This document shows positions 1 to 64,000 of a stretch of 64,000 bases of DNA, in pieces. The DNA is taken from assembly GCF_001045435.1 (NCBI RefSeq), contig NZ_LFNG01000013.1:1-64000 (forward strand). The letters are read 5' to 3'. This DNA is from Chryseobacterium koreense CCUG 49689 (GTDB lineage Bacteria; Bacteroidota; Bacteroidia; Flavobacteriales; Weeksellaceae). Each line of letters opens with the position of its first letter. Position 1 is the first letter of the stretch. The position numbers and the translations under genes were made by a program. The notes under the pieces were generated by a model that did no database searches, was not told the origin of the DNA, and saw only the letters and a program-made list of their open reading frames with translations.

Positions 1-10
1 CTCTTAATCA

Positions 11-26
11 GTCCGCCGTGGCGGAC
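11..26. repeat. Short perfect palindrome (GTCCGCC-GT-GGCGGAC)
   Basis: Two 7-base arms that are perfect reverse complements are separated by only two bases. The palindrome lies in the spacer downstream of the ferredoxin gene. It is GC-rich against an AT-rich background. No T run follows on the minus strand, so a classical terminator is not clear. It may be a terminator remnant or a short dispersed palindrome. Confidence 0.5.
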
Positions 27-144
27 AAAACTTTGCCCCTTAAAAATAGGAGCAGTAAAAAAAAACTTTGCGTGATAAACAAAAATCATGGCCTGCAATT
101 GCATTAGAAAGTCTTTTTTCCGGAACTGACTTTGAATAATTCCC

Positions 145-375
145 CTAAACTTCTTTCACCGAAATTATCTTCACCGGACAAGCCTTCGCCGCCTTTTCGC
201 AGGAATCCAGTGCTTCATGATTTGGGATTTTCAAGGTGTGAAATCCCTTTTTATCAGTAGCTTTTAACAAGACCGACTTGCCGTCCTTTTTAGACATCCG
301 GAAATATTCGGGCGCAAATTCCGCACAGTAATTGCAGCCGATGCATTTGTCACGCTGAAGAGTTACGATGACCAT
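145..375 (-). CDS. 4Fe-4S ferredoxin-like protein
   Basis: This small cytosolic iron-sulfur protein has 76 residues. It carries a C-x2-C-x2-C motif at C11, C14 and C17 and a fourth cysteine in a CP pair at C66, the usual ligand set of a single [4Fe-4S] cluster. C59 is extra. It starts in a TGATG overlap with the stop of the trhP-like gene upstream, so the two are almost certainly co-transcribed and translationally coupled. The inferred role is supplying electrons or iron-sulfur chemistry to the U32 family protein encoded next to it. No partner is shown directly. Length and motif fit short ferredoxins of the Fer4 family. Confidence 0.85.
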   Translation of the reverse strand: MVIVTLQRDKCIGCNYCAEFAPEYFRMSKKDGKSVLLKATDKKGFHTLKIPNHEALDSCEKAAKACPVKIISVKEV

Positions 376-1622
376 CAGTTGTTTTCCACCACTTTATACA
401 GTTTATCGCTCGGTCTCACCCGGAAACCGGTTTTGAAGGTGATCACATCAGCTTTAGTTGCCGTTTCCGCTTCGGGTTTTTGGTCCACCAGCATCGATTC
501 TACCACCATTTCCCTGGAACCGGTTGTAGGACCTTGGATCAAAACTTTGTCGCCCACATTCAGATCGTAGGCTTCAATGAGGAATTCGGCGATATTTGAT
601 TTGGGGTAAAAATGCCGTCCTTTTCCGATATAGACTTTTTTCTGAGTTGCAGCAGAACCATTTGTCGAAGACCATTCTCCCAATTCCTGCCCCAGATAAT
701 AGCCACTCCAGAAACCTCTGTTGTAAACGGTTTCCAGCTGTTTCATCCATTCGTCAACTTTTTCCTGACTGAAAGTTCCATCCGCAATCGCATCTATTGC
801 TTCGCGGTAACATTTCGTCACCGTCGCCACATATTCCGGAGCCCTTCCTCTTCCTTCGATTTTCAAGACTTTCACGCCTGCGCCCACGATCTGGTCTAGA
901 AATCCTATGGTACACAAATCTTTTGGCGACATCATGTATTCGTTTTCGAGCTCAATTTCGAAACCGGTTTCCTGGTCGATGACGGTATATTTTTTACGGC
1001 AATTCTGCTTGCAAGCCCCTCTGTTGGCAGAAGAATTGTGCGCATGTAAACTCAAATAACATTTCCCGGAAACAGCCATACACAAAGCGCCGTGCCCAAA
1101 AATTTCGACTTCCACCAAATTTCCGGAAGGTCCGCGAACGTCATCTTTTACGATCTGATCGCAGATTTTTTTGATCTGGGTAATCGAAAGCTCACGGCTC
1201 ATCACCATGGTATCCGCGAAAAGCGCATAGAATTTTACGGTTTCGATGTTGGTGATATTGATCTGGGTGGAAATATGGACTTCCATCCCGATTTGCCGCG
1301 CATAGGAAATCACCGCCTGATCCATTGCAATTACCGCGGTTAAATTGGCGGCTTTGGCTTTATCTAAAAGGGTTTTAATGATCGACAGGTCGTGATCGTA
1401 AACAATGGTATTTAAAGTAAGATAAGTTCGTACGCCTTTTTCAGCACATCTTCTGGAGATTTCAGGCAAATCATCGATCGTGAAATTCATGGAAGCTCTT
1501 GCCCGCATATTGAGCTGTTCAACTCCGAAATAAATGGAATCAGCACCGTTATCCAAAGCTGCCTGCATGGCTGTGAAGTCGCCTGCCGGTGACATCAGTT
1601 CTATTTTTCCGCTTTTTGTCAT
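375..1622 (-). CDS. trhP: U32 family protein, probable tRNA 5-hydroxyuridine synthesis protein TrhP
   Basis: The 415-residue protein belongs to the peptidase U32 family, whose YegQ/TrhP members are needed for prephenate-dependent 5-hydroxylation of uridine 34 in tRNA. The N-terminal part starts with the family-typical ELMSPAGD. The signature region near residues 176-209 has cysteines C181, C188, C204 and C208 around SGKCYLS and SANRGACKQNC, with C237 downstream, which fits the Fe-S ligands of the family. The C-terminal domain (about 328-411, GDKVLIQGPTTG) also occurs at the end of the neighbouring TrhO. The start overlaps the trhO stop (ATGA) and the end overlaps the ferredoxin start, so this is a tight operon. 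It could instead be another U32 member such as RlhA, but the trhO neighbour favours TrhP. Confidence 0.85.
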   Translation of the reverse strand: MTKSGKIELMSPAGDFTAMQAALDNGADSIYFGVEQLNMRARASMNFTIDDLPEISRRCAEKGVRTYLTLNTIVYDHDLSIIKTLLDKAKAANLTAVIAMDQAVISYARQIGMEVHISTQINITNIETVKFYALFADTMVMSRELSITQIKKICDQIVKDDVRGPSGNLVEVEIFGHGALCMAVSGKCYLSLHAHNSSANRGACKQNCRKKYTVIDQETGFEIELENEYMMSPKDLCTIGFLDQIVGAGVKVLKIEGRGRAPEYVATVTKCYREAIDAIADGTFSQEKVDEWMKQLETVYNRGFWSGYYLGQELGEWSSTNGSAATQKKVYIGKGRHFYPKSNIAEFLIEAYDLNVGDKVLIQGPTTGSREMVVESMLVDQKPEAETATKADVITFKTGFRVRPSDKLYKVVENN

Positions 1623-2977
1623 GATGCTAAAATTTTATAAAGTTTATCGGACAAACGGACTCTGAACGGAACCGGAAAAGTGATCTGGTCTCCGGCTTTG
1701 GCTGTTTCACATGGATTTCCATTGGCGAAAATTTCTGTCAATGTAATTTCCTGCTCGCCAGTTGTCGGTCCGGAAATCAAAACTTTATCACCTACTGTAA
1801 GCTCACCGTTTTCCAGCAGGAACTGGGCAATTTTGGATTGGGTGAAATAATGTTCGGCTTTGCCAAGTAAAGTTTTTTTTGTGGCAATTTTCTGGCGGAT
1901 ATTTTTGTTTTCAGCTTTTGCCAAAGGTTTATTCGGAAGTTCTCCGGAGTTTTTAAATTTCAAGGCCGGAGACTTTCCTTTTCTGAAAATTTTGTTTCCC
2001 ACCTGAACTCCTTTTCTGAGCTCCACCTGTTCTTCTAAAGGCAAATGAATAATATGCTGACATTCTTCGGAACAGCAGTTTTCCATGGCAGCTTTACATT
2101 CATCACACTGAATAAAAAGTAAGTGACAGCCGTCATTCGCACAGTTTGTATGGTTATCGCAAGGTTTTCCGCACTGGTGACACTGCGAAACGATATCGTC
2201 GGTAATCCGCTCACCCAAACGGTGATCGAACACGAAATTTTTACCGATAAATTTACTTTCAATGTTTTCTTCCCTGATCTGGCGGGTATATTCAATGATA
2301 CCGCCTTCAAGCTGATACACGTTTTTGAAACCCTGATGTTTGAAGTAAGCGCTGGCTTTTTCACAACGGATTCCGCCTGTACAGTACATCAAAAGATTTT
2401 TGTCTTCCTTGAAATCCTGTAACTTTTCATTGATAATCGGCAAGCTCTCTCTGAAAGTTTCCACATCTGGCGTAATTGCTCCTTCGAAATGCCCGACTTC
2501 ACTTTCGTAATGATTTCTGAAATCCACAACTATCGTGTTTGGATCTTCGAGTAAGGTATTGAATTCTTTGGCTTTTAAGTGGATTCCTTTATTGGTTACA
2601 TCGAAAGTTTCGTCATTTAAACCGTCTGCAACAATTTTATTTCGGACTTTAATCGTGAGTTTTAAGAAAGAATGATCATCATGCTCCACAGCTTCATTCA
2701 AGCGGATGCCTTTCATGAAATCGTAAACCTCCAGCGTTTCGCGGAAAGCTTCGAGGTTTTCTTCGGGAATACTCATCTGAGCATTAATCCCTTCATGGGC
2801 CACGTAAATTCTACCTAATGCATCGAGTGCGTTCCAGGCTATGAATAATTCGTCGCGAAATTTTTTGGGGTCTGAGATTTTGGCGTACGCATAGAAAGAC
2901 AAAGTAAGGCGCTGCTTACCGGCTTGATCAATTAACTGAGCTCTTTCTTCTGCGCTTAAGGTGTTGTACAGTTGCAT
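1619..2977 (-). CDS. trhO: tRNA uridine(34) hydroxylase TrhO (rhodanese family) with an extra U32-type C-terminal domain
   Basis: The protein uses oxygen to hydroxylate uridine 34 of tRNA (TrhO/YceA family). It has 452 residues, against about 320-350 for many TrhO proteins. An N-terminal acylphosphatase-like domain is followed by a rhodanese domain with the catalytic loop CTGGIRCEKA (active C199). A cysteine-rich segment at about 266-306 (CHQCGKPC, CDECK, CCSEEC) probably binds zinc. The last 80 residues (about 370-450) are strikingly similar to the C-terminus of the adjacent TrhP, including GDKVLIxGPTTG and RLSDKLYK. This is the first gene of a trhO-trhP-ferredoxin operon, so both known routes to 5-hydroxyuridine appear in one transcript. 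Confidence 0.9.
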   Translation of the reverse strand: MQLYNTLSAEERAQLIDQAGKQRLTLSFYAYAKISDPKKFRDELFIAWNALDALGRIYVAHEGINAQMSIPEENLEAFRETLEVYDFMKGIRLNEAVEHDDHSFLKLTIKVRNKIVADGLNDETFDVTNKGIHLKAKEFNTLLEDPNTIVVDFRNHYESEVGHFEGAITPDVETFRESLPIINEKLQDFKEDKNLLMYCTGGIRCEKASAYFKHQGFKNVYQLEGGIIEYTRQIREENIESKFIGKNFVFDHRLGERITDDIVSQCHQCGKPCDNHTNCANDGCHLLFIQCDECKAAMENCCSEECQHIIHLPLEEQVELRKGVQVGNKIFRKGKSPALKFKNSGELPNKPLAKAENKNIRQKIATKKTLLGKAEHYFTQSKIAQFLLENGELTVGDKVLISGPTTGEQEITLTEIFANGNPCETAKAGDQITFPVPFRVRLSDKLYKILAS

Positions 2978-3054
2978 GCTATAAACGGTTTAAGTGAGAA
3001 AATTGTGGCTGCAAAGTTACGGATTTCAGACCAAATTATCTGAGTTATTTTTTT

Positions 3055-3169
3055 GGGCAGCTTTATCCGCCCTCCGTTCCCGCTTTTTTTGTTCCGCTGT
3101 GCTCCACAAAAAAGAGCTCCACTCAGGTCGGGCTGCAATTCGAGAATCACACCACGTCGGGCGGCAATT
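3055..3169. repeat. Intergenic repeat element with imperfect hairpin and internal direct repeat
   Basis: This GC-rich block sits between two same-strand genes in AT-rich DNA. It has a T-rich arm (GCTTTTTTTGT, about 3082-3092) and a nearly complementary arm (ACAAAAAAGAGC) separated by a short loop. A 14-base direct repeat with one mismatch follows, GTCGGGC(T/G)GCAATT at 3127-3140 and 3156-3169. No reading frame of note is present. It resembles dispersed intergenic repeats that I recall from Chryseobacterium-type genomes. That recollection could not be checked. Confidence 0.55.
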
Positions 3170-4329
3170 TATAAATTTTGGTAAATGTATTTCAAAATAT
3201 TCCGATCCATATCAGTAAAAGGAACTTTTCTCCGAGCCATTGCTTTTTCCGCCACCTCGTAGGCTTTTTCAAGTTTAAATTTTTCATCACCTTTCATTCC
3301 GCCCCAAGAAAAATTCTCAATGAGGTTCGGTGGGAAACCGCTTTTGAAGATATTGGCGGCAACTCCCACCACGGTTCCGGTATTCAACTGAGTGTTGATC
3401 GCGGTTTTGGAATGGTCGCCCATAATCACTCCCGCAAACTGAAGTCCGGTATTTGCAAATCTTTTGGTCCTGTAATTCCAAAGTTTTACCTCAGCGTAAT
3501 TGTTTTTAAGATTGGAGGAATTGGTATCCGCACCTAAATTACACCACTCCCCAATCACCGAATTTCCTACAAAACCGTCGTGACCTTTATTTGTATATCC
3601 AAAAATTACAATATTATTCACTTCTCCACCTACTTTAGAATGCGGACCAATCGTGGTCGCTCCATAAATTTTCGCTCCCAGATTGAATTTCGATTCTTCG
3701 CAAAGCGCGATCGGACCGCGGAGATTGCAACCTTCCATCACTTCAGTGTTTTTGCCGATATAGATTTTTCCGGTTTTTGTATTTAAAGTTGCAAACTCGA
3801 TTGATGCACCTTCCTCGATAAACAAATCATCCGGATCTCCTAAAAAACCGTTGGTTTCAGATAATTCTTGGGAAGTTCTTCCTTTGGTCAGCAATTCAAA
3901 ATCGAAATCAATCGCCTTTTCATTGTAGAAAAACAAATCAGTGGGTTGTTTAAAAAAGAGGAGCTCCTCATGAATGTCGGTCATTTTCTCAATTTGGTGC
4001 AGCGAAAAATTGTCCATATTCACTTTCGCGGCGAGCAATTCATTTTCGTAAACCAAGGCTTCACCGAGTTTCAGATCTCTGATTTGCGTCAAAACATTTT
4101 CAGAAGGCAAAAAATTTGGAACGATAAAAAGACTTTCCTCAAGCTCCGGTTTCTTGAATTTTTCCTGCAAAAAATCCTCGGTAATAAAAGATATTTCCGG
4201 GATTCCCAAAAGTTTCTGCCACCGTTCCGAGAACGTGAGAATTCCGCAACGCATTTCTGCAACGGGACGAGTAAAAGTTAAAGGCAAGAAATCTTCCCAG
4301 AACCGGGAGTCAGAAAAAACGAGTTGCAT
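3169..4329 (-). CDS. GlmU-like sugar nucleotidyltransferase family protein
   Basis: The 386-residue cytosolic protein is related to GlmU and other sugar-phosphate nucleotidyltransferases. The N-terminus (LVFSDSRFW, then LTFTRPVAEMRCG) matches the GlmU-like family common in Bacteroidota. It lacks the classical GxGTRM nucleotide-binding loop, so transferase activity is uncertain. The C-terminal half (about 185-330) has hexapeptide-type turns of a left-handed beta-helix (IGKNTEVMEG, IGPHSKVGG, VGNSVIGEWCNLGADT). The gene sits downstream of rpmE2 but behind its terminator, and its own upstream region overlaps that terminator. Substrate and pathway are not determined; nucleotide-sugar or cell-envelope metabolism is a family-based guess. 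Confidence 0.8.
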   Translation of the reverse strand: MQLVFSDSRFWEDFLPLTFTRPVAEMRCGILTFSERWQKLLGIPEISFITEDFLQEKFKKPELEESLFIVPNFLPSENVLTQIRDLKLGEALVYENELLAAKVNMDNFSLHQIEKMTDIHEELLFFKQPTDLFFYNEKAIDFDFELLTKGRTSQELSETNGFLGDPDDLFIEEGASIEFATLNTKTGKIYIGKNTEVMEGCNLRGPIALCEESKFNLGAKIYGATTIGPHSKVGGEVNNIVIFGYTNKGHDGFVGNSVIGEWCNLGADTNSSNLKNNYAEVKLWNYRTKRFANTGLQFAGVIMGDHSKTAINTQLNTGTVVGVAANIFKSGFPPNLIENFSWGGMKGDEKFKLEKAYEVAEKAMARRKVPFTDMDRNILKYIYQNL

Positions 4330-4370
4330 CGAAATTGATTTTATGTTTGAAGGTCAAATTTACAATAAAA

Positions 4371-4398
4371 AAAGTCTTTCAGAAATCTGAAAGACTTT
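4371..4398 (-). terminator. Intrinsic terminator of rpmE2
   Basis: Thirteen-base perfect arms (AAAGTCTTTCAGA / TCTGAAAGACTTT) with a two-base loop are followed on the minus strand by a run of seven Ts. It lies 22 bases after the rpmE2 stop. Confidence 0.9.
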
Positions 4399-4420
4399 AA
4401 ATATCATTTACATTCCGCAA

Positions 4421-4672
4421 TTATTTTGCGAATTTCTTGTACTTGTTCATGAATTTGTCAACTCTACCTGCAGTGTCAACCAATTTCACTTTTCCGGTGT
4501 AGAAAGGGTGAGAAGTTGAAGAGATTTCCATTTTGATCAATGGGTAAGTTGCTCCTTCGAACTCGATGGTGTCTTTGGTTTCTGCAGTGGATTTGCAAAG
4601 AAACATCTCGTCGTTACTCATATCTTTGAACACGACCAATCTATAATTTTCTGGGTGAATTCCGTTTTTCAT
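4421..4672 (-). CDS. rpmE2: 50S ribosomal protein L31, type B
   Basis: This large-subunit ribosomal protein has 83 residues. It is the longer type B form, without the CxxC zinc motif of type A L31. Recognisable family stretches are [15 protein letters not shown] near the start and [11 protein letters not shown] in the second half. It is a single-gene transcript with its own strong promoter about 80 bases upstream and a strong terminator just downstream. The leader of roughly 70 bases has a small AT hairpin (ATTTT-GTAT-AAAAT) just before the start, which could tune translation; that is inference. Confidence 0.97.
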
Positions 4673-4750
4673 AATAAATTCTTTTTAAAATTTTATACAA
4701 AATTCGCTTTGAAAGTAGTAATGGATTTTTCTCTGCTGAATTTTAGGTTG

Positions 4751-4781
4751 CAAAAGTACAATTAATTTTTCAATCCGCAAA
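4751..4781 (-). promoter_or_regulatory. Promoter of rpmE2 (TTTG-N19-TACTTTTG)
   Basis: On the minus strand TTTG (4781-4778) is followed after exactly 19 bases by TACTTTTG (4758-4751). This matches the Bacteroidota primary sigma factor consensus TTTG-N19-TAnnTTTG. It predicts a start of transcription around 4744 and a leader of about 70 bases. Confidence 0.8.
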
Positions 4782-4804
4782 TACTCAAATACATAATTTT
4801 AAAA

Positions 4805-4835
4805 TTTCCCCGTTCCATAATTTTAATTAAATTTG
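4805..4835 (+). promoter_or_regulatory. Promoter of the lipoprotein gene (TTTC-N19-TAAATTTG)
   Basis: TTTC at 4805-4808 and a perfect -7 box TAAATTTG at 4828-4835 are 19 bases apart, the Bacteroidota spacing. The gene starts at 4856, leaving a short leader. Confidence 0.65.
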
Positions 4836-4855
4836 GAATCTCTATACTAATTTCA

Positions 4856-6238
4856 ATGAAAAGTTTTAAACTCTTAGTAGGCGTATCTTTTTGGTTTCTG
4901 TTGACAGCGGTAGCGTGTAGCCGGGACGATATCAGCTTTGATGCCCCATCGCAACTTTTGCGCTTCTCCACAGACACCGTTTTCTGCGACACTGTTTACA
5001 ACCAGGTCCGTTCAGAAACCTATGCCGTGAAAATTTATAATAATGAAGACAAAGACGTGATGATTCCAAAAATATCACTCGAAAGCGGCGCGGCGTCTAT
5101 GTATCGGATCAATGTAGATGGTAAAGCAGGGACAGAATTCAACAATGTAGCATTAAGGAAAAAAGATTCGCTGTATATTTTTGTGGAAATCGCACCAGTG
5201 GCGAATGCTCCCGAAGCGATTGCTGAAGACCGCGTTATTTTTCAGTCTCCCGCAGGAACGCAGCATGTGACGCTTTTCTCCGTGGTTCAGGATGCTGAAT
5301 TTTTTATTAAAACCGAAACCAACCCCAATATTTTGGCGGACAATACGACTTGGTCCAATGATAAGGCAAAAATCATTTTCGGCGACTTGACCTTGGCGGA
5401 AGGCAAGACTTTGAACATACAGTCAGGAACAAAAGTGTATTTCCATAAAAACAGCGGTTTGAAAATCCTGAAAAACTCCACGCTGAATGTGAACGGCTCT
5501 TTGGGAAATGAGGTGACTTTCCGGGGAGACCGAAACGATACCCGATATGATACCATTCCGAAAAACTGGAACGGAATTTCATTTGAACCCAACTCCACTT
5601 TAACCATGAACTATGCTAAAGTTTTCGGCGGCACTCGAGGTTTGGAGATGACTCAAACGAATGCAACCATTGACAACACAATTATCCACACGCATCAGGA
5701 ATATGGAATCTACGCAGTGAACTCCACGGTAGTTGCGAGAAATCTGGTGATGAACAATTGTGGTGAAGCAGATTTCGGGATTTTTAAAGGTGGAAATATC
5801 AAAATCCTCCATTCTACGCTTGCTAATTATTGGTCGGACGGCTCGCTTCCGGCACTGGGAATTTACGCCACAAACGCCTACCAAAACGGCACCACCACTG
5901 AACAGGGAGCATTGACCTTAACCATTGGGAATTCTATTATTTATGGTGAAAAAGAAAATTCTATCCAGTTCAAACCAACGCAAGGACAACCTTTTACCTA
6001 TACTTTCCAATACTGCCTCGTGAAACAGGGAACAAATCCCGGCTATAATTTGGATGCGAATTCCATCAAAAACCAGGATCCAAAATTCCAGAACTACTTC
6101 ACGCATAAGTTGAACTTAAGGGTAAAAGCGGATTCTCCGGCAAAAGGTAAAGGCAATGGTGCAGTTGCGGCATCTGTTCCAACTGACATTTTGGGGATTT
6201 CCCGGTTGGTCTCACCTACGGTTGGAGCTTATCAGTGA
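4856..6238 (+). CDS. Lipoprotein with right-handed parallel beta-helix repeats
   Basis: The 460-residue protein begins with a lipoprotein signal peptide ending in TAVAC (lipidated C21), so it should be anchored in the envelope and perhaps exposed at the cell surface. Residues about 150-420 consist of short repeated beta-strand turns with N- and I-rich rungs (NSTLNVNGSLGNEVTF, NATIDNTIIHTH, NSTVVARNLVMNN), typical of the pectin-lyase-like beta-helix fold. No catalytic motif of polysaccharide lyases is evident. It has its own promoter and may lead the following esterase/mazG/aroA group. The function is unknown; a structural or carbohydrate-associated role is a guess from the fold. Confidence 0.8.
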   Translation: MKSFKLLVGVSFWFLLTAVACSRDDISFDAPSQLLRFSTDTVFCDTVYNQVRSETYAVKIYNNEDKDVMIPKISLESGAASMYRINVDGKAGTEFNNVALRKKDSLYIFVEIAPVANAPEAIAEDRVIFQSPAGTQHVTLFSVVQDAEFFIKTETNPNILADNTTWSNDKAKIIFGDLTLAEGKTLNIQSGTKVYFHKNSGLKILKNSTLNVNGSLGNEVTFRGDRNDTRYDTIPKNWNGISFEPNSTLTMNYAKVFGGTRGLEMTQTNATIDNTIIHTHQEYGIYAVNSTVVARNLVMNNCGEADFGIFKGGNIKILHSTLANYWSDGSLPALGIYATNAYQNGTTTEQGALTLTIGNSIIYGEKENSIQFKPTQGQPFTYTFQYCLVKQGTNPGYNLDANSIKNQDPKFQNYFTHKLNLRVKADSPAKGKGNGAVAASVPTDILGISRLVSPTVGAYQ

Positions 6239-6291
6239 CCTGGGTTATGCGCAATGAATAATGAGTAATCAATAATTTTGAGGTGGAAGAG

Positions 6292-7113
6292 ATGAAAAAC
6301 TTATCATATTGTTTACTGCTGATTTTCCTGATTCTGGGAGGAAATGGATTTGCTCAAAATAAAGATGCTGTTCTGGATCATGACACTTTTCCTGTTTTTT
6401 CTAAAAATGTGGCGGAAAAACGAACCATCAATGTTTGGACACCACCGGAATATGGGCAAAGCAAAGATTCGCTTGCAGTACTTTATATGCCGGATGGTGG
6501 AATCCAGGAAGATTTTCCACACGTTGCAAATACCGTCGCAGAACTCATCAGGTCTAAAAAAATTCAACCCATCATTTTGGTGGGAATTGAAAATACGCAG
6601 CGAAGGCGCGATTTAACAGGTTTCACAGCAGTAGAATCAGACAAAAAAATCGCTCCGGTCGTTGGAGGTTCGGAAAAATTCCTGGCATTTATAAAAGATG
6701 AATTGATTCCGCACATCAACAAACATTACCGCACCACAAAACAGAAAGCGATAATTGGTGAATCTGCCGCCGGACTTTTTGTGGTGGAAACCTTCCTCAA
6801 CAGACCAGATATTTTCGACGATTATATCGCAATAGATCCATCACTGTGGTGGAATAACCACTTTCTGGTAAAAAATGCGAAGGAACTTTTGGTTAAACTT
6901 CCGGAAACCGAGAGAAAATTTTGGTTTGCCGGTTCCGCCGCCATAGATATTCTGCCGCATACGCAAGAACTTGCCGATATCCTAAAATCAGAAAATCTGC
7001 CCCATTTAAAATGGAATTATTCTCCCGAGAAAAATGAAAAACACAACACCATTTTTCGGGCAACAAAGGAAAAAGCGTTGATATGGACTTTTGGCCTAAA
7101 TAATGTGCAATAA
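6292..7113 (+). CDS. Secreted alpha/beta-hydrolase, esterase D/IroE-like
   Basis: The protein has 273 residues from the ATG at 6292. A GTG nine bases upstream is possible, but the ATG gives a clean signal peptide (MKNLSYCLLLIFLILGG..AQ). The mature part resembles the putative esterase family (Fes/IroE, YbbA), with VWTPPEY and LYMPDGG near the start and the nucleophile elbow GESAAG (Ser near residue 158). A periplasmic or exported ester hydrolase is likely; the substrate is unknown, and siderophore esters and acyl-carbohydrates are both known in the family. The spacer before it contains the simple repeat-like words ATGAATAATGAGTAAT. Confidence 0.8.
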   Translation: MKNLSYCLLLIFLILGGNGFAQNKDAVLDHDTFPVFSKNVAEKRTINVWTPPEYGQSKDSLAVLYMPDGGIQEDFPHVANTVAELIRSKKIQPIILVGIENTQRRRDLTGFTAVESDKKIAPVVGGSEKFLAFIKDELIPHINKHYRTTKQKAIIGESAAGLFVVETFLNRPDIFDDYIAIDPSLWWNNHFLVKNAKELLVKLPETERKFWFAGSAAIDILPHTQELADILKSENLPHLKWNYSPEKNEKHNTIFRATKEKALIWTFGLNNVQ

Positions 7114-7130
7114 GCGATTAGTAATGAGTG

Positions 7131-7469
7131 ATGAGTAAGGAAATAACAAATTTGCAGAAAGAAGTTGACGGTTGGATCAAAACCATCGGTGTTCGATATT
7201 TCAACGAGTTGACCAATATGGCGATGCTGACCGAAGAAGTGGGCGAAGTGGCTAGAATCATCGCAAGAAGATACGGCGAACAAAGCGAAAAAGAATCGGA
7301 TAAGACCAAAGATTTAGGAGAAGAATTAGCCGACGTCCTGTTTGTGACCTTATGTTTAGCGAACCAAACCGGAACCGATCTACAGGAAGCTTTTGATAAA
7401 AAAATGAAAAAGAAAACGGAGCGGGATTTTGAACGGCACCAGAATAACGAAAAGCTGAAAGAAAAGTAA
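7131..7469 (+). CDS. MazG-like nucleotide pyrophosphohydrolase
   Basis: The 112-residue all-alpha protein has the MazG-type metal-binding motif EEVGE (about 35-39) and a second EELADVLF (about 64-71), the ExxE...ExxD arrangement that coordinates magnesium. Family members hydrolyse NTPs or dNTPs to monophosphate and pyrophosphate, often as house-cleaning enzymes. The C-terminus is highly charged (KKMKKKTERDFERH). A GTG directly precedes the chosen ATG. It lies 17 bases after the esterase stop and upstream of aroA on the same strand, so co-transcription is likely. Confidence 0.85.
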   Translation: MSKEITNLQKEVDGWIKTIGVRYFNELTNMAMLTEEVGEVARIIARRYGEQSEKESDKTKDLGEELADVLFVTLCLANQTGTDLQEAFDKKMKKKTERDFERHQNNEKLKEK

Positions 7470-7528
7470 GAAGTGAATCTGCAAGAACCTCAAACTTCAA
7501 ACCTAAAACCTCAAACAAATAATAGAAT

Positions 7529-8752
7529 TTGCATCTCAAAAAATCCACCCTTAAGCCCAACGAAACCATCCAAATCAACGGTTCGAAGAGTATTTCGAAC
7601 CGCCTTTTGATATTGGACAAACTCTTTGGAAATCTGCTGATTGAAAACCTGTCGGATTCCGAGGACACTTTCGTGATGCAAAAAGCACTCGAAAGCAATG
7701 CGGAAACCATCGACATCTATCACGCAGGAACCGCGATGCGTTTTTTGACGTCCTATTTCGCAATCCAGGAAGGAAAAACCGTGATTTTAACGGGTTCCGA
7801 GCGCATGAAACAGCGCCCAATCCAACCGTTGGTTGATGCGCTGCGCGATTTGGGAGCAGAGATTGATTATTTGGAAAACCAGGGATTTCCCCCTTTAAAA
7901 ATCGTGGGGCGAAAACTTGAAAAAAGCGCAGTCACCATTCCGGCCAATATTTCAAGCCAGTTTATTTCATCTTTGATGCTCATCGGCGGAAAACTGGAAA
8001 ATGGCCTGGAAATCAATTTGGCAGGCGAAATCACCTCCCGACCGTATCTGGAAATGACGCTGAAGATTATGCGAAATGCAGGAATCTCAAACAGTTGGGA
8101 GGGAAACCTCATCAAAATATTTCCGAACATCCGGACTGAAAAAAATTCCCACCTGATGAAATTCGTGGTGGAAAGCGACTGGAGTTCTGCGTCCTATTTC
8201 TACGCTTTGTCGGCGATTGGTCGCGAAGCTGTAACGCTGAAAACCTTTCGCCAATACTCTTTGCAGGGTGATTCCATTTTGAAGGAAATCTACTGGAAAT
8301 GCTTTGGTGTAGATACCATTTCGGAGGCGATAGAAAACAAAATCTCCCTTTTGCCGGATCATTTTTTCCACTTCCCGGAAAAGATTTCGCTGAACATGAA
8401 CGATTGTCCGGATTTGGCGCAAACCGTTTGTGTCACTGCAACAGCATTAAGGATTCCATTTGAAATCACCGGCTTGCAGACTTTGAAATTGAAAGAAACC
8501 GATCGGCTATTGGCGTTGAAAAATGAGCTCTTCAAAATTGGGTGCATTTGCGAAATCACAGAAAACTCCATCAGTTCCACGAAATTCTTCAAGCCCAACG
8601 ACCATATTTCCATCAAAACCTATGATGATCACAGAATGGCGATGAGTTTTGCGCCATTTTGCCTGATTGAGGAATTGATCATCGAAAATGAGGGAGTGGT
8701 GAAAAAATCCTATCCCGAATTTTGGCGTGATTTGCAGAAAATTTTGGATTAA
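7529..8752 (+). CDS. aroA: 3-phosphoshikimate 1-carboxyvinyltransferase (EPSP synthase)
   Basis: AroA joins shikimate 3-phosphate and phosphoenolpyruvate in the shikimate pathway to chorismate. The product has 407 residues, a little shorter than the usual 425-430. Visible family motifs are NGSKSISNR near the N-terminus, the HAGTAMRFL loop, LTGSERMKQRPI, KETDRL and DDHRMAMSFA near the C-terminus. The start codon is TTG at 7529; no in-frame ATG near it would keep the SKSISNR substrate loop, so TTG is preferred. The spacer upstream is a simple repeat of CCTCAAAC-type words. aroQ of the same pathway lies about 29 kb away. Confidence 0.95.
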   Translation: MHLKKSTLKPNETIQINGSKSISNRLLILDKLFGNLLIENLSDSEDTFVMQKALESNAETIDIYHAGTAMRFLTSYFAIQEGKTVILTGSERMKQRPIQPLVDALRDLGAEIDYLENQGFPPLKIVGRKLEKSAVTIPANISSQFISSLMLIGGKLENGLEINLAGEITSRPYLEMTLKIMRNAGISNSWEGNLIKIFPNIRTEKNSHLMKFVVESDWSSASYFYALSAIGREAVTLKTFRQYSLQGDSILKEIYWKCFGVDTISEAIENKISLLPDHFFHFPEKISLNMNDCPDLAQTVCVTATALRIPFEITGLQTLKLKETDRLLALKNELFKIGCICEITENSISSTKFFKPNDHISIKTYDDHRMAMSFAPFCLIEELIIENEGVVKKSYPEFWRDLQKILD

Positions 8753-8757
8753 ATATA

Positions 8758-8780
8758 TAGTTTTGCCACCAATTGGCAAA
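8758..8780 (+). promoter_or_regulatory. -7 box and operator-like palindrome before the SDR gene
   Basis: TAGTTTTG at 8758-8765 fits the Bacteroidota -7 consensus TAnnTTTG. It overlaps a perfect palindrome, TTTGCCA-CCAAT-TGGCAAA (8762-8780), located where a repressor would cover the transcription start. The next gene begins at 8798. No cognate regulator is seen nearby. Confidence 0.45.
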
Positions 8781-8797
8781 CATCAATAAGTATAAAA

Positions 8798-9589
8798 ATG
8801 ACCATAATCATCACCGGATCATCGACCGGAATCGGTTTCGCACTGGCTGAATTCTTCGGCAAAAAAGGACACCGTGTTTTCGGCTTGAGCAGAAAAAATG
8901 TTAATTCTGAATTTTTCACCTCGGTTCCGACCGATATTACCGACTATTCCCAAATTCAAAATGCCGTTTCGGAAATTTTAAAAACAGAACAACGCATCGA
9001 TCTGCTGATCAACAATGCCGGAATGGGAATGGTGGGTTCTGTGGAAGATTCCTCAGCAGAGGAAATCTTGAAGTTATTCCATCTGAACTTGGTCGGTTCG
9101 GTGCAAATGATGAAGGCAGTGCTGCCAAAAATGCGCACCCAAAAATCCGGAAGAATCATCAATATCTCGAGCATTGGTTCAGAGATGGGACTTCCTTTCA
9201 GGGGATTTTATTCTGCATCGAAAGCAGCTTTGGACAAAGTGACAGAAGCAATTCGATATGAGATTTCTCCCTGGAAAATCCAGGTTTGTGCACTTCATTT
9301 GGGCGACATCAAAACCGGTATCGCAGAAAACCGAGTGCAGAGCACCGTTTCGGAACCTTATCAAAAAATATTCGACAAAATACATCAGGTCATGAACTCC
9401 CACGTGGACAAAGGAACGAACCCTGTGGAAGTCGCAGTCTATATCGAGAAACTTTTAGCAAAAAAATCCTGGAAAGCGCACTATTATTTCGGAAAGTTCG
9501 GACAGAAAATCGGAGTTCCCTTAAAATGGATTTTGCCACAGAACTTTTACGAAAAGTTAATGAGGAAATACAGTAAATTGGAGGAATAA
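8798..9589 (+). CDS. SDR family oxidoreductase
   Basis: The 263-residue classical short-chain dehydrogenase/reductase is cytosolic and NAD(P)-dependent. The cofactor glycine motif TGSSTGIG sits at residues 6-13, NNAGMG in the fourth strand, and the catalytic set is ISSIG (Ser) with YSASK (Tyr/Lys) around residue 140. The region after it (HLGDIKTGIAENR) is the usual substrate loop. The substrate cannot be told from sequence. It follows aroA by 45 bases but has its own candidate promoter with a palindrome. Confidence 0.92.
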   Translation: MTIIITGSSTGIGFALAEFFGKKGHRVFGLSRKNVNSEFFTSVPTDITDYSQIQNAVSEILKTEQRIDLLINNAGMGMVGSVEDSSAEEILKLFHLNLVGSVQMMKAVLPKMRTQKSGRIINISSIGSEMGLPFRGFYSASKAALDKVTEAIRYEISPWKIQVCALHLGDIKTGIAENRVQSTVSEPYQKIFDKIHQVMNSHVDKGTNPVEVAVYIEKLLAKKSWKAHYYFGKFGQKIGVPLKWILPQNFYEKLMRKYSKLEE

Positions 9590-9674
9590 CGGTCTAAAAT
9601 TTAACATTTTATTCGTGAAATTATCCAACCGTGAAATGCAAAAAAACGTACATTTGTAAAAATAGAAAATCATT

Positions 9675-10352
9675 ATGAAGACCCTTATCTGTCCTGTTCT
9701 CTTATTAATTGGCAGCCATTTTTTCCAGGCACAACAAATCACTGTGGGAGATCTTGCCAGACAAGCCCGATTCAGCAAGGTGATTGATGAAGTGAACAAT
9801 GGTAAAACCAAAATTAAATATTCTGAAATTAACGGAATCCCCTATTATACGGCAGGTTTTGTGAGTGCAAGAGTTGGCGACACTTCCAGCTATGTCCCAA
9901 TTCGTTACAATACGTTTTTGGATACCATTGAAATCATGGACAAGGGCGAAGTTTACGAACTACCAAGGGAAGGATCCTTCCCTTCATTCACCTTTGAACA
10001 ATCCAAAGCGAAGCTTGTTTTCGTGAATACTTTTGATGAATTTGCGGGTTATTTCTTTGAAATAGCAGGTGGAAAAAACAGTATCCTAAAAAAAGTACAA
10101 ACCAAGTTTTATCCGGCAGTTCCTGCTCCAAACAGTCTGATATCGGAGATTCCGGCAAGATTTGAAAACCAGAAACCGATTTATTTTCTGAAGAACGAAG
10201 ATGGTTTCATCAGGTTGCCGAAAAATGCGAAAGAACTTCCTGCGCTTCTTCCGGCAAAAAAGGCAGAGTTAGAATCCTTCCTCAAATCAAATAAAATCAG
10301 GATCAACGACGAAGCGGATTTGGTTAAATTGGCCGCTTTCCTGAATAACTAA
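9675..10352 (+). CDS. Secreted protein of unknown function
   Basis: The 225-residue protein has a signal peptide (MKTLICPVLLLIGSHFFQAQ). I do not recognise a domain. The mature part is mixed alpha/beta with KTKIKYSEINGIPYY and a charged C-terminal helix (LPAKKAELESFLKS). A -7-like TACATTTG lies at 9649-9656, about 20 bases before the start. The gene is convergent with metF and separated from it by a hairpin terminator. It is probably periplasmic or secreted. Confidence 0.75.
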   Translation: MKTLICPVLLLIGSHFFQAQQITVGDLARQARFSKVIDEVNNGKTKIKYSEINGIPYYTAGFVSARVGDTSSYVPIRYNTFLDTIEIMDKGEVYELPREGSFPSFTFEQSKAKLVFVNTFDEFAGYFFEIAGGKNSILKKVQTKFYPAVPAPNSLISEIPARFENQKPIYFLKNEDGFIRLPKNAKELPALLPAKKAELESFLKSNKIRINDEADLVKLAAFLNN

Positions 10353-10369
10353 AATCATATTTTTTAAAA

Positions 10370-10401
10370 AAATCCCCATTCGATCTTCCGGATGGGGATT
10401 T
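10370..10401 (-). terminator. Terminator downstream of metF
   Basis: Ten-base perfect arms (AAATCCCCAT / ATGGGGATTT) enclose a 12-base loop. On the minus strand they are followed by a T run, so this best ends the metF transcript. It may also stop the convergent secreted-protein gene. Confidence 0.8.
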
Positions 10402-10449
10402 CTTATTGACGCTTTTGAGCAATCAACCTAGCCAACAGGACCTATCACA

Positions 10450-11406
10450 TCAGAAAATTTCTGAGGCCACTTTTCTGATGTTATCGCTCTTCCCCATCGA
10501 ATAAAAATGAAGCACCGGAACCCCAAATTCCAGAAGTTCTCTGCATTGGTTGATCGCCCATTCCACACCGATTTGTTTTATTGCGGCATTGTCTTTTGCC
10601 TTTGCAATTTCGGAAATCAATTCTTCCGGCAAGTCTATTTTGAAGGTTTTCGGCAACATCGAGAGATGTCCTTTCGTGGCAATCGGTTTAATTCCGGGAA
10701 TGATCGGCACATCGATTCCGATTTTCCTGGCTTCTTTCACAAATTCAAAGTATTTCTTGTTGTCGAAAAACATTTGAGTCACTACATAATCCGCACCGGC
10801 TTCCACTTTTTCTTTCAGCCGCTGCAAATCATATTTCATGGATGGTGCCTCGATGTGTTTTTCTGGATAACCCGCTACACCAATGCAGAATTTGTTTTCA
10901 TGATCGCATCTTTTCTCGTCGGTCAAATATTTTCCGCGCCCGATATCGTTGATATGTTCCACCAAATGGATTGCATATTCATGGCCGCCTTCAGTGGGGA
11001 CATAATGGTTTTGCCCCTTCATCGCATCACCGCGGAGCGCCATAATATTGTCAATTCCCAGATAAAGACAATCCACCAAAAGGTACTCGGTTTCCTCTTT
11101 GGTAAATCCGCCGCAAAGCACATGCGGAACTGTATCCACGTCATATTTATGCTGAATCGATGCGCAAATACCCAAAGTTCCGGGACGCATTCTCGTGATT
11201 TTTCTTTCCACCAAACCGTTTCCTTTTTCGATGTACACGTATTCTTCCCGCGAAGTTGTCACGTCGATAAAAGGTGGTTTGAATTCCATTAAGGGGTCGA
11301 TATTTTTGTACAAGTCCTCTATTCCAGTACCTTTCGTAGGCGGAATTACTTCGATGGAAAAAAGCGTTTTGCCGTTGGCGTTTTTGATGTGTTCTGTGAT
11401 TTTCAT
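10450..11406 (-). CDS. metF: Methylenetetrahydrofolate reductase
   Basis: MetF reduces 5,10-methylene-THF to 5-methyl-THF using FAD, providing the methyl donor for MetH. The product has 318 residues from the ATG at 11406. A start 18 bases upstream is possible but adds residues not seen in the family. Visible features of the TIM-barrel family are FSIEVIPPTKG, the LRGDAMKG segment, YVVTQMFFDNKKYFEF and PGIKPIAT. It is the last gene of the metH1-metH2-metF cluster, all on the minus strand behind one SAM riboswitch, and ends at a clear terminator. Confidence 0.95.
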   Translation of the reverse strand: MKITEHIKNANGKTLFSIEVIPPTKGTGIEDLYKNIDPLMEFKPPFIDVTTSREEYVYIEKGNGLVERKITRMRPGTLGICASIQHKYDVDTVPHVLCGGFTKEETEYLLVDCLYLGIDNIMALRGDAMKGQNHYVPTEGGHEYAIHLVEHINDIGRGKYLTDEKRCDHENKFCIGVAGYPEKHIEAPSMKYDLQRLKEKVEAGADYVVTQMFFDNKKYFEFVKEARKIGIDVPIIPGIKPIATKGHLSMLPKTFKIDLPEELISEIAKAKDNAAIKQIGVEWAINQCRELLEFGVPVLHFYSMGKSDNIRKVASEIF

Positions 11407-11564
11407 AAGCCTCTTTTGCCCCAAATGGGGAAAAATCTCTAATAATATTCGCTAATTATTTTTTCTAAACTGAATTCATGTTGATGGGATGGGTTTTCCA
11501 ATTCCCATATTGTGCAATCTATTCCTTATCTAAAGGCATTTCCTGCAGTTAGGGGAAATTGGTC

Positions 11565-14222
11565 CTATGCCAAATTAGGAGCCAGCCATTTTTGTGCAAA
11601 TTCCAGATCCACTCCTTTTCTTTGGGCATAATCCATTAATTGGTCTTCAGAAATTTTTCCGACACCGAAATACTTTGAATTCGGGTTTCCAAAAAAATAT
11701 CCGGAAACTGCGGCAGTTGGAAACATCGCCAAACCTGGAGTCAGTTCCAATCCGATCTTCTCTTTCACTTTCAATAATTCCCAAATCGTTTTTTTCTCCA
11801 AATGATCCGGACAGGCAGGATAACCGGGAGCAGGACGGATTCCCAGATATTTTTCTGCAATTAATTGCTCGTTATCCAAATTTTCGCTTTCGGCATATCC
11901 CCAGAAATCGGTTCTCACTTGATGGTGCAGGTATTCTGCGAATGCTTCCGCCAAGCGATCCGATAATGCTTTGGCGAGAATGGCATTATAATCGTCGTGA
12001 TCGTCTTTATATTTTTTCACCAATTCATCAGTTCCAAAACCGGTGGTCACCGCAAAACATCCGATATAATCCAGTTTGCCGCTTTCTTTGGGTGCCACAA
12101 AATCTGCGAGAGCCAGATAATCCTTTCCGGAAGACCTTTTCAATTGTTGACGAAGGGTTCTGAAGGTTGAAATCACGTTTCCATTTTCATCATAAACTTC
12201 CACATCGTCGTGATTTATAGTGTTTGCGGGGAATAAACCAAAAATGGCTTTTGCAGTCAACAATTTTTCGTCAATGATTTTCTTAAGCATTTTCTGGGCG
12301 TCTTTATAGACTTCCCTTGCTTGTTCACCCACAATTTCATCCTGTAAAATATCCGGAAATTTCCCATGCAGTTCCCAGCTTCTAAAGAAAGGCGACCAGT
12401 CCACAAAGGGTAAAAGCTCATTCAAATCAAGGTTTTCCATCATGTGGATTCCTAATTTTTTGGGTTTAAAGATTTCCTCATTTTCCCAATCCATTTTGAA
12501 CTTTTGGCTTCTCGCTTGTTCCAGGGGAACATATTCTTTATCAATCTGCCTGCTTAAAAACTTTTCCCGAAATTCAACGTATTCTTCTTTCAAAGCTTCC
12601 TTATAATTTTCAGCGTTTCTGTCTAAAAGTTGCGAAACCACTCCCACCGCTCTTGAAGCATCATTGATGTGAACCACCGTGTTGGAATATTTTGGTGCAA
12701 TTTTCACCGCAGTATGTGCTTTGGATGTGGTGGCACCGCCGATCAACAGCGGAAAATGCAGATTTTTTCTTTCAAGTTCGTCTGCAACATGCACCATTTC
12801 GTCTAAACTCGGAGTAATCAAGCCGCTTAAACCGATCGCATCCGCATTTTCGTCAATGGCAGTCTGGATGATTTTTTCCGCAGGAACCATCACACCCAAA
12901 TCGATGATCTCGTAATTATTGCATCCCAAAACCACGGAAACGATATTTTTTCCGATATCGTGAACGTCGCCTTTCACGGTGGCCATTACAATTTTACCAT
13001 TGGCTTGTCTGGTGGAATCTTTTTCTGCTTCGATGAAAGGTTGAAGATAGGCGACGGCTTTTTTCATCACTCTCGCAGATTTCACCACCTGTGGCAGGAA
13101 CATTTTCCCACTTCCAAATAAATCGCCAACCACGGCCATTCCGGTCATCAAATTGATTTCAATGACCTCTAAAGGTCGTTCGGCAACCTGTCTCGCTTCT
13201 TCCACATCCTCGATGATAAACCGGTCTATTCCTTTTACCAAAGCATGGGTAATCCTTTCCTGAAGCGGGTTTTTTCGCCATTGCAAATCCTCCACGATTT
13301 CTTTTTTTGTGCTTTTATTCCGTTCGGAATAATCGAGCAATCTTTCGGTGGCATCGTCTCTTCGGTTGAGCATGACATCTTCCACCAGTTCGAGTAGATC
13401 TTTGGGGATTTCATCGTAAACTTCGAGCATTGCCGGATTTACGATTCCCATATTCATCCCGTTTTTAATGGCGTGATAAAGAAAAACCGAGTGCATTGCT
13501 TCCCGCACAGCATCATTTCCGCGGAACGAAAACGAAACGTTTGAAACTCCGCCACTCACCGAAACATTCGGCAGATTTTCACGCACCCATTTGGTGGCTT
13601 CTATGAAATCCAGAGCGTTTCTGCGGTGTTCTTCCATTCCGGTCGCCACGGGGAAAATATTCAAGTCGAAAATAATATCCTCTGAAGGAAAACCGACTTT
13701 GTTCACCAAAATATCGTAGGAACGTTTGCAGATTTCGATTCTTCGGTCATAATTATCGGCTTGTCCGTCTTCATCAAACGCCATTACAATCACCGCCGCT
13801 CCGAATCTTTTGATAATTTTCGCGTGTTGAACAAATTCCTCTTCCCCTTCTTTTAAACTGATGGAATTCACTACCCCTTTTCCTTGCACGACCTTTAATC
13901 CGGCTTCCAGAATTTCCCATTTCGAGGAATCGATCATGATTGGAATCCGCGCAATATCCGGTTCGGAAGCGATCAGGTTCAAAAATTTCACCATCGCGGT
14001 TTTACCGTCCAAAAGTCCATCATCAAAATTGACATCGAGGATTTGTGCGCCGCCCTCGACTTGATGCCGCGCAATATCCAGCGCTTCCGAATATTTTTCT
14101 TCTTTTATCAGTCTTAAGAACTTCTTTGAACCGGCTACATTGGTTCTTTCACCAATGTTGATAAAGTTGGATTCCGGCGTGATGATTAATGGTTCCAGAC
14201 CGGAGAGTTTCAAGTATTTCAT
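11565..14222 (-). CDS. metH: Methionine synthase MetH, methyl-THF/cobalamin/activation part
   Basis: The 885-residue protein carries the last three modules of cobalamin-dependent methionine synthase. The pterin-binding domain starts near residue 22 ([14 protein letters not shown]) and reaches about 290. The cobalamin cap and B12 domains follow, with DVHDIG supplying the lower-axial histidine near residue 415. The reactivation domain at the C-terminus has [12 protein letters not shown] near 795, the S-adenosylmethionine-binding site. The homocysteine domain is missing here and is encoded by the separate gene 61 bases upstream. Such splits are known in Bacteroidota. Together the two proteins make methionine from homocysteine and 5-methyl-THF. 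Confidence 0.96.
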
Positions 14223-14283
14223 AATGATTTTACCAATTTAACAATGTACTAATTTAACAATCAAGTGCTACTTGGGTAGATTT

Positions 14284-15297
14284 CTAGAGTGTTGCATTAA
14301 TTTTCCTGGGTTTAAAATCCTTTACCAAATCGGCAATCGCCTTAATATGCGGAGGTGTGGTTCCGCAGCAACCGCCGATGATATTGACCAAACCTTTTTC
14401 TACATATTCACGGATTTGTTCCGCCATAAACTCGGGCGTTTCGTCATACTGACCGAAAGCATTCGGCAGACCGGCATTTGGATAAGCGGAAACATAAAAT
14501 TCCGAATGAGTGGAAAGTGTCTCCAGATAAGGTGTGAGTTGTTTTGCTCCCAAAGCGCAATTGAAACCCACACTTAATAAATTCAAATGCGAAATCGAGA
14601 TCAGGAAGGCTTCCGCAGTTTGCCCGCTCAAAGTTCGTCCCGAAGCATCGGTAATGGTTCCCGAAACCATAATCGGAATCTGGATGTTTCTTTCCTCCTG
14701 GATTTCATCAATCGCAAAGAGTGCGGCTTTGGCATTTAGCGTATCAAAGATGGTTTCCACCAAAAGAATATCTGCGCCGCCATCCAAAAGTGCTTCTGCC
14801 TGCTGTTTATAGGCGATTCTCAACTCATCAAACGTGATTGCCCGAAATCCCGGATCATTCACATCCGGCGAAAGTGAAGCGGTTTTGTTGGTTGGTCCGA
14901 TGGAGCCAGCCACAAATCTGGGCTTATCTGGATTTTTGGCCGTGAATTCATCGCAGACTTTTCTCGCAATTTTGGCGGATTCAAAATTGAGTTCCGAAAC
15001 CAATTCTTCCATGTGGTAATCAGCCATGGCAATAGTTGTTCCGGAAAAAGTATTCGTTTCGATAATGTCTGCTCCCGCTTCCAAGTATTTCCGGTGGACT
15101 TCTTCAATCGCACGTGGTTGCGTCAATGAAAGCAAATCGTTGTTTCCCTTTAATGGGTGTTCCCAGTTTTTAAACCGTTCGCCGCGGTAATCTTCCTCAG
15201 TGAATTGGTATCGCTGCAGCATGGTTCCCATGGCGCCATCTAGGACGAGTATTCGAGAACTAAGTTGATCGTAAAGCTTGCGTGTATTTTGTAGCAT
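14284..15297 (-). CDS. Homocysteine S-methyltransferase domain protein (N-terminal half of split MetH)
   Basis: The 337-residue protein corresponds to the first module of MetH, the zinc-dependent homocysteine-binding barrel. The N-terminal motif [12 protein letters not shown] is clear. The zinc ligands are visible as C247 (FNCALG) and the pair C310/C311 ([10 protein letters not shown]). It is the first gene after the SAM-I riboswitch and is followed by the remaining MetH modules, so it should act as a complex or by docking with them. A free-standing betaine or S-methylmethionine methyltransferase is an alternative, but context argues against it. Confidence 0.93.
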
Positions 15298-15357
15298 TTC
15301 AATTAGTGATTAAATTAAAATTGAAAATGCTACCAAAGAATTGGTGATTGAGTCTGT

Positions 15358-15460
15358 GTTATCTGTTCCCGAAATTTCAGGATAGAACGTAGCACCTTCT
15401 CCGTTTCCGAAGGGTTGCCAAGGTTTCATAGAGTCTAATCTCTCCACCTTTCTTGATAAC
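15358..15460 (-). ncRNA. SAM-I (S-box) riboswitch
   Basis: On the minus strand the RNA begins GTTATC and ends GATAAC, a closed P1 helix. Inside are the conserved S-box blocks: AAGAAAGGTGGAGAGA, a kink-turn-like stretch, CTATGAAACCT, TGGCAACC, a P3 pair CCTTC/GAAGG, GGTGCTA, and a P4 hairpin CCTGAAATTTCGGG. The order and spacing fit the S-adenosylmethionine riboswitch. It precedes the split metH and metF and should lower their expression when SAM is high. A weak ACCAA-TTCT-TTGGT hairpin follows, without a good T run, so the output mechanism is unclear. Confidence 0.95.
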
Positions 15461-15492
15461 ATTTTCAATATGTAAAAGAACAAATCTGGCTG

Positions 15493-15524
15493 CAAATATA
15501 GGGTATTTTTTGAATCTTTCTAAA
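15493..15524 (-). promoter_or_regulatory. Promoter of the metH-metF operon (TTTA-N20-TATATTTG)
   Basis: The minus strand carries TTTA (15524-15521), 20 bases, then TATATTTG (15500-15493), a perfect -7 box. The predicted start lies about 25 bases before the riboswitch P1 stem. Confidence 0.65.
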
Positions 15525-15571
15525 TTTTGAAAGAATATTAATTTCATAATTTCGCACCAGAATTCTAAATT

Positions 15572-18184
15572 ATGATGCCGGAAAAAGAAAGATTGCGCGA
15601 TGAAAAGTGGAAAAAGTGGGGACCCTATGTGAGCAACCGTCAGTGGGGAACCGTGCGCGAAGATTACAGCCACAACGGAAATGCGTGGGGATACACGACC
15701 TATGATGATGCGATGAGCAGAGCTTATCGATGGAGTGAAGACGGAATTGCCGGAATAAGCGACAGCAAACAGCGACTCTGTTTTTCATTTGCCTTTTGGA
15801 ATAAAAAGGATAAAATGATCAAGGAACGCTTTTTCGGATTAAGCAATTACCAAGGAAACCACGGTGAAGACGTGAAAGAGATTTACTATTATTTGGACAA
15901 CACGCCGTCTCATTCCTATATGAAGATGGTTTACAAATACCCAATCCATGCGTTTCCGTATGACGAGCTGATTCATGAAAATGGCCGGCGATCCAAAACC
16001 CAGGCAGAATTTGAAATTACAGATACCGGGATTTTTAACAGAAATCAGTATTTCGATATCTTCATGGAATATGCAAAAATAAACCATGATGACCTGCTGA
16101 TTCGAGTGACGGCGTGTAACAGAAGTGATAAGAAAGCGCCGCTGGTCATCCTTCCCACGATTTGGTACCGAAACAACTGGAAATGGGGTTACGGAACCTA
16201 TCGGCCAAAACTGAAATCTTCGGTGAATGGAATCATCGACATCGAACATGATTCTATAGCCTTGAAAAAGCTTTATTCGAGAAATCCAGATACAGAAGCG
16301 CTTTTTTGCGATAATGAAAGCAATCCTGAAGTGGTTTCCAATGGAAGTTCAGACGCAAAATATTTCAAAGACGGAATCAATAATTTCTTGGTTAAAGGTG
16401 ATCAAGATTCGATAAACCCAGAGAAATTCGGAACAAAAGCAAGTTTCTTCATCGATACAGAAATTGAGGCGGGGGAAAGCAAGACCTTTGACTTTCGGCT
16501 GAGTCCGCACAAAATGGAAAATGCATTCTTTGATTTCGACGAAATTTTTAGTTTAAGGAAAAAGGAAGCAGATGATTTCTATGGTGAACTTCAGGCAGAA
16601 ATTGAATCCGAAGAAGAAAAAAGTATCCAAAGACAGGCTTTTGCAGGACTTTTGTGGAACAAACAGTTCTACCATTACGCGGTTTCTAAATGGCTGAAAG
16701 GCGATCCCAAACACGAAGCCCCGCGAAACTTTGACCATTACGTGCGAAACACCGAATGGGAACACATGCAGAATAAGGATGTGATTTCCATGCCCGACAA
16801 ATGGGAATATCCGTGGTTTGCCACTTGGGACTTGGCGTTTCACTGTGTTCCGTTTGCGCTGATCGATGCCGGATTCGCGAAACATCAATTGAAGCTTTTG
16901 ACCAAAGAATGGTATCTTCATCCAAACGGTCAACTTCCTGCTTATGAATGGGATTTCAGCGACGTGAATCCACCGGTTCACGCGTGGTCCACTTTCCGGG
17001 TTTTTAAAATTGATGAAAAAATAAATGGCAAAGCAGATATCCCTTTTCTGGAAAGCGTTTTCCAAAAATTATTGCTGAATTTCACCTGGTGGGTCAACCG
17101 AAAAGATAAAAGCGGGAACAACGTTTTTGGTGGCGGATTTTTGGGACTTGACAATATTGGTGCCTTTGACCGGAACATGCAGTTCAAAAACGGAGCTCAC
17201 CTGGAACAAGCGGACGGCACCAGTTGGATGGCGATGTTTGCCTTAAATATGATGCGGATTGCAATGGAACTGGCTTTGTATAACCCAGTTTATGAAGACA
17301 TGGCGATCAAATTCTTTGAACATTATCTTTACATTGCCGAAGCGATGGAAAATCTAGGCGAAGGAATACACGGACTTTGGAATGAGGAAGACGGCTTTTT
17401 CTATGACGTGCTTCAGCTGAATAACGGTGAATCCATCTCTTTAAAATTAAGAAGCATAGTGGGTTTGATTCCGATGTTTGCCGTGGAAATCATTGAACAC
17501 GACATTTTGGAAAAACTCCCCAATTTCAGGGCAAGGATGCAGTGGGTTTTGAAAAACCGTCCTGAGTTGGCCAACTTGGTTTCCCATTGGGAAGTTGAAG
17601 GAAAAGGGGGAAAACACTTGATGAGCATCCTTAGAAAAACACGCCTCAAAAGGGTTTTACAGAGAATGAGTGATCCCAATGAGTTTCTTTCGGAATTCGG
17701 AATCCGCTCCATGTCAAAGTTTTATGAGGAAAACCCTTTCCATTTCTCAACCGATGACCAGGAATTCGTGGTGAAATATTTGCCCGCAGAAAGTGACAGC
17801 AGTATGTTTGGCGGCAACAGCAATTGGCGCGGACCGATTTGGTTTCCGATCAACTTCCTGATCGTGGAAAGTTTGCAGCGCTACCATTTTTATTATGGCG
17901 AAAGCATGCAGATTGAATATCCGACCGGAAGCGGCGAAATGAGAAACCTGAATTTTGTGGCGGAAGACTTGAGTCAGAGACTGAAAGCTATTTTCATGAA
18001 GGACGAAAATGGAAACCGACCTTTTAATGGCGGAAACGACCTTTTGAACCACAATGAATTTTTCCGGGACTACATGATGTTCCACGAATATTTCAATGGC
18101 GATACCGGACAGGGAATCGGCGCATCACACCAATGCGGATGGACTGCGACGGTTGCTAAATTAATCCAGCCCAGATGGAAGTAG
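15572..18184 (+). CDS. GH63/MGH1-like glycoside hydrolase
   Basis: The 870-residue protein has no evident signal peptide, so it is probably cytosolic. It resembles bacterial GH63-type glucosidases and mannosylglycerate hydrolase-like proteins. A beta-rich N-terminal domain (about 1-330) is followed by an (alpha/alpha)6 barrel. Barrel stretches include WYLHPNGQLPAYEWDFSDVNPP, read here as the region around residues 450-471, then DNIGAFDRN, and near the end SNWRGPIWFPINF, GTGQ-like DTGQGIGASHQCGWTA. Members act on alpha-glucosides or glycerate glycosides; the substrate here is unknown. It is transcribed divergently from the SAM riboswitch and faces osmC. The first two codons are both ATG. Confidence 0.85.
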   Translation: MMPEKERLRDEKWKKWGPYVSNRQWGTVREDYSHNGNAWGYTTYDDAMSRAYRWSEDGIAGISDSKQRLCFSFAFWNKKDKMIKERFFGLSNYQGNHGEDVKEIYYYLDNTPSHSYMKMVYKYPIHAFPYDELIHENGRRSKTQAEFEITDTGIFNRNQYFDIFMEYAKINHDDLLIRVTACNRSDKKAPLVILPTIWYRNNWKWGYGTYRPKLKSSVNGIIDIEHDSIALKKLYSRNPDTEALFCDNESNPEVVSNGSSDAKYFKDGINNFLVKGDQDSINPEKFGTKASFFIDTEIEAGESKTFDFRLSPHKMENAFFDFDEIFSLRKKEADDFYGELQAEIESEEEKSIQRQAFAGLLWNKQFYHYAVSKWLKGDPKHEAPRNFDHYVRNTEWEHMQNKDVISMPDKWEYPWFATWDLAFHCVPFALIDAGFAKHQLKLLTKEWYLHPNGQLPAYEWDFSDVNPPVHAWSTFRVFKIDEKINGKADIPFLESVFQKLLLNFTWWVNRKDKSGNNVFGGGFLGLDNIGAFDRNMQFKNGAHLEQADGTSWMAMFALNMMRIAMELALYNPVYEDMAIKFFEHYLYIAEAMENLGEGIHGLWNEEDGFFYDVLQLNNGESISLKLRSIVGLIPMFAVEIIEHDILEKLPNFRARMQWVLKNRPELANLVSHWEVEGKGGKHLMSILRKTRLKRVLQRMSDPNEFLSEFGIRSMSKFYEENPFHFSTDDQEFVVKYLPAESDSSMFGGNSNWRGPIWFPINFLIVESLQRYHFYYGESMQIEYPTGSGEMRNLNFVAEDLSQRLKAIFMKDENGNRPFNGGNDLLNHNEFFRDYMMFHEYFNGDTGQGIGASHQCGWTATVAKLIQPRWK

Positions 18185-18224
18185 TTTTTCAGTGGTAAAG
18201 TAGTTTGGTGCTTTAGCACTATTG

Positions 18225-18647
18225 CTAAATAACGTCGCTTCCATTGACAAAAACCCGGTAGTTTACCTGAACATTCGGTTCCAAGGTTTTGGAGACGGAA
18301 CAATATTTTTCAAAGGATAATTCCGCGGCTTTCAAAGCTTTTTTCGGATCGATTACTCCTTCCAAAAAGAACGTTACCGTCATTGATTTGAAGGGCTTCG
18401 CATCGCCAATCTGCACTCGCTCGCCTTCTACTTCGGCGGAGAATTTGGTGATTTCCTGTCTTTGTTTTTTCAGAATACTCACCACATCAATTCCGCTGCA
18501 TCCGGCCACTGCCATCAGCACGCTTTCCATCGGCGAAACACCTTTCGCACCAGGTTCAGAGGTATTATCCAGTAGAATCGAATTTCCTGCACTATTGGTA
18601 CATTCGAATAAATAATCGTCGTTAATTCTGTTAAGTACTATTTTCAT
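18225..18647 (-). CDS. OsmC/Ohr family protein
   Basis: The 140-residue protein belongs to the OsmC/Ohr family of thiol peroxidases that reduce organic hydroperoxides. The first conserved cysteine lies in AVAGCSGID (C50) and the second in SFEKYCSVSK (C116), the usual reactive pair. The PMESVL segment before C50 is typical. It is convergent with the glycosidase gene and separated from the MoxR/DUF58 operon by about 140 bases without an obvious gene. It is more like the YhfA/OsmC group than Ohr proper, which is a judgement from the short length and motif wording. Confidence 0.9.
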   Translation of the reverse strand: MKIVLNRINDDYLFECTNSAGNSILLDNTSEPGAKGVSPMESVLMAVAGCSGIDVVSILKKQRQEITKFSAEVEGERVQIGDAKPFKSMTVTFFLEGVIDPKKALKAAELSFEKYCSVSKTLEPNVQVNYRVFVNGSDVI

Positions 18648-18788
18648 AAAATTTGGTCATTTAATGGTTGAATAAAAAAACCTTTGAATAAAATTTTACC
18701 GAAAACCGATTGAATGAAAAAGGTTTCGCATGCTAATTTCTTGTGTTCTATCGAAACGCCGCATCAAATTTAGCACAGAAAAAGAGTT

Positions 18789-20111
18789 CTACAGCATTCC
18801 TCTTGCCTTTATTTCCAGATATTTGTTGATTACCTCAGTGTTCAGGTTTTCCGGCAAAGTGTAGATGGTGAAAATGCCATATTTTCTTAATTCCTGAATT
18901 ATCAGCTTCTTCTCAAATTCAAATTTTTCTGCCACAATTTCGTCATAAACTTCCTGCATATTTTCCGGGTTTTTTCTAATCAAATCCTGAAGTTCGGAAT
19001 TCTTAAAGAAAATCACCACCAGTAAATGGTTTTTAGCGATTCCACGCAGGTATTTCATCTGTCTGTTCACGGCATCCAAAGTTTCAAAATTGGTAAACAT
19101 CAGAATCAAACTTCTCTGGCCAATGCTGAATTTCAAATCCTGGTAAAGCCTGTTGAAATCGCTTTCGTAGAAATTGGTTTGGACATTATACAGTGCTTCC
19201 GAAATTTTTTTCAGCTGCCCGGATTTATTTTCTGCTGCCACTTTGTTCTCGGTTTTTTTGGAAAAAGTCATCATTCCCGCTCGGTCCGATTTTTTCAGGA
19301 TAATGTGGCTTAAAGCCATCGTAGCATTGATCGAGTAATCCAGCAAACTCAAACCATTGAAAGGCATCTGCATGGTTCTTCCTTTGTCAATCAACATATA
19401 AATCCTTTGCGATTTTTCATCCTGGTACTGGTTCACCATCAGTTGGTTCCGTTTGGAAGTGGCTTTCCAATTGATGGTCCGCAGATCGTCACCCTGCACG
19501 TATTCCCGGATTTGCTCGAACTCCATCGTATGTCCCAACTTTCGGATTTTTTTGATTCCTCCGAGTAAAAACTCGTTCTGGAGCGCCATCATTTCATATT
19601 TCCTAAGGTAAATAAAGGACGGATAACACGGCAACATTGCATCTTTTTGGAAAGTGAACCTGCGTGAGACGAATCCTATTGGCGACTGGGCGAAAATATT
19701 CAGGTTTCCAAAACTGTATTCGCCGCGTTCTTTAGGTTCCAAAATATACTGAAAAAATACGCTTTTTCCGGACTGAATATCTTTTTCGATCAGGAAATCC
19801 CGCTTTTGAAACTGAAATGGGATTTCATCAATAATTTTAGTTTTTGCCTTAAAAAAGTAATTGTTGAACACCTCAATTTTCACTTGGTTTTCATCTCCGT
19901 TTGATAATTTTTCGGGTAAAATCCTTTGGGCCTTTATCGCATTTTTCTGATTAAACAAAAGCAGAGAATCGATGATGAAAACAATGAAAACCAAAATCAA
20001 AAAACCGTGGGCAACCTGCATGAAACCCGTGAAGAAAAACGCCAGCACATAGAGAAAACCCACTCCGAAAAGAGCGAAGAAAAATCGTTGGTCAATGTAG
20101 AGGTTTTTCAT
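18789..20111 (-). CDS. DUF58 domain protein of the MoxR-associated operon
   Basis: The 440-residue membrane-associated protein has two N-terminal hydrophobic segments (about 10-55). An immunoglobulin-like stretch follows, then the DUF58 signature (GHTMEFEQIREYVQGDDLRTINWKATSK, residues about 192-219, written here as GHTMEFEQIREY and DDLRTINWKATSK). The rest has a von Willebrand A-like fold with MLIDKGRTM. DUF58 proteins occur beside MoxR ATPases and DUF4129/DUF4350 proteins; they are linked to envelope stress or chaperone-like assembly without a settled biochemical function. It is the last gene of a five-gene minus-strand operon, 35 bases after moxR. Confidence 0.88.
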   Translation of the reverse strand: MKNLYIDQRFFFALFGVGFLYVLAFFFTGFMQVAHGFLILVFIVFIIDSLLLFNQKNAIKAQRILPEKLSNGDENQVKIEVFNNYFFKAKTKIIDEIPFQFQKRDFLIEKDIQSGKSVFFQYILEPKERGEYSFGNLNIFAQSPIGFVSRRFTFQKDAMLPCYPSFIYLRKYEMMALQNEFLLGGIKKIRKLGHTMEFEQIREYVQGDDLRTINWKATSKRNQLMVNQYQDEKSQRIYMLIDKGRTMQMPFNGLSLLDYSINATMALSHIILKKSDRAGMMTFSKKTENKVAAENKSGQLKKISEALYNVQTNFYESDFNRLYQDLKFSIGQRSLILMFTNFETLDAVNRQMKYLRGIAKNHLLVVIFFKNSELQDLIRKNPENMQEVYDEIVAEKFEFEKKLIIQELRKYGIFTIYTLPENLNTEVINKYLEIKARGML

Positions 20112-20146
20112 TTTAAGCAGGATTTCTTCAGTTGATTTTTTACCGT

Positions 20147-21175
20147 TTATCGGGGAATTTCAATGGTTTCCAGAATTTGTTTAATGATTTCATCTGCGGT
20201 CAAGCCTTCCATTTCCCGTTCCGGCGAAACCATCACCCGATGACGAAGCACGGCATAACTTGCCTCTTTGATATCTTCCGGAGTCACAAAATCTCTTCCT
20301 CGAATTGCGGCAAACGCTTTGGACGCGGTCAATAGAGCCAGACTCGCTCTGGGCGAAGCTCCCAAGTAAAGGAACTGATTTTCTCTTGTATTGACAATGA
20401 TTTTCGCGATATATTCCAGCAATTGTGGTTCGACCAAAATATCTTTGACCAAATTCTGATAATTTTTCAGCTGAATCCCGTTAATGACGCGCTGAACCGC
20501 ATCAGTTTTGTCTTCCAGTTTGTTTTCGTGCTGGTTTTTGATGATTTCCAGCTCCTGCTGCAGATTGGGATAACCTACGTTGATTTTGAACAAAAACCGG
20601 TCAAGTTGTGCTTCCGGAAGTCGGTAAGTTCCTTCATGTTCGATTGGATTCTGTGTGGCGACGACCAAAAACGGTTCCTCCAGCTGATAGCGGTTTCCGT
20701 CCATGGTAATCTGTCTTTCTTCCATCACTTCAAAAAGTGCGGCCTGGGTTTTTGCCGGCGAACGGTTAATCTCATCGATCAGAATGAAATTGGAAAAAAC
20801 GGGCCCTTTTTTAAATTCGAATTCGGAAGTTTTGACATTAAAGACCGAAGTCCCCAAAATGTCAGACGGCATCAAATCGGGGGTGAACTGAATTCTGCTG
20901 AAACCCACATCGATGGTTTTCGCGATAAGTTTTGCGGTAATGGTTTTCGCCACTCCGGGAACACCTTCGATCAAAACATGTCCGTTGGCAAGAAGTGCGG
21001 CCAAAAGATGCTCGATCATGGATTCCTGACCCACGATGACTTTGCCAATTTCGGATTTCACTTGCTCCAAACTTTGCTGGAGTTCCTTCATATCAAGTCT
21101 TGCACTGAATTCGGCATCGTGATTTCCCTTGGGTTGGTAATCACTGAAATTGTTTTCCGCATTTTGATTTTCCAT
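20147..21175 (-). CDS. MoxR family AAA+ ATPase
   Basis: The 342-residue cytosolic AAA+ ATPase has Walker A GVPGVAKT near residue 75, Walker B ILIDEINRSPAK near 130 and sensor 1 VVATQNPIEHEG around 170. This is the classic MoxR signature. MoxR ATPases act as chaperones that help assemble or activate partner complexes, commonly with DUF58/VWA proteins. The partner here should be the DUF58 protein encoded directly downstream. An N-terminal extension of about 35 residues is charged and probably disordered. Confidence 0.95.
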   Translation of the reverse strand: MENQNAENNFSDYQPKGNHDAEFSARLDMKELQQSLEQVKSEIGKVIVGQESMIEHLLAALLANGHVLIEGVPGVAKTITAKLIAKTIDVGFSRIQFTPDLMPSDILGTSVFNVKTSEFEFKKGPVFSNFILIDEINRSPAKTQAALFEVMEERQITMDGNRYQLEEPFLVVATQNPIEHEGTYRLPEAQLDRFLFKINVGYPNLQQELEIIKNQHENKLEDKTDAVQRVINGIQLKNYQNLVKDILVEPQLLEYIAKIIVNTRENQFLYLGASPRASLALLTASKAFAAIRGRDFVTPEDIKEASYAVLRHRVMVSPEREMEGLTADEIIKQILETIEIPR

Positions 21176-21210
21176 AATTTTTTCTCGTTATTTCTGGCGT
21201 AATATTTTAG

Positions 21211-22365
21211 CTAAATAATTTCATCCAACAGTCGGTTCATTCTGATCAAATCTTCTTTCATTACCGATGAGTAGGGGTTTTGGGCTCTTTCCATCAATTC
21301 AATCGCCTCCTTAATTTTCTCGATGGGTTTTCCGGTTTTCAAATGGAGTTTTTGGGCGAAATTTTCATCTAAAGCGGTAGTATCGATCAACAAATCCATG
21401 CGGACTTTATTTAGAAAATACTGTGCTTTTTTCGACATCATATCATGAAAATCGCCTTCCTGCAAATAAAGATTACCAATGCTCCTTACAAATTCCACCG
21501 ATTTGTTCCGCAGCGGTTCAATAATCGGAACTATGCGCTGCTTTCTTTTCACATTGAAAATTACAAATAATAAAAGTCCTCCCAAAAACAGCCACCACGC
21601 GTATCGCAAAGCAGGATTCGACAAAATAAAGCGCAATGGCGAGCTGGATGAAATTTCGGAGTTGGATACAAACCACACCGTTTCCCGGTCTGGAAGGTAA
21701 GAAAAAACATCCTGCAAATATTTTTCGGAACCCTTCCGGAGCAAGTAATAATTGGTCAAAAAAAGCGGTTCGGAATGCAGATAAATATGACCTTTGCCGT
21801 AATTGATCTTGACGAAATTATAGTTTTCTTCGTCTTGGCGATCATAGGTGCTGCCCAAAATTTCAAAATCTTCATTGACATCATAGAATCCAATTCCGCC
21901 GGGAAGTTTGTCCAAAAGCAGACTATCACTGGCAAAATTTTCATTTTCAAGATATAATATTTGACGCGGATCGAAATTAAATCTGTCATCCGCAATTCCA
22001 AATTCCTCCGAAATCACCGAAGGGAAATTTTCTGAAATCAGCATAAAATCGGCACCTTGTTCTACTTGCTCCAAAATTTTCTTTGCGGATTCCTGATCGA
22101 TTTCTTTGGCAATGACCAGAATATTCTGCGGCTTGAAGGTCTTTCCGGAAAAATAGGCATAGGGAGAAACTTCTGTTTTGGAAAGTTTATTCTTAAAGAG
22201 CGAATTGGCTTCCCCGCTGAATACATAAAGTCCAAACGCGGTCTTTTCCTTTAAATCGAAATTTTTTCGAAAGTCAGTCGCACCGGATTTGCCCAACTCC
22301 AGCAAAATCAAAATCACCACCACGACGACGAGCAGGATTCCATATATTTTGAAGTGCTTATTCAT
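21211..22365 (-). CDS. DUF4350 domain membrane protein
   Basis: The 384-residue protein has an N-terminal membrane segment (about 8-23) and a second one near 263-280 (WWLFLGGLLLFVIF). The extracytoplasmic part between them contains the DUF4350 fold (GADFMLISENFP, GHIYLHSEPLFLTNYYLL). The C-terminal cytosolic tail (about 285-384) is helical. It is the third gene of the MoxR operon and its membership is conserved in Bacteroidota. Biochemical function is unknown. Confidence 0.85.
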   Translation of the reverse strand: MNKHFKIYGILLVVVVVILILLELGKSGATDFRKNFDLKEKTAFGLYVFSGEANSLFKNKLSKTEVSPYAYFSGKTFKPQNILVIAKEIDQESAKKILEQVEQGADFMLISENFPSVISEEFGIADDRFNFDPRQILYLENENFASDSLLLDKLPGGIGFYDVNEDFEILGSTYDRQDEENYNFVKINYGKGHIYLHSEPLFLTNYYLLRKGSEKYLQDVFSYLPDRETVWFVSNSEISSSSPLRFILSNPALRYAWWLFLGGLLLFVIFNVKRKQRIVPIIEPLRNKSVEFVRSIGNLYLQEGDFHDMMSKKAQYFLNKVRMDLLIDTTALDENFAQKLHLKTGKPIEKIKEAIELMERAQNPYSSVMKEDLIRMNRLLDEII

Positions 22366-22373
22366 GTTGGGAA

Positions 22374-23159
22374 TTAACTATTAAAATCAATAAATTTCTT
22401 TTTAAAGATCTGAAAAGCAGATTCATCAATAAAAAATCCGCCATACCACACATAGTCAAAAATATAGACTAACTCGCGGAAACGCTCTTTCATGTGTGGA
22501 TTTTTTAACTCGGAAATATAGTCTTTATTGGTTTTTTCCGGGTTCCATTCCAATATTTTCTGATCATTTAATTTTTTCAACACGGAAAGAAAGCGGTAAC
22601 GGATCGCCGAACGGTAATCTTTCTGCAATTCGAAATCTGCAATGCGCTCATTAAAATCGATTTCGTGGATGTTTTCATGCAAATCACTGGATCCGATATC
22701 GAAGTTCTTATTTTTCCTTCCGAAGAGGAGGTTTCCGTTTTTCTGAACCAGATAGCGGATTACCAGATAAAGCACAAAACCAGTGATCAAGATTGCAAAA
22801 AAACGCATGAAAATCCCGGCATATTGGCTTGAGGAGTCCGGATTCATCTTGCCAAAAATGGATTCTATCAACTGAACCAATCTCTTTTGCAGTCTTTCCC
22901 AAAGCGATTCCATGGGTTGCACAGTATAGTAGTCAAATTCAGGACCTTTATATTTTTCACGGAAATTCTGCCCCAATGATTTCGGGTAAAAACTTTCATT
23001 TGCCGCATTTGGTTTGTCTTGGGGAGCGTCTTTCGATTCCGAGACTACAACTTCTTGCAACTCATTCGCAGCAATAGCGGGATTCGCGGAAACAGTGTTC
23101 CGGGAAAACCCAAAAAGAAAATTCAGAAAGAGTAATATGGCAAAGATTTTTTTGAGCAT
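22374..23159 (-). CDS. DUF4129 domain membrane protein
   Basis: The 261-residue protein has a signal-like N-terminus, a periplasmic region of about 100 residues and one membrane segment (about 116-138, FMRFFAILITGFVLYLVI). The C-terminal domain has the DUF4129 pattern: YRSAIRYRFLSVLKKL, EWNPEKTNKDY and YIFDYVWYGGF. DUF4129 domains accompany transglutaminase-like or MoxR/DUF58 systems. It is second in the operon, 8 bases after the SpoIIM-like gene. Confidence 0.87.
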   Translation of the reverse strand: MLKKIFAILLFLNFLFGFSRNTVSANPAIAANELQEVVVSESKDAPQDKPNAANESFYPKSLGQNFREKYKGPEFDYYTVQPMESLWERLQKRLVQLIESIFGKMNPDSSSQYAGIFMRFFAILITGFVLYLVIRYLVQKNGNLLFGRKNKNFDIGSSDLHENIHEIDFNERIADFELQKDYRSAIRYRFLSVLKKLNDQKILEWNPEKTNKDYISELKNPHMKERFRELVYIFDYVWYGGFFIDESAFQIFKKKFIDFNS

Positions 23160-23167
23160 TGCTTTTT

Positions 23168-24145
23168 TCAGAACTGCGATTTAATTTCGTTAAAATTTTT
23201 AGCCAAAATAAAAGGATAAACCAAATAGTAAAAAATGATGATAGCAAGCGTTCCGAAAATAATCAGGAGGTTTACCGAAATCGGCATACTCAAAGCATAT
23301 CTGGTCACGAAACCTTCAATCATTCCGGCCATGATGGTGAATGGAACGGTACTGAGAAAAATCTTGAAACTATCCTGAAAACCAATTTTAACCGAGTTCA
23401 ATCTGGAAAAGCTTTTAGGAAATAGGATCGATGCGCCCAAAATCAATCCTGCCATGCCTTCGATAGCCATTGCAAAAATCTCGAAAACTCCATGCAGCCA
23501 AATTCCTTTCAAACTGTCTTTCAAGGCGCCATGCTCATGGAAAAAATATTGAAAAGCGCCCAACATGATGCTGTTCTGAAGCAGCACGTAAAGAGTACCC
23601 AAACCGCCAAAAATCCCATAAAGGTAAAGTTTGGCACCCACCATCAGATTATTGAAAATAATGGAAATTGCGGAGCCCCAATTGGAACCTTCCTGATAAA
23701 CCCCGACCGCGTTCTTGTTCTTAATATTTTCAAGGGTTTTATTGACGTATTCATCACCAAAAAACACCTTTACAAATTCCTTGTCATAGTATGCAGACAT
23801 GAACCCGATGACGGTGAAGAGCGTAAAAAATAAAAAGGAATAAAGCAAAAACCTCCGATACTGATATACCAGGAGCGGGATCTCGGTTTTGAAAAGTGAG
23901 ACCAGCCGGTTCTGCTCCAACCTTCTGGTTTTGTAAATTTTCTGAAAAATCCGGCTTGAGAGATTATTAAGAAAGACGGTCACTTTGCTTTTGGGATAAT
24001 AAGTTTGTGCAAAAGACAAATCATTGATCAGATTGATATAAAGCGAAGACAGCTCATCTGGATTTTTTTTAACTTTTCCATTGATAACCCGCTCGACTTC
24101 CAACCATTTTTCTTTATTTTGCTTAATAAATGCAACTTCCCTCAT
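23168..24145 (-). CDS. Stage II sporulation protein M-like (SpoIIM) membrane protein
   Basis: The 325-residue integral membrane protein has about five or six hydrophobic segments from residue 90 onward. The family motif region is seen in NLMVGAKLYLYGIFGGLGT and LKGIWLHGVFEIFAMAIEG, with the HGxxE pattern typical of the SpoIIM/DUF95 family. This bacterium does not sporulate as far as this window shows, so the name reflects family only. It is the first gene of the MoxR operon and is divergent from an RDD gene only 22 bases away. The SpoIIM-RDD pairing is typical of this locus in Bacteroidota. Confidence 0.9.
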   Translation of the reverse strand: MREVAFIKQNKEKWLEVERVINGKVKKNPDELSSLYINLINDLSFAQTYYPKSKVTVFLNNLSSRIFQKIYKTRRLEQNRLVSLFKTEIPLLVYQYRRFLLYSFLFFTLFTVIGFMSAYYDKEFVKVFFGDEYVNKTLENIKNKNAVGVYQEGSNWGSAISIIFNNLMVGAKLYLYGIFGGLGTLYVLLQNSIMLGAFQYFFHEHGALKDSLKGIWLHGVFEIFAMAIEGMAGLILGASILFPKSFSRLNSVKIGFQDSFKIFLSTVPFTIMAGMIEGFVTRYALSMPISVNLLIIFGTLAIIIFYYLVYPFILAKNFNEIKSQF

Positions 24146-24167
24146 ACGAAGCGAAAATAATAAAAAT

Positions 24168-24917
24168 ATGTCTCAAATCGCTATCAATACTTCACAAAAT
24201 GTGGAAATAAATTTCAATATTGCCACTCTCGGTGAAAGAATCCTGGCGTTCTTGGTGGACCGTTTGATCCAGATTGCTTATTTGGTCTCCGTTTTCTATA
24301 TCTTGTTTGAGGTAGTAAATGTGGGGCCTATTTTTGGAACCTGGGATTCCTGGTCTAAAGGTGCATTCCTGATCATCGTGACCTTTCCGGTTTATGTATA
24401 TACTTTGGTTTGTGAAAGTTTGATGGAAGGACAGACCTTTGGAAAGAAACTTCTAAAAATAAAAGTGGTGAAAATTGACGGTTACCAAGCTGGTTTTGGC
24501 GACTATCTGGTGCGCTGGGTTTTTCGCCTGGTCGATATTTATATCACATTTCTTATTGGCTTGATTACCGTGATGGTTTCCAAAAATAATCAGCGATTTG
24601 GTGACATGGCGTCGGGAACCGCAGTGATTTCGCTTAAAAACAACATCAATATTTCCCACACCATTCTTGAAAACCTAGGTCAGGATTATGTTCCCCTTTT
24701 TCCGCAGGTGATTTTGCTCAGCGACAATGACATGCGAATCATCAAGGAGAATTATGTGAAAGCAATGAAGAATAACGACCGACAAATCATCAGCCGACTC
24801 ACAAGCAAAATCAAGGAAATCATCAAAGTAGAAACGGATCCCACCAAAATTACCGAAAAACAGTTTGTAGGTCGGGTGATCAAAGACTACAATTATTTTA
24901 CCGGCAGAGAGCAATAG
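24168..24917 (+). CDS. RDD family membrane protein
   Basis: The protein has 249 residues from the ATG at 24168; a longer frame upstream overlaps spoIIM and is less likely. The RDD domain (about 20-165) is visible as GERILAFLVDRLIQ and later GQTFGKKLLKIKVV and YLVRWVFRLVDIY, with membrane segments around 30-50, 60-85 and 130-150. RDD proteins are inner-membrane proteins, some linked to ion transport; the role here is unknown. The C-terminal tail is soluble and basic. It is divergent from the MoxR operon with 22 bases between start codons, so control regions must lie inside the coding sequences. Confidence 0.88.
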   Translation: MSQIAINTSQNVEINFNIATLGERILAFLVDRLIQIAYLVSVFYILFEVVNVGPIFGTWDSWSKGAFLIIVTFPVYVYTLVCESLMEGQTFGKKLLKIKVVKIDGYQAGFGDYLVRWVFRLVDIYITFLIGLITVMVSKNNQRFGDMASGTAVISLKNNINISHTILENLGQDYVPLFPQVILLSDNDMRIIKENYVKAMKNNDRQIISRLTSKIKEIIKVETDPTKITEKQFVGRVIKDYNYFTGREQ

Positions 24918-24984
24918 CCATCATAGCATTTTGCTTAGATGTGGATTTATTTCAGTATATTTAATAGTCCAAAATAGTACTGCA

Positions 24985-25275
24985 ATGAAATACGAGAACA
25001 ATCAATCCGGAAATGGCGGTGTGATCACTTTGAATAACGATACCGAGGAAATTGGCCGGTTAACTTATACGATTTTTCCTGAGGATCACAAGCTCATTAT
25101 TTCTTTCGTATTGGTCCATCCGAAATTTGAGGGGCGTGGAATGGGCAAATTCCTGGTTGAAGAGGCGATCAGGTTTGCCAGAGAAAATCACTGGAAGATT
25201 TACCCGCACTGTTCCTATGCCCGATCAGTGATGAACCGGATGGAAGATGTGAAAGACCTTCTGCTGCCCAATTAA
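24985..25275 (+). CDS. Small GNAT-type N-acetyltransferase (YjdJ-like)
   Basis: The 96-residue protein starts at the ATG at 24985 rather than further upstream, because the family begins with a short strand followed by GGVITL. It has the acetyl-CoA-binding motif VHPKFEGRGMGKFLVEEA and the ending YPHCSYARSVM typical of the small Gcn5-related family also found in plants and bacteria. Substrate is unknown. A bidirectional terminator separates it from the convergent yebC gene. Confidence 0.85.
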   Translation: MKYENNQSGNGGVITLNNDTEEIGRLTYTIFPEDHKLIISFVLVHPKFEGRGMGKFLVEEAIRFARENHWKIYPHCSYARSVMNRMEDVKDLLLPN

Positions 25276-25280
25276 AAGAA

Positions 25281-25310
25281 AAAACTCAGGAAAATTTCCT
25301 GAGTTTTTTT
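25281..25310. terminator. Bidirectional terminator between GNAT and yebC genes
   Basis: ACTCAGGAAA and its complement TTTCCTGAGT form the stem. An A run precedes and a seven-T run follows, so it works in both directions for these convergent genes. Confidence 0.9.
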
Positions 25311-25311
25311 A

Positions 25312-26052
25312 CTAGATGGATTCCATCAGTTCATCAGTGATTTCCATATTATGATAGACGTTTTGCACATCGTCATCTTCTTCAAATCTGTCCAACATTT
25401 TCATATTGATTTTGAATTGATCTTCAGTGACTTCTTTCGTAATGTTTGGAATTCTTTGGAGCTCCGCGCTTTTCACTTCAATCCCTAATTCGTCCAGTTT
25501 GTGTGAAAGGTGCCCGAAATCCTCAAAAGCTGTGGTAATCATTACTTCCTCATCATCACTATCGATTTCTTCAGCGCCTCCATCAATCATCTCCATTTCG
25601 AAATCGTCCCAGTCCATAGTAATTAAAGCTTTGTCGATGGAGAAGATTCCCTTTCTGTCAAAGATAAAAGCGAGTTCCCCGTTTTTCCCCAGGTTTCCAT
25701 CAAACTTATTGAAAACTGCGCGAACATTTGCCACGGTTCTGGTAGGATTATTGGTGGTGCACTCCACAAAGAAAGCCACTCCGCCTTGTCCGTAACCTTC
25801 ATAGGTTATTTCTTCAAAGTTATCGGCATCTGCTCCACTTGCCTTCTTGATTGCTCTTTCCACATTATCTTTTGGCATGTTTGCTCCCTTCGCATTCTGG
25901 ATGCACCTTCTGAGTGCGGGATTGGATTCGGGATCAGCACCTCCTGCTTTTACCGCGAGTGCGATGTCTTTTCCAATTTTTGAGAATGTTTTGGCCATTT
26001 TGTCCCAACGAGCCATTTTTGTTGCCTTCCGGTATTCGAATGCGCGTCCCAT
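25312..26052 (-). CDS. YebC/PmpR family protein
   Basis: The 246-residue protein of the YebC/PmpR/TACO1 family starts with the typical MGRAFEYRKATKMARWDKMAKTF region (first 12 residues MGRAFEYRKATK). Further markers are GADPESNPALRRCIQNAK and NMPKDNVERAIKKA, and an acidic middle segment (EEIDSDDEEVMI). Members were described as DNA-binding regulators; recent work links YebC proteins to translation of proline-rich stretches. Neither is shown here. The -7 box TATTTTTG upstream (around 26070-26077, minus strand) follows the ompA terminator closely. Confidence 0.95.
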   Translation of the reverse strand: MGRAFEYRKATKMARWDKMAKTFSKIGKDIALAVKAGGADPESNPALRRCIQNAKGANMPKDNVERAIKKASGADADNFEEITYEGYGQGGVAFFVECTTNNPTRTVANVRAVFNKFDGNLGKNGELAFIFDRKGIFSIDKALITMDWDDFEMEMIDGGAEEIDSDDEEVMITTAFEDFGHLSHKLDELGIEVKSAELQRIPNITKEVTEDQFKINMKMLDRFEEDDDVQNVYHNMEITDELMESI

Positions 26053-26101
26053 AATTTAGTTCTATTTTGTGTATGCAAAAATACAAATTTGGACACAAAA
26101 A

Positions 26102-26126
26102 AACACCCCCGAAAACCGAGGGTGTT
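26102..26126 (-). terminator. Terminator of the ompA-like gene
   Basis: AACACCC and GGGTGTT arms with CCGAAAACCGA between them form a hairpin followed on the minus strand by seven Ts. It lies 24 bases after the stop. Confidence 0.9.
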
Positions 26127-26149
26127 CATTATTTAGAAAAACTTTTTAA

Positions 26150-27652
26150 TTATTTTTTCTTTTTAGCTGGAGCTTTTTTAGCTGGAGCTTTTTTAGCCGG
26201 AGCTTTTTTCACAGGCTCTACAACGTCTGATTTTTTGTAATTTTCCCAAACAGTTGCATCTTCAATAGCAGTTACCACAACTTTTCTATCTTTTTGTCTT
26301 TCAGCGTCAGAAGCAGTAGCAGGTACAGTTGCCTTAGATTTACCAACTCCGATAGATTTCAATGCAGTTGGATCAACTCCTCTAGCATCTAGTCCATCAA
26401 CTACGGCTTTAGCTCTTCTTCTAGAAAGGTCTAGGTTGTAAGCTTCAGAACCTTTTGCGTCAGTTTGACCTTCAAGTAGGTAGTTACCACCATCAGTTTT
26501 GATGATTTTGGCAGCTTCATCTAATTTAGCAGAAGACTCTTTAGTGATTGTTGCTTTATTGAAATCGAAATAGATATTTTTCAATACGCCTTCCACTTCA
26601 GAAGCAGTTACTGACTTAGGTTTTGGACAACCGTTGTATTCTTTCAATCCGAATACTGTAGGACAAGCATCGTCTTTATCAAGGATTCCGTCCCCATCAG
26701 TATCTGGCCAAGGACAACCTTTGTTTTCAGCTGGACCTGCAACTGTAGGACAAGCGTCATCTTTATCGATTACACCGTCACCATCAGTATCTGGCCAAGG
26801 ACAACCGTTGTTTTCTTTTGGACCTGCTACGTCTGGACATTGATCATCGATATCTGGGATTCCGTCTCCGTCAGTATCAGGACATCCTTGGAATTCTGCC
26901 AAACCTGGGGTATCAGGACATCTGTCATCTTTATCTGGGATTCCGTCTTTATCTCTGTCAGTGTTTCCAAATCTAAACAAGATAGATGCAGAAGCTTGCC
27001 AGAAATTGGCGATATCTGATTTGTCAACTGGAGTTGCTACATAATCACCTTGGATACCTAAACCGAAGTTTTTAGTAAACCAGAAGTTAGACCCTAAACC
27101 AGTTGCAACAGTGAAGTGGTCTTTTTTTCTTTGGGTAAAAGGCTCTCCATTTGAGAAACCAGGATAATTAACATTGTGATAATAATCAGTAACTGGGAAA
27201 GTAACTCCTGAATAATCATGTCTCAAGTAGTTTGCACCAACTCTTACATAAGGATCAAACCAAGATTCTTCGTTCCAAAGTCCGTTGAATTTGAACTGCA
27301 AACCTAAACCTGTTTGTAGGAAGAATTGCTTATCCATCCCGATTCTTTTGTTGTCAATGTTTCCAACAGTAGTCTGCCAGTCAAGAACCAAATACTTGTT
27401 GAGGTTTCTTGCGACAGTTAATTTAGATAATGGTGGAGTAATTGTAAAGTTGTTAATACTATACAATCTGTTAGCGTCATCACCACCGAAAGCACTGGAA
27501 GCAACTTTGAAAGCGTTACCACCTCCCACAGCAACATGATTTACTCCATGCGCACCAACACCGATTAACCACGGATTGCTGGTCGTTTGAGCGAAAACAG
27601 TAGAGGCTACAGTGAGGGCCAATGCTGAAATTCCTAATTTTAGATTTTTCAT
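26150..27652 (-). CDS. OmpA family outer-membrane protein with TSP3 repeats and a lysine/alanine tail
   Basis: The 500-residue outer-membrane protein has a signal peptide (MKNLKLGISALALTVASTVFAQ) and an N-terminal beta-barrel (about 23-230). A calcium-binding thrombospondin type 3 repeat linker follows (DRDKDGIPDKDD, DTDGDGIPD and DTDGDGVID units, about 232-345). The OmpA/MotB peptidoglycan-binding domain (about 350-465) shows YFDFNKATI and NLDLSRRRAKAVVDGL. The C-terminus ends in three AKKAP-type units and KKKK. It probably anchors the outer membrane to peptidoglycan. Codon choice is restricted and a good promoter and terminator flank it, which suggests high expression. Confidence 0.95.
   Translation of the reverse strand: MKNLKLGISALALTVASTVFAQTTSNPWLIGVGAHGVNHVAVGGGNAFKVASSAFGGDDANRLYSINNFTITPPLSKLTVARNLNKYLVLDWQTTVGNIDNKRIGMDKQFFLQTGLGLQFKFNGLWNEESWFDPYVRVGANYLRHDYSGVTFPVTDYYHNVNYPGFSNGEPFTQRKKDHFTVATGLGSNFWFTKNFGLGIQGDYVATPVDKSDIANFWQASASILFRFGNTDRDKDGIPDKDDRCPDTPGLAEFQGCPDTDGDGIPDIDDQCPDVAGPKENNGCPWPDTDGDGVIDKDDACPTVAGPAENKGCPWPDTDGDGILDKDDACPTVFGLKEYNGCPKPKSVTASEVEGVLKNIYFDFNKATITKESSAKLDEAAKIIKTDGGNYLLEGQTDAKGSEAYNLDLSRRRAKAVVDGLDARGVDPTALKSIGVGKSKATVPATASDAERQKDRKVVVTAIEDATVWENYKKSDVVEPVKKAPAKKAPAKKAPAKKKK
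26162..26214. repeat. 15-base in-frame tandem repeat at the ompA C-terminus
   Basis: Three near-identical copies of GCTGGAGCTTTTTTA (last copy with GCC) encode the AKKAP units of the tail. Such a tract could vary in copy number by slippage without frameshift. Confidence 0.7.
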
Positions 27653-27681
27653 AGAATTAAATGATTAAATAATTGATAATG

Positions 27682-27713
27682 CAAAATAAATATAATTTTT
27701 CTTTATAAACAAA
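27682..27713 (-). promoter_or_regulatory. Promoter of the ompA-like gene (TTTG-N21-TATTTTG)
   Basis: On the minus strand TTTG (27713-27710) is followed after 21 bases by TATTTTG (27688-27682), one T short of the TAnnTTTG box. It lies about 30 bases before the start codon. Confidence 0.5.
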
Positions 27714-27729
27714 GATTTTCCGAGTTTTT

Positions 27730-28188
27730 TTAACTTTTCTTTAATATTCTGTCGAGATTTCTTTTGGTATCTCTCTCTTTTATGCTCTCGCGCTTATCAA
27801 AGAGTTTTTTGCCACGTCCAAGTGCAATGAGAATTTTGGCTTTCCCCCTATCATTAATATAAAGCTTCAGAGGAATGATCGTGTTGCCGACATCTTTTAG
27901 TTTCTTTTCAAACTTTTGCAGTTCTCTTTTGTGCAAGAGCAATTTCCGTTCCCTTTTCGTCTTGTGGTTATAAAATGTTCCTAATTTGTACTCGTCAATC
28001 ATCATATTAATGATGTACAATTCCCCATCAATAAACTGACAGAAAGATTCCGTGATACTTGCTTTGGAAGAACGCAGCGACTTGATCTCAGTGCCCGTCA
28101 AAACCATTCCGGCTTCAATTTCATCCAAAATTTCATACTCAAATCTTGCCCGTTTGTTTAGGATATTGATTGACTTTTCAAACTTCAT
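27730..28188 (-). CDS. smpB: SsrA-binding protein SmpB
   Basis: SmpB binds tmRNA and delivers it to stalled ribosomes for trans-translation. The 152-residue protein has the family hallmarks NKRARFEYEILDEIEAGMVLTGTEIKS (first 15: NKRARFEYEILDEIE), SKASITESFC, HKTKRERKLLLHK and, near the end, KAKILIALGRGKKLFDKR. The basic tail RDTKRNLDRILKKS is the part that acts in the decoding centre. It stands alone between ompA and a divergent ABC-F gene. No ssrA gene is visible in this window. Confidence 0.97.
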   Translation of the reverse strand: MKFEKSINILNKRARFEYEILDEIEAGMVLTGTEIKSLRSSKASITESFCQFIDGELYIINMMIDEYKLGTFYNHKTKRERKLLLHKRELQKFEKKLKDVGNTIIPLKLYINDRGKAKILIALGRGKKLFDKRESIKERDTKRNLDRILKKS

Positions 28189-28241
28189 GAACTGACTTTA
28201 AACAATTGATTATTTTACTGTTAAAAATTATTAAATTTTAA

Positions 28242-29993
<1,752 letters not shown>

Positions 29994-29994
29994 A

Positions 29995-30036
29995 TACGAA
30001 GTACGAACTACGAAGTACGAACTACGAAGTACGAAG
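29995..30036 (+). repeat. Three tandem copies of a 14-base unit (TACGAAGTACGAAC)
   Basis: Three consecutive units occur directly after the ABC-F stop codon, the third ending in G rather than C. Each unit contains TACGAA-GTACGAA, itself a half-repeat. No protein is encoded. Confidence 0.9.
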
Positions 30037-30056
30037 TTTGAAGACCTAAGAAAATG

Positions 30057-30085
30057 ACCGCTCAAGAAATTGGGCGGTTTTTTTA
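30057..30085 (+). terminator. Terminator of the ABC-F gene
   Basis: ACCGCTCAA and TTGGGCGGT pair (one G-T) around GAAA, followed by a run of seven Ts on the plus strand. Confidence 0.88.
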
Positions 30086-30145
30086 GATTCTGCCTTTAAT
30101 CCTCCGAAATCGGACTTCGGACTTTTTTCATTAAATTTGTAACCT

Positions 30146-31897
30146 ATGAACCAAAAATGGATCTATAAACCGGAACCTGATGAAGACGTGGTGGACGCGC
30201 TCAGTTCTTCACTCGGATTCGGCACGTTCGAATCAAAAATCCTCGTTCTGCGAGGAATCGACAATTATCAGAAAGCAAGAGAATTCTTCAAACCAAAAAT
30301 TGAAGACATTCACAATCCGTTCCTGATGAAAGACATGCAGATTGCCGTGGACCGGATTGCAACCGCCATCGAAAACGGCGAGAAAATTTTGGTTTACGGA
30401 GATTATGACGTGGATGGAACTACCGCAGTAGCGTTGATGTACCTCTACCTCAGCAAGATCGTTGACAAAAAATACCTCGATTTTTATATTCCAGACAGAA
30501 ATACAGAAGGTTACGGAATTTCTACCGAAGGAATTGACTTTGCGAAAGAAAATAATTTTTCGCTGATTATCGCCCTAGATTGCGGAATTAAAGCGCTGGA
30601 CAAGATTGATTATGCTGCGCAGCTCGGAATCGATTTCATTATCTGTGATCACCATTTACCCGGTGATGAAATTCCGAAAGCAGCTGCCGTCCTAGATCCG
30701 AAAAGAGTGGACTGCAGATATCCCTTCAAGGAACTTTCCGGTTGCGGTGTCGGCTTTAAACTTTGTCAGGGACTAAATACCATCTATAAAATCCCTGAAT
30801 CAGAACTCTTCGAACTTGTTGATTTGCTGGCGATTTCCATTGCGGCAGACATTGTCTCGATGACCGGCGAAAACAGAGTCTTCGCAAAAATGGGATTGAA
30901 GATTTTAAGAAAAACCAGAAACTTGGGATTGCGATTGCTGATTCCCGAAGACAAATTGGCAACCTTCGAAATCTCCAATATCGTTTTTGAAATCGCACCA
31001 AAAATCAATGCGGCAGGAAGAATCTCACACGGAAAAGCAGCGGTGGAATTAATGGTTTCCGACAATTTGAAGCGGGCGCACCAAATCGTTGACGAAATCG
31101 TGAACCTGAATGACTCCCGCCGAGAAATGGATATGAGCTCCACCACAGAAGCTTTGGAGCAAATCATTTCCACAAATCAAATCTCCAATTTCACCACTGT
31201 GGTTTATGGCCCTGATTGGAATAAGGGAGTAATTGGAATCGTGGCATCCAGATTGACCGAGACCTACTATAAGCCCACCCTGGTTTTCACCGATGGAAAT
31301 AATGGTGAATTGGTCGCTTCTGCCCGTTCTGTTTCCGATTTTGATGTGCATGACGCTTTGGAAGCGTGTTCAGAATTATTCCTAAAATTTGGAGGACACC
31401 CAGCTGCTGCAGGACTTTCAATGGCAAAAGACCAATTTGAGCTCTTTAAGGAAAAATTTGAAAAAGTAGTTTCAGAAAAAATTCAGGAGCACCAAAAAGA
31501 ACCGAGCGTAAAAATAGATTCCGATGTGGAAATCGACGAACTGAACAAAGAGTTCTTTAATTTCCACCGAAAACTGGCCCCATTCGGACCACACAACATG
31601 AAGCCGATCTTGGTTCTTAAAAACCAAAAAGTTTCGGGCTATGTGAAAACAATGGGAAAGGATGGAAGCCACCTCAAATTCTATATCAAACAGGAATCCA
31701 CCGGAAGAAATATTGAATGTGTCGGTTTCAAATTAGGGAAATTTGCCGATGATTTCAGAGAAAAAAACTTCGACATTGCTTTTACTGCAGAAGAAAATCA
31801 CTGGAAAGGAAATGTGACGTATTATTTGAACATTCGAGATGTGAAATTTCACGAGAAGGAAGACCAAAAAGCGAAATTGAAAGAAGCTACCAGTTAA
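30146..31897 (+). CDS. recJ: Single-stranded-DNA-specific exonuclease RecJ
   Basis: RecJ degrades single-stranded DNA 5' to 3' in recombination and mismatch repair. The 583-residue product has the DHH phosphoesterase motifs: DYDVDGTTA near residue 88, a LDCG motif near 149, CDHHLPG near 166 and the DHHA1 domain motif GGHPAAAGLS near 415. The C-terminal OB domain (about 455-565) is present. A -7-like TAAATTTG lies at 30132-30139, seven bases before the start, so the leader would be very short. Convergent with the next gene. Confidence 0.96.
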   Translation: MNQKWIYKPEPDEDVVDALSSSLGFGTFESKILVLRGIDNYQKAREFFKPKIEDIHNPFLMKDMQIAVDRIATAIENGEKILVYGDYDVDGTTAVALMYLYLSKIVDKKYLDFYIPDRNTEGYGISTEGIDFAKENNFSLIIALDCGIKALDKIDYAAQLGIDFIICDHHLPGDEIPKAAAVLDPKRVDCRYPFKELSGCGVGFKLCQGLNTIYKIPESELFELVDLLAISIAADIVSMTGENRVFAKMGLKILRKTRNLGLRLLIPEDKLATFEISNIVFEIAPKINAAGRISHGKAAVELMVSDNLKRAHQIVDEIVNLNDSRREMDMSSTTEALEQIISTNQISNFTTVVYGPDWNKGVIGIVASRLTETYYKPTLVFTDGNNGELVASARSVSDFDVHDALEACSELFLKFGGHPAAAGLSMAKDQFELFKEKFEKVVSEKIQEHQKEPSVKIDSDVEIDELNKEFFNFHRKLAPFGPHNMKPILVLKNQKVSGYVKTMGKDGSHLKFYIKQESTGRNIECVGFKLGKFADDFREKNFDIAFTAEENHWKGNVTYYLNIRDVKFHEKEDQKAKLKEATS

Positions 31898-31932
31898 TTT
31901 TGGGTGAAATTTGAGACCAAACTTTCAACGGA

Positions 31933-33084
31933 TCACAACATTTCATGCCTTTCGAAAGGTTTTGTCCGGTCAAAAAGATATCGGTAAGTTGCTAATTTGC
32001 GGGTGACGCCAGTTTCAAGATTTTCGGCAATTGCAAGCATTTTCGGATTGAAATCGCCAATCCACTGCATTTCATAATCCTCAAAACTGGTGGTCTTTCT
32101 AAAATGCTTTGTTCCTTCCCAAATCATATATCCGTCGATTCCCTTTTTTTGCCATTCCGGAACGATCCCGAAAACCAGGCCAACCATTTTTTTGTTTTTC
32201 TTGAAATTTTTAATCCAAAGCCATTTCAGTTTTTGCCAAATCCCGAATTTTCCGTTCAGGTATTTAAACCACTGATTCAGGTCGGGAATATTCATCCACA
32301 TTGCAATCGGTTTTTCATTTTCATAAATAAACCAGGAAATATGTTCATTGATGACGGGCTTCAAAGTCTTAAAAAGTTTCAGGGTCTGCACCTCGGAGAG
32401 CTGTTTTCCTTCGCCATGACGTGACCAGGCTTTGTTGTAAATCTGGGTAAAATCTTTCGCGAATTTTTCCAGTTCTTTCACCATCAACCTTTTTGCATAA
32501 ATGTTTTTATTTTCTGAAACCCTTCGGTGCATTTCCAAGAAATTCTCTGCAACCGGAGCATGAACTTTTCGACCAAAACAGAGCTGATTAAAATAAATCT
32601 GAAAACCATAATTCTCAAAAAGCTGTTTATAATAAGGTGCATGATAATTCATTCCATAAAGCGGCTCAAAAAACCCTTCGATCAAAAGTCCCCAGAACTT
32701 GTCCCGTTCCCCGAAATTGATCGGTCCATCCATCGCTTCCATTCCTCTCTCCTGAAGCCAGTTTTTTGCAAAATCAAATATACAGTCGGCCGTTTTCTGG
32801 TCATCCACACAATCAAAAAAACCGATTCCGCCGGTCGGCTGTTTCTGTTTATATTTTTTATTGATAAAAACCGCGATCTTGCCAACGGTCTCATTTTGGT
32901 CATTGACAAAGAGAAAACGTTCACTTTCTCCGTTTCGGAAATTCCTGTTTTTCTTCGAGTCAAAAACATCTTCCACATCCTTATCCAAAGGTCGGATATA
33001 ATTTTTATCATGAGAAAAAATCCTGGCCGGAAAATCCAGAAACTCTTTTCTGTGGCGATCTGAAACTACTTTTAAAACCTTCAT
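31933..33084 (-). CDS. GNAT-fold hypothetical protein (YghO-like)
   Basis: The 383-residue cytosolic protein is widespread in Bacteroidota. The region FLFVNDQNETVGKIAVFINKKY (written here in two parts, FLFVNDQNETVG and KIAVFINKKY) resembles the beta-strand core of acetyltransferases. GPINFGERDKFWGLLIEGF and YEMQWIGDFNPKM are family-specific. The second half (about 200-380) also looks like a GNAT or FemAB-type domain. No acetyl-CoA motif of the RxxGxG kind stands out, so activity is unproven. Neighbours give no clue. Convergent with recJ and divergent from the quinone-reductase-like gene. Confidence 0.7.
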   Translation of the reverse strand: MKVLKVVSDRHRKEFLDFPARIFSHDKNYIRPLDKDVEDVFDSKKNRNFRNGESERFLFVNDQNETVGKIAVFINKKYKQKQPTGGIGFFDCVDDQKTADCIFDFAKNWLQERGMEAMDGPINFGERDKFWGLLIEGFFEPLYGMNYHAPYYKQLFENYGFQIYFNQLCFGRKVHAPVAENFLEMHRRVSENKNIYAKRLMVKELEKFAKDFTQIYNKAWSRHGEGKQLSEVQTLKLFKTLKPVINEHISWFIYENEKPIAMWMNIPDLNQWFKYLNGKFGIWQKLKWLWIKNFKKNKKMVGLVFGIVPEWQKKGIDGYMIWEGTKHFRKTTSFEDYEMQWIGDFNPKMLAIAENLETGVTRKLATYRYLFDRTKPFERHEML

Positions 33085-33164
33085 TTTTCAAAAATAGAAA
33101 ATATTTGTGTTGGCCATAAAAATTGAATCGCTTTTTTTACTAACTTTATTGAAACTTCAAACTC

Positions 33165-33686
33165 GTGAAAAAGACGTTGGTCATTTTTGCCCACCCCTAT
33201 TTTGAGTATTCCACCACCAATGTGGAATTGATAAAAGTTTATGAAGATTCGGGAGATTTTGAGTTTAAAGATTTGTATGAAGAGTATCCCGATTTCCATA
33301 TCGCGACATTTCGGGAAAGGAAACGGATCGTCAATTATGACCGATTGATTTTCCACTTTCCTTTGATTTGGTTCGGAATGCCGCCACTTTTGCGGCTTTG
33401 GATTGATGAAGTTTTCGATATGAACTGGATTGCCAAAGAAAATGACCCGCTCTCTAACAAAGATGCCTTCATCATTGTGACCACCGGCGGAAAAGAACAG
33501 AACTACACCGAAGACGGACTTTATGGCGCCACGATTTCCCAACTCATGCTTCCGCTCCGGCTTGCCCTAAAAGTGAACAATATTGAGGTAAAGGAGATCA
33601 TCGCCATTCACAGCGCAGATGATTTGAAGGAAGATGCCCTCAAAGAAATAGCCGAACAGATCAGGAAAAAGCTCAATACAGAATGA
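33165..33686 (+). CDS. NAD(P)H-dependent flavodoxin-fold oxidoreductase (KefF-like)
   Basis: The 173-residue protein belongs to the NQO1/KefF group of FMN-binding quinone reductases. FAHPYFEYSTTN is the phosphate-binding loop, FHFPLIWFGMPPLLRLWIDEV is the conserved central segment (here FPLIWFGMPPLL) and VTTGGKEQNY follows. Its stop overlaps the start of a KefC-like antiporter by four bases. That arrangement is the same as kefF-kefC in E. coli, where the soluble protein activates the potassium efflux channel. The partnership here is inferred from this overlap. Confidence 0.9.
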   Translation: MKKTLVIFAHPYFEYSTTNVELIKVYEDSGDFEFKDLYEEYPDFHIATFRERKRIVNYDRLIFHFPLIWFGMPPLLRLWIDEVFDMNWIAKENDPLSNKDAFIIVTTGGKEQNYTEDGLYGATISQLMLPLRLALKVNNIEVKEIIAIHSADDLKEDALKEIAEQIRKKLNTE

Positions 33687-35524
33687 ATGATACCTCACTT
33701 GCCATCACCACGCTGATTTTTTTGGGTGCGGCGATCATCATGGTTCCTCTGGTTCGCAGATTGGGACTCAGTTCTGTGATTGGGTATATCATAGGTGGAA
33801 TCATCATTGGCCCTTTTTGCCTGAAATTAACCGGAAAAGATACCGCCGACATCATGCATGCCACAGAATTTGGGGTGATTATGCTGCTTTTTTTGGTGGG
33901 GCTGGAAATTGCACCCAGAAAATTCTGGATGATCAGACAGCAGATTTTAGGAATGGGACTCAGCCAGATGGCCATCACTTCTGCAGTCTTGTTCCTGATT
34001 TTCTATCTCGCAAAATGGCGGGTGGATCAGGCTTTTGTTGTGGCACTGTGTTTTTCGCTTTCTTCCACGGCGATTGTTTTGCAGACCTTAAAAGAAAAAA
34101 ACATTTTCAGGACAGATACGGGAACTGCCTCATTTTCAATATTGCTTTTCCAGGATATTTCGGTGATTCCCATCCTGGCTTTGTTGCCGATTTTAGCCAA
34201 AAGGTCGCCGGAAGACGAGAAACAGATTTTGCTGCAATATCTTCCGGATTGGCTGCAGCCGTTCTCCATCATTATCGGTGTAGCGGTTTTGATTTTTTTG
34301 GGGCGCTACATTTTCGTTCCGTTCCTGCGCTACGTCTCGAAATCCGGAATGCCGGAACTGCTCACCGCGTCATCACTGTTTTTGGTTGTCGGCGTTTCTG
34401 AACTGATGTATTCGGTTGGATTGAGTCCGGCTTTAGGCGCATTCATTGCAGGCGTAATGTTGGCAAACAGCGAGTTTCGCCATGAACTGGAAAGCCAAAT
34501 CAATCCATTCAAAGGACTGCTTCTGGCGGTGTTTTTCGTGAGTGTGGGTTCCACCATTAATTTCTTGGTGATCCGGCAAGATCCGATGTTTATTTTCACG
34601 TTGGTTTCGGTAGTTTTACTGGTTAAGTTCCTTGTTCTCTATGCCATTGGAAAATATTTCAAACTGAAAATCAATCAGAATTTCTTACTTGCATTTGCGC
34701 TCTCGCAAGTGGGTGAATTCGCCTTCGTTTTACTGAACTATTCCACGAAACTTTACCTTTTAAGTCCAAAATTAAATGCACAACTGATGGCGGTGACGGC
34801 GATCACCATGTGCATTACTCCAATTCTTCTAATCATCAATGAGAAATTTATAGAACCGAGGACTTTAAAAGTAAATGATTTGGATGATCATCCCGAAATT
34901 CACGTGGCTCAGCAAAAAATCATTCTCGTCGGTTTTGGGCATTTTGGAAGCACGGTGGGAAGATTGCTTCGGGTAAACGGAATTAAGGCAACCATTTTGG
35001 ATAATGATGCGGAAAGGATTAACCTATTACGTTCAAACGGATTTAAGGTCTATTACGGTGATGCGACGAAACCGGAAACCCTTCGTTCTGCCGGTGCAGA
35101 AACAGCCGATTTGTTGATTCTTTGTTTAGATGACATTGAAAGCAATAAATCCATCACGGAATACGCCAAAAAACATTTTCCGCAACTGAAGATTTTCGTG
35201 CGCGCCAAAAACCGCCTCGATGCTTATGATTTCATCAACAATAATGTGGAAAACATCTACCGGGAAACTTTGGGAACCGCCGTGGATATGGCGGTCGACG
35301 TTTTGAAGGCAACAGGAATGCGCGCTTATGCTGCCAGAAGATTAGGCAGAAGATTCATGCTGATCGATAAAGCGATGGTGAGAAAATTGGCAAAAGAGCA
35401 ATTGAAAGACAAGGTGACTTTTACCATGAAGGAATCCCTGGAAAAAGAAGAAGAACTTCTTGCCGAAGACAGCCACTCCTTTGACGAAACGCAATGGAAT
35501 GATAATGAGGAGTATATGAATTAA
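33683..35524 (+). CDS. CPA2-type monovalent cation:proton antiporter (KefC/KefB-like)
   Basis: The 613-residue integral membrane protein has about 12 hydrophobic segments in residues 5-385, forming a Na+/H+ exchanger-type domain with VGLEIAPRKFWMIRQ and GLSPALGAFIAGVMLANSEF (key part GLSPALGAFIAG). A cytosolic RCK/TrkA-N domain follows from about 410, with the nucleotide loop GFGHFGSTVG and a GDATKPETL turn. The C-terminal tail is acidic. Likely role: glutathione- or ligand-gated potassium efflux for protection from electrophiles, based on the kefF-like gene overlapping its start. Ion and ligand are not provable from sequence. Confidence 0.92.
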   Translation: MNDTSLAITTLIFLGAAIIMVPLVRRLGLSSVIGYIIGGIIIGPFCLKLTGKDTADIMHATEFGVIMLLFLVGLEIAPRKFWMIRQQILGMGLSQMAITSAVLFLIFYLAKWRVDQAFVVALCFSLSSTAIVLQTLKEKNIFRTDTGTASFSILLFQDISVIPILALLPILAKRSPEDEKQILLQYLPDWLQPFSIIIGVAVLIFLGRYIFVPFLRYVSKSGMPELLTASSLFLVVGVSELMYSVGLSPALGAFIAGVMLANSEFRHELESQINPFKGLLLAVFFVSVGSTINFLVIRQDPMFIFTLVSVVLLVKFLVLYAIGKYFKLKINQNFLLAFALSQVGEFAFVLLNYSTKLYLLSPKLNAQLMAVTAITMCITPILLIINEKFIEPRTLKVNDLDDHPEIHVAQQKIILVGFGHFGSTVGRLLRVNGIKATILDNDAERINLLRSNGFKVYYGDATKPETLRSAGAETADLLILCLDDIESNKSITEYAKKHFPQLKIFVRAKNRLDAYDFINNNVENIYRETLGTAVDMAVDVLKATGMRAYAARRLGRRFMLIDKAMVRKLAKEQLKDKVTFTMKESLEKEEELLAEDSHSFDETQWNDNEEYMN

Positions 35525-35597
35525 TGGAAGCTTTCAGATGGTGAGTAATGATTTCCCTCAAAACCATCCTCACCGAAATATTTGTGGCGGAAAAGCA

Positions 35598-36086
35598 TTA
35601 GTAATCCGGGCAGTCTTTTAGCTTAATGTTCGAAAGGTTTATGGTCTTATCTTTCAAAGTTACTTTCACATCGGGAAAAGTTCCTTCCATGCAATCGCCG
35701 GATTGGTCATTGAAATCGCCGTTTGAAGCTTCAATTTTTACTTCTTTTCCGGAAAGCGTGTAATTGTTTTCATTAAAATCGTAGCTGGTAAGCGCATAAT
35801 CGTTTCCATCAATTCTGATATTTCCGCTGTTTGTATTTTGGTCGAAATAAAACAGGGTCAATCCATCTTTGGAAAAGACTGAACGAGCTTTTCCTGCAGA
35901 AATATCCTGTGGATTAATCAAAAAAAGTGCGGCTGAATCGGGCGTTTCAAGTGACGGATTTTGCAGACTATCGGTTTTCGACAGAGCGGAACTGTCTGTA
36001 ATTGTTTTTTCGGAAATGGCTTCATTATCTTTCGTGCAGGAAACCAGCATGGAGAAAATCATTAAAACTGTAAGTAGATTCTTCAT
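35598..36086 (-). CDS. Small lipoprotein of unknown function
   Basis: The 162-residue protein has a lipoprotein signal peptide (MKNLLTVLMIFSMLVSC, lipidated C17). The mature part starts with a low-complexity, Ser/Asp-rich linker (about 20-60). A small beta-rich domain follows (about 70-162) with a cysteine pair, C145 and C159, in GDCMEGTFPD and LKDCPDY. No known domain is recognised. It is probably attached to a membrane facing the periplasm or cell surface. Confidence 0.75.
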   Translation of the reverse strand: MKNLLTVLMIFSMLVSCTKDNEAISEKTITDSSALSKTDSLQNPSLETPDSAALFLINPQDISAGKARSVFSKDGLTLFYFDQNTNSGNIRIDGNDYALTSYDFNENNYTLSGKEVKIEASNGDFNDQSGDCMEGTFPDVKVTLKDKTINLSNIKLKDCPDY

Positions 36087-36128
36087 TTTTGCAGCGTTAA
36101 ATTTCTTTTTGCTGCAATAACCGTTCCT

Positions 36129-37511
36129 TTATAATTTCTGATGTTGTTTGACCAAAACCAAATAGGACCATGGTTTTAATTTCAAGTTGGTTTTTTCTTT
36201 GATGTCAAAAATCTGGTCTGTGAAAAGCTCCCTGTACTTTCCCTGAAAATATTGGGTATCCAGATCTACATTCACTTCCTTATCGGAAAAATTCAAAATC
36301 GGAAAAACGGCATCCAGATTTTGTTCCCGATAAAAAGAAATGACTTTAAGCGGTTGACTGTTGACCACACGAATCATTTCGCCGCCATATTTTCCGTTCC
36401 AAAGTGCCTGGTTTTCATGTTTCAGGTGGAAAAGTTTGGTGAAAAGGATTTCGTTTTCATCCTGTTTCCACTCGATCGGGTCTTTGTCAAAAAATTGGAG
36501 ACTTCGGTTCAAACCCGCTTCTTGACCGCTGTAGCAAAGCATCATGCCATTCACCACTCCGGTCATCACGATGGCTGTTTTCAATCCGTCGCCGAAATTG
36601 AGATATGGATTCCCTTCCCATGAATTCTTGTCGTGATTATCGGTGAAAACCATTCGATACGCATTTCTCGGAACCGAATTTACATCGTGTGATAGATATT
36701 CCACCAATCCGCCTAATTTCTGATGATTGACCGCTTCACGGAGCTGATCCCACAAAGTCCAGGAATAAGTCATGTCAAATGATTTCTTGTAAAGATCCCT
36801 GCTTTCCCATTCGGCAAGCATGAAAACCGGTTTAATTTGCTCCAGTTCGGCTCTTGCGTTTTCCCAAAAATCGACGGGAATAAATCCAGCGACATCCGCT
36901 CTGTAGCCATCTATATTGGTTTCTTTGACCCAGAACTTCAAAGATTCCGTCATGTATTTTCTGAAGTCGGGATGATCATAGTCAAAGTCGATCACATCAT
37001 CCCAATCGTACCACGGTGTTGGCTGGAAATTTCCCGAACGTGTTTTCGTGTACCAATCCGGATGTTGCCTGCTCAGTGGGTTGTCCCATGCGGAATGGTT
37101 TCCGACCCAGTCTATGATCACATACATTCCCATGGAATGGATTTTATTGACCAACTCTTTGAAATCCTGCATGGTTCCAAACTCCGGATTGATTCCCCGG
37201 AAATCTTTTACCGAATAGTAACTTCCCAATCTGCCTTTCCGGTTTTTTTCGCCAATGGGATGAATCGGCATCAACCAAATGATGTCCACACCCATTTTTT
37301 TGAGCCGTGGCAAATGGTTTTCAAAAGCCTTGAAAGTTCCTTCCCGGGTATATTGACGGAGATTCACCTCATAGATTGTGGCGTTTTTGCTCCATTCCGG
37401 GTGTGTGATTTCCACGTATTCTTTCGGTTGATAGCGCGGATCCTTGTTTTGCGACAAAAGAGTAATGAATCCAGACAGGCAAAAAATGAGCGAAAAAAAG
37501 GAATGTTTCAT
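36129..37511 (-). CDS. Secreted GH13 alpha-amylase family glycosidase
   Basis: The 460-residue protein has a signal peptide (MKHSFFSLIFCLSGFITLLSQ) and the TIM-barrel motifs of GH13: region I DWVGNH, region II GYRADVAGF with the nucleophile Asp, the general-acid Glu in LAEWES and region IV FTDNHD. A C-terminal beta domain (about 385-460) is present. It should cleave alpha-1,4-glucans or related sugars in the periplasm. No SusC/SusD pair is nearby, so it is not part of a visible polysaccharide locus. Confidence 0.93.
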   Translation of the reverse strand: MKHSFFSLIFCLSGFITLLSQNKDPRYQPKEYVEITHPEWSKNATIYEVNLRQYTREGTFKAFENHLPRLKKMGVDIIWLMPIHPIGEKNRKGRLGSYYSVKDFRGINPEFGTMQDFKELVNKIHSMGMYVIIDWVGNHSAWDNPLSRQHPDWYTKTRSGNFQPTPWYDWDDVIDFDYDHPDFRKYMTESLKFWVKETNIDGYRADVAGFIPVDFWENARAELEQIKPVFMLAEWESRDLYKKSFDMTYSWTLWDQLREAVNHQKLGGLVEYLSHDVNSVPRNAYRMVFTDNHDKNSWEGNPYLNFGDGLKTAIVMTGVVNGMMLCYSGQEAGLNRSLQFFDKDPIEWKQDENEILFTKLFHLKHENQALWNGKYGGEMIRVVNSQPLKVISFYREQNLDAVFPILNFSDKEVNVDLDTQYFQGKYRELFTDQIFDIKEKTNLKLKPWSYLVLVKQHQKL

Positions 37512-37568
37512 TTTGATGGTTTCCTCAAAATTAGGAAAAAAAATGAGTTCCCACGCACGGAATCGATT

Positions 37569-37979
37569 TTAGAAATCCAAGCTTTGGATCGCAAGCTTAT
37601 ATCCGCTCAAACCAAACCCGCTCAGTACACCATCGGTATTTGCAGCGGTAACCGATTTTTGCCTGAATTCTTCCCTTTTGTAAATGTTTGAAATGTGGAC
37701 CTCGATTTTTGGTTTAGAAATATTTTTGAGGCAATCTGCAATTGCATAGGAATAATGCGTGAAAGCACCGGGATTTACGATCAGGGCATCAAAATCATCT
37801 TCCTGCATTCGGTTGATGATTTCACCTTCCAGATTGGATTGGTAATATTGGATTTCATGCTGTGGAAATGCTACTTTCAAAGATTCCAGAAGGTTTTCCA
37901 TGGAGACATTTCCATAGATTTCCGGTTCGCGTGTTCCGAGTAGATTGAGGTTGGGTCCGTTGAGGATGAGGATTTTCAT
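37569..37979 (-). CDS. aroQ: Type II 3-dehydroquinate dehydratase
   Basis: AroQ converts 3-dehydroquinate to 3-dehydroshikimate in the shikimate pathway. The 136-residue product is slightly shorter than usual (about 145). Motifs are ILNGPNLNLLGTREPEIYG with the catalytic Tyr (key part NGPNLNLLGTREP), NPGAFTHYS and the catalytic His in EVHISNIYKREEFR. It lies just beyond the terminator hairpin at 38011-38031. In the reading proposed here it was the chromosomal neighbour of tRNA-Glu before the islands inserted. Confidence 0.96.
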   Translation of the reverse strand: MKILILNGPNLNLLGTREPEIYGNVSMENLLESLKVAFPQHEIQYYQSNLEGEIINRMQEDDFDALIVNPGAFTHYSYAIADCLKNISKPKIEVHISNIYKREEFRQKSVTAANTDGVLSGFGLSGYKLAIQSLDF

Positions 37980-38010
37980 AGTCTGGAAAAGTCAAAGTTA
38001 CGCATAAAAA

Positions 38011-38031
38011 AACTTCCGAAAAAATTCGGAA
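38011..38031 (-). terminator. Terminator at the left end of the island region
   Basis: ACTTCCGAA and TTCGGAAGT arms surround three As; on the minus strand seven Ts and ATGC follow. It lies upstream of aroQ, so it must end a transcript arriving from higher coordinates. The proposed ancestral source is tRNA-Glu. Confidence 0.85.
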
Positions 38032-38035
38032 GTTT

Positions 38036-38044
38036 AAGTAGCCC
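38036..38044. repeat. Candidate degenerate att site (AAGTAGCCC)
   Basis: The nine bases match the start of the 19-base tRNA-Glu 3' repeat found at 47823 and 54315, in the same orientation and, as there, directly followed on the minus strand by a hairpin terminator with seven Ts. The match ends after nine bases, so on its own it is weak. Position and context make it the best candidate for the outer boundary of the older element. Confidence 0.4.
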
Positions 38045-38086
38045 CAACCGCAGAAATTTCGAAACATTTTTCGGGCGGTTTGGAGC
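38041..38086. repeat. Imperfect inverted repeat (GCCCCAACCGC / GCGGTTTGGAGC)
   Basis: The arms at 38041-38051 and 38075-38086 pair with one bulge and one G-T; the loop contains a second small hairpin (CGAAA/TTTCG). It lies just inside the proposed left end of the older element. The following stretch up to 38173 has no recognisable gene. Confidence 0.5.
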
Positions 38087-38173
38087 GGTAAAAGATGTTA
38101 CAAGAGAATGAGATTAGGATTTACAGGCGGAGTTGCGCTTTATTTGTCCTTGGCTCAACGGAAGTGCTTTTTA

Positions 38174-38923
38174 TCAATTCTTGCCATTTTTGAAAAAGTA
38201 CCCAATTGAAACCATCCAACCCCGATTGTATATTTTTATATTATCGGTTTGGGGGTCTCCATTCACATAGCTGCTGGCATATTGAAAAATATCGGTTAAA
38301 CCATGCGTGTATTTCGCTCCGATGGATACTCCTATCGGCAATTGGTATTCCAATCCTATATTGATGCCGAAATCAAGCTTCTGAAGGTACTTGTTTTCGC
38401 TTTCATCATTGTTTGGGGCTCCAAAGATACCCGAATCGCCAAAAGCATTTCCATTGTTGTCTTTCCGTTGTATTTTGGCTCCGAGCAATGCACTAATATA
38501 AGGACCTGCATATACTTGAAATCCTTTGGATTGAAATGCAGCATTGAAGGGCTGCAGTTCTAAATAATTCATTGTCAGCTTTGAGGAGTACCGCCCATTG
38601 ATGCTGTCACTAAGTTGTACTCCGGCAATTTTGTGGTTGAAAATCAGTTCATGTTTTAGCCAGAAATGTGTTCCGATTTTATTATCTACTATCAATCCAA
38701 AATGATAACCCGGTTGGCAAGTTGCTTTATCTTCAGCAAAGACATATCCTATATCTTTCCCGTAAATCGTGGAATAGCCGATTCCCGCTTTGATACCGAA
38801 TGAAACCTTATTGCGGCTGAATAAGTGGTTTCTAAAATCCGAAGCGGTATCAATAGAGGCTTTTTGCGCATTGGAAACAATGTAAAAAGACAGTGCGAAT
38901 ATGATGCTCAATATTTTTTTCAT
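38174..38923 (-). CDS. Outer-membrane beta-barrel protein (porin-like)
   Basis: The 249-residue protein has a signal peptide (MKKILSIIFALSFYIVSNAQ) and alternating hydrophobic strands ending in an aromatic residue (GWMVSIGYFFKNGKN at the end), typical of eight-stranded OprF/PorT-like barrels. GIKAGIGYSTIYG and GINIGLEYQLPIGVSIGAKYTHG (key part GVSIGAKYTHG) are strand-like. It is the last gene of the RND efflux operon, nine bases after tolC-like czcC. Its role with the pump is unknown; it could sense or channel substrate at the outer membrane. Confidence 0.75.
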   Translation of the reverse strand: MKKILSIIFALSFYIVSNAQKASIDTASDFRNHLFSRNKVSFGIKAGIGYSTIYGKDIGYVFAEDKATCQPGYHFGLIVDNKIGTHFWLKHELIFNHKIAGVQLSDSINGRYSSKLTMNYLELQPFNAAFQSKGFQVYAGPYISALLGAKIQRKDNNGNAFGDSGIFGAPNNDESENKYLQKLDFGINIGLEYQLPIGVSIGAKYTHGLTDIFQYASSYVNGDPQTDNIKIYNRGWMVSIGYFFKNGKN

Positions 38924-38932
38924 GCGTTTGTT

Positions 38933-40219
38933 TTAGAAATTAATATCCCAAATACCCGCTGCTCTTTCAAGTTCTACCAAAGCAGAGGCATGATTAAAAA
39001 GTGTTTGATAGTAGTTTTGTTGTACCTCATTGTAGGTTCGCTGTGCATTCAGCACTTCCAGCAATGTGGTTTCACCGCGCTTATAGCTATAGATTTTGCC
39101 CTCCAGAATAGTCTTTGCCTCAGCAAGCAATCCAGTATTGAATTGGGCAACCTGTTTTTGTGCTGCTTGGTAATTGAAATAAGCCTGCGTTACTTCTGCC
39201 TGCACCTGCAATTCGGTCTGTTTATATTGGGCTTCGGATTGCAAGGTGGTATAATAAGCCGTCTTTAATTCCCCCGAACGATTATTGGAAAATTTCAAGG
39301 GAATGCTAATGCCAATAACCGTTTGTGTAGTTGACGGTGTGGGTGCAATGGTATTTCGGACATAGGACGAATAAGTAATACCGCCAGTTAAGCCCAAGTC
39401 AATTACCCTATTGGCTTTTGCCAGCTGAAGAATTTTTTGGGAAACGTCTTTATTCTGTAAGGCAGCCATCAGGTCGGCTCGGGTATTTTGTGCATTGAGA
39501 ATAAGATCCGCTAGAATAAAGTTTCGGTCAAAGGTTGTGAAATGATCAACAGCTGTAGTAAGGGTATCGCTTTGTTCCGCTCCCATTAACAAGTTCAGAT
39601 TAACGAGTGAGGTTTTCCAGTCGGCAATGGTTTGATAAAGATCATTGAGCATAGTCCCGGCCTCCAGTTTACTTTGTTTTGCATCCACATTGGGAATAGC
39701 GCCCAATTTCGCGCGTATGCTGTCCGATTTTGCCAATTTGTCCATCGCCTGGTAAGAATTTAGCAAGACCTTTACCAAATGTTCCTTTTGAATGGCGTCA
39801 AAATATTGAATAGTAGCATCTGCGCGAAGATTTCTGAAATAATCCTGCAGCAGATATTTGGTGAGCTCCGTTTCACTTTTGGCAAGGTTTATTCTTGCTT
39901 TTCGCTTGCCTCCCAATTCGATTGTCCAACCGATGGCGGCATTATAGCCATATCCCATATTCATTCTGCGCTGCCCGTTGTCAAACCAACCGGTACTCAA
40001 TTCAGGATCAGGGAATACTTTTGCGCTTTCTATGCCTGCCTCGGAAATTTTCACATTGAATTTTTCCGCCGCATAGCCTACGTTATTCTTTCCCACCAAC
40101 TCTATATAATCCTGATAGGATATAGGTTTTTTTTGAAATGCAGTATCCGATTGACTGTATGCCAGATCGGCAAGTAATGCAAAGCCGATTAAAAAGCACA
40201 TTTTATATCCTGGTGTCAT
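38933..40219 (-). CDS. TolC family outer-membrane efflux protein (CzcC-like)
   Basis: The 428-residue protein has a signal peptide and the duplicated long-helix organisation of TolC/CzcC proteins (for example QLKEKVLLN-like helices; AQKQVAQFNTGLLAEAKTI and LLEVLNAQRTYNEVQQNYYQ are in the conserved end regions). It should form the outer-membrane channel of the tripartite pump. It follows the RND permease gene by 15 bases. The family is specific for heavy-metal RND systems in this gene order. Confidence 0.9.
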   Translation of the reverse strand: MTPGYKMCFLIGFALLADLAYSQSDTAFQKKPISYQDYIELVGKNNVGYAAEKFNVKISEAGIESAKVFPDPELSTGWFDNGQRRMNMGYGYNAAIGWTIELGGKRKARINLAKSETELTKYLLQDYFRNLRADATIQYFDAIQKEHLVKVLLNSYQAMDKLAKSDSIRAKLGAIPNVDAKQSKLEAGTMLNDLYQTIADWKTSLVNLNLLMGAEQSDTLTTAVDHFTTFDRNFILADLILNAQNTRADLMAALQNKDVSQKILQLAKANRVIDLGLTGGITYSSYVRNTIAPTPSTTQTVIGISIPLKFSNNRSGELKTAYYTTLQSEAQYKQTELQVQAEVTQAYFNYQAAQKQVAQFNTGLLAEAKTILEGKIYSYKRGETTLLEVLNAQRTYNEVQQNYYQTLFNHASALVELERAAGIWDINF

Positions 40220-40234
40220 TTTTTATTTTTATAA

Positions 40235-43200
40235 TTAAACCTTGCTGTCATTATTTTTCACACTTCTTTTTTCTAACAAATAGTAAAGGGAAGGCAGCGC
40301 ATATAAAGTAATGGCTGTGGCAAAAAGCAACCCGTAAACGATCACGGTAGCCAGCGGTCTTTGCACATCGGAACCAATGCCCGTGGCCAAAGATGCAGGC
40401 AGCAACCCCAATATAGCAACAGTGGCGGTCATCAATACCGGTCTGAAACGCTGCCTTGATCCTTCCCAGACCGCATTTTCCAAGGAATAGCCGTTTTTCC
40501 TTAGCATATTGAATTGGGAAATCATAAGAACGCCATTTTGAATAGCCACCCCGAATAAAGCAATGAACCCAACAGCCGAAGACACGTTGAGGGTCATTCC
40601 CCTTATATTTAAAGCAAGCATACCACCGAACAACGCAAGGGGAACCATGCTCATTAATAAGCCCGCCTGCGAAAAGCTGCCAAATGCACCGTAAAGCAGA
40701 ATAAACATAATTGCCAGTGCCATAGGTACAATTATCGCCAAATGTTGATAAGCCCTGTTTTGGTTTTCAAACTGGCCGCCCCATTTAATGCTATATTTAT
40801 TGTGGTCATATTTTACCTCTTTTTCAATTTTTGCCTGCGCTTCTTTCAGGAAGGAGGTCAGGTCGTTTCCACGAAGGTTCAGCCGGACGGTCAATTGGCG
40901 TTTATTCATTTCCCTCGAAATGGTGCTTTCTCCTGTGTTCAGTTTTACTTCTGCCACCTGTGACAATGGAATTTTTGCACCTGCCTCATTGGTAAGCATC
41001 AGATTTCCTATTTTCTCTGGTGTATTCCGACTGTCTTCGCTATACCGGCATATAATATCATATACTTTAACACCCTGGAAAACCTGCGAAATAGGTTTTC
41101 CACCAATAGCTGTTTCTATAAGGTCTGACACATCAGCAACATTTAAACCGTATTGCGCAATCTTATTTCGGTCAGCGGTAATCTGGAGTTGTGGCAATGG
41201 TGGTTCCTGGTCAATAGCCAGATCTGCTGCACCTTTTACTTTTTTGAGTGTGGCCAGTACCTCTTCAGCAATTCTGCGGGTTTCTTTAAAATCCTCTCCA
41301 TATATCTTTACGGCCAACTCGCTATGCGCCCCGGCTATTTTATCCATCACCCCATCAATCATGGGTTGGGAGAAAGCCACATTGTATCCGGGCATTCCGT
41401 CATATTCAGCAGCCAGTTCATTGATCAAATCTGCTTTTGTTTTACCGTTTTTCCAGTCTTTGTAAGGCAACAGTCCCACGCTGCATTCAAAATGCGAAGG
41501 GGTCCAGGCATCGGTCCCGTCATCATTTCGGCCTGCCTGCACCATTATGTAGGTTACTTCAGGATATTTCAGCGTTCGTGCACGCAGCGTGTCACTCATT
41601 TCTTTAGACTTTTCCACGGTAATACCGGGAGGAAGCGATACCTGCAACCAGATAGAGCCTTCATCCAATGGAGGCAAAAAGTCTTTACCGACGGTATAGG
41701 TTAACGCCACAGCACCTGAAAATATCAGAATTAATGGCAGGAATACACTTTTGGGTTTATTTAATAATTTCCCTACTCGACTGTGATAGAGATTAGTTAA
41801 GCGTTCCAGCCATTTGTTGTGATATATTTTTTGGGGTTTCCGATAAACGGCATACGCCAATCCGGGAATAAGAAACAATGCCACCAGCAAAGCGCCAAGC
41901 AGTGCATAACCCACCGTGAACGCCATTGGGGTAAACAGCTTTTTTTCTATGCGTTCAAAAGCAAACAATGGCAAATAAGCTGTAATGATAATAATGGTTG
42001 CAAAAAATATAGGTCTTGCCATTTGCTTTACCAATGCCACAACACCTGCTTCTGTGAGTTCTTCTTTTTCATGGTCTTCCCTTTGTTTCAGCACCGCCTC
42101 CATCATCACAATGGCCCCATCTACAATAATTCCGAAATCAATGGCTCCTAATGACAATAGATTTGCCGGAATGTTGGTGAAATGCATCAATACAAAAGCA
42201 GTGAGCAATGATATGGGAATAGTGACAGCAACCAATAAGGCACCCCTCCAGCTTCCGAGAAACAGAATGAGGACGATAATAACCAGACCCATTCCTTCCA
42301 GTAATGTTTTAGAAACGGTATGCAGTGTGGTATCTACCAGATTCGTACGATCTAAAAACGGATGGATTTTAACGCCCTCCGGAAGAATACCATTATTTAA
42401 ATCGTCAACAGCTTCATTAACTCCTTTTAATACCACGGAAGGGTTTTGGCGTTTTAATAAAAGAACAATACCCTCTATATTGTCTGAATAATTTGCTCCC
42501 CGTTTATCAGAATATCCTAAAGCGCCTTTCCGTTCCAGATTTCCGTATTTTATACTGCCAATATCATTCATAAAAACGGGAGTGCCGTTCACTGATTTTA
42601 CGACTACCTTTCCAATATCGTCCAGCGTTCTTACCAGTCCTATACCTCTTACCACATACGATTGATCGCCACGGTTCATCACGCTACCTCCCGCATTGGT
42701 ATTATTGGCACCCACTTTAGCTGCCACATCGTTCAGGGAAATATTGTACTGCTCCATCTTGTGTGGGTCAAGCTCTATCTGGAACTGGGTAGTGATGCCT
42801 CCAAAATTGGTTACATCTGCAACGCCGGGAACCTGCTTGATCCGGGGCATGATGACGAAATTCTGAAGGTCGGTAAGCTCCCGCAGGTCCTGCGTTTTGC
42901 TTTCAATGATATAACGGAATATTTCTCCTGTTGGAGACGTCAGCGGATCGAGACCGGGTTTTGCTCCATAAGGCAGTTCAAGATCAGCCAGGCGCTCCTG
43001 GATGCGTGTCCTAGCGAAGTAATCGTCTGTACCGTCTTCAAAAACAATCGTTACCATTGAAAGCCCGAAGGTACTTTTGCTACGCATCACATGCATTCCG
43101 GGTAAACCGTTAATGGCCCGCTCTATAGGAATGGTGATCTGCTGTTCCACTTCCTCGGCAGCAAGACCGGGAACCTGCGTTACGACCTGTGAAGTAACAT

Positions 43201-43327
43201 CTCCGATATCGGGATAGGCTTCAATAGATAACTGCGTCCATGAGTAGTACCCAAAGAAAGACAATAGTGTAAACAGCGCCAGTATCAGACCACGTTTGGT
43301 GATGGTATGATTGAATATTTTTTTCAC
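40235..43327 (-). CDS. Heavy-metal RND efflux permease (CzcA/HME-1-like)
   Basis: The 1030-residue inner-membrane pump exports metal ions in exchange for protons. It has the RND layout of 12 membrane segments and two large periplasmic loops. The fourth membrane segment reads GAIDFGIIVDGAIVMMEA, with D, D and E at the positions typical of divalent-cation exporters (Co/Zn/Cd, CzcA type) rather than the CusA copper/silver set. The start IFNHTITKRGLILALFT and the ending ATAITLYALPSLYYLLE are family-like. Specificity for Co, Zn, Cd or Ni is inferred from this motif. Operon partners are the adaptor upstream and TolC protein downstream. Confidence 0.93.
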   Translation of the reverse strand: MKKIFNHTITKRGLILALFTLLSFFGYYSWTQLSIEAYPDIGDVTSQVVTQVPGLAAEEVEQQITIPIERAINGLPGMHVMRSKSTFGLSMVTIVFEDGTDDYFARTRIQERLADLELPYGAKPGLDPLTSPTGEIFRYIIESKTQDLRELTDLQNFVIMPRIKQVPGVADVTNFGGITTQFQIELDPHKMEQYNISLNDVAAKVGANNTNAGGSVMNRGDQSYVVRGIGLVRTLDDIGKVVVKSVNGTPVFMNDIGSIKYGNLERKGALGYSDKRGANYSDNIEGIVLLLKRQNPSVVLKGVNEAVDDLNNGILPEGVKIHPFLDRTNLVDTTLHTVSKTLLEGMGLVIIVLILFLGSWRGALLVAVTIPISLLTAFVLMHFTNIPANLLSLGAIDFGIIVDGAIVMMEAVLKQREDHEKEELTEAGVVALVKQMARPIFFATIIIITAYLPLFAFERIEKKLFTPMAFTVGYALLGALLVALFLIPGLAYAVYRKPQKIYHNKWLERLTNLYHSRVGKLLNKPKSVFLPLILIFSGAVALTYTVGKDFLPPLDEGSIWLQVSLPPGITVEKSKEMSDTLRARTLKYPEVTYIMVQAGRNDDGTDAWTPSHFECSVGLLPYKDWKNGKTKADLINELAAEYDGMPGYNVAFSQPMIDGVMDKIAGAHSELAVKIYGEDFKETRRIAEEVLATLKKVKGAADLAIDQEPPLPQLQITADRNKIAQYGLNVADVSDLIETAIGGKPISQVFQGVKVYDIICRYSEDSRNTPEKIGNLMLTNEAGAKIPLSQVAEVKLNTGESTISREMNKRQLTVRLNLRGNDLTSFLKEAQAKIEKEVKYDHNKYSIKWGGQFENQNRAYQHLAIIVPMALAIMFILLYGAFGSFSQAGLLMSMVPLALFGGMLALNIRGMTLNVSSAVGFIALFGVAIQNGVLMISQFNMLRKNGYSLENAVWEGSRQRFRPVLMTATVAILGLLPASLATGIGSDVQRPLATVIVYGLLFATAITLYALPSLYYLLEKRSVKNNDSKV

Positions 43328-43355
43328 TTCAATATTTTTATGTTTGTATTTTGAA

Positions 43356-44489
43356 CTATTTTGCGTCTAGCAGGTAGAACGCCCCCTCACTGATGATTAC
43401 ATCTCCATTCGCCAATCCGGAGAGGATCTGTATTTTGCCCTGGTCTGTTATCCCGGTTTCCACGTAGCGCTTTACATATCGATCTTTGCCCACCTGTAGC
43501 ATTACGTAGCTTTTGTCATTATACTGTAAAAGTGATTTTTCGGGGACAAAAATAGCATTGGTGGGATTGTCCATCAACTTTACCGTTACATACATACCGG
43601 GTTTAAGAAGGCGATCGGTGTTGGGGCATTCAATCAATACCTGTACGCTCCGGGTGTCCTCATTCACTATTTCATCAATGTGATAAATACTTCCTTTTAT
43701 TTTTTTGTCGGGGAAAGCGGCAATGGAAACTTCAGCATTATCCAGACCCTGAATAAAGCGAAGGTCTTTTTCTTTAACCATGCCCACCACCCATACTTTG
43801 CCCAGCTCTGCAACTTTTGCACGTGGTGGGTCATCCGATTTAATGAATTGCCCCATGACGACCTCATTTGTTATCACTTCTCCGGCAATTGGCGATCTTA
43901 CCACAAGCGGCTGGCCGAATACCAATTTATTTACATCCACATTGAATATTTTGAGCGATGCCATTGCATTCTGGTACTCCTTCTGTTTAATCTGATAATT
44001 GGTTTCCGCTTCTTCTAGGTCTTTTTCCGCTCCTACCCCATGCGCTTTTAAATCTTGCTGCCGCTTCATCGTAAGCCCCGCATTCTGGTATTCGGATTTT
44101 GCCTGGAAGAACAATTTTTGCGCATCGGTAAATTCGGCGGAGGTCATTTCAAACAAAGGTGTACCGGGTTTCACTTTCAGCCCCAATCGCAAATGGACGG
44201 CTGTAACACGACCGGAAAAAGGCGGAGCTATTTCCGCATACAGATTGGGGATGGCTTTTACCGTACCTGCTGACAGCAATTCCGGCCGATATTCCTGGGT
44301 TTCCACCGTAAAGGTTTTTAGCTGAGATTTCACTTTTGCCTGGCTGCCTACCGCAATAGTATCATTACTAATGGCAAAATCCTCTATCTTCCCCTCTTCT
44401 CCTTTACCGTGGCAGCTCAAGATGACCAATGAAACAATAGGGACAAAAAAAGTTTTCCTTACCTTGATCTTGAATGTTGTCATCATCAT
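43356..44489 (-). CDS. RND efflux periplasmic adaptor (CzcB-like), lipoprotein
   Basis: The 377-residue membrane fusion protein starts with three consecutive ATG codons; the exact start is uncertain by two residues. The lipobox VILSC puts the lipidated Cys at C26. Barrel-sandwich and hairpin parts are visible: LRLGLKVKPGTPLFEMTSAEF (key part VKPGTPLFEM) and, after the coiled-coil hairpin, VVRSPIAGEVITNEVVMGQ. It links the RND permease to the TolC channel. It is the first gene of the pump operon and lies below a 343-base regulatory spacer. Confidence 0.92.
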   Translation of the reverse strand: MMMTTFKIKVRKTFFVPIVSLVILSCHGKGEEGKIEDFAISNDTIAVGSQAKVKSQLKTFTVETQEYRPELLSAGTVKAIPNLYAEIAPPFSGRVTAVHLRLGLKVKPGTPLFEMTSAEFTDAQKLFFQAKSEYQNAGLTMKRQQDLKAHGVGAEKDLEEAETNYQIKQKEYQNAMASLKIFNVDVNKLVFGQPLVVRSPIAGEVITNEVVMGQFIKSDDPPRAKVAELGKVWVVGMVKEKDLRFIQGLDNAEVSIAAFPDKKIKGSIYHIDEIVNEDTRSVQVLIECPNTDRLLKPGMYVTVKLMDNPTNAIFVPEKSLLQYNDKSYVMLQVGKDRYVKRYVETGITDQGKIQILSGLANGDVIISEGAFYLLDAK

Positions 44490-44832
44490 TTTATTTGTAC
44501 TATTTTTAGTTTTGACCTTATGGCGAATGCTGATATAACCATAAAGGGATTTATGATTTTTTCAGTGCAAAAATGCTCCTATTATTTCCCGGAAGCCATT
44601 AGAGGACTCACAGAAAAAAATTAGAATTACGTTAGAAAAATGTGGGAGTAATTATAGAGGATCTGCAACAGCACCATAGATCCTCTATTATTGATAGCCA
44701 GGCCATGATTTATCGCTTTAACAGTAGCCTGTGAAAAAATTCAGAAACCTTGACGATGGGAGCCGTTAGGGAATTAAGAGAAAAAATTATGACCTTACCG
44801 GATTTGCTTCTGTAAAGAGTGCAATATTTTGT
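44490..44832. promoter_or_regulatory. Spacer between regulator and pump operons, with repeats
   Basis: No gene is seen. It holds an 11-base perfect inverted repeat (ATAGAGGATCT / AGATCCTCTAT, 44654-44688) and two imperfect direct repeats of about 32 bases (GGAAGCCATTAG...GAAAAAAATTA at 44591-44623 and GGGAGCCGTTAG...GAAAAAATTA at 44758-44789). The direct repeats are candidates for response-regulator binding; the inverted repeat may end the kinase transcript, although its T run is poor. Confidence 0.45.
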
Positions 44833-46203
44833 TTACACAACCGCAGGTAATTCAACGGTAAAAGTTGTTCCCCGGCCTACTTTAGAGAAAACACTGATGG
44901 TCCCTTTATGCAGCGTGATGATCTTGTGGGTAAGAGATATACCGATGCCGTTACCTTCTGCAAACTTTTTGTTCTCCCCGCGATAAAAGGGCCTAAAAAT
45001 ATTTTCCAGGTCGTTTGGGGAAATACCCACTCCTTTATCGGTAAAGCGCAGCGTAATTTTTCCCTTGCCGAATGAAACATAAACGATGCTTTCCTTATCG
45101 GCTGAGAATTTGCAACCGTTTTCAAAAAGGTTAACGAACGCAACCTTCAAAAGATATTCGTTGCCATTAACCGAGATTTGGTTATCATCATCAAAGTCAT
45201 TTTCAAAGTGGATATCAACCCTATAATCAGGGTCAGCTTTTTGCACCTGCTGCCTTGCATCCAGCAAAACTTCGTCAATCCTTGTGTTTTTAAATTTAAT
45301 TTCAGAAAGGTCATAACTTGCCTTTGCAAAGTCTAAAAGGCTGCCGGATAAACGGGATATTTTTTTCGCATCCTTTAGCGCATTCAAAATAGCCATTTTG
45401 TATTCTTCGGCCGCACGCTCCTTATCCACAGACAATTCCAGCTCGGCAATCAAAGCGGAAAGTGGTGTCCGAAGTTCGTGCGAGATATTTGAAACAAAAT
45501 GTTTCTGGGCATCAAATGAACTTTCCAACCGGTTTAGCATCTCATTGAATGTGTTGGCCAATTCGGAAAGCTCATCGCTACTTTCGTTACTTGATAGCCG
45601 TAAATCAAGGTTAGTGGCGGTGATATTCTTTGCCTTCTCTATCATTTCACTAACCGGCTGAAAGGCTTTTCTGGAAAAGAATATCCCAATAATGATAATA
45701 ATTAAAACAGAGGCAATAAAAACAATAATAATATTGGTGAGCAGACTGTTTAATTTGCTATATCCATACTGGTCATAAGCTGCCGCGGTAATGATAAACT
45801 GTTTCCCATTATATTCATACCGCAAACCAACCACCTGCCAGTCTTTCTGATAAAATTCCACGGCTCCTTTTCGGGAGATTTCATCCATCAGCGGCCTGGT
45901 TTCCTTCACGAAATCTATATCCACCGCATCGTGGTAAAGCAGCTCAAAATGCGTGTCGTAAATAGCGACCTCGACTTCATTGAGGATTTTCCGGTTGTTG
46001 TGGTAGATGTCTTGCAGCACATTTTTGTCAACATGGGCATTCAGAAAAAGGTTTGCCTTGGTAACGGCTTCTTTCTCAAGCAGACTATAAAACTCTTTTT
46101 CCCTGTTTTTCTTCGCGGAAAGATAGATAACGGTAGCAAACAGCATCAGAATTATTGCTGTAGTAAGGGTAAAAAGTATGATGAGCCGTGTTCTTATTTT
46201 CAT
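44833..46203 (-). CDS. Sensor histidine kinase (CusS-like)
   Basis: The 456-residue kinase has two membrane segments (about 7-30 and 157-177) enclosing a periplasmic sensor domain. A HAMP domain follows (about 178-232), then the dimerisation domain with the phospho-acceptor H242 in SHELRTP. The ATP-binding domain shows the N box LFENGCKFS, the G1 box DKGVGIS and the G2 region GNGIGISL. It should sense metal in the periplasm and phosphorylate the response regulator whose gene overlaps its start by four bases. The metal is not determined. Confidence 0.92.
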   Translation of the reverse strand: MKIRTRLIILFTLTTAIILMLFATVIYLSAKKNREKEFYSLLEKEAVTKANLFLNAHVDKNVLQDIYHNNRKILNEVEVAIYDTHFELLYHDAVDIDFVKETRPLMDEISRKGAVEFYQKDWQVVGLRYEYNGKQFIITAAAYDQYGYSKLNSLLTNIIIVFIASVLIIIIIGIFFSRKAFQPVSEMIEKAKNITATNLDLRLSSNESSDELSELANTFNEMLNRLESSFDAQKHFVSNISHELRTPLSALIAELELSVDKERAAEEYKMAILNALKDAKKISRLSGSLLDFAKASYDLSEIKFKNTRIDEVLLDARQQVQKADPDYRVDIHFENDFDDDNQISVNGNEYLLKVAFVNLFENGCKFSADKESIVYVSFGKGKITLRFTDKGVGISPNDLENIFRPFYRGENKKFAEGNGIGISLTHKIITLHKGTISVFSKVGRGTTFTVELPAVV

Positions 46204-46883
46204 TGTTCCGCCTTCAAAATAAAGCCCATTCCAGGTTTGGTATGGATGAGTTTTTTATCAAAGTTCCGATCTATTTTTTTTCGAAGATAGTTGATATAAA
46301 CATCAATGAAGTTTGTGCCGGTATCAAAATGCGTTTCCCATACTTTTTCTGCAATTTCTACTCGTGACAATACCCTGTTTGGATTTTGCACCATATACTC
46401 CAATAACTTAAATTCTTTAGGCGTAAGGTTAATTTCATGGTGATCACGTTTCACGATCTTGGTATGCAGGTTCATTTCCAAATCGTCATACTTTAAAATG
46501 AAACCGGAGGCATTGGTAGTCTTGTTGTTTCGCTTCAGCAATGCCCTGATGCGCACCAAAAGCTCACGCATCTCGAAAGGCTTCACTAAATAATCATCTG
46601 CGCCCGCATCAAAACCTTCCACCTTATCGTCTGTTGTGCCAAGTGCAGTAAGCATGATAATGGGTAAATCGGGTTTTGTCTGCCTGATCTCTTTACAAAA
46701 ATCTATCCCGTCCATTTTGGGCAGAATAATATCTGTGATGACCAGGTCAAAATTATTTTGTAGTGCCAATTTCTTTCCTGAAAGCCCGTCATACGCCAAA
46801 GTGGGGGTAAATCCTTGTTCTCTTAATCCCCTTTCTATGAGTTCGGCCACCCTTTGATCGTCTTCTATGATTAAAATTGTCAT
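46200..46883 (-). CDS. OmpR/PhoB family response regulator (CusR-like)
   Basis: The 227-residue regulator has a receiver domain with acidic pocket EDD near residues 7-9, phosphorylation site D51 and K101 in LVKPFE. The C-terminal winged helix (about 130-225) binds DNA (NLTPKEFKLLEYMVQNPNRVLSR is the signature, key part LTPKEFKLLEYM). It precedes the kinase gene with an ATGA overlap. Its likely target is the czc pump operon directly downstream on the same strand. A TAAATTTG -7 box lies upstream at about 46902-46909 on the minus strand. Confidence 0.93.
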   Translation of the reverse strand: MTILIIEDDQRVAELIERGLREQGFTPTLAYDGLSGKKLALQNNFDLVITDIILPKMDGIDFCKEIRQTKPDLPIIMLTALGTTDDKVEGFDAGADDYLVKPFEMRELLVRIRALLKRNNKTTNASGFILKYDDLEMNLHTKIVKRDHHEINLTPKEFKLLEYMVQNPNRVLSRVEIAEKVWETHFDTGTNFIDVYINYLRKKIDRNFDKKLIHTKPGMGFILKAEQ

Positions 46884-47149
46884 GATAAACCTTTAATGAA
46901 TGCAAATTTAGAAAATATTATCTTTTGGAACCTGATCAGCACTTTCATGTCAAATACTTTAATATCACCACGAATTCGCAAATCATTCTGCCGTGTGATA
47001 GACTTTGATGAAAATAAATTCTTCTATTTCTACAAACGGCAAGAAATGCTCCGGAGGAACACTGTCTCTGTAGATAATTTGATTGTGGAAGGCTTGCCTT
47101 GCTCAGGAATATGATCTTAAACCCAAATTGCACAATAGAAAAAACACTA

Positions 47150-47507
47150 TTTCTCGGCCATCAAGACACTATCCCGCAAAAAATACATCACTAATTCTTA
47201 TTTAGGGTTTAATTTATTTAAACATGCTCTTAATGTCTTTGACCTATTTTACCTGTGTATCGGTAGAGTTGTAGTTTTTGTTGAGATAATCTACAAATGC
47301 TACCCTGAACAGCTCATTTATTTCCGTCATTAACAAATTTTTCCCGAATGTTTCAACAACTTTTTTAGACTGTTGTACCGTCTGATTGTATTTTGGGTTA
47401 ATCGCTTTACGCCTTTAATCTTATCTTCAACACTTCGTATATTGCAGCTAGAAGTCAATAAAATCAGTAAATTTTTTGGGAAATTTATTTTTCGGTCTTT
47501 TCATTTC
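47150..47507 (-). pseudogene. Decayed tyrosine recombinase (integrase) fragment
   Basis: Read on the minus strand, segments of this stretch align by eye with the intact integrase at 52735-54108: FTDFIDF versus FSDFIDYY, RSVEDKIKG versus RSVEDKTKG, NTIRRYNSLKKLL versus NTIKKYNTLKKVV, LLMTEINELFR versus LLITEINDTFR, DTQVK then VKDIK versus NTQVKYIKDIK. A stop and a frameshift follow FIDF, and a second stop lies after DTQVK. Only the N-terminal and core-binding part remains, and the catalytic domain is gone. It belongs to the older element. Confidence 0.85.
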
Positions 47508-47789
47508 AAATCGAATGCGGTATGAAAAATAATTAGGCGAAACCTGTAATAAACCGATTCACTATCACAGTTGCATGAAGTTTGAATTTGATATTAGAGC
47601 CCTCATGAATAATTGAACGAAGCAAAACCACAAATCAAACAGGTGCAAAATCCGTGCATCTTAATTTGAACCTGCATCTGTGACCATCCATTTAAAATGT
47701 AATGAAATTTCATACCATATATTCCAATTGTTGTCGAACGCTATAGAAAAGGGGGGTTCATTGTAATAATTTGAGTTTGTTGCATAAAA
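47508..47789. other. Non-coding remnant between decayed integrase and att
   Basis: No gene or clear structure is seen. By position it should hold the upstream part and arm sites of the decayed integrase, but the integrase N-terminus could not be traced here. Confidence 0.4.
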
Positions 47790-47813
47790 AAAGGACTCCC
47801 GAAGAAGTCCTTT
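47790..47813 (-). terminator. Hairpin terminator carried by the older element next to its tRNA-end copy
   Basis: AAAGGACT and AGTCCTTT form the stem; seven Ts and ATGC follow on the minus strand. It lies ten bases beyond the copied tRNA-Glu 3' end at 47823-47841. Its sequence is close to the hairpin at 54281-54306. Confidence 0.85.
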
Positions 47814-47822
47814 TTCACTAAA

Positions 47823-47841
47823 AGTAGCCCGTAGGGGAATA
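47823..47841. repeat. att site copy: 19-base direct repeat of the tRNA-Glu 3' end
   Basis: AAGTAGCCCGTAGGGGAAT is identical to 54315-54333, which covers the 3' end of tRNA-Glu and the T-stem. The rest of the tRNA is absent here. It marks the boundary between the intact element and the older one. Confidence 0.92.
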
Positions 47842-48281
47842 CAAACAATCCTTTATTAATAAGGGTTAACAAACACTATATACCAAATATCCCCTTACTA
47901 TCCCCATCAACTTAAACTTTATTAGGTTTTTCTATTAATTTATAATCATTCTAAATAAATTATTTTCACTCCGCTAATTAATACAATTAGTTCAAACACT
48001 CGTTAATCTATTCGACCTACAGAAACCCATCTAAAAACTATTATCATTTATTTGTAATGGGTAAATACTGCAAACAAAATAAAACGCCTTAAATCAAACG
48101 TTTCACAATATTTAGAAAACATAACAAAAAATTAAACAATTGTTTGATATATAATATATGTATCTTTATCTAAGTAACATATTTAATGAAGACATAATGT
48201 TATGTAAGCATTTATAATAATGAGTTGTTAACTTTGCGATATCTTTTTCATCTTGATTGCAATTATTAAGATTGGTAGGAG
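47842..48281. other. AT-rich end region of the intact element
   Basis: No gene is seen. The first part holds the 20-base repeat at 47891-47910. The remainder is strongly AT-rich with short inverted words (for example AACAATTGTTTG near 48136) and may hold an origin or recombination sites. Confidence 0.5.
47891..47910 (+). repeat. Probable integrase arm-type site, left copy
   Basis: CCCCTTACTATCCCCATCAA differs from the copy at 54165-54184 only in the three bases after the first CCCC. Both copies have the same orientation and lie inside the att sites. Confidence 0.65.
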
Positions 48282-48980
48282 TTAATAGCCTCGATTATCC
48301 AAAACGGTATTATTTAAATTAATAAATTCTATCTCTAATAATTTACTGGTAGCAGGATATGAGTAACCCCCAAATTTTCCGTATGAATATTCAGTCTTAA
48401 CACTAATATCGCAGCTGTTAATTTTCCATATCTTAGAGTTAATCTTGCTTGACATGTATGATTTCCCACTTCCTGTTTTTTGCGAGTCTCCATCTTTATT
48501 TTCTAACGTAATATTAAATTTATTACTGATATTATAACTTTCACTAATAATTGGATATTTTTTTTTGATAAGTGCTGAAAATCTACTGTAATCATCTTGT
48601 AAATTTGTTTCTTCAGATAAGCTATATTTTTTTTCGACAGAAATTTTGTAAACAATATTATCAATCAATTTTAGATTATATTTAACAAAATCTTCTCTAT
48701 TAGAATTTGAGAAACAATTATGCAATTTATATTTAAAACTTATAAACTTTTGGTAATGATCACCTTGAATATATTCAAAATCTGCTTTATAATCTGGAAT
48801 TTTCCTTTTATTATCAATAGCCATATTTTCACTAACATCGAAAATATTGGTATCTGAAAGTATTTTATTATTTACTTCAAAATACTTTTTTCCAAGGAAA
48901 TTTAGTGTTAGATCATTTAAATTGCACTGAGATTTTGCAAAAATGCAAGAGATGAAAAATAAGAAAGTTATAATTTTCAT
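48282..48980 (-). CDS. Secreted protein of unknown function (element cargo)
   Basis: The 232-residue protein has a signal peptide (MKIITFLFFISCIFAKSQ). The mature part is rich in Lys, Ser, Asn and Tyr and has three cysteines after the signal (C19, C93 and one in NSCDISVK). No domain is recognised. It is the last gene on this side of the element, so it is probably cargo rather than part of the mobility functions. AT content matches the element. Confidence 0.7.
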   Translation of the reverse strand: MKIITFLFFISCIFAKSQCNLNDLTLNFLGKKYFEVNNKILSDTNIFDVSENMAIDNKRKIPDYKADFEYIQGDHYQKFISFKYKLHNCFSNSNREDFVKYNLKLIDNIVYKISVEKKYSLSEETNLQDDYSRFSALIKKKYPIISESYNISNKFNITLENKDGDSQKTGSGKSYMSSKINSKIWKINSCDISVKTEYSYGKFGGYSYPATSKLLEIEFINLNNTVLDNRGY

Positions 48981-49035
48981 ATTTTAAATTTTTGTTTAGA
49001 AATTTTTGCTTTAGTTTTAAATTATCAACCTTTAA

Positions 49036-49405
49036 TTATTCTTCTTTGACAATAATTGACATTCTAAGAACTTTTCTATTAAACGCCATCCCATAGTAAT
49101 ATCCATCGACCTTATTATCTTGCTCCAACAACAAAATCCCGTCAGCACCGTATTTTCTTGCTTCTATAATGGCACTTTCCATTAATTTATTTTCATTCTT
49201 CCCCCCATCCTCGATCATCGACAGTTAATAAACCTATTTCTTTAAATTTGAACGAGATGGAGGCAGGGGTGCTAAATATCCTAATATCGGTCGAATCTGA
49301 TTTAGACTCTCGTTTGATTTTGTCGTATGAAGTGTAGCGTATTTTTTGAGCAAGGATAAGGGTGCCCAGGCAAAATGAAAATAGCAGAATAAATATTTTT
49401 TTCAT
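49036..49405 (-). pseudogene. Small secreted protein gene with a frameshift in a G6 run
   Basis: Two overlapping frames form one protein. The first gives a signal peptide and TVDDRGWG; the second continues KNENKLMESAIIEARKYGADGI to a natural end. They would join after removal of one G from the six-G run at 49201-49206 (C run on the plus strand), giving about 123 residues. The second part also has an ATG of its own. This may be a true frameshift, a phase-variable tract or a sequencing error. Function is unknown. Confidence 0.7.
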
Positions 49406-49650
49406 ATCATTTGATTTTACACAAATCTAAATATAATTTTTTAATTGTCAAAAGGTTAGATATAGTAATACACTCGCATAAAAAAAAAGGAAAGAAAACG
49501 TTTTATAATCGCCCCTCCCCCTTGTTTTATAACGGATTTTAATTTGAAATTTGAAACTAAATTAGGTATGCGCCCAATTAGTTAAAGTCTAACATCATTC
49601 AACCATAAAGGTTGCGTAGGTGTTTATATTGTTTATTTGATAACCCGACC

Positions 49651-51027
49651 TTATATAAAATTAAACTGCGGTTGGTTTGGGTGGTAATTCCTGCGTTGAA
49701 AAGATAAGTTATTGTGTTGCTCGTTGTAAATTCTATTCTTAATATTCTTCTCTATATTTTCAATCTGTTTTTCTTCTGAAGCATTTAATAATTTTGGGGA
49801 CAAAAACTTTTCTTTTATCTTATTGTAACGGAACAGATTATTTTCTTTTAAAAATCTTAATCCCTCTCTTTTAAGATATGGCTCACCATTTCTTTGCATG
49901 GAAATATCTTCCCCAGTTACAACACAAAAGTGTGTCGTGTTTCCTATATCAACAAGTAGTCTTTTATTTTTAAAAAGGTTTAATCCTCTGTACAAGGGCG
50001 TTTCCTCCGAATCACTTTCAATATCCTCCGTGCGGAAATACGACATACTTTTTATATCAGAATAAGTGTTATTTTGCACTTCGACGGCTTTCAAAATTTC
50101 GGCTACAACAATTTTTTTAGTATCTGATTTACGGGGTAATTTTAACCATTTATCCTTGGATGTTCTCAACTCCCTTTTCTCCTTTCCTTCCCAAAAATTC
50201 TTTGCAATTGCTTGAAAATATTTTCTTCTGTCGGGTGTACTTAATTTTTTATCACTAACGATATCCTTTGGATTGAATACGAAAATTTCATTCAAATGTT
50301 CTTTTAGAAATATTATACACCGCTCCAATATATTCTCATCAAATAAACTATCTAATGTTGTGAATCCCCATTTATTGCAGTATGCCATTGTTTCAGCGTT
50401 AACCTCAAACCTCATTATATTTTCCTCGCAATAACCTAATTGATAATACATTAACCTTACTTGGTTATTTGTCTGTTTTGCTTTACAATAGTTCTTAATT
50501 TTACAATTTTTATTTCGTCTTGCATCACCACTTTTTCTATCAACTATGTCATTCTTTTTCCCCTTAACACCCTCCTTGCCTGCTGCATAATAGTAATGGG
50601 GGTATAAAGGGTGCTGATTAAATCTCGCATTTTTATAAAAAAGAAAACATTGTAAAATTGTTTCTGGTGATACTACAGATAAATAATTTACTCCAATTTC
50701 AATTGCTGATATATCCCAAAATATAAAATTTCTTTTCTCGATCCCAATATCATTTAACGTTATTTTAATCTGCTCTTGCGCTTCTCTAATAGAGAAAGGA
50801 TTGGCATTGTGTATATTGCCATTTATCTGTTTATGGGGGCTGAAGTCAATAAATACTTTATACAATTTCTTATTTTGGTATTTAAATCTTATAATTATTC
50901 CTGTTCCTGTATCATAAACAGTCCACAAATTATCTTGAGACTTCATTTTAAAATTATCCTGACATACGCCCATTAATTGATACATTACAGGCGCATGCTG
51001 GTTGCCAAGTGTAATTCTATCTATCAT
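49651..51027 (-). CDS. Filamentous-phage gpII/X-like replication initiator
   Basis: The 458-residue protein matches, by eye, the motif order of filamentous phage gene II replication proteins: FSPHKQINGN (residues 62-71; compare SPAKVLQGHN in M13), DISAIEIGVN (105-114; compare a RIDATF motif) and MRFEVNAET (205-213; compare VRFEARIET). The last 100 residues add CVVTGEDISMQRNGE, a motif seen in Bacteroidota versions. Such proteins nick DNA and start rolling-circle replication. It overlaps the preceding small gene by one base. Assignment rests on motif memory; a distinct mobilisation protein is the main alternative. Confidence 0.6.
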   Translation of the reverse strand: MIDRITLGNQHAPVMYQLMGVCQDNFKMKSQDNLWTVYDTGTGIIIRFKYQNKKLYKVFIDFSPHKQINGNIHNANPFSIREAQEQIKITLNDIGIEKRNFIFWDISAIEIGVNYLSVVSPETILQCFLFYKNARFNQHPLYPHYYYAAGKEGVKGKKNDIVDRKSGDARRNKNCKIKNYCKAKQTNNQVRLMYYQLGYCEENIMRFEVNAETMAYCNKWGFTTLDSLFDENILERCIIFLKEHLNEIFVFNPKDIVSDKKLSTPDRRKYFQAIAKNFWEGKEKRELRTSKDKWLKLPRKSDTKKIVVAEILKAVEVQNNTYSDIKSMSYFRTEDIESDSEETPLYRGLNLFKNKRLLVDIGNTTHFCVVTGEDISMQRNGEPYLKREGLRFLKENNLFRYNKIKEKFLSPKLLNASEEKQIENIEKNIKNRIYNEQHNNLSFQRRNYHPNQPQFNFI

Positions 51028-51230
51028 TACTGAAAACTATTTTCAAGCGCATTAATGTAACTCTCAATTGTTTCCGTTTGAGCGGTAAAACCCTCTTCCA
51101 ATTCCACATTAATTAATTTAATCTTTAAATCAATGATAGTTTCAATTGTAATTTCCGTAGCACTTTTAACCTCGTCAGTATCAGTAAAATATAATGACTG
51201 AATTTCCTTTAATAAACTAAGTGCATTCAT
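51027..51230 (-). CDS. Small helical protein of unknown function
   Basis: The 67-residue acidic protein is predicted to be helical (TEITIETIIDLKIKLINVELEEG). It overlaps by one base both the HTH gene upstream and the replication gene downstream, so the three are translationally coupled. This position suggests an accessory role in replication or excision of the element. No domain is recognised. Confidence 0.7.
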   Translation of the reverse strand: MNALSLLKEIQSLYFTDTDEVKSATEITIETIIDLKIKLINVELEEGFTAQTETIESYINALENSFQ

Positions 51231-51514
51231 TATTTAATTTTATTATCATTCAATAAGGTTTCAATTTCTGAGCGGAAATAATACACACTTCCCTCCACTA
51301 AAGAAGGCTTAACTGTTCCTTTCTTTCGCCATCTATGTTCCGTACTTCTGTCTATCTTAAGCATTGCGCACATTTCGTCAATGCTAAGTAATTCTTCAGG
51401 CTGTTTGGGCTGGAACTCTTTTGATAGTTCTGCTTTGAGTTGCGGAATTATAGCATTGGACAATGCTGTTACTAAATCTTGTGGCGTTATGCCGATAAAT
51501 TGAATGGTATTCAT
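51230..51514 (-). CDS. Excisionase-like helix-turn-helix protein
   Basis: The 94-residue protein has a C-terminal MerR/AlpA-type HTH: LLSIDEMCAMLKIDRSTEHRWRKKG followed by a wing (VEGSVYYFRSEIETLL), key part MCAMLKIDRSTEHRW. Proteins of this helix_turn_helix_17 type serve as excisionases or replication regulators in integrative elements. The N-terminal 35 residues are helical. It is the first gene of the HTH-67aa-rep group. Confidence 0.82.
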   Translation of the reverse strand: MNTIQFIGITPQDLVTALSNAIIPQLKAELSKEFQPKQPEELLSIDEMCAMLKIDRSTEHRWRKKGTVKPSLVEGSVYYFRSEIETLLNDNKIK

Positions 51515-51683
51515 CTGTATTTGTTTTGATGTTATTTTACAATATTAAGGCGGTGAATAAAAAATTAAGGGTTTGCTTAATTATGTTCCTTACCGTTTTG
51601 TATTGCAAATCTCATCAACCAAAAAATTCGGAAATTCTTCGGAAAAATCTTTTCTTCCGAACCTAATTACTGAAAACTAAAAA

Positions 51684-51704
51684 AACGCCCTGAATAAAGG
51701 CGTT
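51684..51704 (-). terminator. Terminator of the integrase-side genes
   Basis: AACGCC and GGCGTT arms with nine bases between, followed by seven Ts on the minus strand, lie 26 bases after the 221-residue gene. They separate the integrase operon from the replication operon. Confidence 0.85.
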
Positions 51705-51729
51705 AATGAATTTAATAGAGAGTTTACAA

Positions 51730-52395
51730 TTAATAAAATTTAAACTCCTCTAATTTATTTTTGATTTGTTGTTTTTTAGTATGAGATAAATTTTTCATTA
51801 AATATTTTACATTACTCTTATCAGTAGTAAATAAGGTATTTGTACTACTTGCTAAGAGGGGCTTTTTGGTAATTAGTTCGAAAAATTTAGCAATTGAATT
51901 GGTAGAAGTGTTAGTGTATTTCTTTTCAAGATGGTCAATAATACCTGTTTCATGAAGCAATCGTATTGTATCAGAATATGAATTAATTTCATTGCTTTCC
52001 GTGTCTTCTGTTGAATTTTTATTATTTACTACTATAGATTTTGATATGCTTTCTTTATAAAATATAAATTTGCGCTTCTCATCAGCAACATAGTTCCACA
52101 TATCTTCATACATTCCCTTTATTGCGAAAATTTCACTTTTCCTTTTTTGTTCGGTTGTGTTATCCATTTCGTTATGTAAAAGTTCTTCGATCACTCCAAA
52201 ATGTGTATGTAAGTTTTCACAAAATGTTTCATAATCTTCCTCTAATTCTTCATTCAAAAACAAAAAATTAGATTGAAGAGATTGCAAATCATCAACATCA
52301 AAATCATCAAGAGCCATTTGGTATTTACTAAAATCTTCATCGCTCTTTAATTCTGCTATTATCTTAGTAGGAAGATACTTCTTAAATTCACTCAT
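51730..52395 (-). CDS. Unknown protein (221 aa) of the integrase operon
   Basis: The protein is acidic and helical (LNEELEEDYETFCENLHTHF), with a Ser/Thr/Asn-rich linker about 125-140. The basic C-terminal segment YLMKNLSHTKKQQIKNKLEEF may bind nucleic acid. No signal peptide, membrane segment or domain is recognised. It starts four bases after the 104-residue gene, so both are co-transcribed with the integrase. Recombination accessory or defence-type cargo are both possible. Confidence 0.72.
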   Translation of the reverse strand: MSEFKKYLPTKIIAELKSDEDFSKYQMALDDFDVDDLQSLQSNFLFLNEELEEDYETFCENLHTHFGVIEELLHNEMDNTTEQKRKSEIFAIKGMYEDMWNYVADEKRKFIFYKESISKSIVVNNKNSTEDTESNEINSYSDTIRLLHETGIIDHLEKKYTNTSTNSIAKFFELITKKPLLASSTNTLFTTDKSNVKYLMKNLSHTKKQQIKNKLEEFKFY

Positions 52396-52399
52396 CTTT

Positions 52400-52714
52400 T
52401 TACTGTATTTCTATCGTTTGCAAATTTCCTTTATAATTTACTACTTCATTTTCTGTAAAAAAATCAACAATAGATTTAAATGCAATACTTATATTTTCGT
52501 AATGCTCAAAAACTTCTTTCTGTTTATCTTTACTTAAGGTTTTAAAATCATCTGACAAAACATAAGTTTTAAACCATTTAGAATAAGACAAATTAAAATC
52601 ACTATTCAAAGCTTCAAAACGTTCTGCATCATTAACAAGTTGTTCAATAAAATCATCTTTCACTTGTTGCGGTAATTCTCTAATTGATTGAAAGGGTGTC
52701 TTTTGCGTTTCCAT
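52400..52714 (-). CDS. Unknown small protein (104 aa) of the integrase operon
   Basis: The 104-residue acidic protein is probably all-helical (LPQQVKDDFIEQLVNDAERFEAL, KDKQKEVFEHYENISIAFKS). It follows the integrase by 20 bases and precedes the 221-residue gene by four. No domain is recognised. The close spacing suggests joint function with the 221-residue protein. Confidence 0.72.
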   Translation of the reverse strand: METQKTPFQSIRELPQQVKDDFIEQLVNDAERFEALNSDFNLSYSKWFKTYVLSDDFKTLSKDKQKEVFEHYENISIAFKSIVDFFTENEVVNYKGNLQTIEIQ

Positions 52715-52734
52715 CGGTTTATATTTTTATGTTA

Positions 52735-54108
52735 TTAAACTATTTTCAATTGTACTTCTTTGTGAGCATCAGCAACAAGTTTAGCACTCCTTAACATCAA
52801 TTCATTTTCATCTGTTTTATTGTAGTGTTCTACCATTTCGTTACTGTGGTGATTGGTTTGAATTTTAAGAATTTCAGTAGGCAAATATTCACTAAATAAG
52901 GTAACATAAGTTTTGCGCCCCGAATGGCTCGAAACCAATTTATTAAAAGGATATATCCCCTTTACTTTTCTAAAAATAGGTTCTTTCTCTGTTCCTACAT
53001 TCATTATTATTGCGCCCTCCGTTGGTGCAGTAAACCCGATAATTTCACAAACTTTTTTAATATGTTCATTAAATCGTTGCTCACTTATTTTTCTCGGGAA
53101 ACTTCCGTTTCTTTTATTCATTATTTCAACAACTTGCGGAAGTAAGTAAATGATTTTCTTTCCTCCGGTAGTGTTAAGGTTTTTGCGTTCCGTTACTTTT
53201 AAATATTTGTCATTACCATCTTCGATAATATTTTCAGTGTCAAAGGTGAAAAGTTCAGAAACCCGAACCGAAGTATAGCACGAAATCAATAACCAATCTT
53301 TCGCATTTTCTAAACTTTCCCTTATCATTGTGGTTTCAGAAAGGATTTTTAATTGCTCAAAAGTAAAGGTAATGCCATCAGAAACATTCTCTATTTTACT
53401 ATTTGGTACTATATCCCAAAACAAAACATCTTTTGAAATTGGTAATTCTTTACTTGCAAACTTGCAAAGTGTTTTAATATCCTTTATGTACTTAACCTGT
53501 GTGTTAGTAGCATAATTATTTTTATTTAGAAAATTTGCAAAATCATTTCTGAAAGTATCGTTAATTTCAGTTATCAATAGTTTTTTACGGAAAGAAGCCA
53601 CCACTTTTTTAAGCGTGTTATATTTCTTTATGGTATTATACGCAAGGGGTTTTGTTCCTTTGGTTTTATCTTCTACACTTCTAAAATTCAAATAATAATC
53701 AATGAAATCACTAAACCCATCGGGCATAGAATGAGATTTTTCGGGCTTATTAAGTTGGATTTTATTTGCAAAATAATTTTTAAGTACAAAATCTTTAATC
53801 TTTACTTTTTGGGTGTCTGCATCATTATCGCTAATACTATCAATGAAATCACAGACTTTAATTCTGAAAGATGATAATTGTGAATTAAATTTATTTATCT
53901 GGGTATTTAATAATTTGGTTTCTTGTAACCTCGCACCATTTATAATCTGCCCCTCATTCCATTGTTGTTTTTCAGAATCCCAATTATTAGGATTTATTTT
54001 AAATGGTGTCGCAAGTGTTAAATCAAAACGTGAATTTGGTCGGTATCTGAATTGTACCGTTTGTGAAGTAGGGTTTGTTCCTTTCAATAAAAATCTAATG
54101 GTTGCCAT
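52735..54108 (-). CDS. Tyrosine recombinase (element integrase)
   Basis: The 457-residue recombinase has an Arm/SAM-like N-terminal part (about 1-90), a core-binding SAM-like domain (about 125-235) and the catalytic domain (about 245-440). Catalytic residues are R282 (TSVRVSELF), H395 and R398 (HSGRK), H421 and the nucleophile Y429 (VEHYNK). All are present, so it should be active. The N-terminus faces the tRNA-Glu gene 209 bases away. It is of the Bacteroidota conjugative-transposon type. A decayed relative lies at 47150-47507. Confidence 0.95.
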   Translation of the reverse strand: MATIRFLLKGTNPTSQTVQFRYRPNSRFDLTLATPFKINPNNWDSEKQQWNEGQIINGARLQETKLLNTQINKFNSQLSSFRIKVCDFIDSISDNDADTQKVKIKDFVLKNYFANKIQLNKPEKSHSMPDGFSDFIDYYLNFRSVEDKTKGTKPLAYNTIKKYNTLKKVVASFRKKLLITEINDTFRNDFANFLNKNNYATNTQVKYIKDIKTLCKFASKELPISKDVLFWDIVPNSKIENVSDGITFTFEQLKILSETTMIRESLENAKDWLLISCYTSVRVSELFTFDTENIIEDGNDKYLKVTERKNLNTTGGKKIIYLLPQVVEIMNKRNGSFPRKISEQRFNEHIKKVCEIIGFTAPTEGAIIMNVGTEKEPIFRKVKGIYPFNKLVSSHSGRKTYVTLFSEYLPTEILKIQTNHHSNEMVEHYNKTDENELMLRSAKLVADAHKEVQLKIV

Positions 54109-54164
54109 ATCTCTGTGTTTTGTTTACCAAAGATATGTAATAAATCGAAGCGGTTAAATATCAT

Positions 54165-54184
54165 CCCCACGCTATCCCCATCAA
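54165..54184 (+). repeat. Probable integrase arm-type site, right copy
   Basis: CCCCACGCTATCCCCATCAA matches 47891-47910 at 17 of 20 positions, the three differences being the bases after the first CCCC. It lies between the integrase start and the tRNA. Confidence 0.65.
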
Positions 54185-54280
54185 ATAGCAATTTCATGCA
54201 ATAAGATACTTTTTAATAAGATTATCTAAAAACCTCTGTAACCCCCATCAATATTGCATTTGAAACATAAACACAAAAAA

Positions 54281-54306
54281 ATAAGGACTTCCAAAGAAAT
54301 CCTTAT
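54281..54306 (-). terminator. Hairpin terminator carried by the intact element next to tRNA-Glu
   Basis: ATAAGGA and TCCTTAT pair across a 12-base loop; seven Ts follow on the minus strand. It begins 12 bases beyond the tRNA end and would end the rpsT/tRNA-Glu transcript before the integrase. Confidence 0.8.
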
Positions 54307-54314
54307 TGCATAAT

Positions 54315-54333
54315 AAGTAGCCCGTAGGGGAAT
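54315..54333. repeat. att site at the tRNA: 19-base direct repeat
   Basis: Identical to 47823-47841 and covering the discriminator base, the acceptor-stem 3' strand and part of the T-stem of tRNA-Glu. Integration therefore restores a complete tRNA. Confidence 0.92.
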
Positions 54334-54389
54334 CGAACCCCTCTTACCAGAATGAAAATCTGAGGTCCTAACCGATAGACGAACGGGCC
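54318..54389 (-). tRNA. tRNA-Glu (anticodon TTC)
   Basis: The 72-base RNA folds with acceptor arms GGCCCGT / ACGGGCT, anticodon loop TTTTCAT between TCAGA and TCTGG, and a perfect T-stem AGGGG/CCCCT around TTCGATT. The anticodon is TTC. CCA is not encoded. It lies 17 bases after rpsT and is the integration site of the element. Confidence 0.95.
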
Positions 54390-54406
54390 GGACACTTTTT
54401 ATTTAA

Positions 54407-54661
54407 TTAAGCAAGCTTGTTTACGTGCTTAGTTAATTTGCTTTTTAAGTTTGCCGCCTTGTTTTTGTGGATGATGTTTTTCTTCACCAACCTGTCCAAC
54501 AAAGAGATCACTTTTGGCAATTGCTCAGTTGCAACTTTCTTGTCTTCTTCATTTCTCAGTACCTTCACAGCTGTTCTAGCAGTTTTGTGATAGTATCTGT
54601 TACGCGCTCTTTTTACCGCGTTTTGTCTAATTCTCTTGAGTGCTGATTTATGATTTGCCAT
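54407..54661 (-). CDS. rpsT: 30S ribosomal protein S20
   Basis: The 84-residue basic protein of the small subunit binds 16S rRNA. It begins MANHKSALKRIRQNAVKRARNR (recognised as the S20 N-terminus, key part NHKSALKRIRQN) and ends in the helical KNKAANLKSKLTKHV. It has a textbook Bacteroidota promoter about 25 bases upstream. The tRNA-Glu gene follows after 17 bases and is probably co-transcribed. Confidence 0.98.
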   Translation of the reverse strand: MANHKSALKRIRQNAVKRARNRYYHKTARTAVKVLRNEEDKKVATEQLPKVISLLDRLVKKNIIHKNKAANLKSKLTKHVNKLA

Positions 54662-54683
54662 AACTGTTTCTGAAATGTGGGTG

Positions 54684-54714
54684 CAAAGATATAAATTATT
54701 TTTATTCCCACAAA
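54684..54714 (-). promoter_or_regulatory. Promoter of rpsT (TTTG-N19-TATCTTTG)
   Basis: TTTG (54714-54711) and TATCTTTG (54691-54684) on the minus strand are separated by exactly 19 bases, a full match to the Bacteroidota consensus. Confidence 0.85.
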
Positions 54715-54921
54715 TAATTTTTAAAAATTTCTAAAAAAAATTTGTTGCCGTTGCTTTTTCAATTGGTGACCCCGTTCATAATCAAGAACTTCTGCTACAA
54801 AACAGAAAGGCTCCCTTAAAATTGCTTTTGCAAATGTACTGAAAAATACCGCTCATCAACATCAGCAAACCACAATTGGCATATTAGAGCACTTCTACCA
54901 AGCTGTATTTTCCATAAATTG

Positions 54922-54993
54922 TAGCCTATAAAGGAATCGAACCTCTGTTGCAAGAATGAAAATCTTGAGTCCTAACCACTAGACGAATAGGCC
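54922..54993 (-). tRNA. Second tRNA-Glu (anticodon TTC), AT-rich variant
   Basis: The acceptor arms are GGCCTAT / ATAGGCT. The anticodon stem CAAGA/TCTTG is perfect around TTTTCAT, giving anticodon TTC. The T-stem AGAGG/CCTTT has one G-T pair, so it is weaker than in the first copy. CCA is not encoded. It may be a functional second isoacceptor or one losing function. Confidence 0.85.
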
Positions 54994-55045
54994 GTTTTTG
55001 GGACTGCAAAATTATCAATTATCTTTTATTCCACAAAACAACACT

Positions 55046-56323
55046 CTATTTTGCCACTTTTTGAATGACGGTATTTTTGATCCCCTTATCCTCAAGCTCT
55101 TTCTGTGCCGCTACCGCTTCTTCAAGGCTGGAAAACTTGCCATAGGTGTAATAAAACTTACCATTTACTTTGTCTCTTTCCACATCCTTCAGCGTATTCA
55201 GAATCGGCGAATTTGAACTTAATTTTTGATCTGTCACCGCAAGTTCGATATTGTAGTAGCCAATTCCCAATTTCTGGTTCGGGACGAAGGAAATGGAAGT
55301 TGCATTATTAAAACCTGCTTCTCTAGCCGTCTTCAGGTTATTGTCACGAACAGAGGCCATGTTGGTCACCGCATAATAATAGCGATAAAACCCACCTTCC
55401 TTAATCGTGAGAATATAATTTAGCCCCTTCAGAGCAGGATCTCCGGCTACGTATTTTGAGGGAGAAGACATCAGTAAGATCCTGAAATCATTTTTCAAAG
55501 GCTGCTCCACCGGTTTTTCGGGTTCCACATTTTTTACAGCGTTTCGCTCCCGCGTCTTTTTGTAGCTGATAATCGCGTCGTAGATACTGCTTGCAATTTC
55601 GGACTGCCCTTTTTCGGAAGCCAAGTACATCGCGTCATCATAATTACTGATGAATCCGGTTTCAATTAAAACAGAAGGCATCGCATTGAGTCTCAAAACA
55701 TGCAGGTTTTGCTGCTTCACCCCGCGCGAAAATCGCTTGTCTTTCTTTTCAAAATTTTCCTCTACAAAACTTCCAAACAACAGACTGCTCTCCAAATATT
55801 TGCTTTGTTGGATCTTCAGCGCAATCAGGGATTCGGGTGATTTTGGGTCATAAGACGCAAACATTTCACGGTCTTTATCGTCCAGGAAAATCACGTCGTT
55901 TTCCGCTTTGGCCACTTCCAGATTGGTTTTGTTTTGATCAGGTCCCTGAACGAAAGTTTCCGTTCCATAAGGAGCGGAGCGGGTATTGGCGTTGCAGTGT
56001 ACCGAGATGAAGAGATCGGCCTTGCTTCTGTTGGCAAGATTTGTTCTGTCTAATAAAGATGGGTATTCATCAATCTTTCGGGTGTAGATGACTTTGAAGT
56101 CTTTGTCTTTTTCTAGCATTCTACCAAGTTTGAGCACAATGGCAAGGGTAACGTCTTTTTCGTTGAGCCTTCCCGTCTCGCTGTAAAATCGGTTTGCCCC
56201 AAAATCGGAGCCGCCATGACCCGCATCCAGAACCACGGTGAACTTCTTTTGGGCACCAGAAAAAACAAACAGAAAAAGGAAAAGGAAGCGAAGATATTTT
56301 TTAAAAGAAAAACTTTGATTCAT
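55046..56323 (-). CDS. N-acetylmuramoyl-L-alanine amidase with SPOR-like C-terminus
   Basis: This zinc amidase cuts the bond between the glycan and peptide of peptidoglycan during cell separation. The 425-residue protein has a signal peptide (ends near residue 24) and an amidase_3 domain with zinc ligands in LDAGHGG, the Glu of GRLNEKD, and His in ISVHCNAN; the catalytic Glu is in IETGFISN. A linker (about 255-285) leads to a C-terminal region with SPOR-like features (GYYNIELAV and FYYTYGKFSSLEEA). It is divergent from lptD across 55 bases. Confidence 0.94.
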   Translation of the reverse strand: MNQSFSFKKYLRFLFLFLFVFSGAQKKFTVVLDAGHGGSDFGANRFYSETGRLNEKDVTLAIVLKLGRMLEKDKDFKVIYTRKIDEYPSLLDRTNLANRSKADLFISVHCNANTRSAPYGTETFVQGPDQNKTNLEVAKAENDVIFLDDKDREMFASYDPKSPESLIALKIQQSKYLESSLLFGSFVEENFEKKDKRFSRGVKQQNLHVLRLNAMPSVLIETGFISNYDDAMYLASEKGQSEIASSIYDAIISYKKTRERNAVKNVEPEKPVEQPLKNDFRILLMSSPSKYVAGDPALKGLNYILTIKEGGFYRYYYAVTNMASVRDNNLKTAREAGFNNATSISFVPNQKLGIGYYNIELAVTDQKLSSNSPILNTLKDVERDKVNGKFYYTYGKFSSLEEAVAAQKELEDKGIKNTVIQKVAK

Positions 56324-56345
56324 CTTTAAATTTTAAAAATTATAG

Positions 56346-56353
56346 TAATTTTG
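56346..56353 (+). promoter_or_regulatory. Candidate -7 box of lptD (TAATTTTG)
   Basis: TAATTTTG fits TAnnTTTG and lies 25 bases before the start. A good TTTG at -33 with the right spacing is not present. Confidence 0.4.
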
Positions 56354-56378
56354 AGCCCAAATTACATACAATACCGTA

Positions 56379-58970
56379 TTGCTCAAAACCGGCTTCAAAA
56401 ATATAATACCTATTTTAATTATCCTAATTTTTAACAGTTTTTTAGCAGTTTTAAACGCTCAGAAATTGCCTGAAAATAAGAGGATTAATGAGGGTGTTCC
56501 CAAATCTGACACCATAGCGTTGAACAAGGAGCAGCTGGAAGATGTGGTACAAACCAAAGCCGACAACATCCGAAACGACATCCCGAAAAAGATGACCTTC
56601 CTGAACAAAAAGGCTCAAGTGAAATACCAAGACATGCAGATTGACGCAGACTATATCTCCATAGACTGGAGCAAGTCGCTGATCTACGCAAGAGGCGAAC
56701 TGGATTCTTTAGGAAAAATAAAGACACCGGCACTCGCCACGCAAGGGGGTAAAAAATACGAGTACGACGAATTTACCTACAACATCAAGACCAGACAGGC
56801 CATCGCATTCAATGCCAGAACGGAGGAAAGCGAAGGCGTGATCGTGGCAGAAAAAACTAAGAAATACAACGATTCCGTCTTCTTCATGCGCCGCGGGAAA
56901 TATACCACAGACGAATATTTCATCCAGAAAAAAGATACGATTGCCGATTATTATTTACTAGCGCCCAACATTAAACTCATTAAAGGCAAAAACAAATCGC
57001 AGGTCATCACCGGACCTATCCAGATGTATATTGAGCAGGTTCCCACGCCTTTGATCATGCCGTTTGCGATCCTTCCGTTTTCGGATAAAAGAAGTGCGGG
57101 AATCCTGATTCCAAGTTTCGGAGAAAGAGAAGATGTAGGATTCTTCCTGAACGGATTGGGTTATTATCAACCGATTGGCGAACATTTTGACCTTAAGATT
57201 CTTACGGATATTTACACCAAAGGAAGCTGGAACTTCAAACCCGAAGTCAATTACCGGAAATTATACCGCTATTCGGGGAATTTTTCGGCAGACATTGGAA
57301 ATACCGTTCGCGGAATCAAGGGGCTTTCCGATTATTCAAAGTCCGCCTCGTACAGAATTGCATGGCGTCATCAGCAGGATTCCAAAGCAAATCCCTTCCT
57401 CACCTTTTCCGCATCCGTGGATATGGTGAGTAATCAATTTTACAGCAACACCGTAAATAACAACTATGCCTTTAACCAAAATAATCTGAACGCCCAGCAA
57501 AACTCATCCATCAGTGTGACGAAAAGGTTTTTGACTTTGCCGGTGACCATCACGGGTTCGGCATCCTACTCCCAAAACTTTTCTACCGGACTTTCAGATT
57601 TGAAACTCCCCATCATGAATGTGGCTATCAATCAGTTTTATCTTTTCAAACCAAAAACAGGAATCAGACAGGGACTTTTGGAAAACATCACCGTAAATAC
57701 CGGTTTAAACCTCAATAATTACGTGCAAACCCCTATCGATGAGCTCTTCACCAAAGCGATGTTTGACAAGATGCAAACAGGGCTGAAAAACAACATCAGT
57801 TTGGGAACAAATACTACTCTGGCAAAGTATTTCACCTTCTCGCTTTCCGCAAATATTGATAATGCATTGACCACTAAAACTTTAACTAGATTTTACGACC
57901 CAGTCAATAATAAGCTCGAAGATGTCCTCAATAAAAAAATTGCGGGATATTCCACGTTTTCTACAAGTGCGAGTTTGCAAACGGTACTTTATGGGATGTT
58001 GAACTTCAAGAAGGGTTCTGCGATTCAGGCGGTTCGACACATGATGACTCCACAGATCGGATTCTCTTATGCACCAGATTTTTCAGCAGCCAGTTTTGGA
58101 TATTACAAGAATTATTATAATGAAAGGGGAGAAATGACGATGTATTCCATATTTGACAGAGGAATTATTGGAAGTCCGAGTTCGCAGCTGGTTCAGGCGA
58201 TGACTTTCGGCATCAGTAATAACTTGGAGATGAAGGTGAAATCCAAGAAGGATTCCACCGGGGTAAAAAAATTGAAGCTATTTGAAAGTCTGAACTTTAA
58301 CACCAATTACAATTTCGCCGCACCTAGCCATAAGTGGGCAATGTTCCAGTTCAGCGGGCAAACCACGCTTTTTGAAAAGCTGAACCTGAACACGAGTTTG
58401 ACTTTGGAACCTTATCAAATCGTTTTCGAACCAGGTTCAGAAACCGGAATTAGAACCGAAAACTTTGGCCATTTCAGTGTTCAGGGATTCAATGCGCAAA
58501 TTTCTTATCCGCTGAGTGAAGCAATTTTCACCGGCAAAGAAAAGGTGGATCTTTCCAAAAAATATCCAAAGAAAGGAGAAATCCGAAATGAAAACTATTA
58601 CTTTGATGATGATAATTACGCCAGATTCCAGCAACCATGGACATTAAACATCAACGCACAATACGGCTATACCAAAAGTTTATCTAAATTTGGAAACCAG
58701 GTAGCATCCGTAGGTTTGGACGCAACCCTTAAGCTGACGCCGTACTGGAACCTCAACGGAAACCTGTATTATGATGTAGTCACAAAACAGATTGCCAACA
58801 CCAGGATTGGTTTTGCACGCGATCAAAGAAGTTTCACCATTAATTTCAACTGGATTCCTTATGGGCAATATAAAGTGTACGATTTCTTTATTGGAATCAA
58901 GGCGAATATTTTGCAGGATGCCCTGAAATACAAGGATAGAAGCTTCAATCAGCCGAATGCACCTTTTTAG
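56379..58970 (+). CDS. lptD: LPS-assembly outer-membrane protein LptD
   Basis: LptD inserts lipopolysaccharide into the outer leaflet of the outer membrane. The 863-residue protein has an N-terminal hydrophobic signal (IIPILIILIFNSFLAVLNAQ), a periplasmic OstA/jellyroll domain (about 60-230, IDADYISIDWSKSLIYARG) and a long beta-barrel with many alternating strands up to the end. The start is TTG at 56379; no ATG before residue 70 would keep the signal. The neighbouring amidase gene is divergent. The lengths and domain order fit the Bacteroidota LptD group. Confidence 0.9.
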   Translation: MLKTGFKNIIPILIILIFNSFLAVLNAQKLPENKRINEGVPKSDTIALNKEQLEDVVQTKADNIRNDIPKKMTFLNKKAQVKYQDMQIDADYISIDWSKSLIYARGELDSLGKIKTPALATQGGKKYEYDEFTYNIKTRQAIAFNARTEESEGVIVAEKTKKYNDSVFFMRRGKYTTDEYFIQKKDTIADYYLLAPNIKLIKGKNKSQVITGPIQMYIEQVPTPLIMPFAILPFSDKRSAGILIPSFGEREDVGFFLNGLGYYQPIGEHFDLKILTDIYTKGSWNFKPEVNYRKLYRYSGNFSADIGNTVRGIKGLSDYSKSASYRIAWRHQQDSKANPFLTFSASVDMVSNQFYSNTVNNNYAFNQNNLNAQQNSSISVTKRFLTLPVTITGSASYSQNFSTGLSDLKLPIMNVAINQFYLFKPKTGIRQGLLENITVNTGLNLNNYVQTPIDELFTKAMFDKMQTGLKNNISLGTNTTLAKYFTFSLSANIDNALTTKTLTRFYDPVNNKLEDVLNKKIAGYSTFSTSASLQTVLYGMLNFKKGSAIQAVRHMMTPQIGFSYAPDFSAASFGYYKNYYNERGEMTMYSIFDRGIIGSPSSQLVQAMTFGISNNLEMKVKSKKDSTGVKKLKLFESLNFNTNYNFAAPSHKWAMFQFSGQTTLFEKLNLNTSLTLEPYQIVFEPGSETGIRTENFGHFSVQGFNAQISYPLSEAIFTGKEKVDLSKKYPKKGEIRNENYYFDDDNYARFQQPWTLNINAQYGYTKSLSKFGNQVASVGLDATLKLTPYWNLNGNLYYDVVTKQIANTRIGFARDQRSFTINFNWIPYGQYKVYDFFIGIKANILQDALKYKDRSFNQPNAPF

Positions 58971-59047
58971 AGGAATGATTGAATCATAAAAGTGGCCGGG
59001 CAAAATCTCAAACTTTACAACTCCCACCAAATAATTCGAAAAAACTT

Positions 59048-59055
59048 TATATTTG
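59048..59055 (+). promoter_or_regulatory. -7 box of the RidA gene (TATATTTG)
   Basis: A perfect TAnnTTTG box lies 27 bases before the start codon; the -33 element is not clear. Confidence 0.5.
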
Positions 59056-59081
59056 CAGATTAGATCTAAGAGAAAAGTACT

Positions 59082-59462
59082 ATGAAAAAAATAATCTCTA
59101 CGGATAAAGCTCCGGCTGCAATCGGCCCTTATTCACAGGCCAATTTGGCCAACGGGATTTTATATATTTCTGGACAGATTCCGGTAAATGCGCAAACCGG
59201 AAAACTGGAAGAAGGCATCGAAAATGCAACCCACCAGGTGATGAAAAACCTGGAAGCCATTTTAGCCCAAGCCGGAATGACTTTCAAAAACGTGGTGAAG
59301 GCAACCATTTTCCTTAAGAATATGGACGATTTTTCGGCGATGAATGAAATCTACGCTTCGTACCTGGATCCCGAAAGTTTTCCTGCAAGAGAAACAGTTC
59401 AGGTTTCCTGCCTGCCAAAAAATGTGGATATTGAAATCTCGATGATCGCTCACGAAAATTAA
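59082..59462 (+). CDS. RidA family enamine/imine deaminase
   Basis: The 126-residue protein hydrolyses reactive 2-aminoacrylate-type enamines made by PLP enzymes. Motifs are APAAIGPYSQA, LYISGQIPV, the arginine in PARETVQVSCLPKN, and the ending VDIEISMIA, the classic RidA/YjgF set. The catalytic Arg is the one in ARETVQV. It is followed directly by a small membrane protein gene whose ATG is adjacent to the stop. Confidence 0.95.
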   Translation: MKKIISTDKAPAAIGPYSQANLANGILYISGQIPVNAQTGKLEEGIENATHQVMKNLEAILAQAGMTFKNVVKATIFLKNMDDFSAMNEIYASYLDPESFPARETVQVSCLPKNVDIEISMIAHEN

Positions 59463-59906
59463 ATGAATTTCCTTCGGAATACTTTGGCGGTGCTTATTGG
59501 CCTCGCTGTTTCGGCACTTATTATCACGATCGGGATTCGTTTGAATCCTTCGTGGATCAACTATGAAGCCATGTCGCCATTCCAGCAATGGGAGAAAGTA
59601 CTGAGAAGTGTGGAACACAATCCGTACTTCTTTGTGGTGCTGCTCATTTCCTCGGGAATTGCGGCAACCGTGGGCGGCGTGGTAACCGCCATCATTGTGA
59701 AATATGCTAAAGTGGCTTACGCCATCCTGATTGGCTTTATCCTGCTTTTCATTGCGATGCTGGACATCATTATTTTTCCTTATCATCCTACTTTCTACAA
59801 GATTCTGATCTTCCTCACCTTCTTCCCTTTCGCATGGATAGGCGGAAAAATCACTGAAGTGATTTATGAAAGAAAAAAGAAGCGAAACCGAAGGCTTCAA
59901 AAATAA
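59463..59906 (+). CDS. Small membrane protein of unknown function
   Basis: The 147-residue protein has four hydrophobic segments (about 7-25, 57-80, 84-104 and 112-130) and a strongly basic C-terminal tail (RKKKRNRRLQK). No domain is recognised. Its start touches the ridA stop (TAAATG), so the two are co-translated. It ends at a bidirectional terminator. Confidence 0.8.
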   Translation: MNFLRNTLAVLIGLAVSALIITIGIRLNPSWINYEAMSPFQQWEKVLRSVEHNPYFFVVLLISSGIAATVGGVVTAIIVKYAKVAYAILIGFILLFIAMLDIIIFPYHPTFYKILIFLTFFPFAWIGGKITEVIYERKKKRNRRLQK

Positions 59907-59908
59907 AA

Positions 59909-59932
59909 AAGCGCAACCTTTCAGTTGCGCTT
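59909..59932. terminator. Bidirectional terminator between membrane protein and HtrA genes
   Basis: AAGCGCAAC and GTTGCGCTT form the stem with a six-base loop; A-rich DNA before and Ts after let it work both ways. Confidence 0.9.
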
Positions 59933-59972
59933 TTCTTATTAATTTTCTTCATTCGTGTTTTTTGTTTCTAAA

Positions 59973-61496
59973 TCAAGGCATTTTAAATCCTCTCGTCGTG
60001 ATTCTACCGAAATCATCCACATATTTCACCTGAACGTTTCCTTGGTATTTGTCCAGGATTTTCTCCACATCTTTCTGTGAATTCACAGGTTTTCCATTGA
60101 TTTCGATCACGATATAATTATCTACGATTCCTATTTTCGCCATTTCACTTCCATCTAGTACATTTTTGGCGATCACACCGCTGGTCAAACCATAGTCGGT
60201 TTTGAACTTTTCACTTAATGGCTCAAATTCGGCGCCGATTTTTTCGGTCACGCTCAAATCGGCTTTGCTTCTGAAAGTGGTATTCCCTTTTTCATCTTTC
60301 AGGGTCACATTGGTGGTGTTTTCCTTGCCGTTTCTAAGGTAAGTTACCGCCACTTTATCTCCCGGTCTTTTGCTTCCCACAGCAAATGAAAGGTCATAAT
60401 AGTTTGAAATCACGGTATTGTCCACTTTGGTAATGATATCGCCGGGTCTCAAACCAGCATCTTCCGCTCCACCTTTTGCAGTGACATCTGTGATGTAAAC
60501 CCCTTCATTGGCTTTAATGTTGGTTTTGTTTTGTTGGTTGTATTGCGCAACTTGTCTGGTATCCGACAGATCCAAAGATCTCACGCCCAGGAATCCTCGC
60601 TGAACCAAACCAAATTTCTTGATATCTTCCACCACTTTTCTCGCGAGATTGGATGGAACTGCAAATCCGTAACCTTCATAATATCCGGTTTTGGATGAAA
60701 TAGCGGAATTGATCCCGATCAGTTCTCCATTTGGATTTACCAAAGCACCACCTGAATTTCCAGGATTGATCGCCGCATCGGTTTGGATAAAGTTTTCAAT
60801 CGGCGTTCTGGATTGCTGACTTAGTAAATCAATGCTTCTTCCTTTAGCAGAAACGATTCCCGCGGTCACCGTGGAATTCAGACCCATTGGATTTCCTACT
60901 GCCAAAACCCATTGCCCCACTTCCACATTGTCAGAATTGGCAAAATTGAGGTAAGGCAAACCTTTTTCTTCAATTTTTAAAAGTGCGATATCAGTGGTTG
61001 GATCTGTCCCAACCAAGTTAGCGACGTATGTTTTCTTGTTCGAAAGCTGTACCTCCAGTTTTGTGGCACCTGCAATCACGTGGTTATTTGAAATAATATA
61101 GCCATCTGGGGAAATAATCACTCCGGAACCCATTCCTCGAGGCATTTCCTGCTGTGGCTGCTGTTGTGGCTGTCTTTGGTTATTCCCAAAAGGATTCCCA
61201 AAGAACAGGTCAAACAAATCCTGATCGCTTCGCTGGGAGGTCCGGTTGGAAAAATTCTTGATACTGACCACCGCGGGCACGGTCATTTTTGCGGCCTTCA
61301 CGAAATCATCACCCACTCCCGCCATATTGAATGATGCGAAACTGGCGTCCGTATTTTTCTTCGGAGCGAAATAGGAAAATTCCGAGTCATGATTTTTGAC
61401 TCCGAAATAATTAATTGCCCCAAAAGTAGTTGCGCCGGAAATTACTCCGACAAAAGCATAAGGTATAAGCTTTTTCAAGTTGTTCTTCATCGTCAT
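59973..61496 (-). CDS. HtrA/DegP-type periplasmic serine protease (Do family)
   Basis: The 507-residue protease has an N-terminal membrane/signal segment and a chymotrypsin-like domain with the triad H139 (SNNHV), D169 (TTDIALLKI) and S248 (NPGNSGGAL). Two PDZ domains follow (about 300-400 and 420-505; GVRSLDLSDT, GAEDAGLRPGD). A Gln-rich linker QRQPQQQPQQEM sits in the L loop near 107-118. It degrades or refolds damaged envelope proteins. A start two codons later (MKNN) is possible. It has a good promoter upstream (TTTC-N20-TAAATTTG). Confidence 0.95.
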   Translation of the reverse strand: MTMKNNLKKLIPYAFVGVISGATTFGAINYFGVKNHDSEFSYFAPKKNTDASFASFNMAGVGDDFVKAAKMTVPAVVSIKNFSNRTSQRSDQDLFDLFFGNPFGNNQRQPQQQPQQEMPRGMGSGVIISPDGYIISNNHVIAGATKLEVQLSNKKTYVANLVGTDPTTDIALLKIEEKGLPYLNFANSDNVEVGQWVLAVGNPMGLNSTVTAGIVSAKGRSIDLLSQQSRTPIENFIQTDAAINPGNSGGALVNPNGELIGINSAISSKTGYYEGYGFAVPSNLARKVVEDIKKFGLVQRGFLGVRSLDLSDTRQVAQYNQQNKTNIKANEGVYITDVTAKGGAEDAGLRPGDIITKVDNTVISNYYDLSFAVGSKRPGDKVAVTYLRNGKENTTNVTLKDEKGNTTFRSKADLSVTEKIGAEFEPLSEKFKTDYGLTSGVIAKNVLDGSEMAKIGIVDNYIVIEINGKPVNSQKDVEKILDKYQGNVQVKYVDDFGRITTRGFKMP

Positions 61497-61535
61497 AAAT
61501 TATTTATCTTTTACTTTTTTAGAATTGTTACTCAA

Positions 61536-61567
61536 CAAATTTAGTGCTAAATAAGTAATGATGGAAA
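61536..61567 (-). promoter_or_regulatory. Promoter of the HtrA gene (TTTC-N20-TAAATTTG)
   Basis: On the minus strand TTTC is followed after 20 bases by TAAATTTG (61543-61536), a full -7 match. The start codon is about 40 bases downstream. Confidence 0.55.
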
Positions 61568-61753
61568 TGGGATTGTTTCAGTTTTAACTATAATTTAACA
61601 GGAATTAGTATTTTTTAATGTATTGTGCTTAATTTTAACGAAAACCGATATCCGCTTCAACAAAAAATCGGAAATTTTGGCAGATTCCATGATTTCTAAA
61701 ATGACCTGAAATATGGCTCCAAAACTGAACCGAAAATTAAAACGAAACAAATA

Positions 61754-61785
61754 TTTCCCCAACTCAATTCCTTTGTTTAAATTTG
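61754..61785 (+). promoter_or_regulatory. Promoter of the amidinohydrolase-type gene (TTTC-N20-TAAATTTG)
   Basis: TTTC at 61754-61757 and TAAATTTG at 61778-61785 are 20 bases apart. The predicted start near 61792 coincides with the beginning of the structured leader. Confidence 0.6.
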
Positions 61786-61790
61786 TGACA

Positions 61791-61850
61791 AGCCGCCGAT
61801 TTAGAAAATCGGAATCAATAAAAATATAGATTTAAAAGGCGATTCCGGCT
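61791..61850 (+). promoter_or_regulatory. Structured 5' leader with competing hairpins
   Basis: CCGATTT (61796-61802) pairs with AAATCGG (61806-61812). CGGAATC (61810-61816) pairs with GATTCCG (61841-61847), and AGCCG (61791-61795) with CGGCT (61846-61850). The first and second pairings share CGG and exclude each other, as do the second and third. This could be a switch-like leader. No known riboswitch class was recognised, and no ligand is suggested by sequence. Confidence 0.4.
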
Positions 61851-61879
61851 AACTATGAAAAAATATTAAACCTTAGCAA

Positions 61880-62794
61880 ATGAAGCTCAACATAAAAAAC
61901 GAAACCGGAAGATTAAAGTCCGTGGTTCTGGGTCAACCAGGTTCCATGGGAAAAGTTCCGACCCTTGAAGAAAGTTATGATGCCAAATCCTATGACACCA
62001 TCCAAAAAGGAATTTATCCGAAGGAAGAAGATATTGTCGCTGAAATGACCGCATTCGAGAAGGTTTTGAAAAAATATGGAGTAAAGGTTTTCCGCCCGGA
62101 AATCATTGAAGATTACAACCAGGTTTTCGCAAGAGATGTGGCTTTCGTGATTGACGATAAAATGATCATCTCCAATGTGATCTCAGACAGAGCGGATGAA
62201 CAGGACGCGTACAAAAAAATCTTCGAAGAGGTGAAATGGCGGGATATCATCAATCTGCCAGAATCCGCACATATCGAAGGCGGCGATGTGATTGTCTGGA
62301 ACGACTATCTTTTCATCGGAACCTGCTACAGCGAGGATTACCGCAATTTCAAGACCGCCAGAACCAACGAATATGCCATTGATATTTTAAAGGAATATTT
62401 CCCAAAAAAGAGAATCCTGGATTTTGAATTAAACAAAAACGACCACGAACCTTTCAAGGGAATCCTGCACCTGGACTGCACTTTTAATCCGGTAGGCAAA
62501 GACAAGTGCATTATTTACAAAGACGGTTTTGTGGATGAAAGCGACTACACCTTAATCCTGGATATCTTCGGTGAGGAAAACTGCTTCCACGTGACTGCGG
62601 AAGAAATGTTTGAAATGAATCCGAATATTTTCTCCATTTCTCCGGAAATCGTGGTTTCCGATAAGTCCTTTACCAGAATGAACAACCACCTTAGAAACGA
62701 ATGGGGAATGACCGTGGAGGAAATTCCGTACCGGGAGATCTCCAAAATGGGCGGCTTGTTGCGATGTTCTACTTTGCCTTTAGTTCGGGAGTAG
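61880..62794 (+). CDS. Amidinohydrolase/amidinotransferase (pentein fold, DDAH-like)
   Basis: The 304-residue cytosolic enzyme belongs to the guanidine-modifying pentein superfamily (DDAH, amidinotransferase, arginine deiminase relatives). Visible catalytic features are FARDVAFV, HIEGGDVIVW with the acidic pair, the HLDCTFNPV histidine region near residue 196, and the nucleophilic Cys in GGLLRCSTLPLVRE near residue 297. The exact substrate (dimethylarginine, arginine or glycine/arginine transfer) is not certain. It has its own promoter and structured leader. A second pentein-fold gene starts 740 bases further on. Confidence 0.85.
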   Translation: MKLNIKNETGRLKSVVLGQPGSMGKVPTLEESYDAKSYDTIQKGIYPKEEDIVAEMTAFEKVLKKYGVKVFRPEIIEDYNQVFARDVAFVIDDKMIISNVISDRADEQDAYKKIFEEVKWRDIINLPESAHIEGGDVIVWNDYLFIGTCYSEDYRNFKTARTNEYAIDILKEYFPKKRILDFELNKNDHEPFKGILHLDCTFNPVGKDKCIIYKDGFVDESDYTLILDIFGEENCFHVTAEEMFEMNPNIFSISPEIVVSDKSFTRMNNHLRNEWGMTVEEIPYREISKMGGLLRCSTLPLVRE

Positions 62795-62810
62795 GTTTTT
62801 CCGGTTTATG

Positions 62811-63470
62811 CTACAATGCATTTTTCAGCTTTTTGATTTCGTCATCATCCGCAAAGGTTTCATAAGAAGGAATCGCCGAGGAATGAAAGTAGGATCCGCC
62901 GGTAAACGATTTCAGCTCATGAATGTTCCCGGATCTTACGCCGCCGCCGATCAGAATATTAATCTGATGGGAATACTGCTCGATAAGTGCTCTTAATTTC
63001 TCCTTCCCCTTCATCGCATTTTCGGCACCTCCCGAAGTAAGAACGGTTCGAAAACCAATACGGATAAGCTTTTTGATGGCCACATCCAGATCCGGAGTCC
63101 TGTCGAACGCCCGATGAAAAGTGCATGGAATTTCACCCGCAAGTTCCACCAATTGGCGGTTTCTCTCAGTATCGATATTGTTTCCCGCAGTTAAAATTCC
63201 AAAAACAAAACCATCTGCTCCTGCTTTTTTAAACTCCACAATGTCTTTTTTCATCTGCTCAAATTCCATGTCGGAATAGAGAAATTCGCCCCCTTTTGGA
63301 CGAATCATCACGAAAATGGGTTTGCGGTAAACCGACTTCAGATATCTGAACTCCTCAATGTAAGGAGTGGTTCCGCCCAATTGTTGGTCGGCACAGAACT
63401 CAATGCGGTCTGCAACTGATTTCAGGGCGGTTTCGGCGGAGGTCATTTCAAAGCATGCGATTTCTAACAT
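62811..63470 (-). CDS. cutC: CutC family protein
   Basis: The 219-residue TIM-barrel protein is of the CutC family, historically linked to copper homeostasis although later work questioned this role. The start at 63470 (MLEIACFEM) is chosen because the family begins there; an extra 16 residues upstream are possible. Motifs are ADRIEFCADQQLGGTTP, VMIRPKGGEF, GFVFGILT and LTSGGAENAMKG. It is convergent with the amidinohydrolase-type gene (16 bases between stops) and divergent from ctlX. Confidence 0.92.
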   Translation of the reverse strand: MLEIACFEMTSAETALKSVADRIEFCADQQLGGTTPYIEEFRYLKSVYRKPIFVMIRPKGGEFLYSDMEFEQMKKDIVEFKKAGADGFVFGILTAGNNIDTERNRQLVELAGEIPCTFHRAFDRTPDLDVAIKKLIRIGFRTVLTSGGAENAMKGKEKLRALIEQYSHQINILIGGGVRSGNIHELKSFTGGSYFHSSAIPSYETFADDDEIKKLKNAL

Positions 63471-63498
63471 ATCATTTTTTATTCTGTATAAATTTAAG

Positions 63499-63506
63499 TA
63501 TTTTTG
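63499..63506 (+). promoter_or_regulatory. -7 box of ctlX (TATTTTTG)
   Basis: TATTTTTG matches the Bacteroidota -7 consensus and lies 30 bases before the start of ctlX. No clear -33 partner is present. Confidence 0.45.
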
Positions 63507-63536
63507 AAACAATTTCAATATTAAAAATCACCATTA

Positions 63537-64000
63537 ATGCAAGCTACAGATACCGTTCTGATGATTGAGCCGATCGCTTTCGGATACAATGCGCAAACCG
63601 CTGAAAACAATTATTTTCAAGTAGAACAAAAAGATTCCGACATTCAGCAAAAAGCACTTGCCGAATTTAATCATTTTGTGGAAAAATTACGCTCGAAAGG
63701 AATTCGGGTCATCACGATCAAAGACACTTTGGAGCCCCATTCCCCGGATTCTATTTTCCCCAACAACTGGGTAAGTTTCCACAGTGACGGAAAAGCGGTA
63801 CTTTATCCCATGTTTGCTCCAAACCGACGGGTGGAGCGGCGTGCAGATATATTGGAAACTTTGAAATCAAAAGGTTTTGAAATTACGGAAGTGGACGATT
63901 TTTCCCAGTTCGAGCAACAGGACAAATTTCTGGAAGGAACGGGTAGTATGATTTTCGATCATGACCATAAAATTGCTTATGGCTCTGTTTCCCTGCGATT
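63537..64000 (+). CDS. ctlX: CtlX-type arginine deiminase-related hydrolase (partial, runs off the window)
   Basis: An open frame from the ATG at 63537 continues past the right edge, giving 154 residues here out of about 300 expected. The protein begins with ATDTVLMIEPIAFGYNAQTA. It shows FPNNWVSFHSDGKAVLYPM and FLEGTGSMIFD, of which FPNNWVSFH and EGTGSMIFD are hallmarks of CtlX (citrulline utilisation hydrolase) proteins, pentein-fold relatives of arginine deiminase. The catalytic Cys would lie beyond the edge. It may work with the DDAH-like enzyme upstream in guanidine or arginine-type metabolism. Confidence 0.88.
   Translation, partial: MQATDTVLMIEPIAFGYNAQTAENNYFQVEQKDSDIQQKALAEFNHFVEKLRSKGIRVITIKDTLEPHSPDSIFPNNWVSFHSDGKAVLYPMFAPNRRVERRADILETLKSKGFEITEVDDFSQFEQQDKFLEGTGSMIFDHDHKIAYGSVSLR

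Follow-up and report, generated by a model that had tools for sequence, protein, structure and literature searches.

Apparent serial insertion of two integrative elements at a tRNA-Glu gene of Chryseobacterium koreense, and a candidate nickase of the Rep_trans/MOBT type

The tRNA-Glu locus and its junctions

The window, the whole stretch of 64,000 nucleotides that was analysed, contains a tRNA-Glu gene separated from aroQ by two blocks of apparently foreign DNA and followed on its other side by rpsT (Table 1). Three att-like junctions share one orientation, and the innermost lies within the intact tRNA gene. The two inner junctions are exact copies of a 19-nt repeat (AAGTAGCCCGTAGGGGAAT) and enclose an AT-rich segment of 6.5 kb with a GC content of 0.295 (47841-54314), hereafter element A. 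The first-pass annotation had described this perfect repeat; the repeat is exact, but its left copy starts at 47822 rather than 47823. No third copy was found in the window at up to 3 mismatches, and with 0.01 matches expected per shuffled window a chance repeat is ruled out. The element-side arm that follows the distal att of element A, ATACAAAC, is also present at the distal att of a sibling element in G047, a genome of another genus.

The outermost junction has been reduced to a 9-nt word (AAGTAGCCC), which is weak taken alone, as a 9-mer is expected by chance. However, the native tRNA terminator and 7 tRNA bases make up a stretch of 42 nt (38003-38044) that agrees exactly with the empty tRNA-Glu site (L005) of G028, the closest relative as judged by aroQ, in which the sequence then runs into tRNA-Glu. 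Thus, the degenerate att-like word noted at 38036 does mark an old junction, for which the grounds are now better than when it was first proposed. Relatives lacking the islands, with tRNA-Glu directly beside aroQ, had been anticipated, and this empty arrangement occurs in 12 of the 36 genus genomes, including G028, with an aroQ-rpsT spacing of 151-160 bp. In the relatives scanned, rpsT is flanked by one or two tRNA-Glu genes. In other members of the genus aroQ and the tRNA are 8.8 kb apart; these intervals were considered as islands and rejected, their genes being found genus-wide and looking like core.

Table 1. Features of the tRNA-Glu locus; terminators and functions are predicted from sequence
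Feature	Position	Strand	Evidence
aroQ, left host flank	37569..37979	-	DHquinase_II E 1e-51
Native tRNA-Glu terminator, probably displaced outward	38010..38035	-	RNA fold -16.4 kcal/mol, z -6.3
Outer att remnant: final 7 nt of tRNA-Glu and 2 flanking nt	38036..38044	.	G028 identity
Outer-membrane beta-barrel protein	38174..38923	-	OMP_b-brl_2 E 1e-13
TolC-like outer-membrane efflux protein	38933..40219	-	OEP E 2e-43
CusA/CzcA-family RND metal pump	40235..43327	-	TIGR00914 938.9 bits, cut-off 701.45
RND periplasmic adaptor	43356..44489	-	HlyD_D23 E 2e-33; RND_mfp above cut-off
Sensor histidine kinase	44833..46203	-	HisKA, HATPase_c, HAMP
Response regulator	46200..46883	-	Response_reg and Trans_reg_C
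Integrase relic of older element	47178..47543	-	E 7e-18 and E 3e-17 to intact integrase
Terminator probably supplied by older element	47788..47816	-	fold -16.9 kcal/mol, z -3.3
Distal att of element A, 19 nt	47822..47840	.	exact repeat
Cargo protein, 232 aa	48282..48980	-	no Pfam, PHROG, NCBIfam or PADLOC match
Rep_trans/MOBT-like protein, 458 aa, candidate nickase	49651..51027	-	predicted fold, conserved residues
Small protein, 67 aa, common to two siblings	51027..51230	-	clusters with L195 and L155 proteins
HTH_17 protein, probable excisionase/regulator	51230..51514	-	HTH_17 E 1e-8; PHROG excisionase family E 2e-8
Cargo protein, 221 aa	51730..52395	-	best family match E 0.016
Cargo protein, 104 aa	52400..52714	-	best family match E 0.031
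Intact tyrosine integrase, 457 aa	52735..54108	-	Phage_int_SAM_5 E 2e-9; PHROG integrase E 2e-20
Terminator probably supplied by element A, now 3' of tRNA	54280..54307	-	fold -14.1 kcal/mol, z -3.3
tRNA-side att of element A, 19 nt, 17 of them tRNA	54315..54333	.	exact repeat
tRNA-Glu(ttc), target gene	54317..54389	-	tRNA call
rpsT, right host flank	54407..54661	-	Ribosomal_S20p E 8e-25

RNA folding predicts an intrinsic terminator at each of the three junctions. The terminator and att end of the older block (47786-47840) and those of element A (54278-54333) are 84% identical. A native-type terminator lies directly 3' of tRNA-Glu in 26 of the 36 genus genomes. None of these is among the five in which an element was found there (G000, G015, G021, G024 and G030); in G000, G024 and G030 this terminator sits at the outer att instead. 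Terminator-like hairpins were present at both junctions in 8/8 elements tested (40 mononucleotide shuffles each), which are 8 of the 10 elements having a distal copy; the loci of G030 and G015, which are split, were omitted, and their tRNA sides show no obvious terminator within the 45 nt examined. The tRNA-side hairpin of L194 includes its own T-run, and the distal hairpin of G047 starts 41 nt downstream. A distal att copy of at least 13 nt was found in 10 of 12 tRNA contexts and was absent for L155 (tRNA-Cys) and for a tRNA-Leu outside the G015 element. No account of terminator replacement at att sites was among the literature matches listed, and no claim is made that the phenomenon is unpublished.

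The older block and its metal-efflux operon

The block to the left of element A (38-47.8 kb) contains the remains of a related integrase in the equivalent position and orientation, as first proposed. The relic shares 39-41% identity with residues 108-230 of the intact integrase and is interrupted by 7 in-frame stops; neither its N-terminal part nor its catalytic half was detected. In a comparison with 150 element proteins it was matched by three integrases only, the one match elsewhere covering 18 residues (E 0.009), and the same proteins revealed no trace of the 458-aa protein family (REP) or the HTH protein in the block, and no convincing match to any other element gene. The inner att of the block is intact, the outer one being down to the 9-nt word.

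The metal-efflux genes reported to the left of the distal att were confirmed, and comprise the RND pump with its adaptor, the TolC-like and beta-barrel outer-membrane proteins, and a two-component system. Only 1 of the 35 other genus genomes, G021, encodes an orthologue of the pump (77%), in a different place, and the best match in each of the remaining 34 does not exceed 39%, so the block is not core sequence occupying the same place in relatives. The GC content of the efflux block (0.422) is close to that of the core (0.413), and this host-like composition is what might suggest that 38-47.8 kb is core and that the repeat and relic are due to chance, an explanation which can practically be dismissed in view of the empty arrangement in the 12 genomes, the chance expectation for the repeat and the E-value of the relic (7e-18).

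The relic region, on the other hand, has a GC content of 0.335. Because the operon is host-like in composition while the relic and element A are AT-rich, and because no REP or HTH trace remains, the relic and the operon may be separate acquisitions. The left block would then consist of a scar of about 0.9 kb left by an old element (relic and terminator), with the efflux operon acquired independently, e.g. by homologous recombination. The homologous operon in G021, the aligned pieces of which are 67-93% identical at the nucleotide level with extra genes inside, lies in a 19.7-kb region in which no tRNA was found by scanning, and is consistent with such an origin. This two-part composition is quite possible, but it has to account for the fact that the operon almost exactly fills the interval between the att-flanked terminators, with 129 bp separating its last stop codon from the outer att. 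Alternatively, the operon may be cargo of the element to which the relic belonged. Judged by its gene content, the older block appears to be CIME-like, having lost its integration and transfer genes.

Element A and its Rep_trans/MOBT-like protein

The first-pass annotation of a 6.5-kb element with an intact integrase beside the tRNA was confirmed; the integrase gene lies 206 nt from the tRNA-side repeat, and its relatives are found at tRNA-Glu in G047 (53%) and at tRNA-Arg in Elizabethkingia sp. YR214 (60%). Apart from the integrase and the HTH_17 protein, element A gave no convincing Pfam, PHROG or NCBIfam match. Neither a T4SS family nor a known relaxase family was recognised among its proteins (Pfam, NCBIfam), and no terminase, capsid, packaging or capsid-diverting gene was recognised using Pfam, PHROG and NCBIfam. 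ICE-type TraG genes were found in the same genome and are candidate helpers.

The 458-aa protein matches no Pfam family below E 0.001 and no PDB sequence up to E 1, and PADLOC returned nothing relevant. Foldseek with the predicted fold gave no PDB match at E <= 0.001, spermine synthases occupying the top rows, and the Rep_trans entries surfaced only upon VIA re-alignment, in which the fold aligned to 4cwe with Z 12.6 for the whole protein and 12.9 for the domain (rmsd 3.7 over 242 residues). The domain scored 12.9, 12.4 and 11.3 with 4cwe, 4cwc and 4cij, respectively, and 6.4 with the following entry.

Residues D3, E110, Y180, K182, R206 and E208 are invariant in all 28 aligned sequences (28 of 30 REP loci, excluding L082 with an in-frame stop and L092, which is short). 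The published Rep_trans/MOBT motifs read RxD, T/SxY/ExG, YxKxxE and W/LxRxE, and the acidic triad and the catalytic Tyr and Lys of motifs N', I, III and IV are present. The predicted fold resembles those of the nickases RepD, RepSTK1 and RelSt3 (PF02486), and D, E, YxKxxQ and RxE occur in the same order, spaced 107/70/28 compared with 105/75/28 in RelSt3. However, the 458-aa protein differs from the published enzymes in having E for D in motif I, where the R of RxD is also absent from the family, and Q for E at the end of motif III (Q in 19 and N in 2 of 21 sequences), and motif II is not seen in the family. In motif IV, xRxE is preceded by I, V, L or T, where the published motif has W/L. It further differs in its extra C-terminal region, its Bacteroidota host and its lack of a Pfam match: up to E 0.1, PF02486 did not match any of the 21 aligned members (from 30 fetched REP loci), in which other Pfam matches were weak and scattered. 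The Pfam Rep_trans model likewise matched 0/198 genomes of the phylum, while the B. subtilis control was found.

Most probably, the protein introduces a single-strand nick at its own origin. In BFVD it is matched best by a replication protein of an inovirus, and therefore its role as a relaxase stays a candidate one. The family with this fold is present in 32 of 296 genomes of the same bacterial family, and no relative at E 1e-5 was found in 72,556 plasmid records.

A 4.9-kb element at the same tRNA-Glu in G021 gives some reason to consider element A a phage satellite, and not mobilised by conjugation: it encodes a terminase small subunit (Terminase_2 E 8e-19) together with an integrase, a short relative of the 458-aa protein and an HTH_17 protein. 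Moreover, a scan of viral contigs revealed one locus, an IMG/VR contig in which a REP element is followed by genes that are phage-like by eye only. We regard this identity as doubtful, since no terminase or capsid protein was recognised in element A itself and a search of 50,697 phage records at E 1e-5 found nothing related to the 458-aa protein. On sequence grounds, the best reading of element A is that of an IME-like element which carries a cryptic nickase of the Rep_trans type and adjoins a CIME-like relic. Following excision, the nickase might support rolling-circle replication of the circle and/or serve as a relaxase for transfer through the pore of a co-resident ICE.

Order of insertion and relation to known elements

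Together these features make serial insertion at tRNA-Glu the likely history of the locus. An older element with a tyrosine integrase would have entered between tRNA-Glu and its native terminator, moving the latter out to its present position beside aroQ and supplying a new one. This element would subsequently have decayed, losing the catalytic half of its integrase and most of its outer att, and the metal-efflux operon now occupies its interval in what is left as a CIME-like block. Element A, with an integrase of the same lineage, would then have entered at the restored tRNA 3' end, supplying the third terminator and parting the older block from the tRNA. The order of the layers can be read because the native host terminator stays outermost while each inner junction has an element-type one. 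Successive insertion at one tRNA, as first suggested, is thus supported, while the order in which the newer element pushed the older outward, together with the decay, is what we infer.

The same three junctions would be produced, and equally fitted, if element A had come first and the older-looking block had later entered at its distal att and then decayed. This order appears unlikely, given that the broken integrase and the eroded att belong to the block and not to element A. In G047, the sibling of element A lies at the same tRNA-Glu in tandem beside an ICE: from its distal att onward, the 379 bp left on the contig share 98% identity with an ICE end that directly adjoins tRNA-Glu in both G021 and G024. 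The position of the sibling between the tRNA and the ICE end fits tRNA-proximal entry, but is also readable in reverse. The suggested search for other three-junction patterns yielded the second of the genus in G021, with two junctions on one contig and the tRNA on another, across an assembly gap.

The stacking itself adds one more case to a process already described. Tandem accretion of IMEs or ICEs with CIMEs has been described (PMC5704250; Pavlovic et al. 2004 as cited there); in contrast to those cases, the older block here keeps an integrase fragment and has an eroded outer att, and so may not be mobilizable in cis. The use of this att site by ICEs is also published: ICECspPOL2 (PMC8694125) and the type II ICECleSHZ29-like ICEs (PMC12561888) of Chryseobacterium and Elizabethkingia target tRNA-Glu-TTC, with published sequences of 18 bp (ATTCCCCTACGGGCTACT) and 17 bp (ATTCCCCTACGGGCTAC) that lie within the 19-nt repeat. 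ICECspPOL2 is 116 kb long and has a T4SS, in contrast to the 6.5 kb of element A, in which no T4SS gene was recognised. Searched for the word 'tandem', the two articles gave no reference to such stacking at this tRNA.

The Bacteroidetes IMEs NBU1, NBU2, Tn4399 and Tn4555 carry MobP relaxases and are mobilised by helper ICEs; element A belongs to the same phylum and is likewise integrative, but no known relaxase family was recognised in it. It shares the combination of an integrase with a Rep_trans protein with streptococcal IMEs, for which PMC7563843 reports relaxase action; these (IME_oriT) belong to another phylum, are detectable with PF02486 and use a different integration site. No Bacteroidota IME with a Rep_trans or MOBT protein was among the literature matches listed.

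Less expected than the stacking is a likely family of DNA-nicking enzymes in these bacteria that is missed by the standard Pfam model. If the 458-aa protein is a relaxase, small mobilizable Bacteroidota elements missed by standard screens become countable and testable. More tentatively, and with rather less than even confidence, it can be proposed that small elements targeting tRNA and tmRNA genes, composed of an integrase, an HTH_17 protein and a Pfam-missed Rep_trans/MOBT nickase, form a clade within one bacterial family. Such elements would share the att site of ICEs, bring their own terminator, insert on the tRNA side of an element already in residence and use the nickase as a relaxase through the pore of the neighbouring ICE, so that stacking would be part of their spread rather than an accident. 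What the locus adds is a layer order readable from terminators and a Pfam-invisible family with the Rep_trans/MOBT fold, along with the use of one att site by REP elements, by ICEs and by a satellite-like element that carries a terminase gene, so that composite islands can be built at a single tRNA.

Stacked insertions between aroQ and rpsT

The first-pass annotation, which had proposed two integrative elements stacked in one tRNA-Glu gene, is right in substance. The 19-nt repeats claimed to bound the inner element (element A) are exact, co-oriented and beyond chance expectation in the window, and tRNA-Glu(ttc) has its 3' end in the right copy. Element A is AT-rich (GC content of 0.295 versus 0.413 in the core) and encodes the expected intact tyrosine integrase adjoining the tRNA, an excisionase-like HTH_17 protein, and a 458-aa protein (REP) for which family searches gave no match. 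Residues R282, H395, R398 and Y429 of the integrase, present in the alignment with the integrase of genome G047, are those expected of tyrosine recombinases. Two small ORFs of element A (70 and 60 aa), which lie in different frames, resemble a single gene split by a frameshift.

The related integrase remains reported to the left of element A align to residues 108-230 of the intact integrase across seven stops. The efflux operon of this older block encodes a CusA/CzcA family pump, and the block is not core: among the 35 other genomes of the genus, 34 have no match to the pump above 39%, and the remaining one, G021, carries a 77% orthologue within a similarly ordered operon at a different location. 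Arrival of the relic and the operon as one element may be doubted, mainly because the GC content is 0.422 (host-like) in the efflux block versus 0.335 in the relic region.

The 9-nt att-like word, taken by itself, is no proof of the far end, which is instead supported by the 42 nt identical to the closest relative, G028, where the matching sequence continues into a complete tRNA-Glu and then rpsT. Twelve of the 36 genomes of the genus have 151-160 bp between aroQ and rpsT, an interval that contains tRNA-Glu, so that this tRNA does stand directly beside aroQ in relatives. Together, these data indicate that the empty state exists and that the whole of 38045-54314 was gained in the window's lineage. 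The interval in the remaining genomes contains elements or, in many, conserved genes of 1667, 781 and ~313 aa; in G002 it holds what we take to be his-like genes. Genome G006 has the tRNA-Glu/rpsT unit in duplicate, the copies being separated by ORFs of 117 and 309 aa.

A terminator of the type CTTCCGAA..TTCGGAAG lies directly 3' of tRNA-Glu in 26 of the 36 genomes. It is absent there from five genomes with an element at this position (C. koreense itself, G015, G021, G024 and G030) and from five others (G002, G004, G013, G020 and G027) with hairpin variants or a different hairpin. The outermost junction of the window carries the native type and each inner junction a different hairpin, and all three fold (z of -6.3, -3.3 and -3.3 by RNA folding); the native type is also located at the outer att in G030 and G024. 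In all eight elements tested, each of the two att copies, tRNA-side and distal, is followed by a terminator-like hairpin, with 0 or 1 of 40 shuffles reaching the value at each of the 16 junctions. Judged from sequence, the terminators may be readable as layers at this tRNA-Glu.

Positions of the features in the window and in the compared loci
Feature	Sequence	Position	Strand
Identity to G028	window	38003-38044	
Outer att remnant	window	38036-38044	
Integrase relic	window	47178-47543	-
19-nt repeat, left	window	47822-47840	
Element A	window	47841-54314	
Two small ORFs	window	49036-49405	-
458-aa REP	window	49651-51027	-
19-nt repeat, right	window	54315-54333	
tRNA-Glu(ttc)	window	54317-54389	
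TraG (TIGR03783) matches	G000 (own genome)	C6:142723-145203; C4:221051-226018 (two pieces); C3:6145-8823	
Att copies	G024	1845541; 1907090	
4.9-kb second element	G021	L204 11060 to C15 ~15964	
Duplicated unit	L130 (G006)	10393-12838	
tRNA-Glu copies	L130 (G006)	10393; 12322; 12766	
rpsT copies	L130 (G006)	10492; 12423	
tRNA-Leu(cag)	L142 (G015)	9090-9172	
Elizabethkingia element	L194	9709-18227	
INT-HTH-REP element, then phage-like genes	L198 (IMG/VR)	1-12376	

Sibling elements and shared att sites

Across 296 genomes of the family, REP has homologues in 32. The integrase, HTH and REP genes are found jointly in 9 of the 12 element loci compared, most of which were picked for having REP. The insertion sites are tRNA-Glu, tRNA-Cys, tRNA-Gln, tRNA-Arg and tmRNA; in G015 the distal att of the element is separated from the conserved genes by a tRNA-Leu(cag). 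The integrase of Elizabethkingia sp. YR214, 60% identical to that of the window, targets tRNA-Arg(ccg), whereas the G047 integrase, at 53%, stays with tRNA-Glu, suggesting that site choice can shift inside this lineage.

The G047 sibling occupies the same tRNA-Glu, adjoining rpsT, and the 379 bp from its distal att to the contig end are 98% identical to sequence directly after tRNA-Glu in G021 and G024. In G024 this sequence ends a 61.5-kb interval, which is considered an ICE because it is att-bounded and contains a TraG gene. Contig C15 of G021 has one att copy with the same inner arm and a second copy 4.9 kb further; the second element thus delimited at the same att encodes an integrase, an HTH_17/AlpA-like protein, a short Rep_trans-like REP relative and a terminase small subunit, and is satellite-like. 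The tandem pattern sought elsewhere was therefore found in G021, although by joining two contigs by inference, since the tRNA is on a different contig from C15. The TraG loci on C6, C4 and C3 of C. koreense are candidate helper ICEs.

A Rep_trans-like protein in Bacteroidota elements

The accretion process and the tRNA-Glu site are already known from published work, and the stacking is of moderate interest, since it is an established phenomenon. An IME and a CIME have been described as accreting in three steps, and according to the same source the few IMEs of Bacteroidetes carry canonical relaxases (PMC5704250). ICEs at the same tRNA-Glu-TTC have an 18- or 17-bp repeat that falls inside the window's 19 nt, with transfer demonstrated for ICECspPOL2 (PMC8694125, PMC12561888), and streptococcal IMEs have a Rep_trans relaxase (PMC7563843). 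Literature searches turned up neither the present combination nor any cryptic protein of Rep_trans type among elements of Bacteroidota. The candidate nickase family of REP, with its connection to att sites that ICEs also use, deserves most attention.

The 458-aa protein was modelled with AlphaFold as a whole (pLDDT 80.1) and as residues 1-323 (pLDDT 90.4). VIA-align placed three Rep_trans entries on top for residues 1-323 (Z of 12.9, 12.4 and 11.3; next entry 6.4) and for the whole model (12.6, 11.6 and 11.2 versus 6.5). Foldseek by itself gave no significant match against the PDB; its top match in BFVD was inovirus G2P (E = 1.6e-8). The Pfam Rep_trans model had no matches in 198 phylum genomes, and B. 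subtilis was detected among 14 controls. Residues D72, D177, Y252, K254, E257 and E280 of RelSt3, as listed in PMC6499999, have the counterparts D3, E110, Y180, K182, Q185 and E208, at spacings of 107, 70 and 28 compared with 105, 75 and 28. REP proteins do not fit the published Rep_trans motifs in every respect: they have E instead of D in motif I, Q or N takes the place of E in motif III, and no motif II was recognised. D3, E110, Y180, K182, R206 and E208 are invariant in all 28 aligned REP sequences, and the spacings vary over the 21 sequences of alignment A2 (100-116, 48-70 and 18-49). An IMG/VR contig, L198, carries an INT-HTH-REP element followed by genes that appear phage-like by eye.
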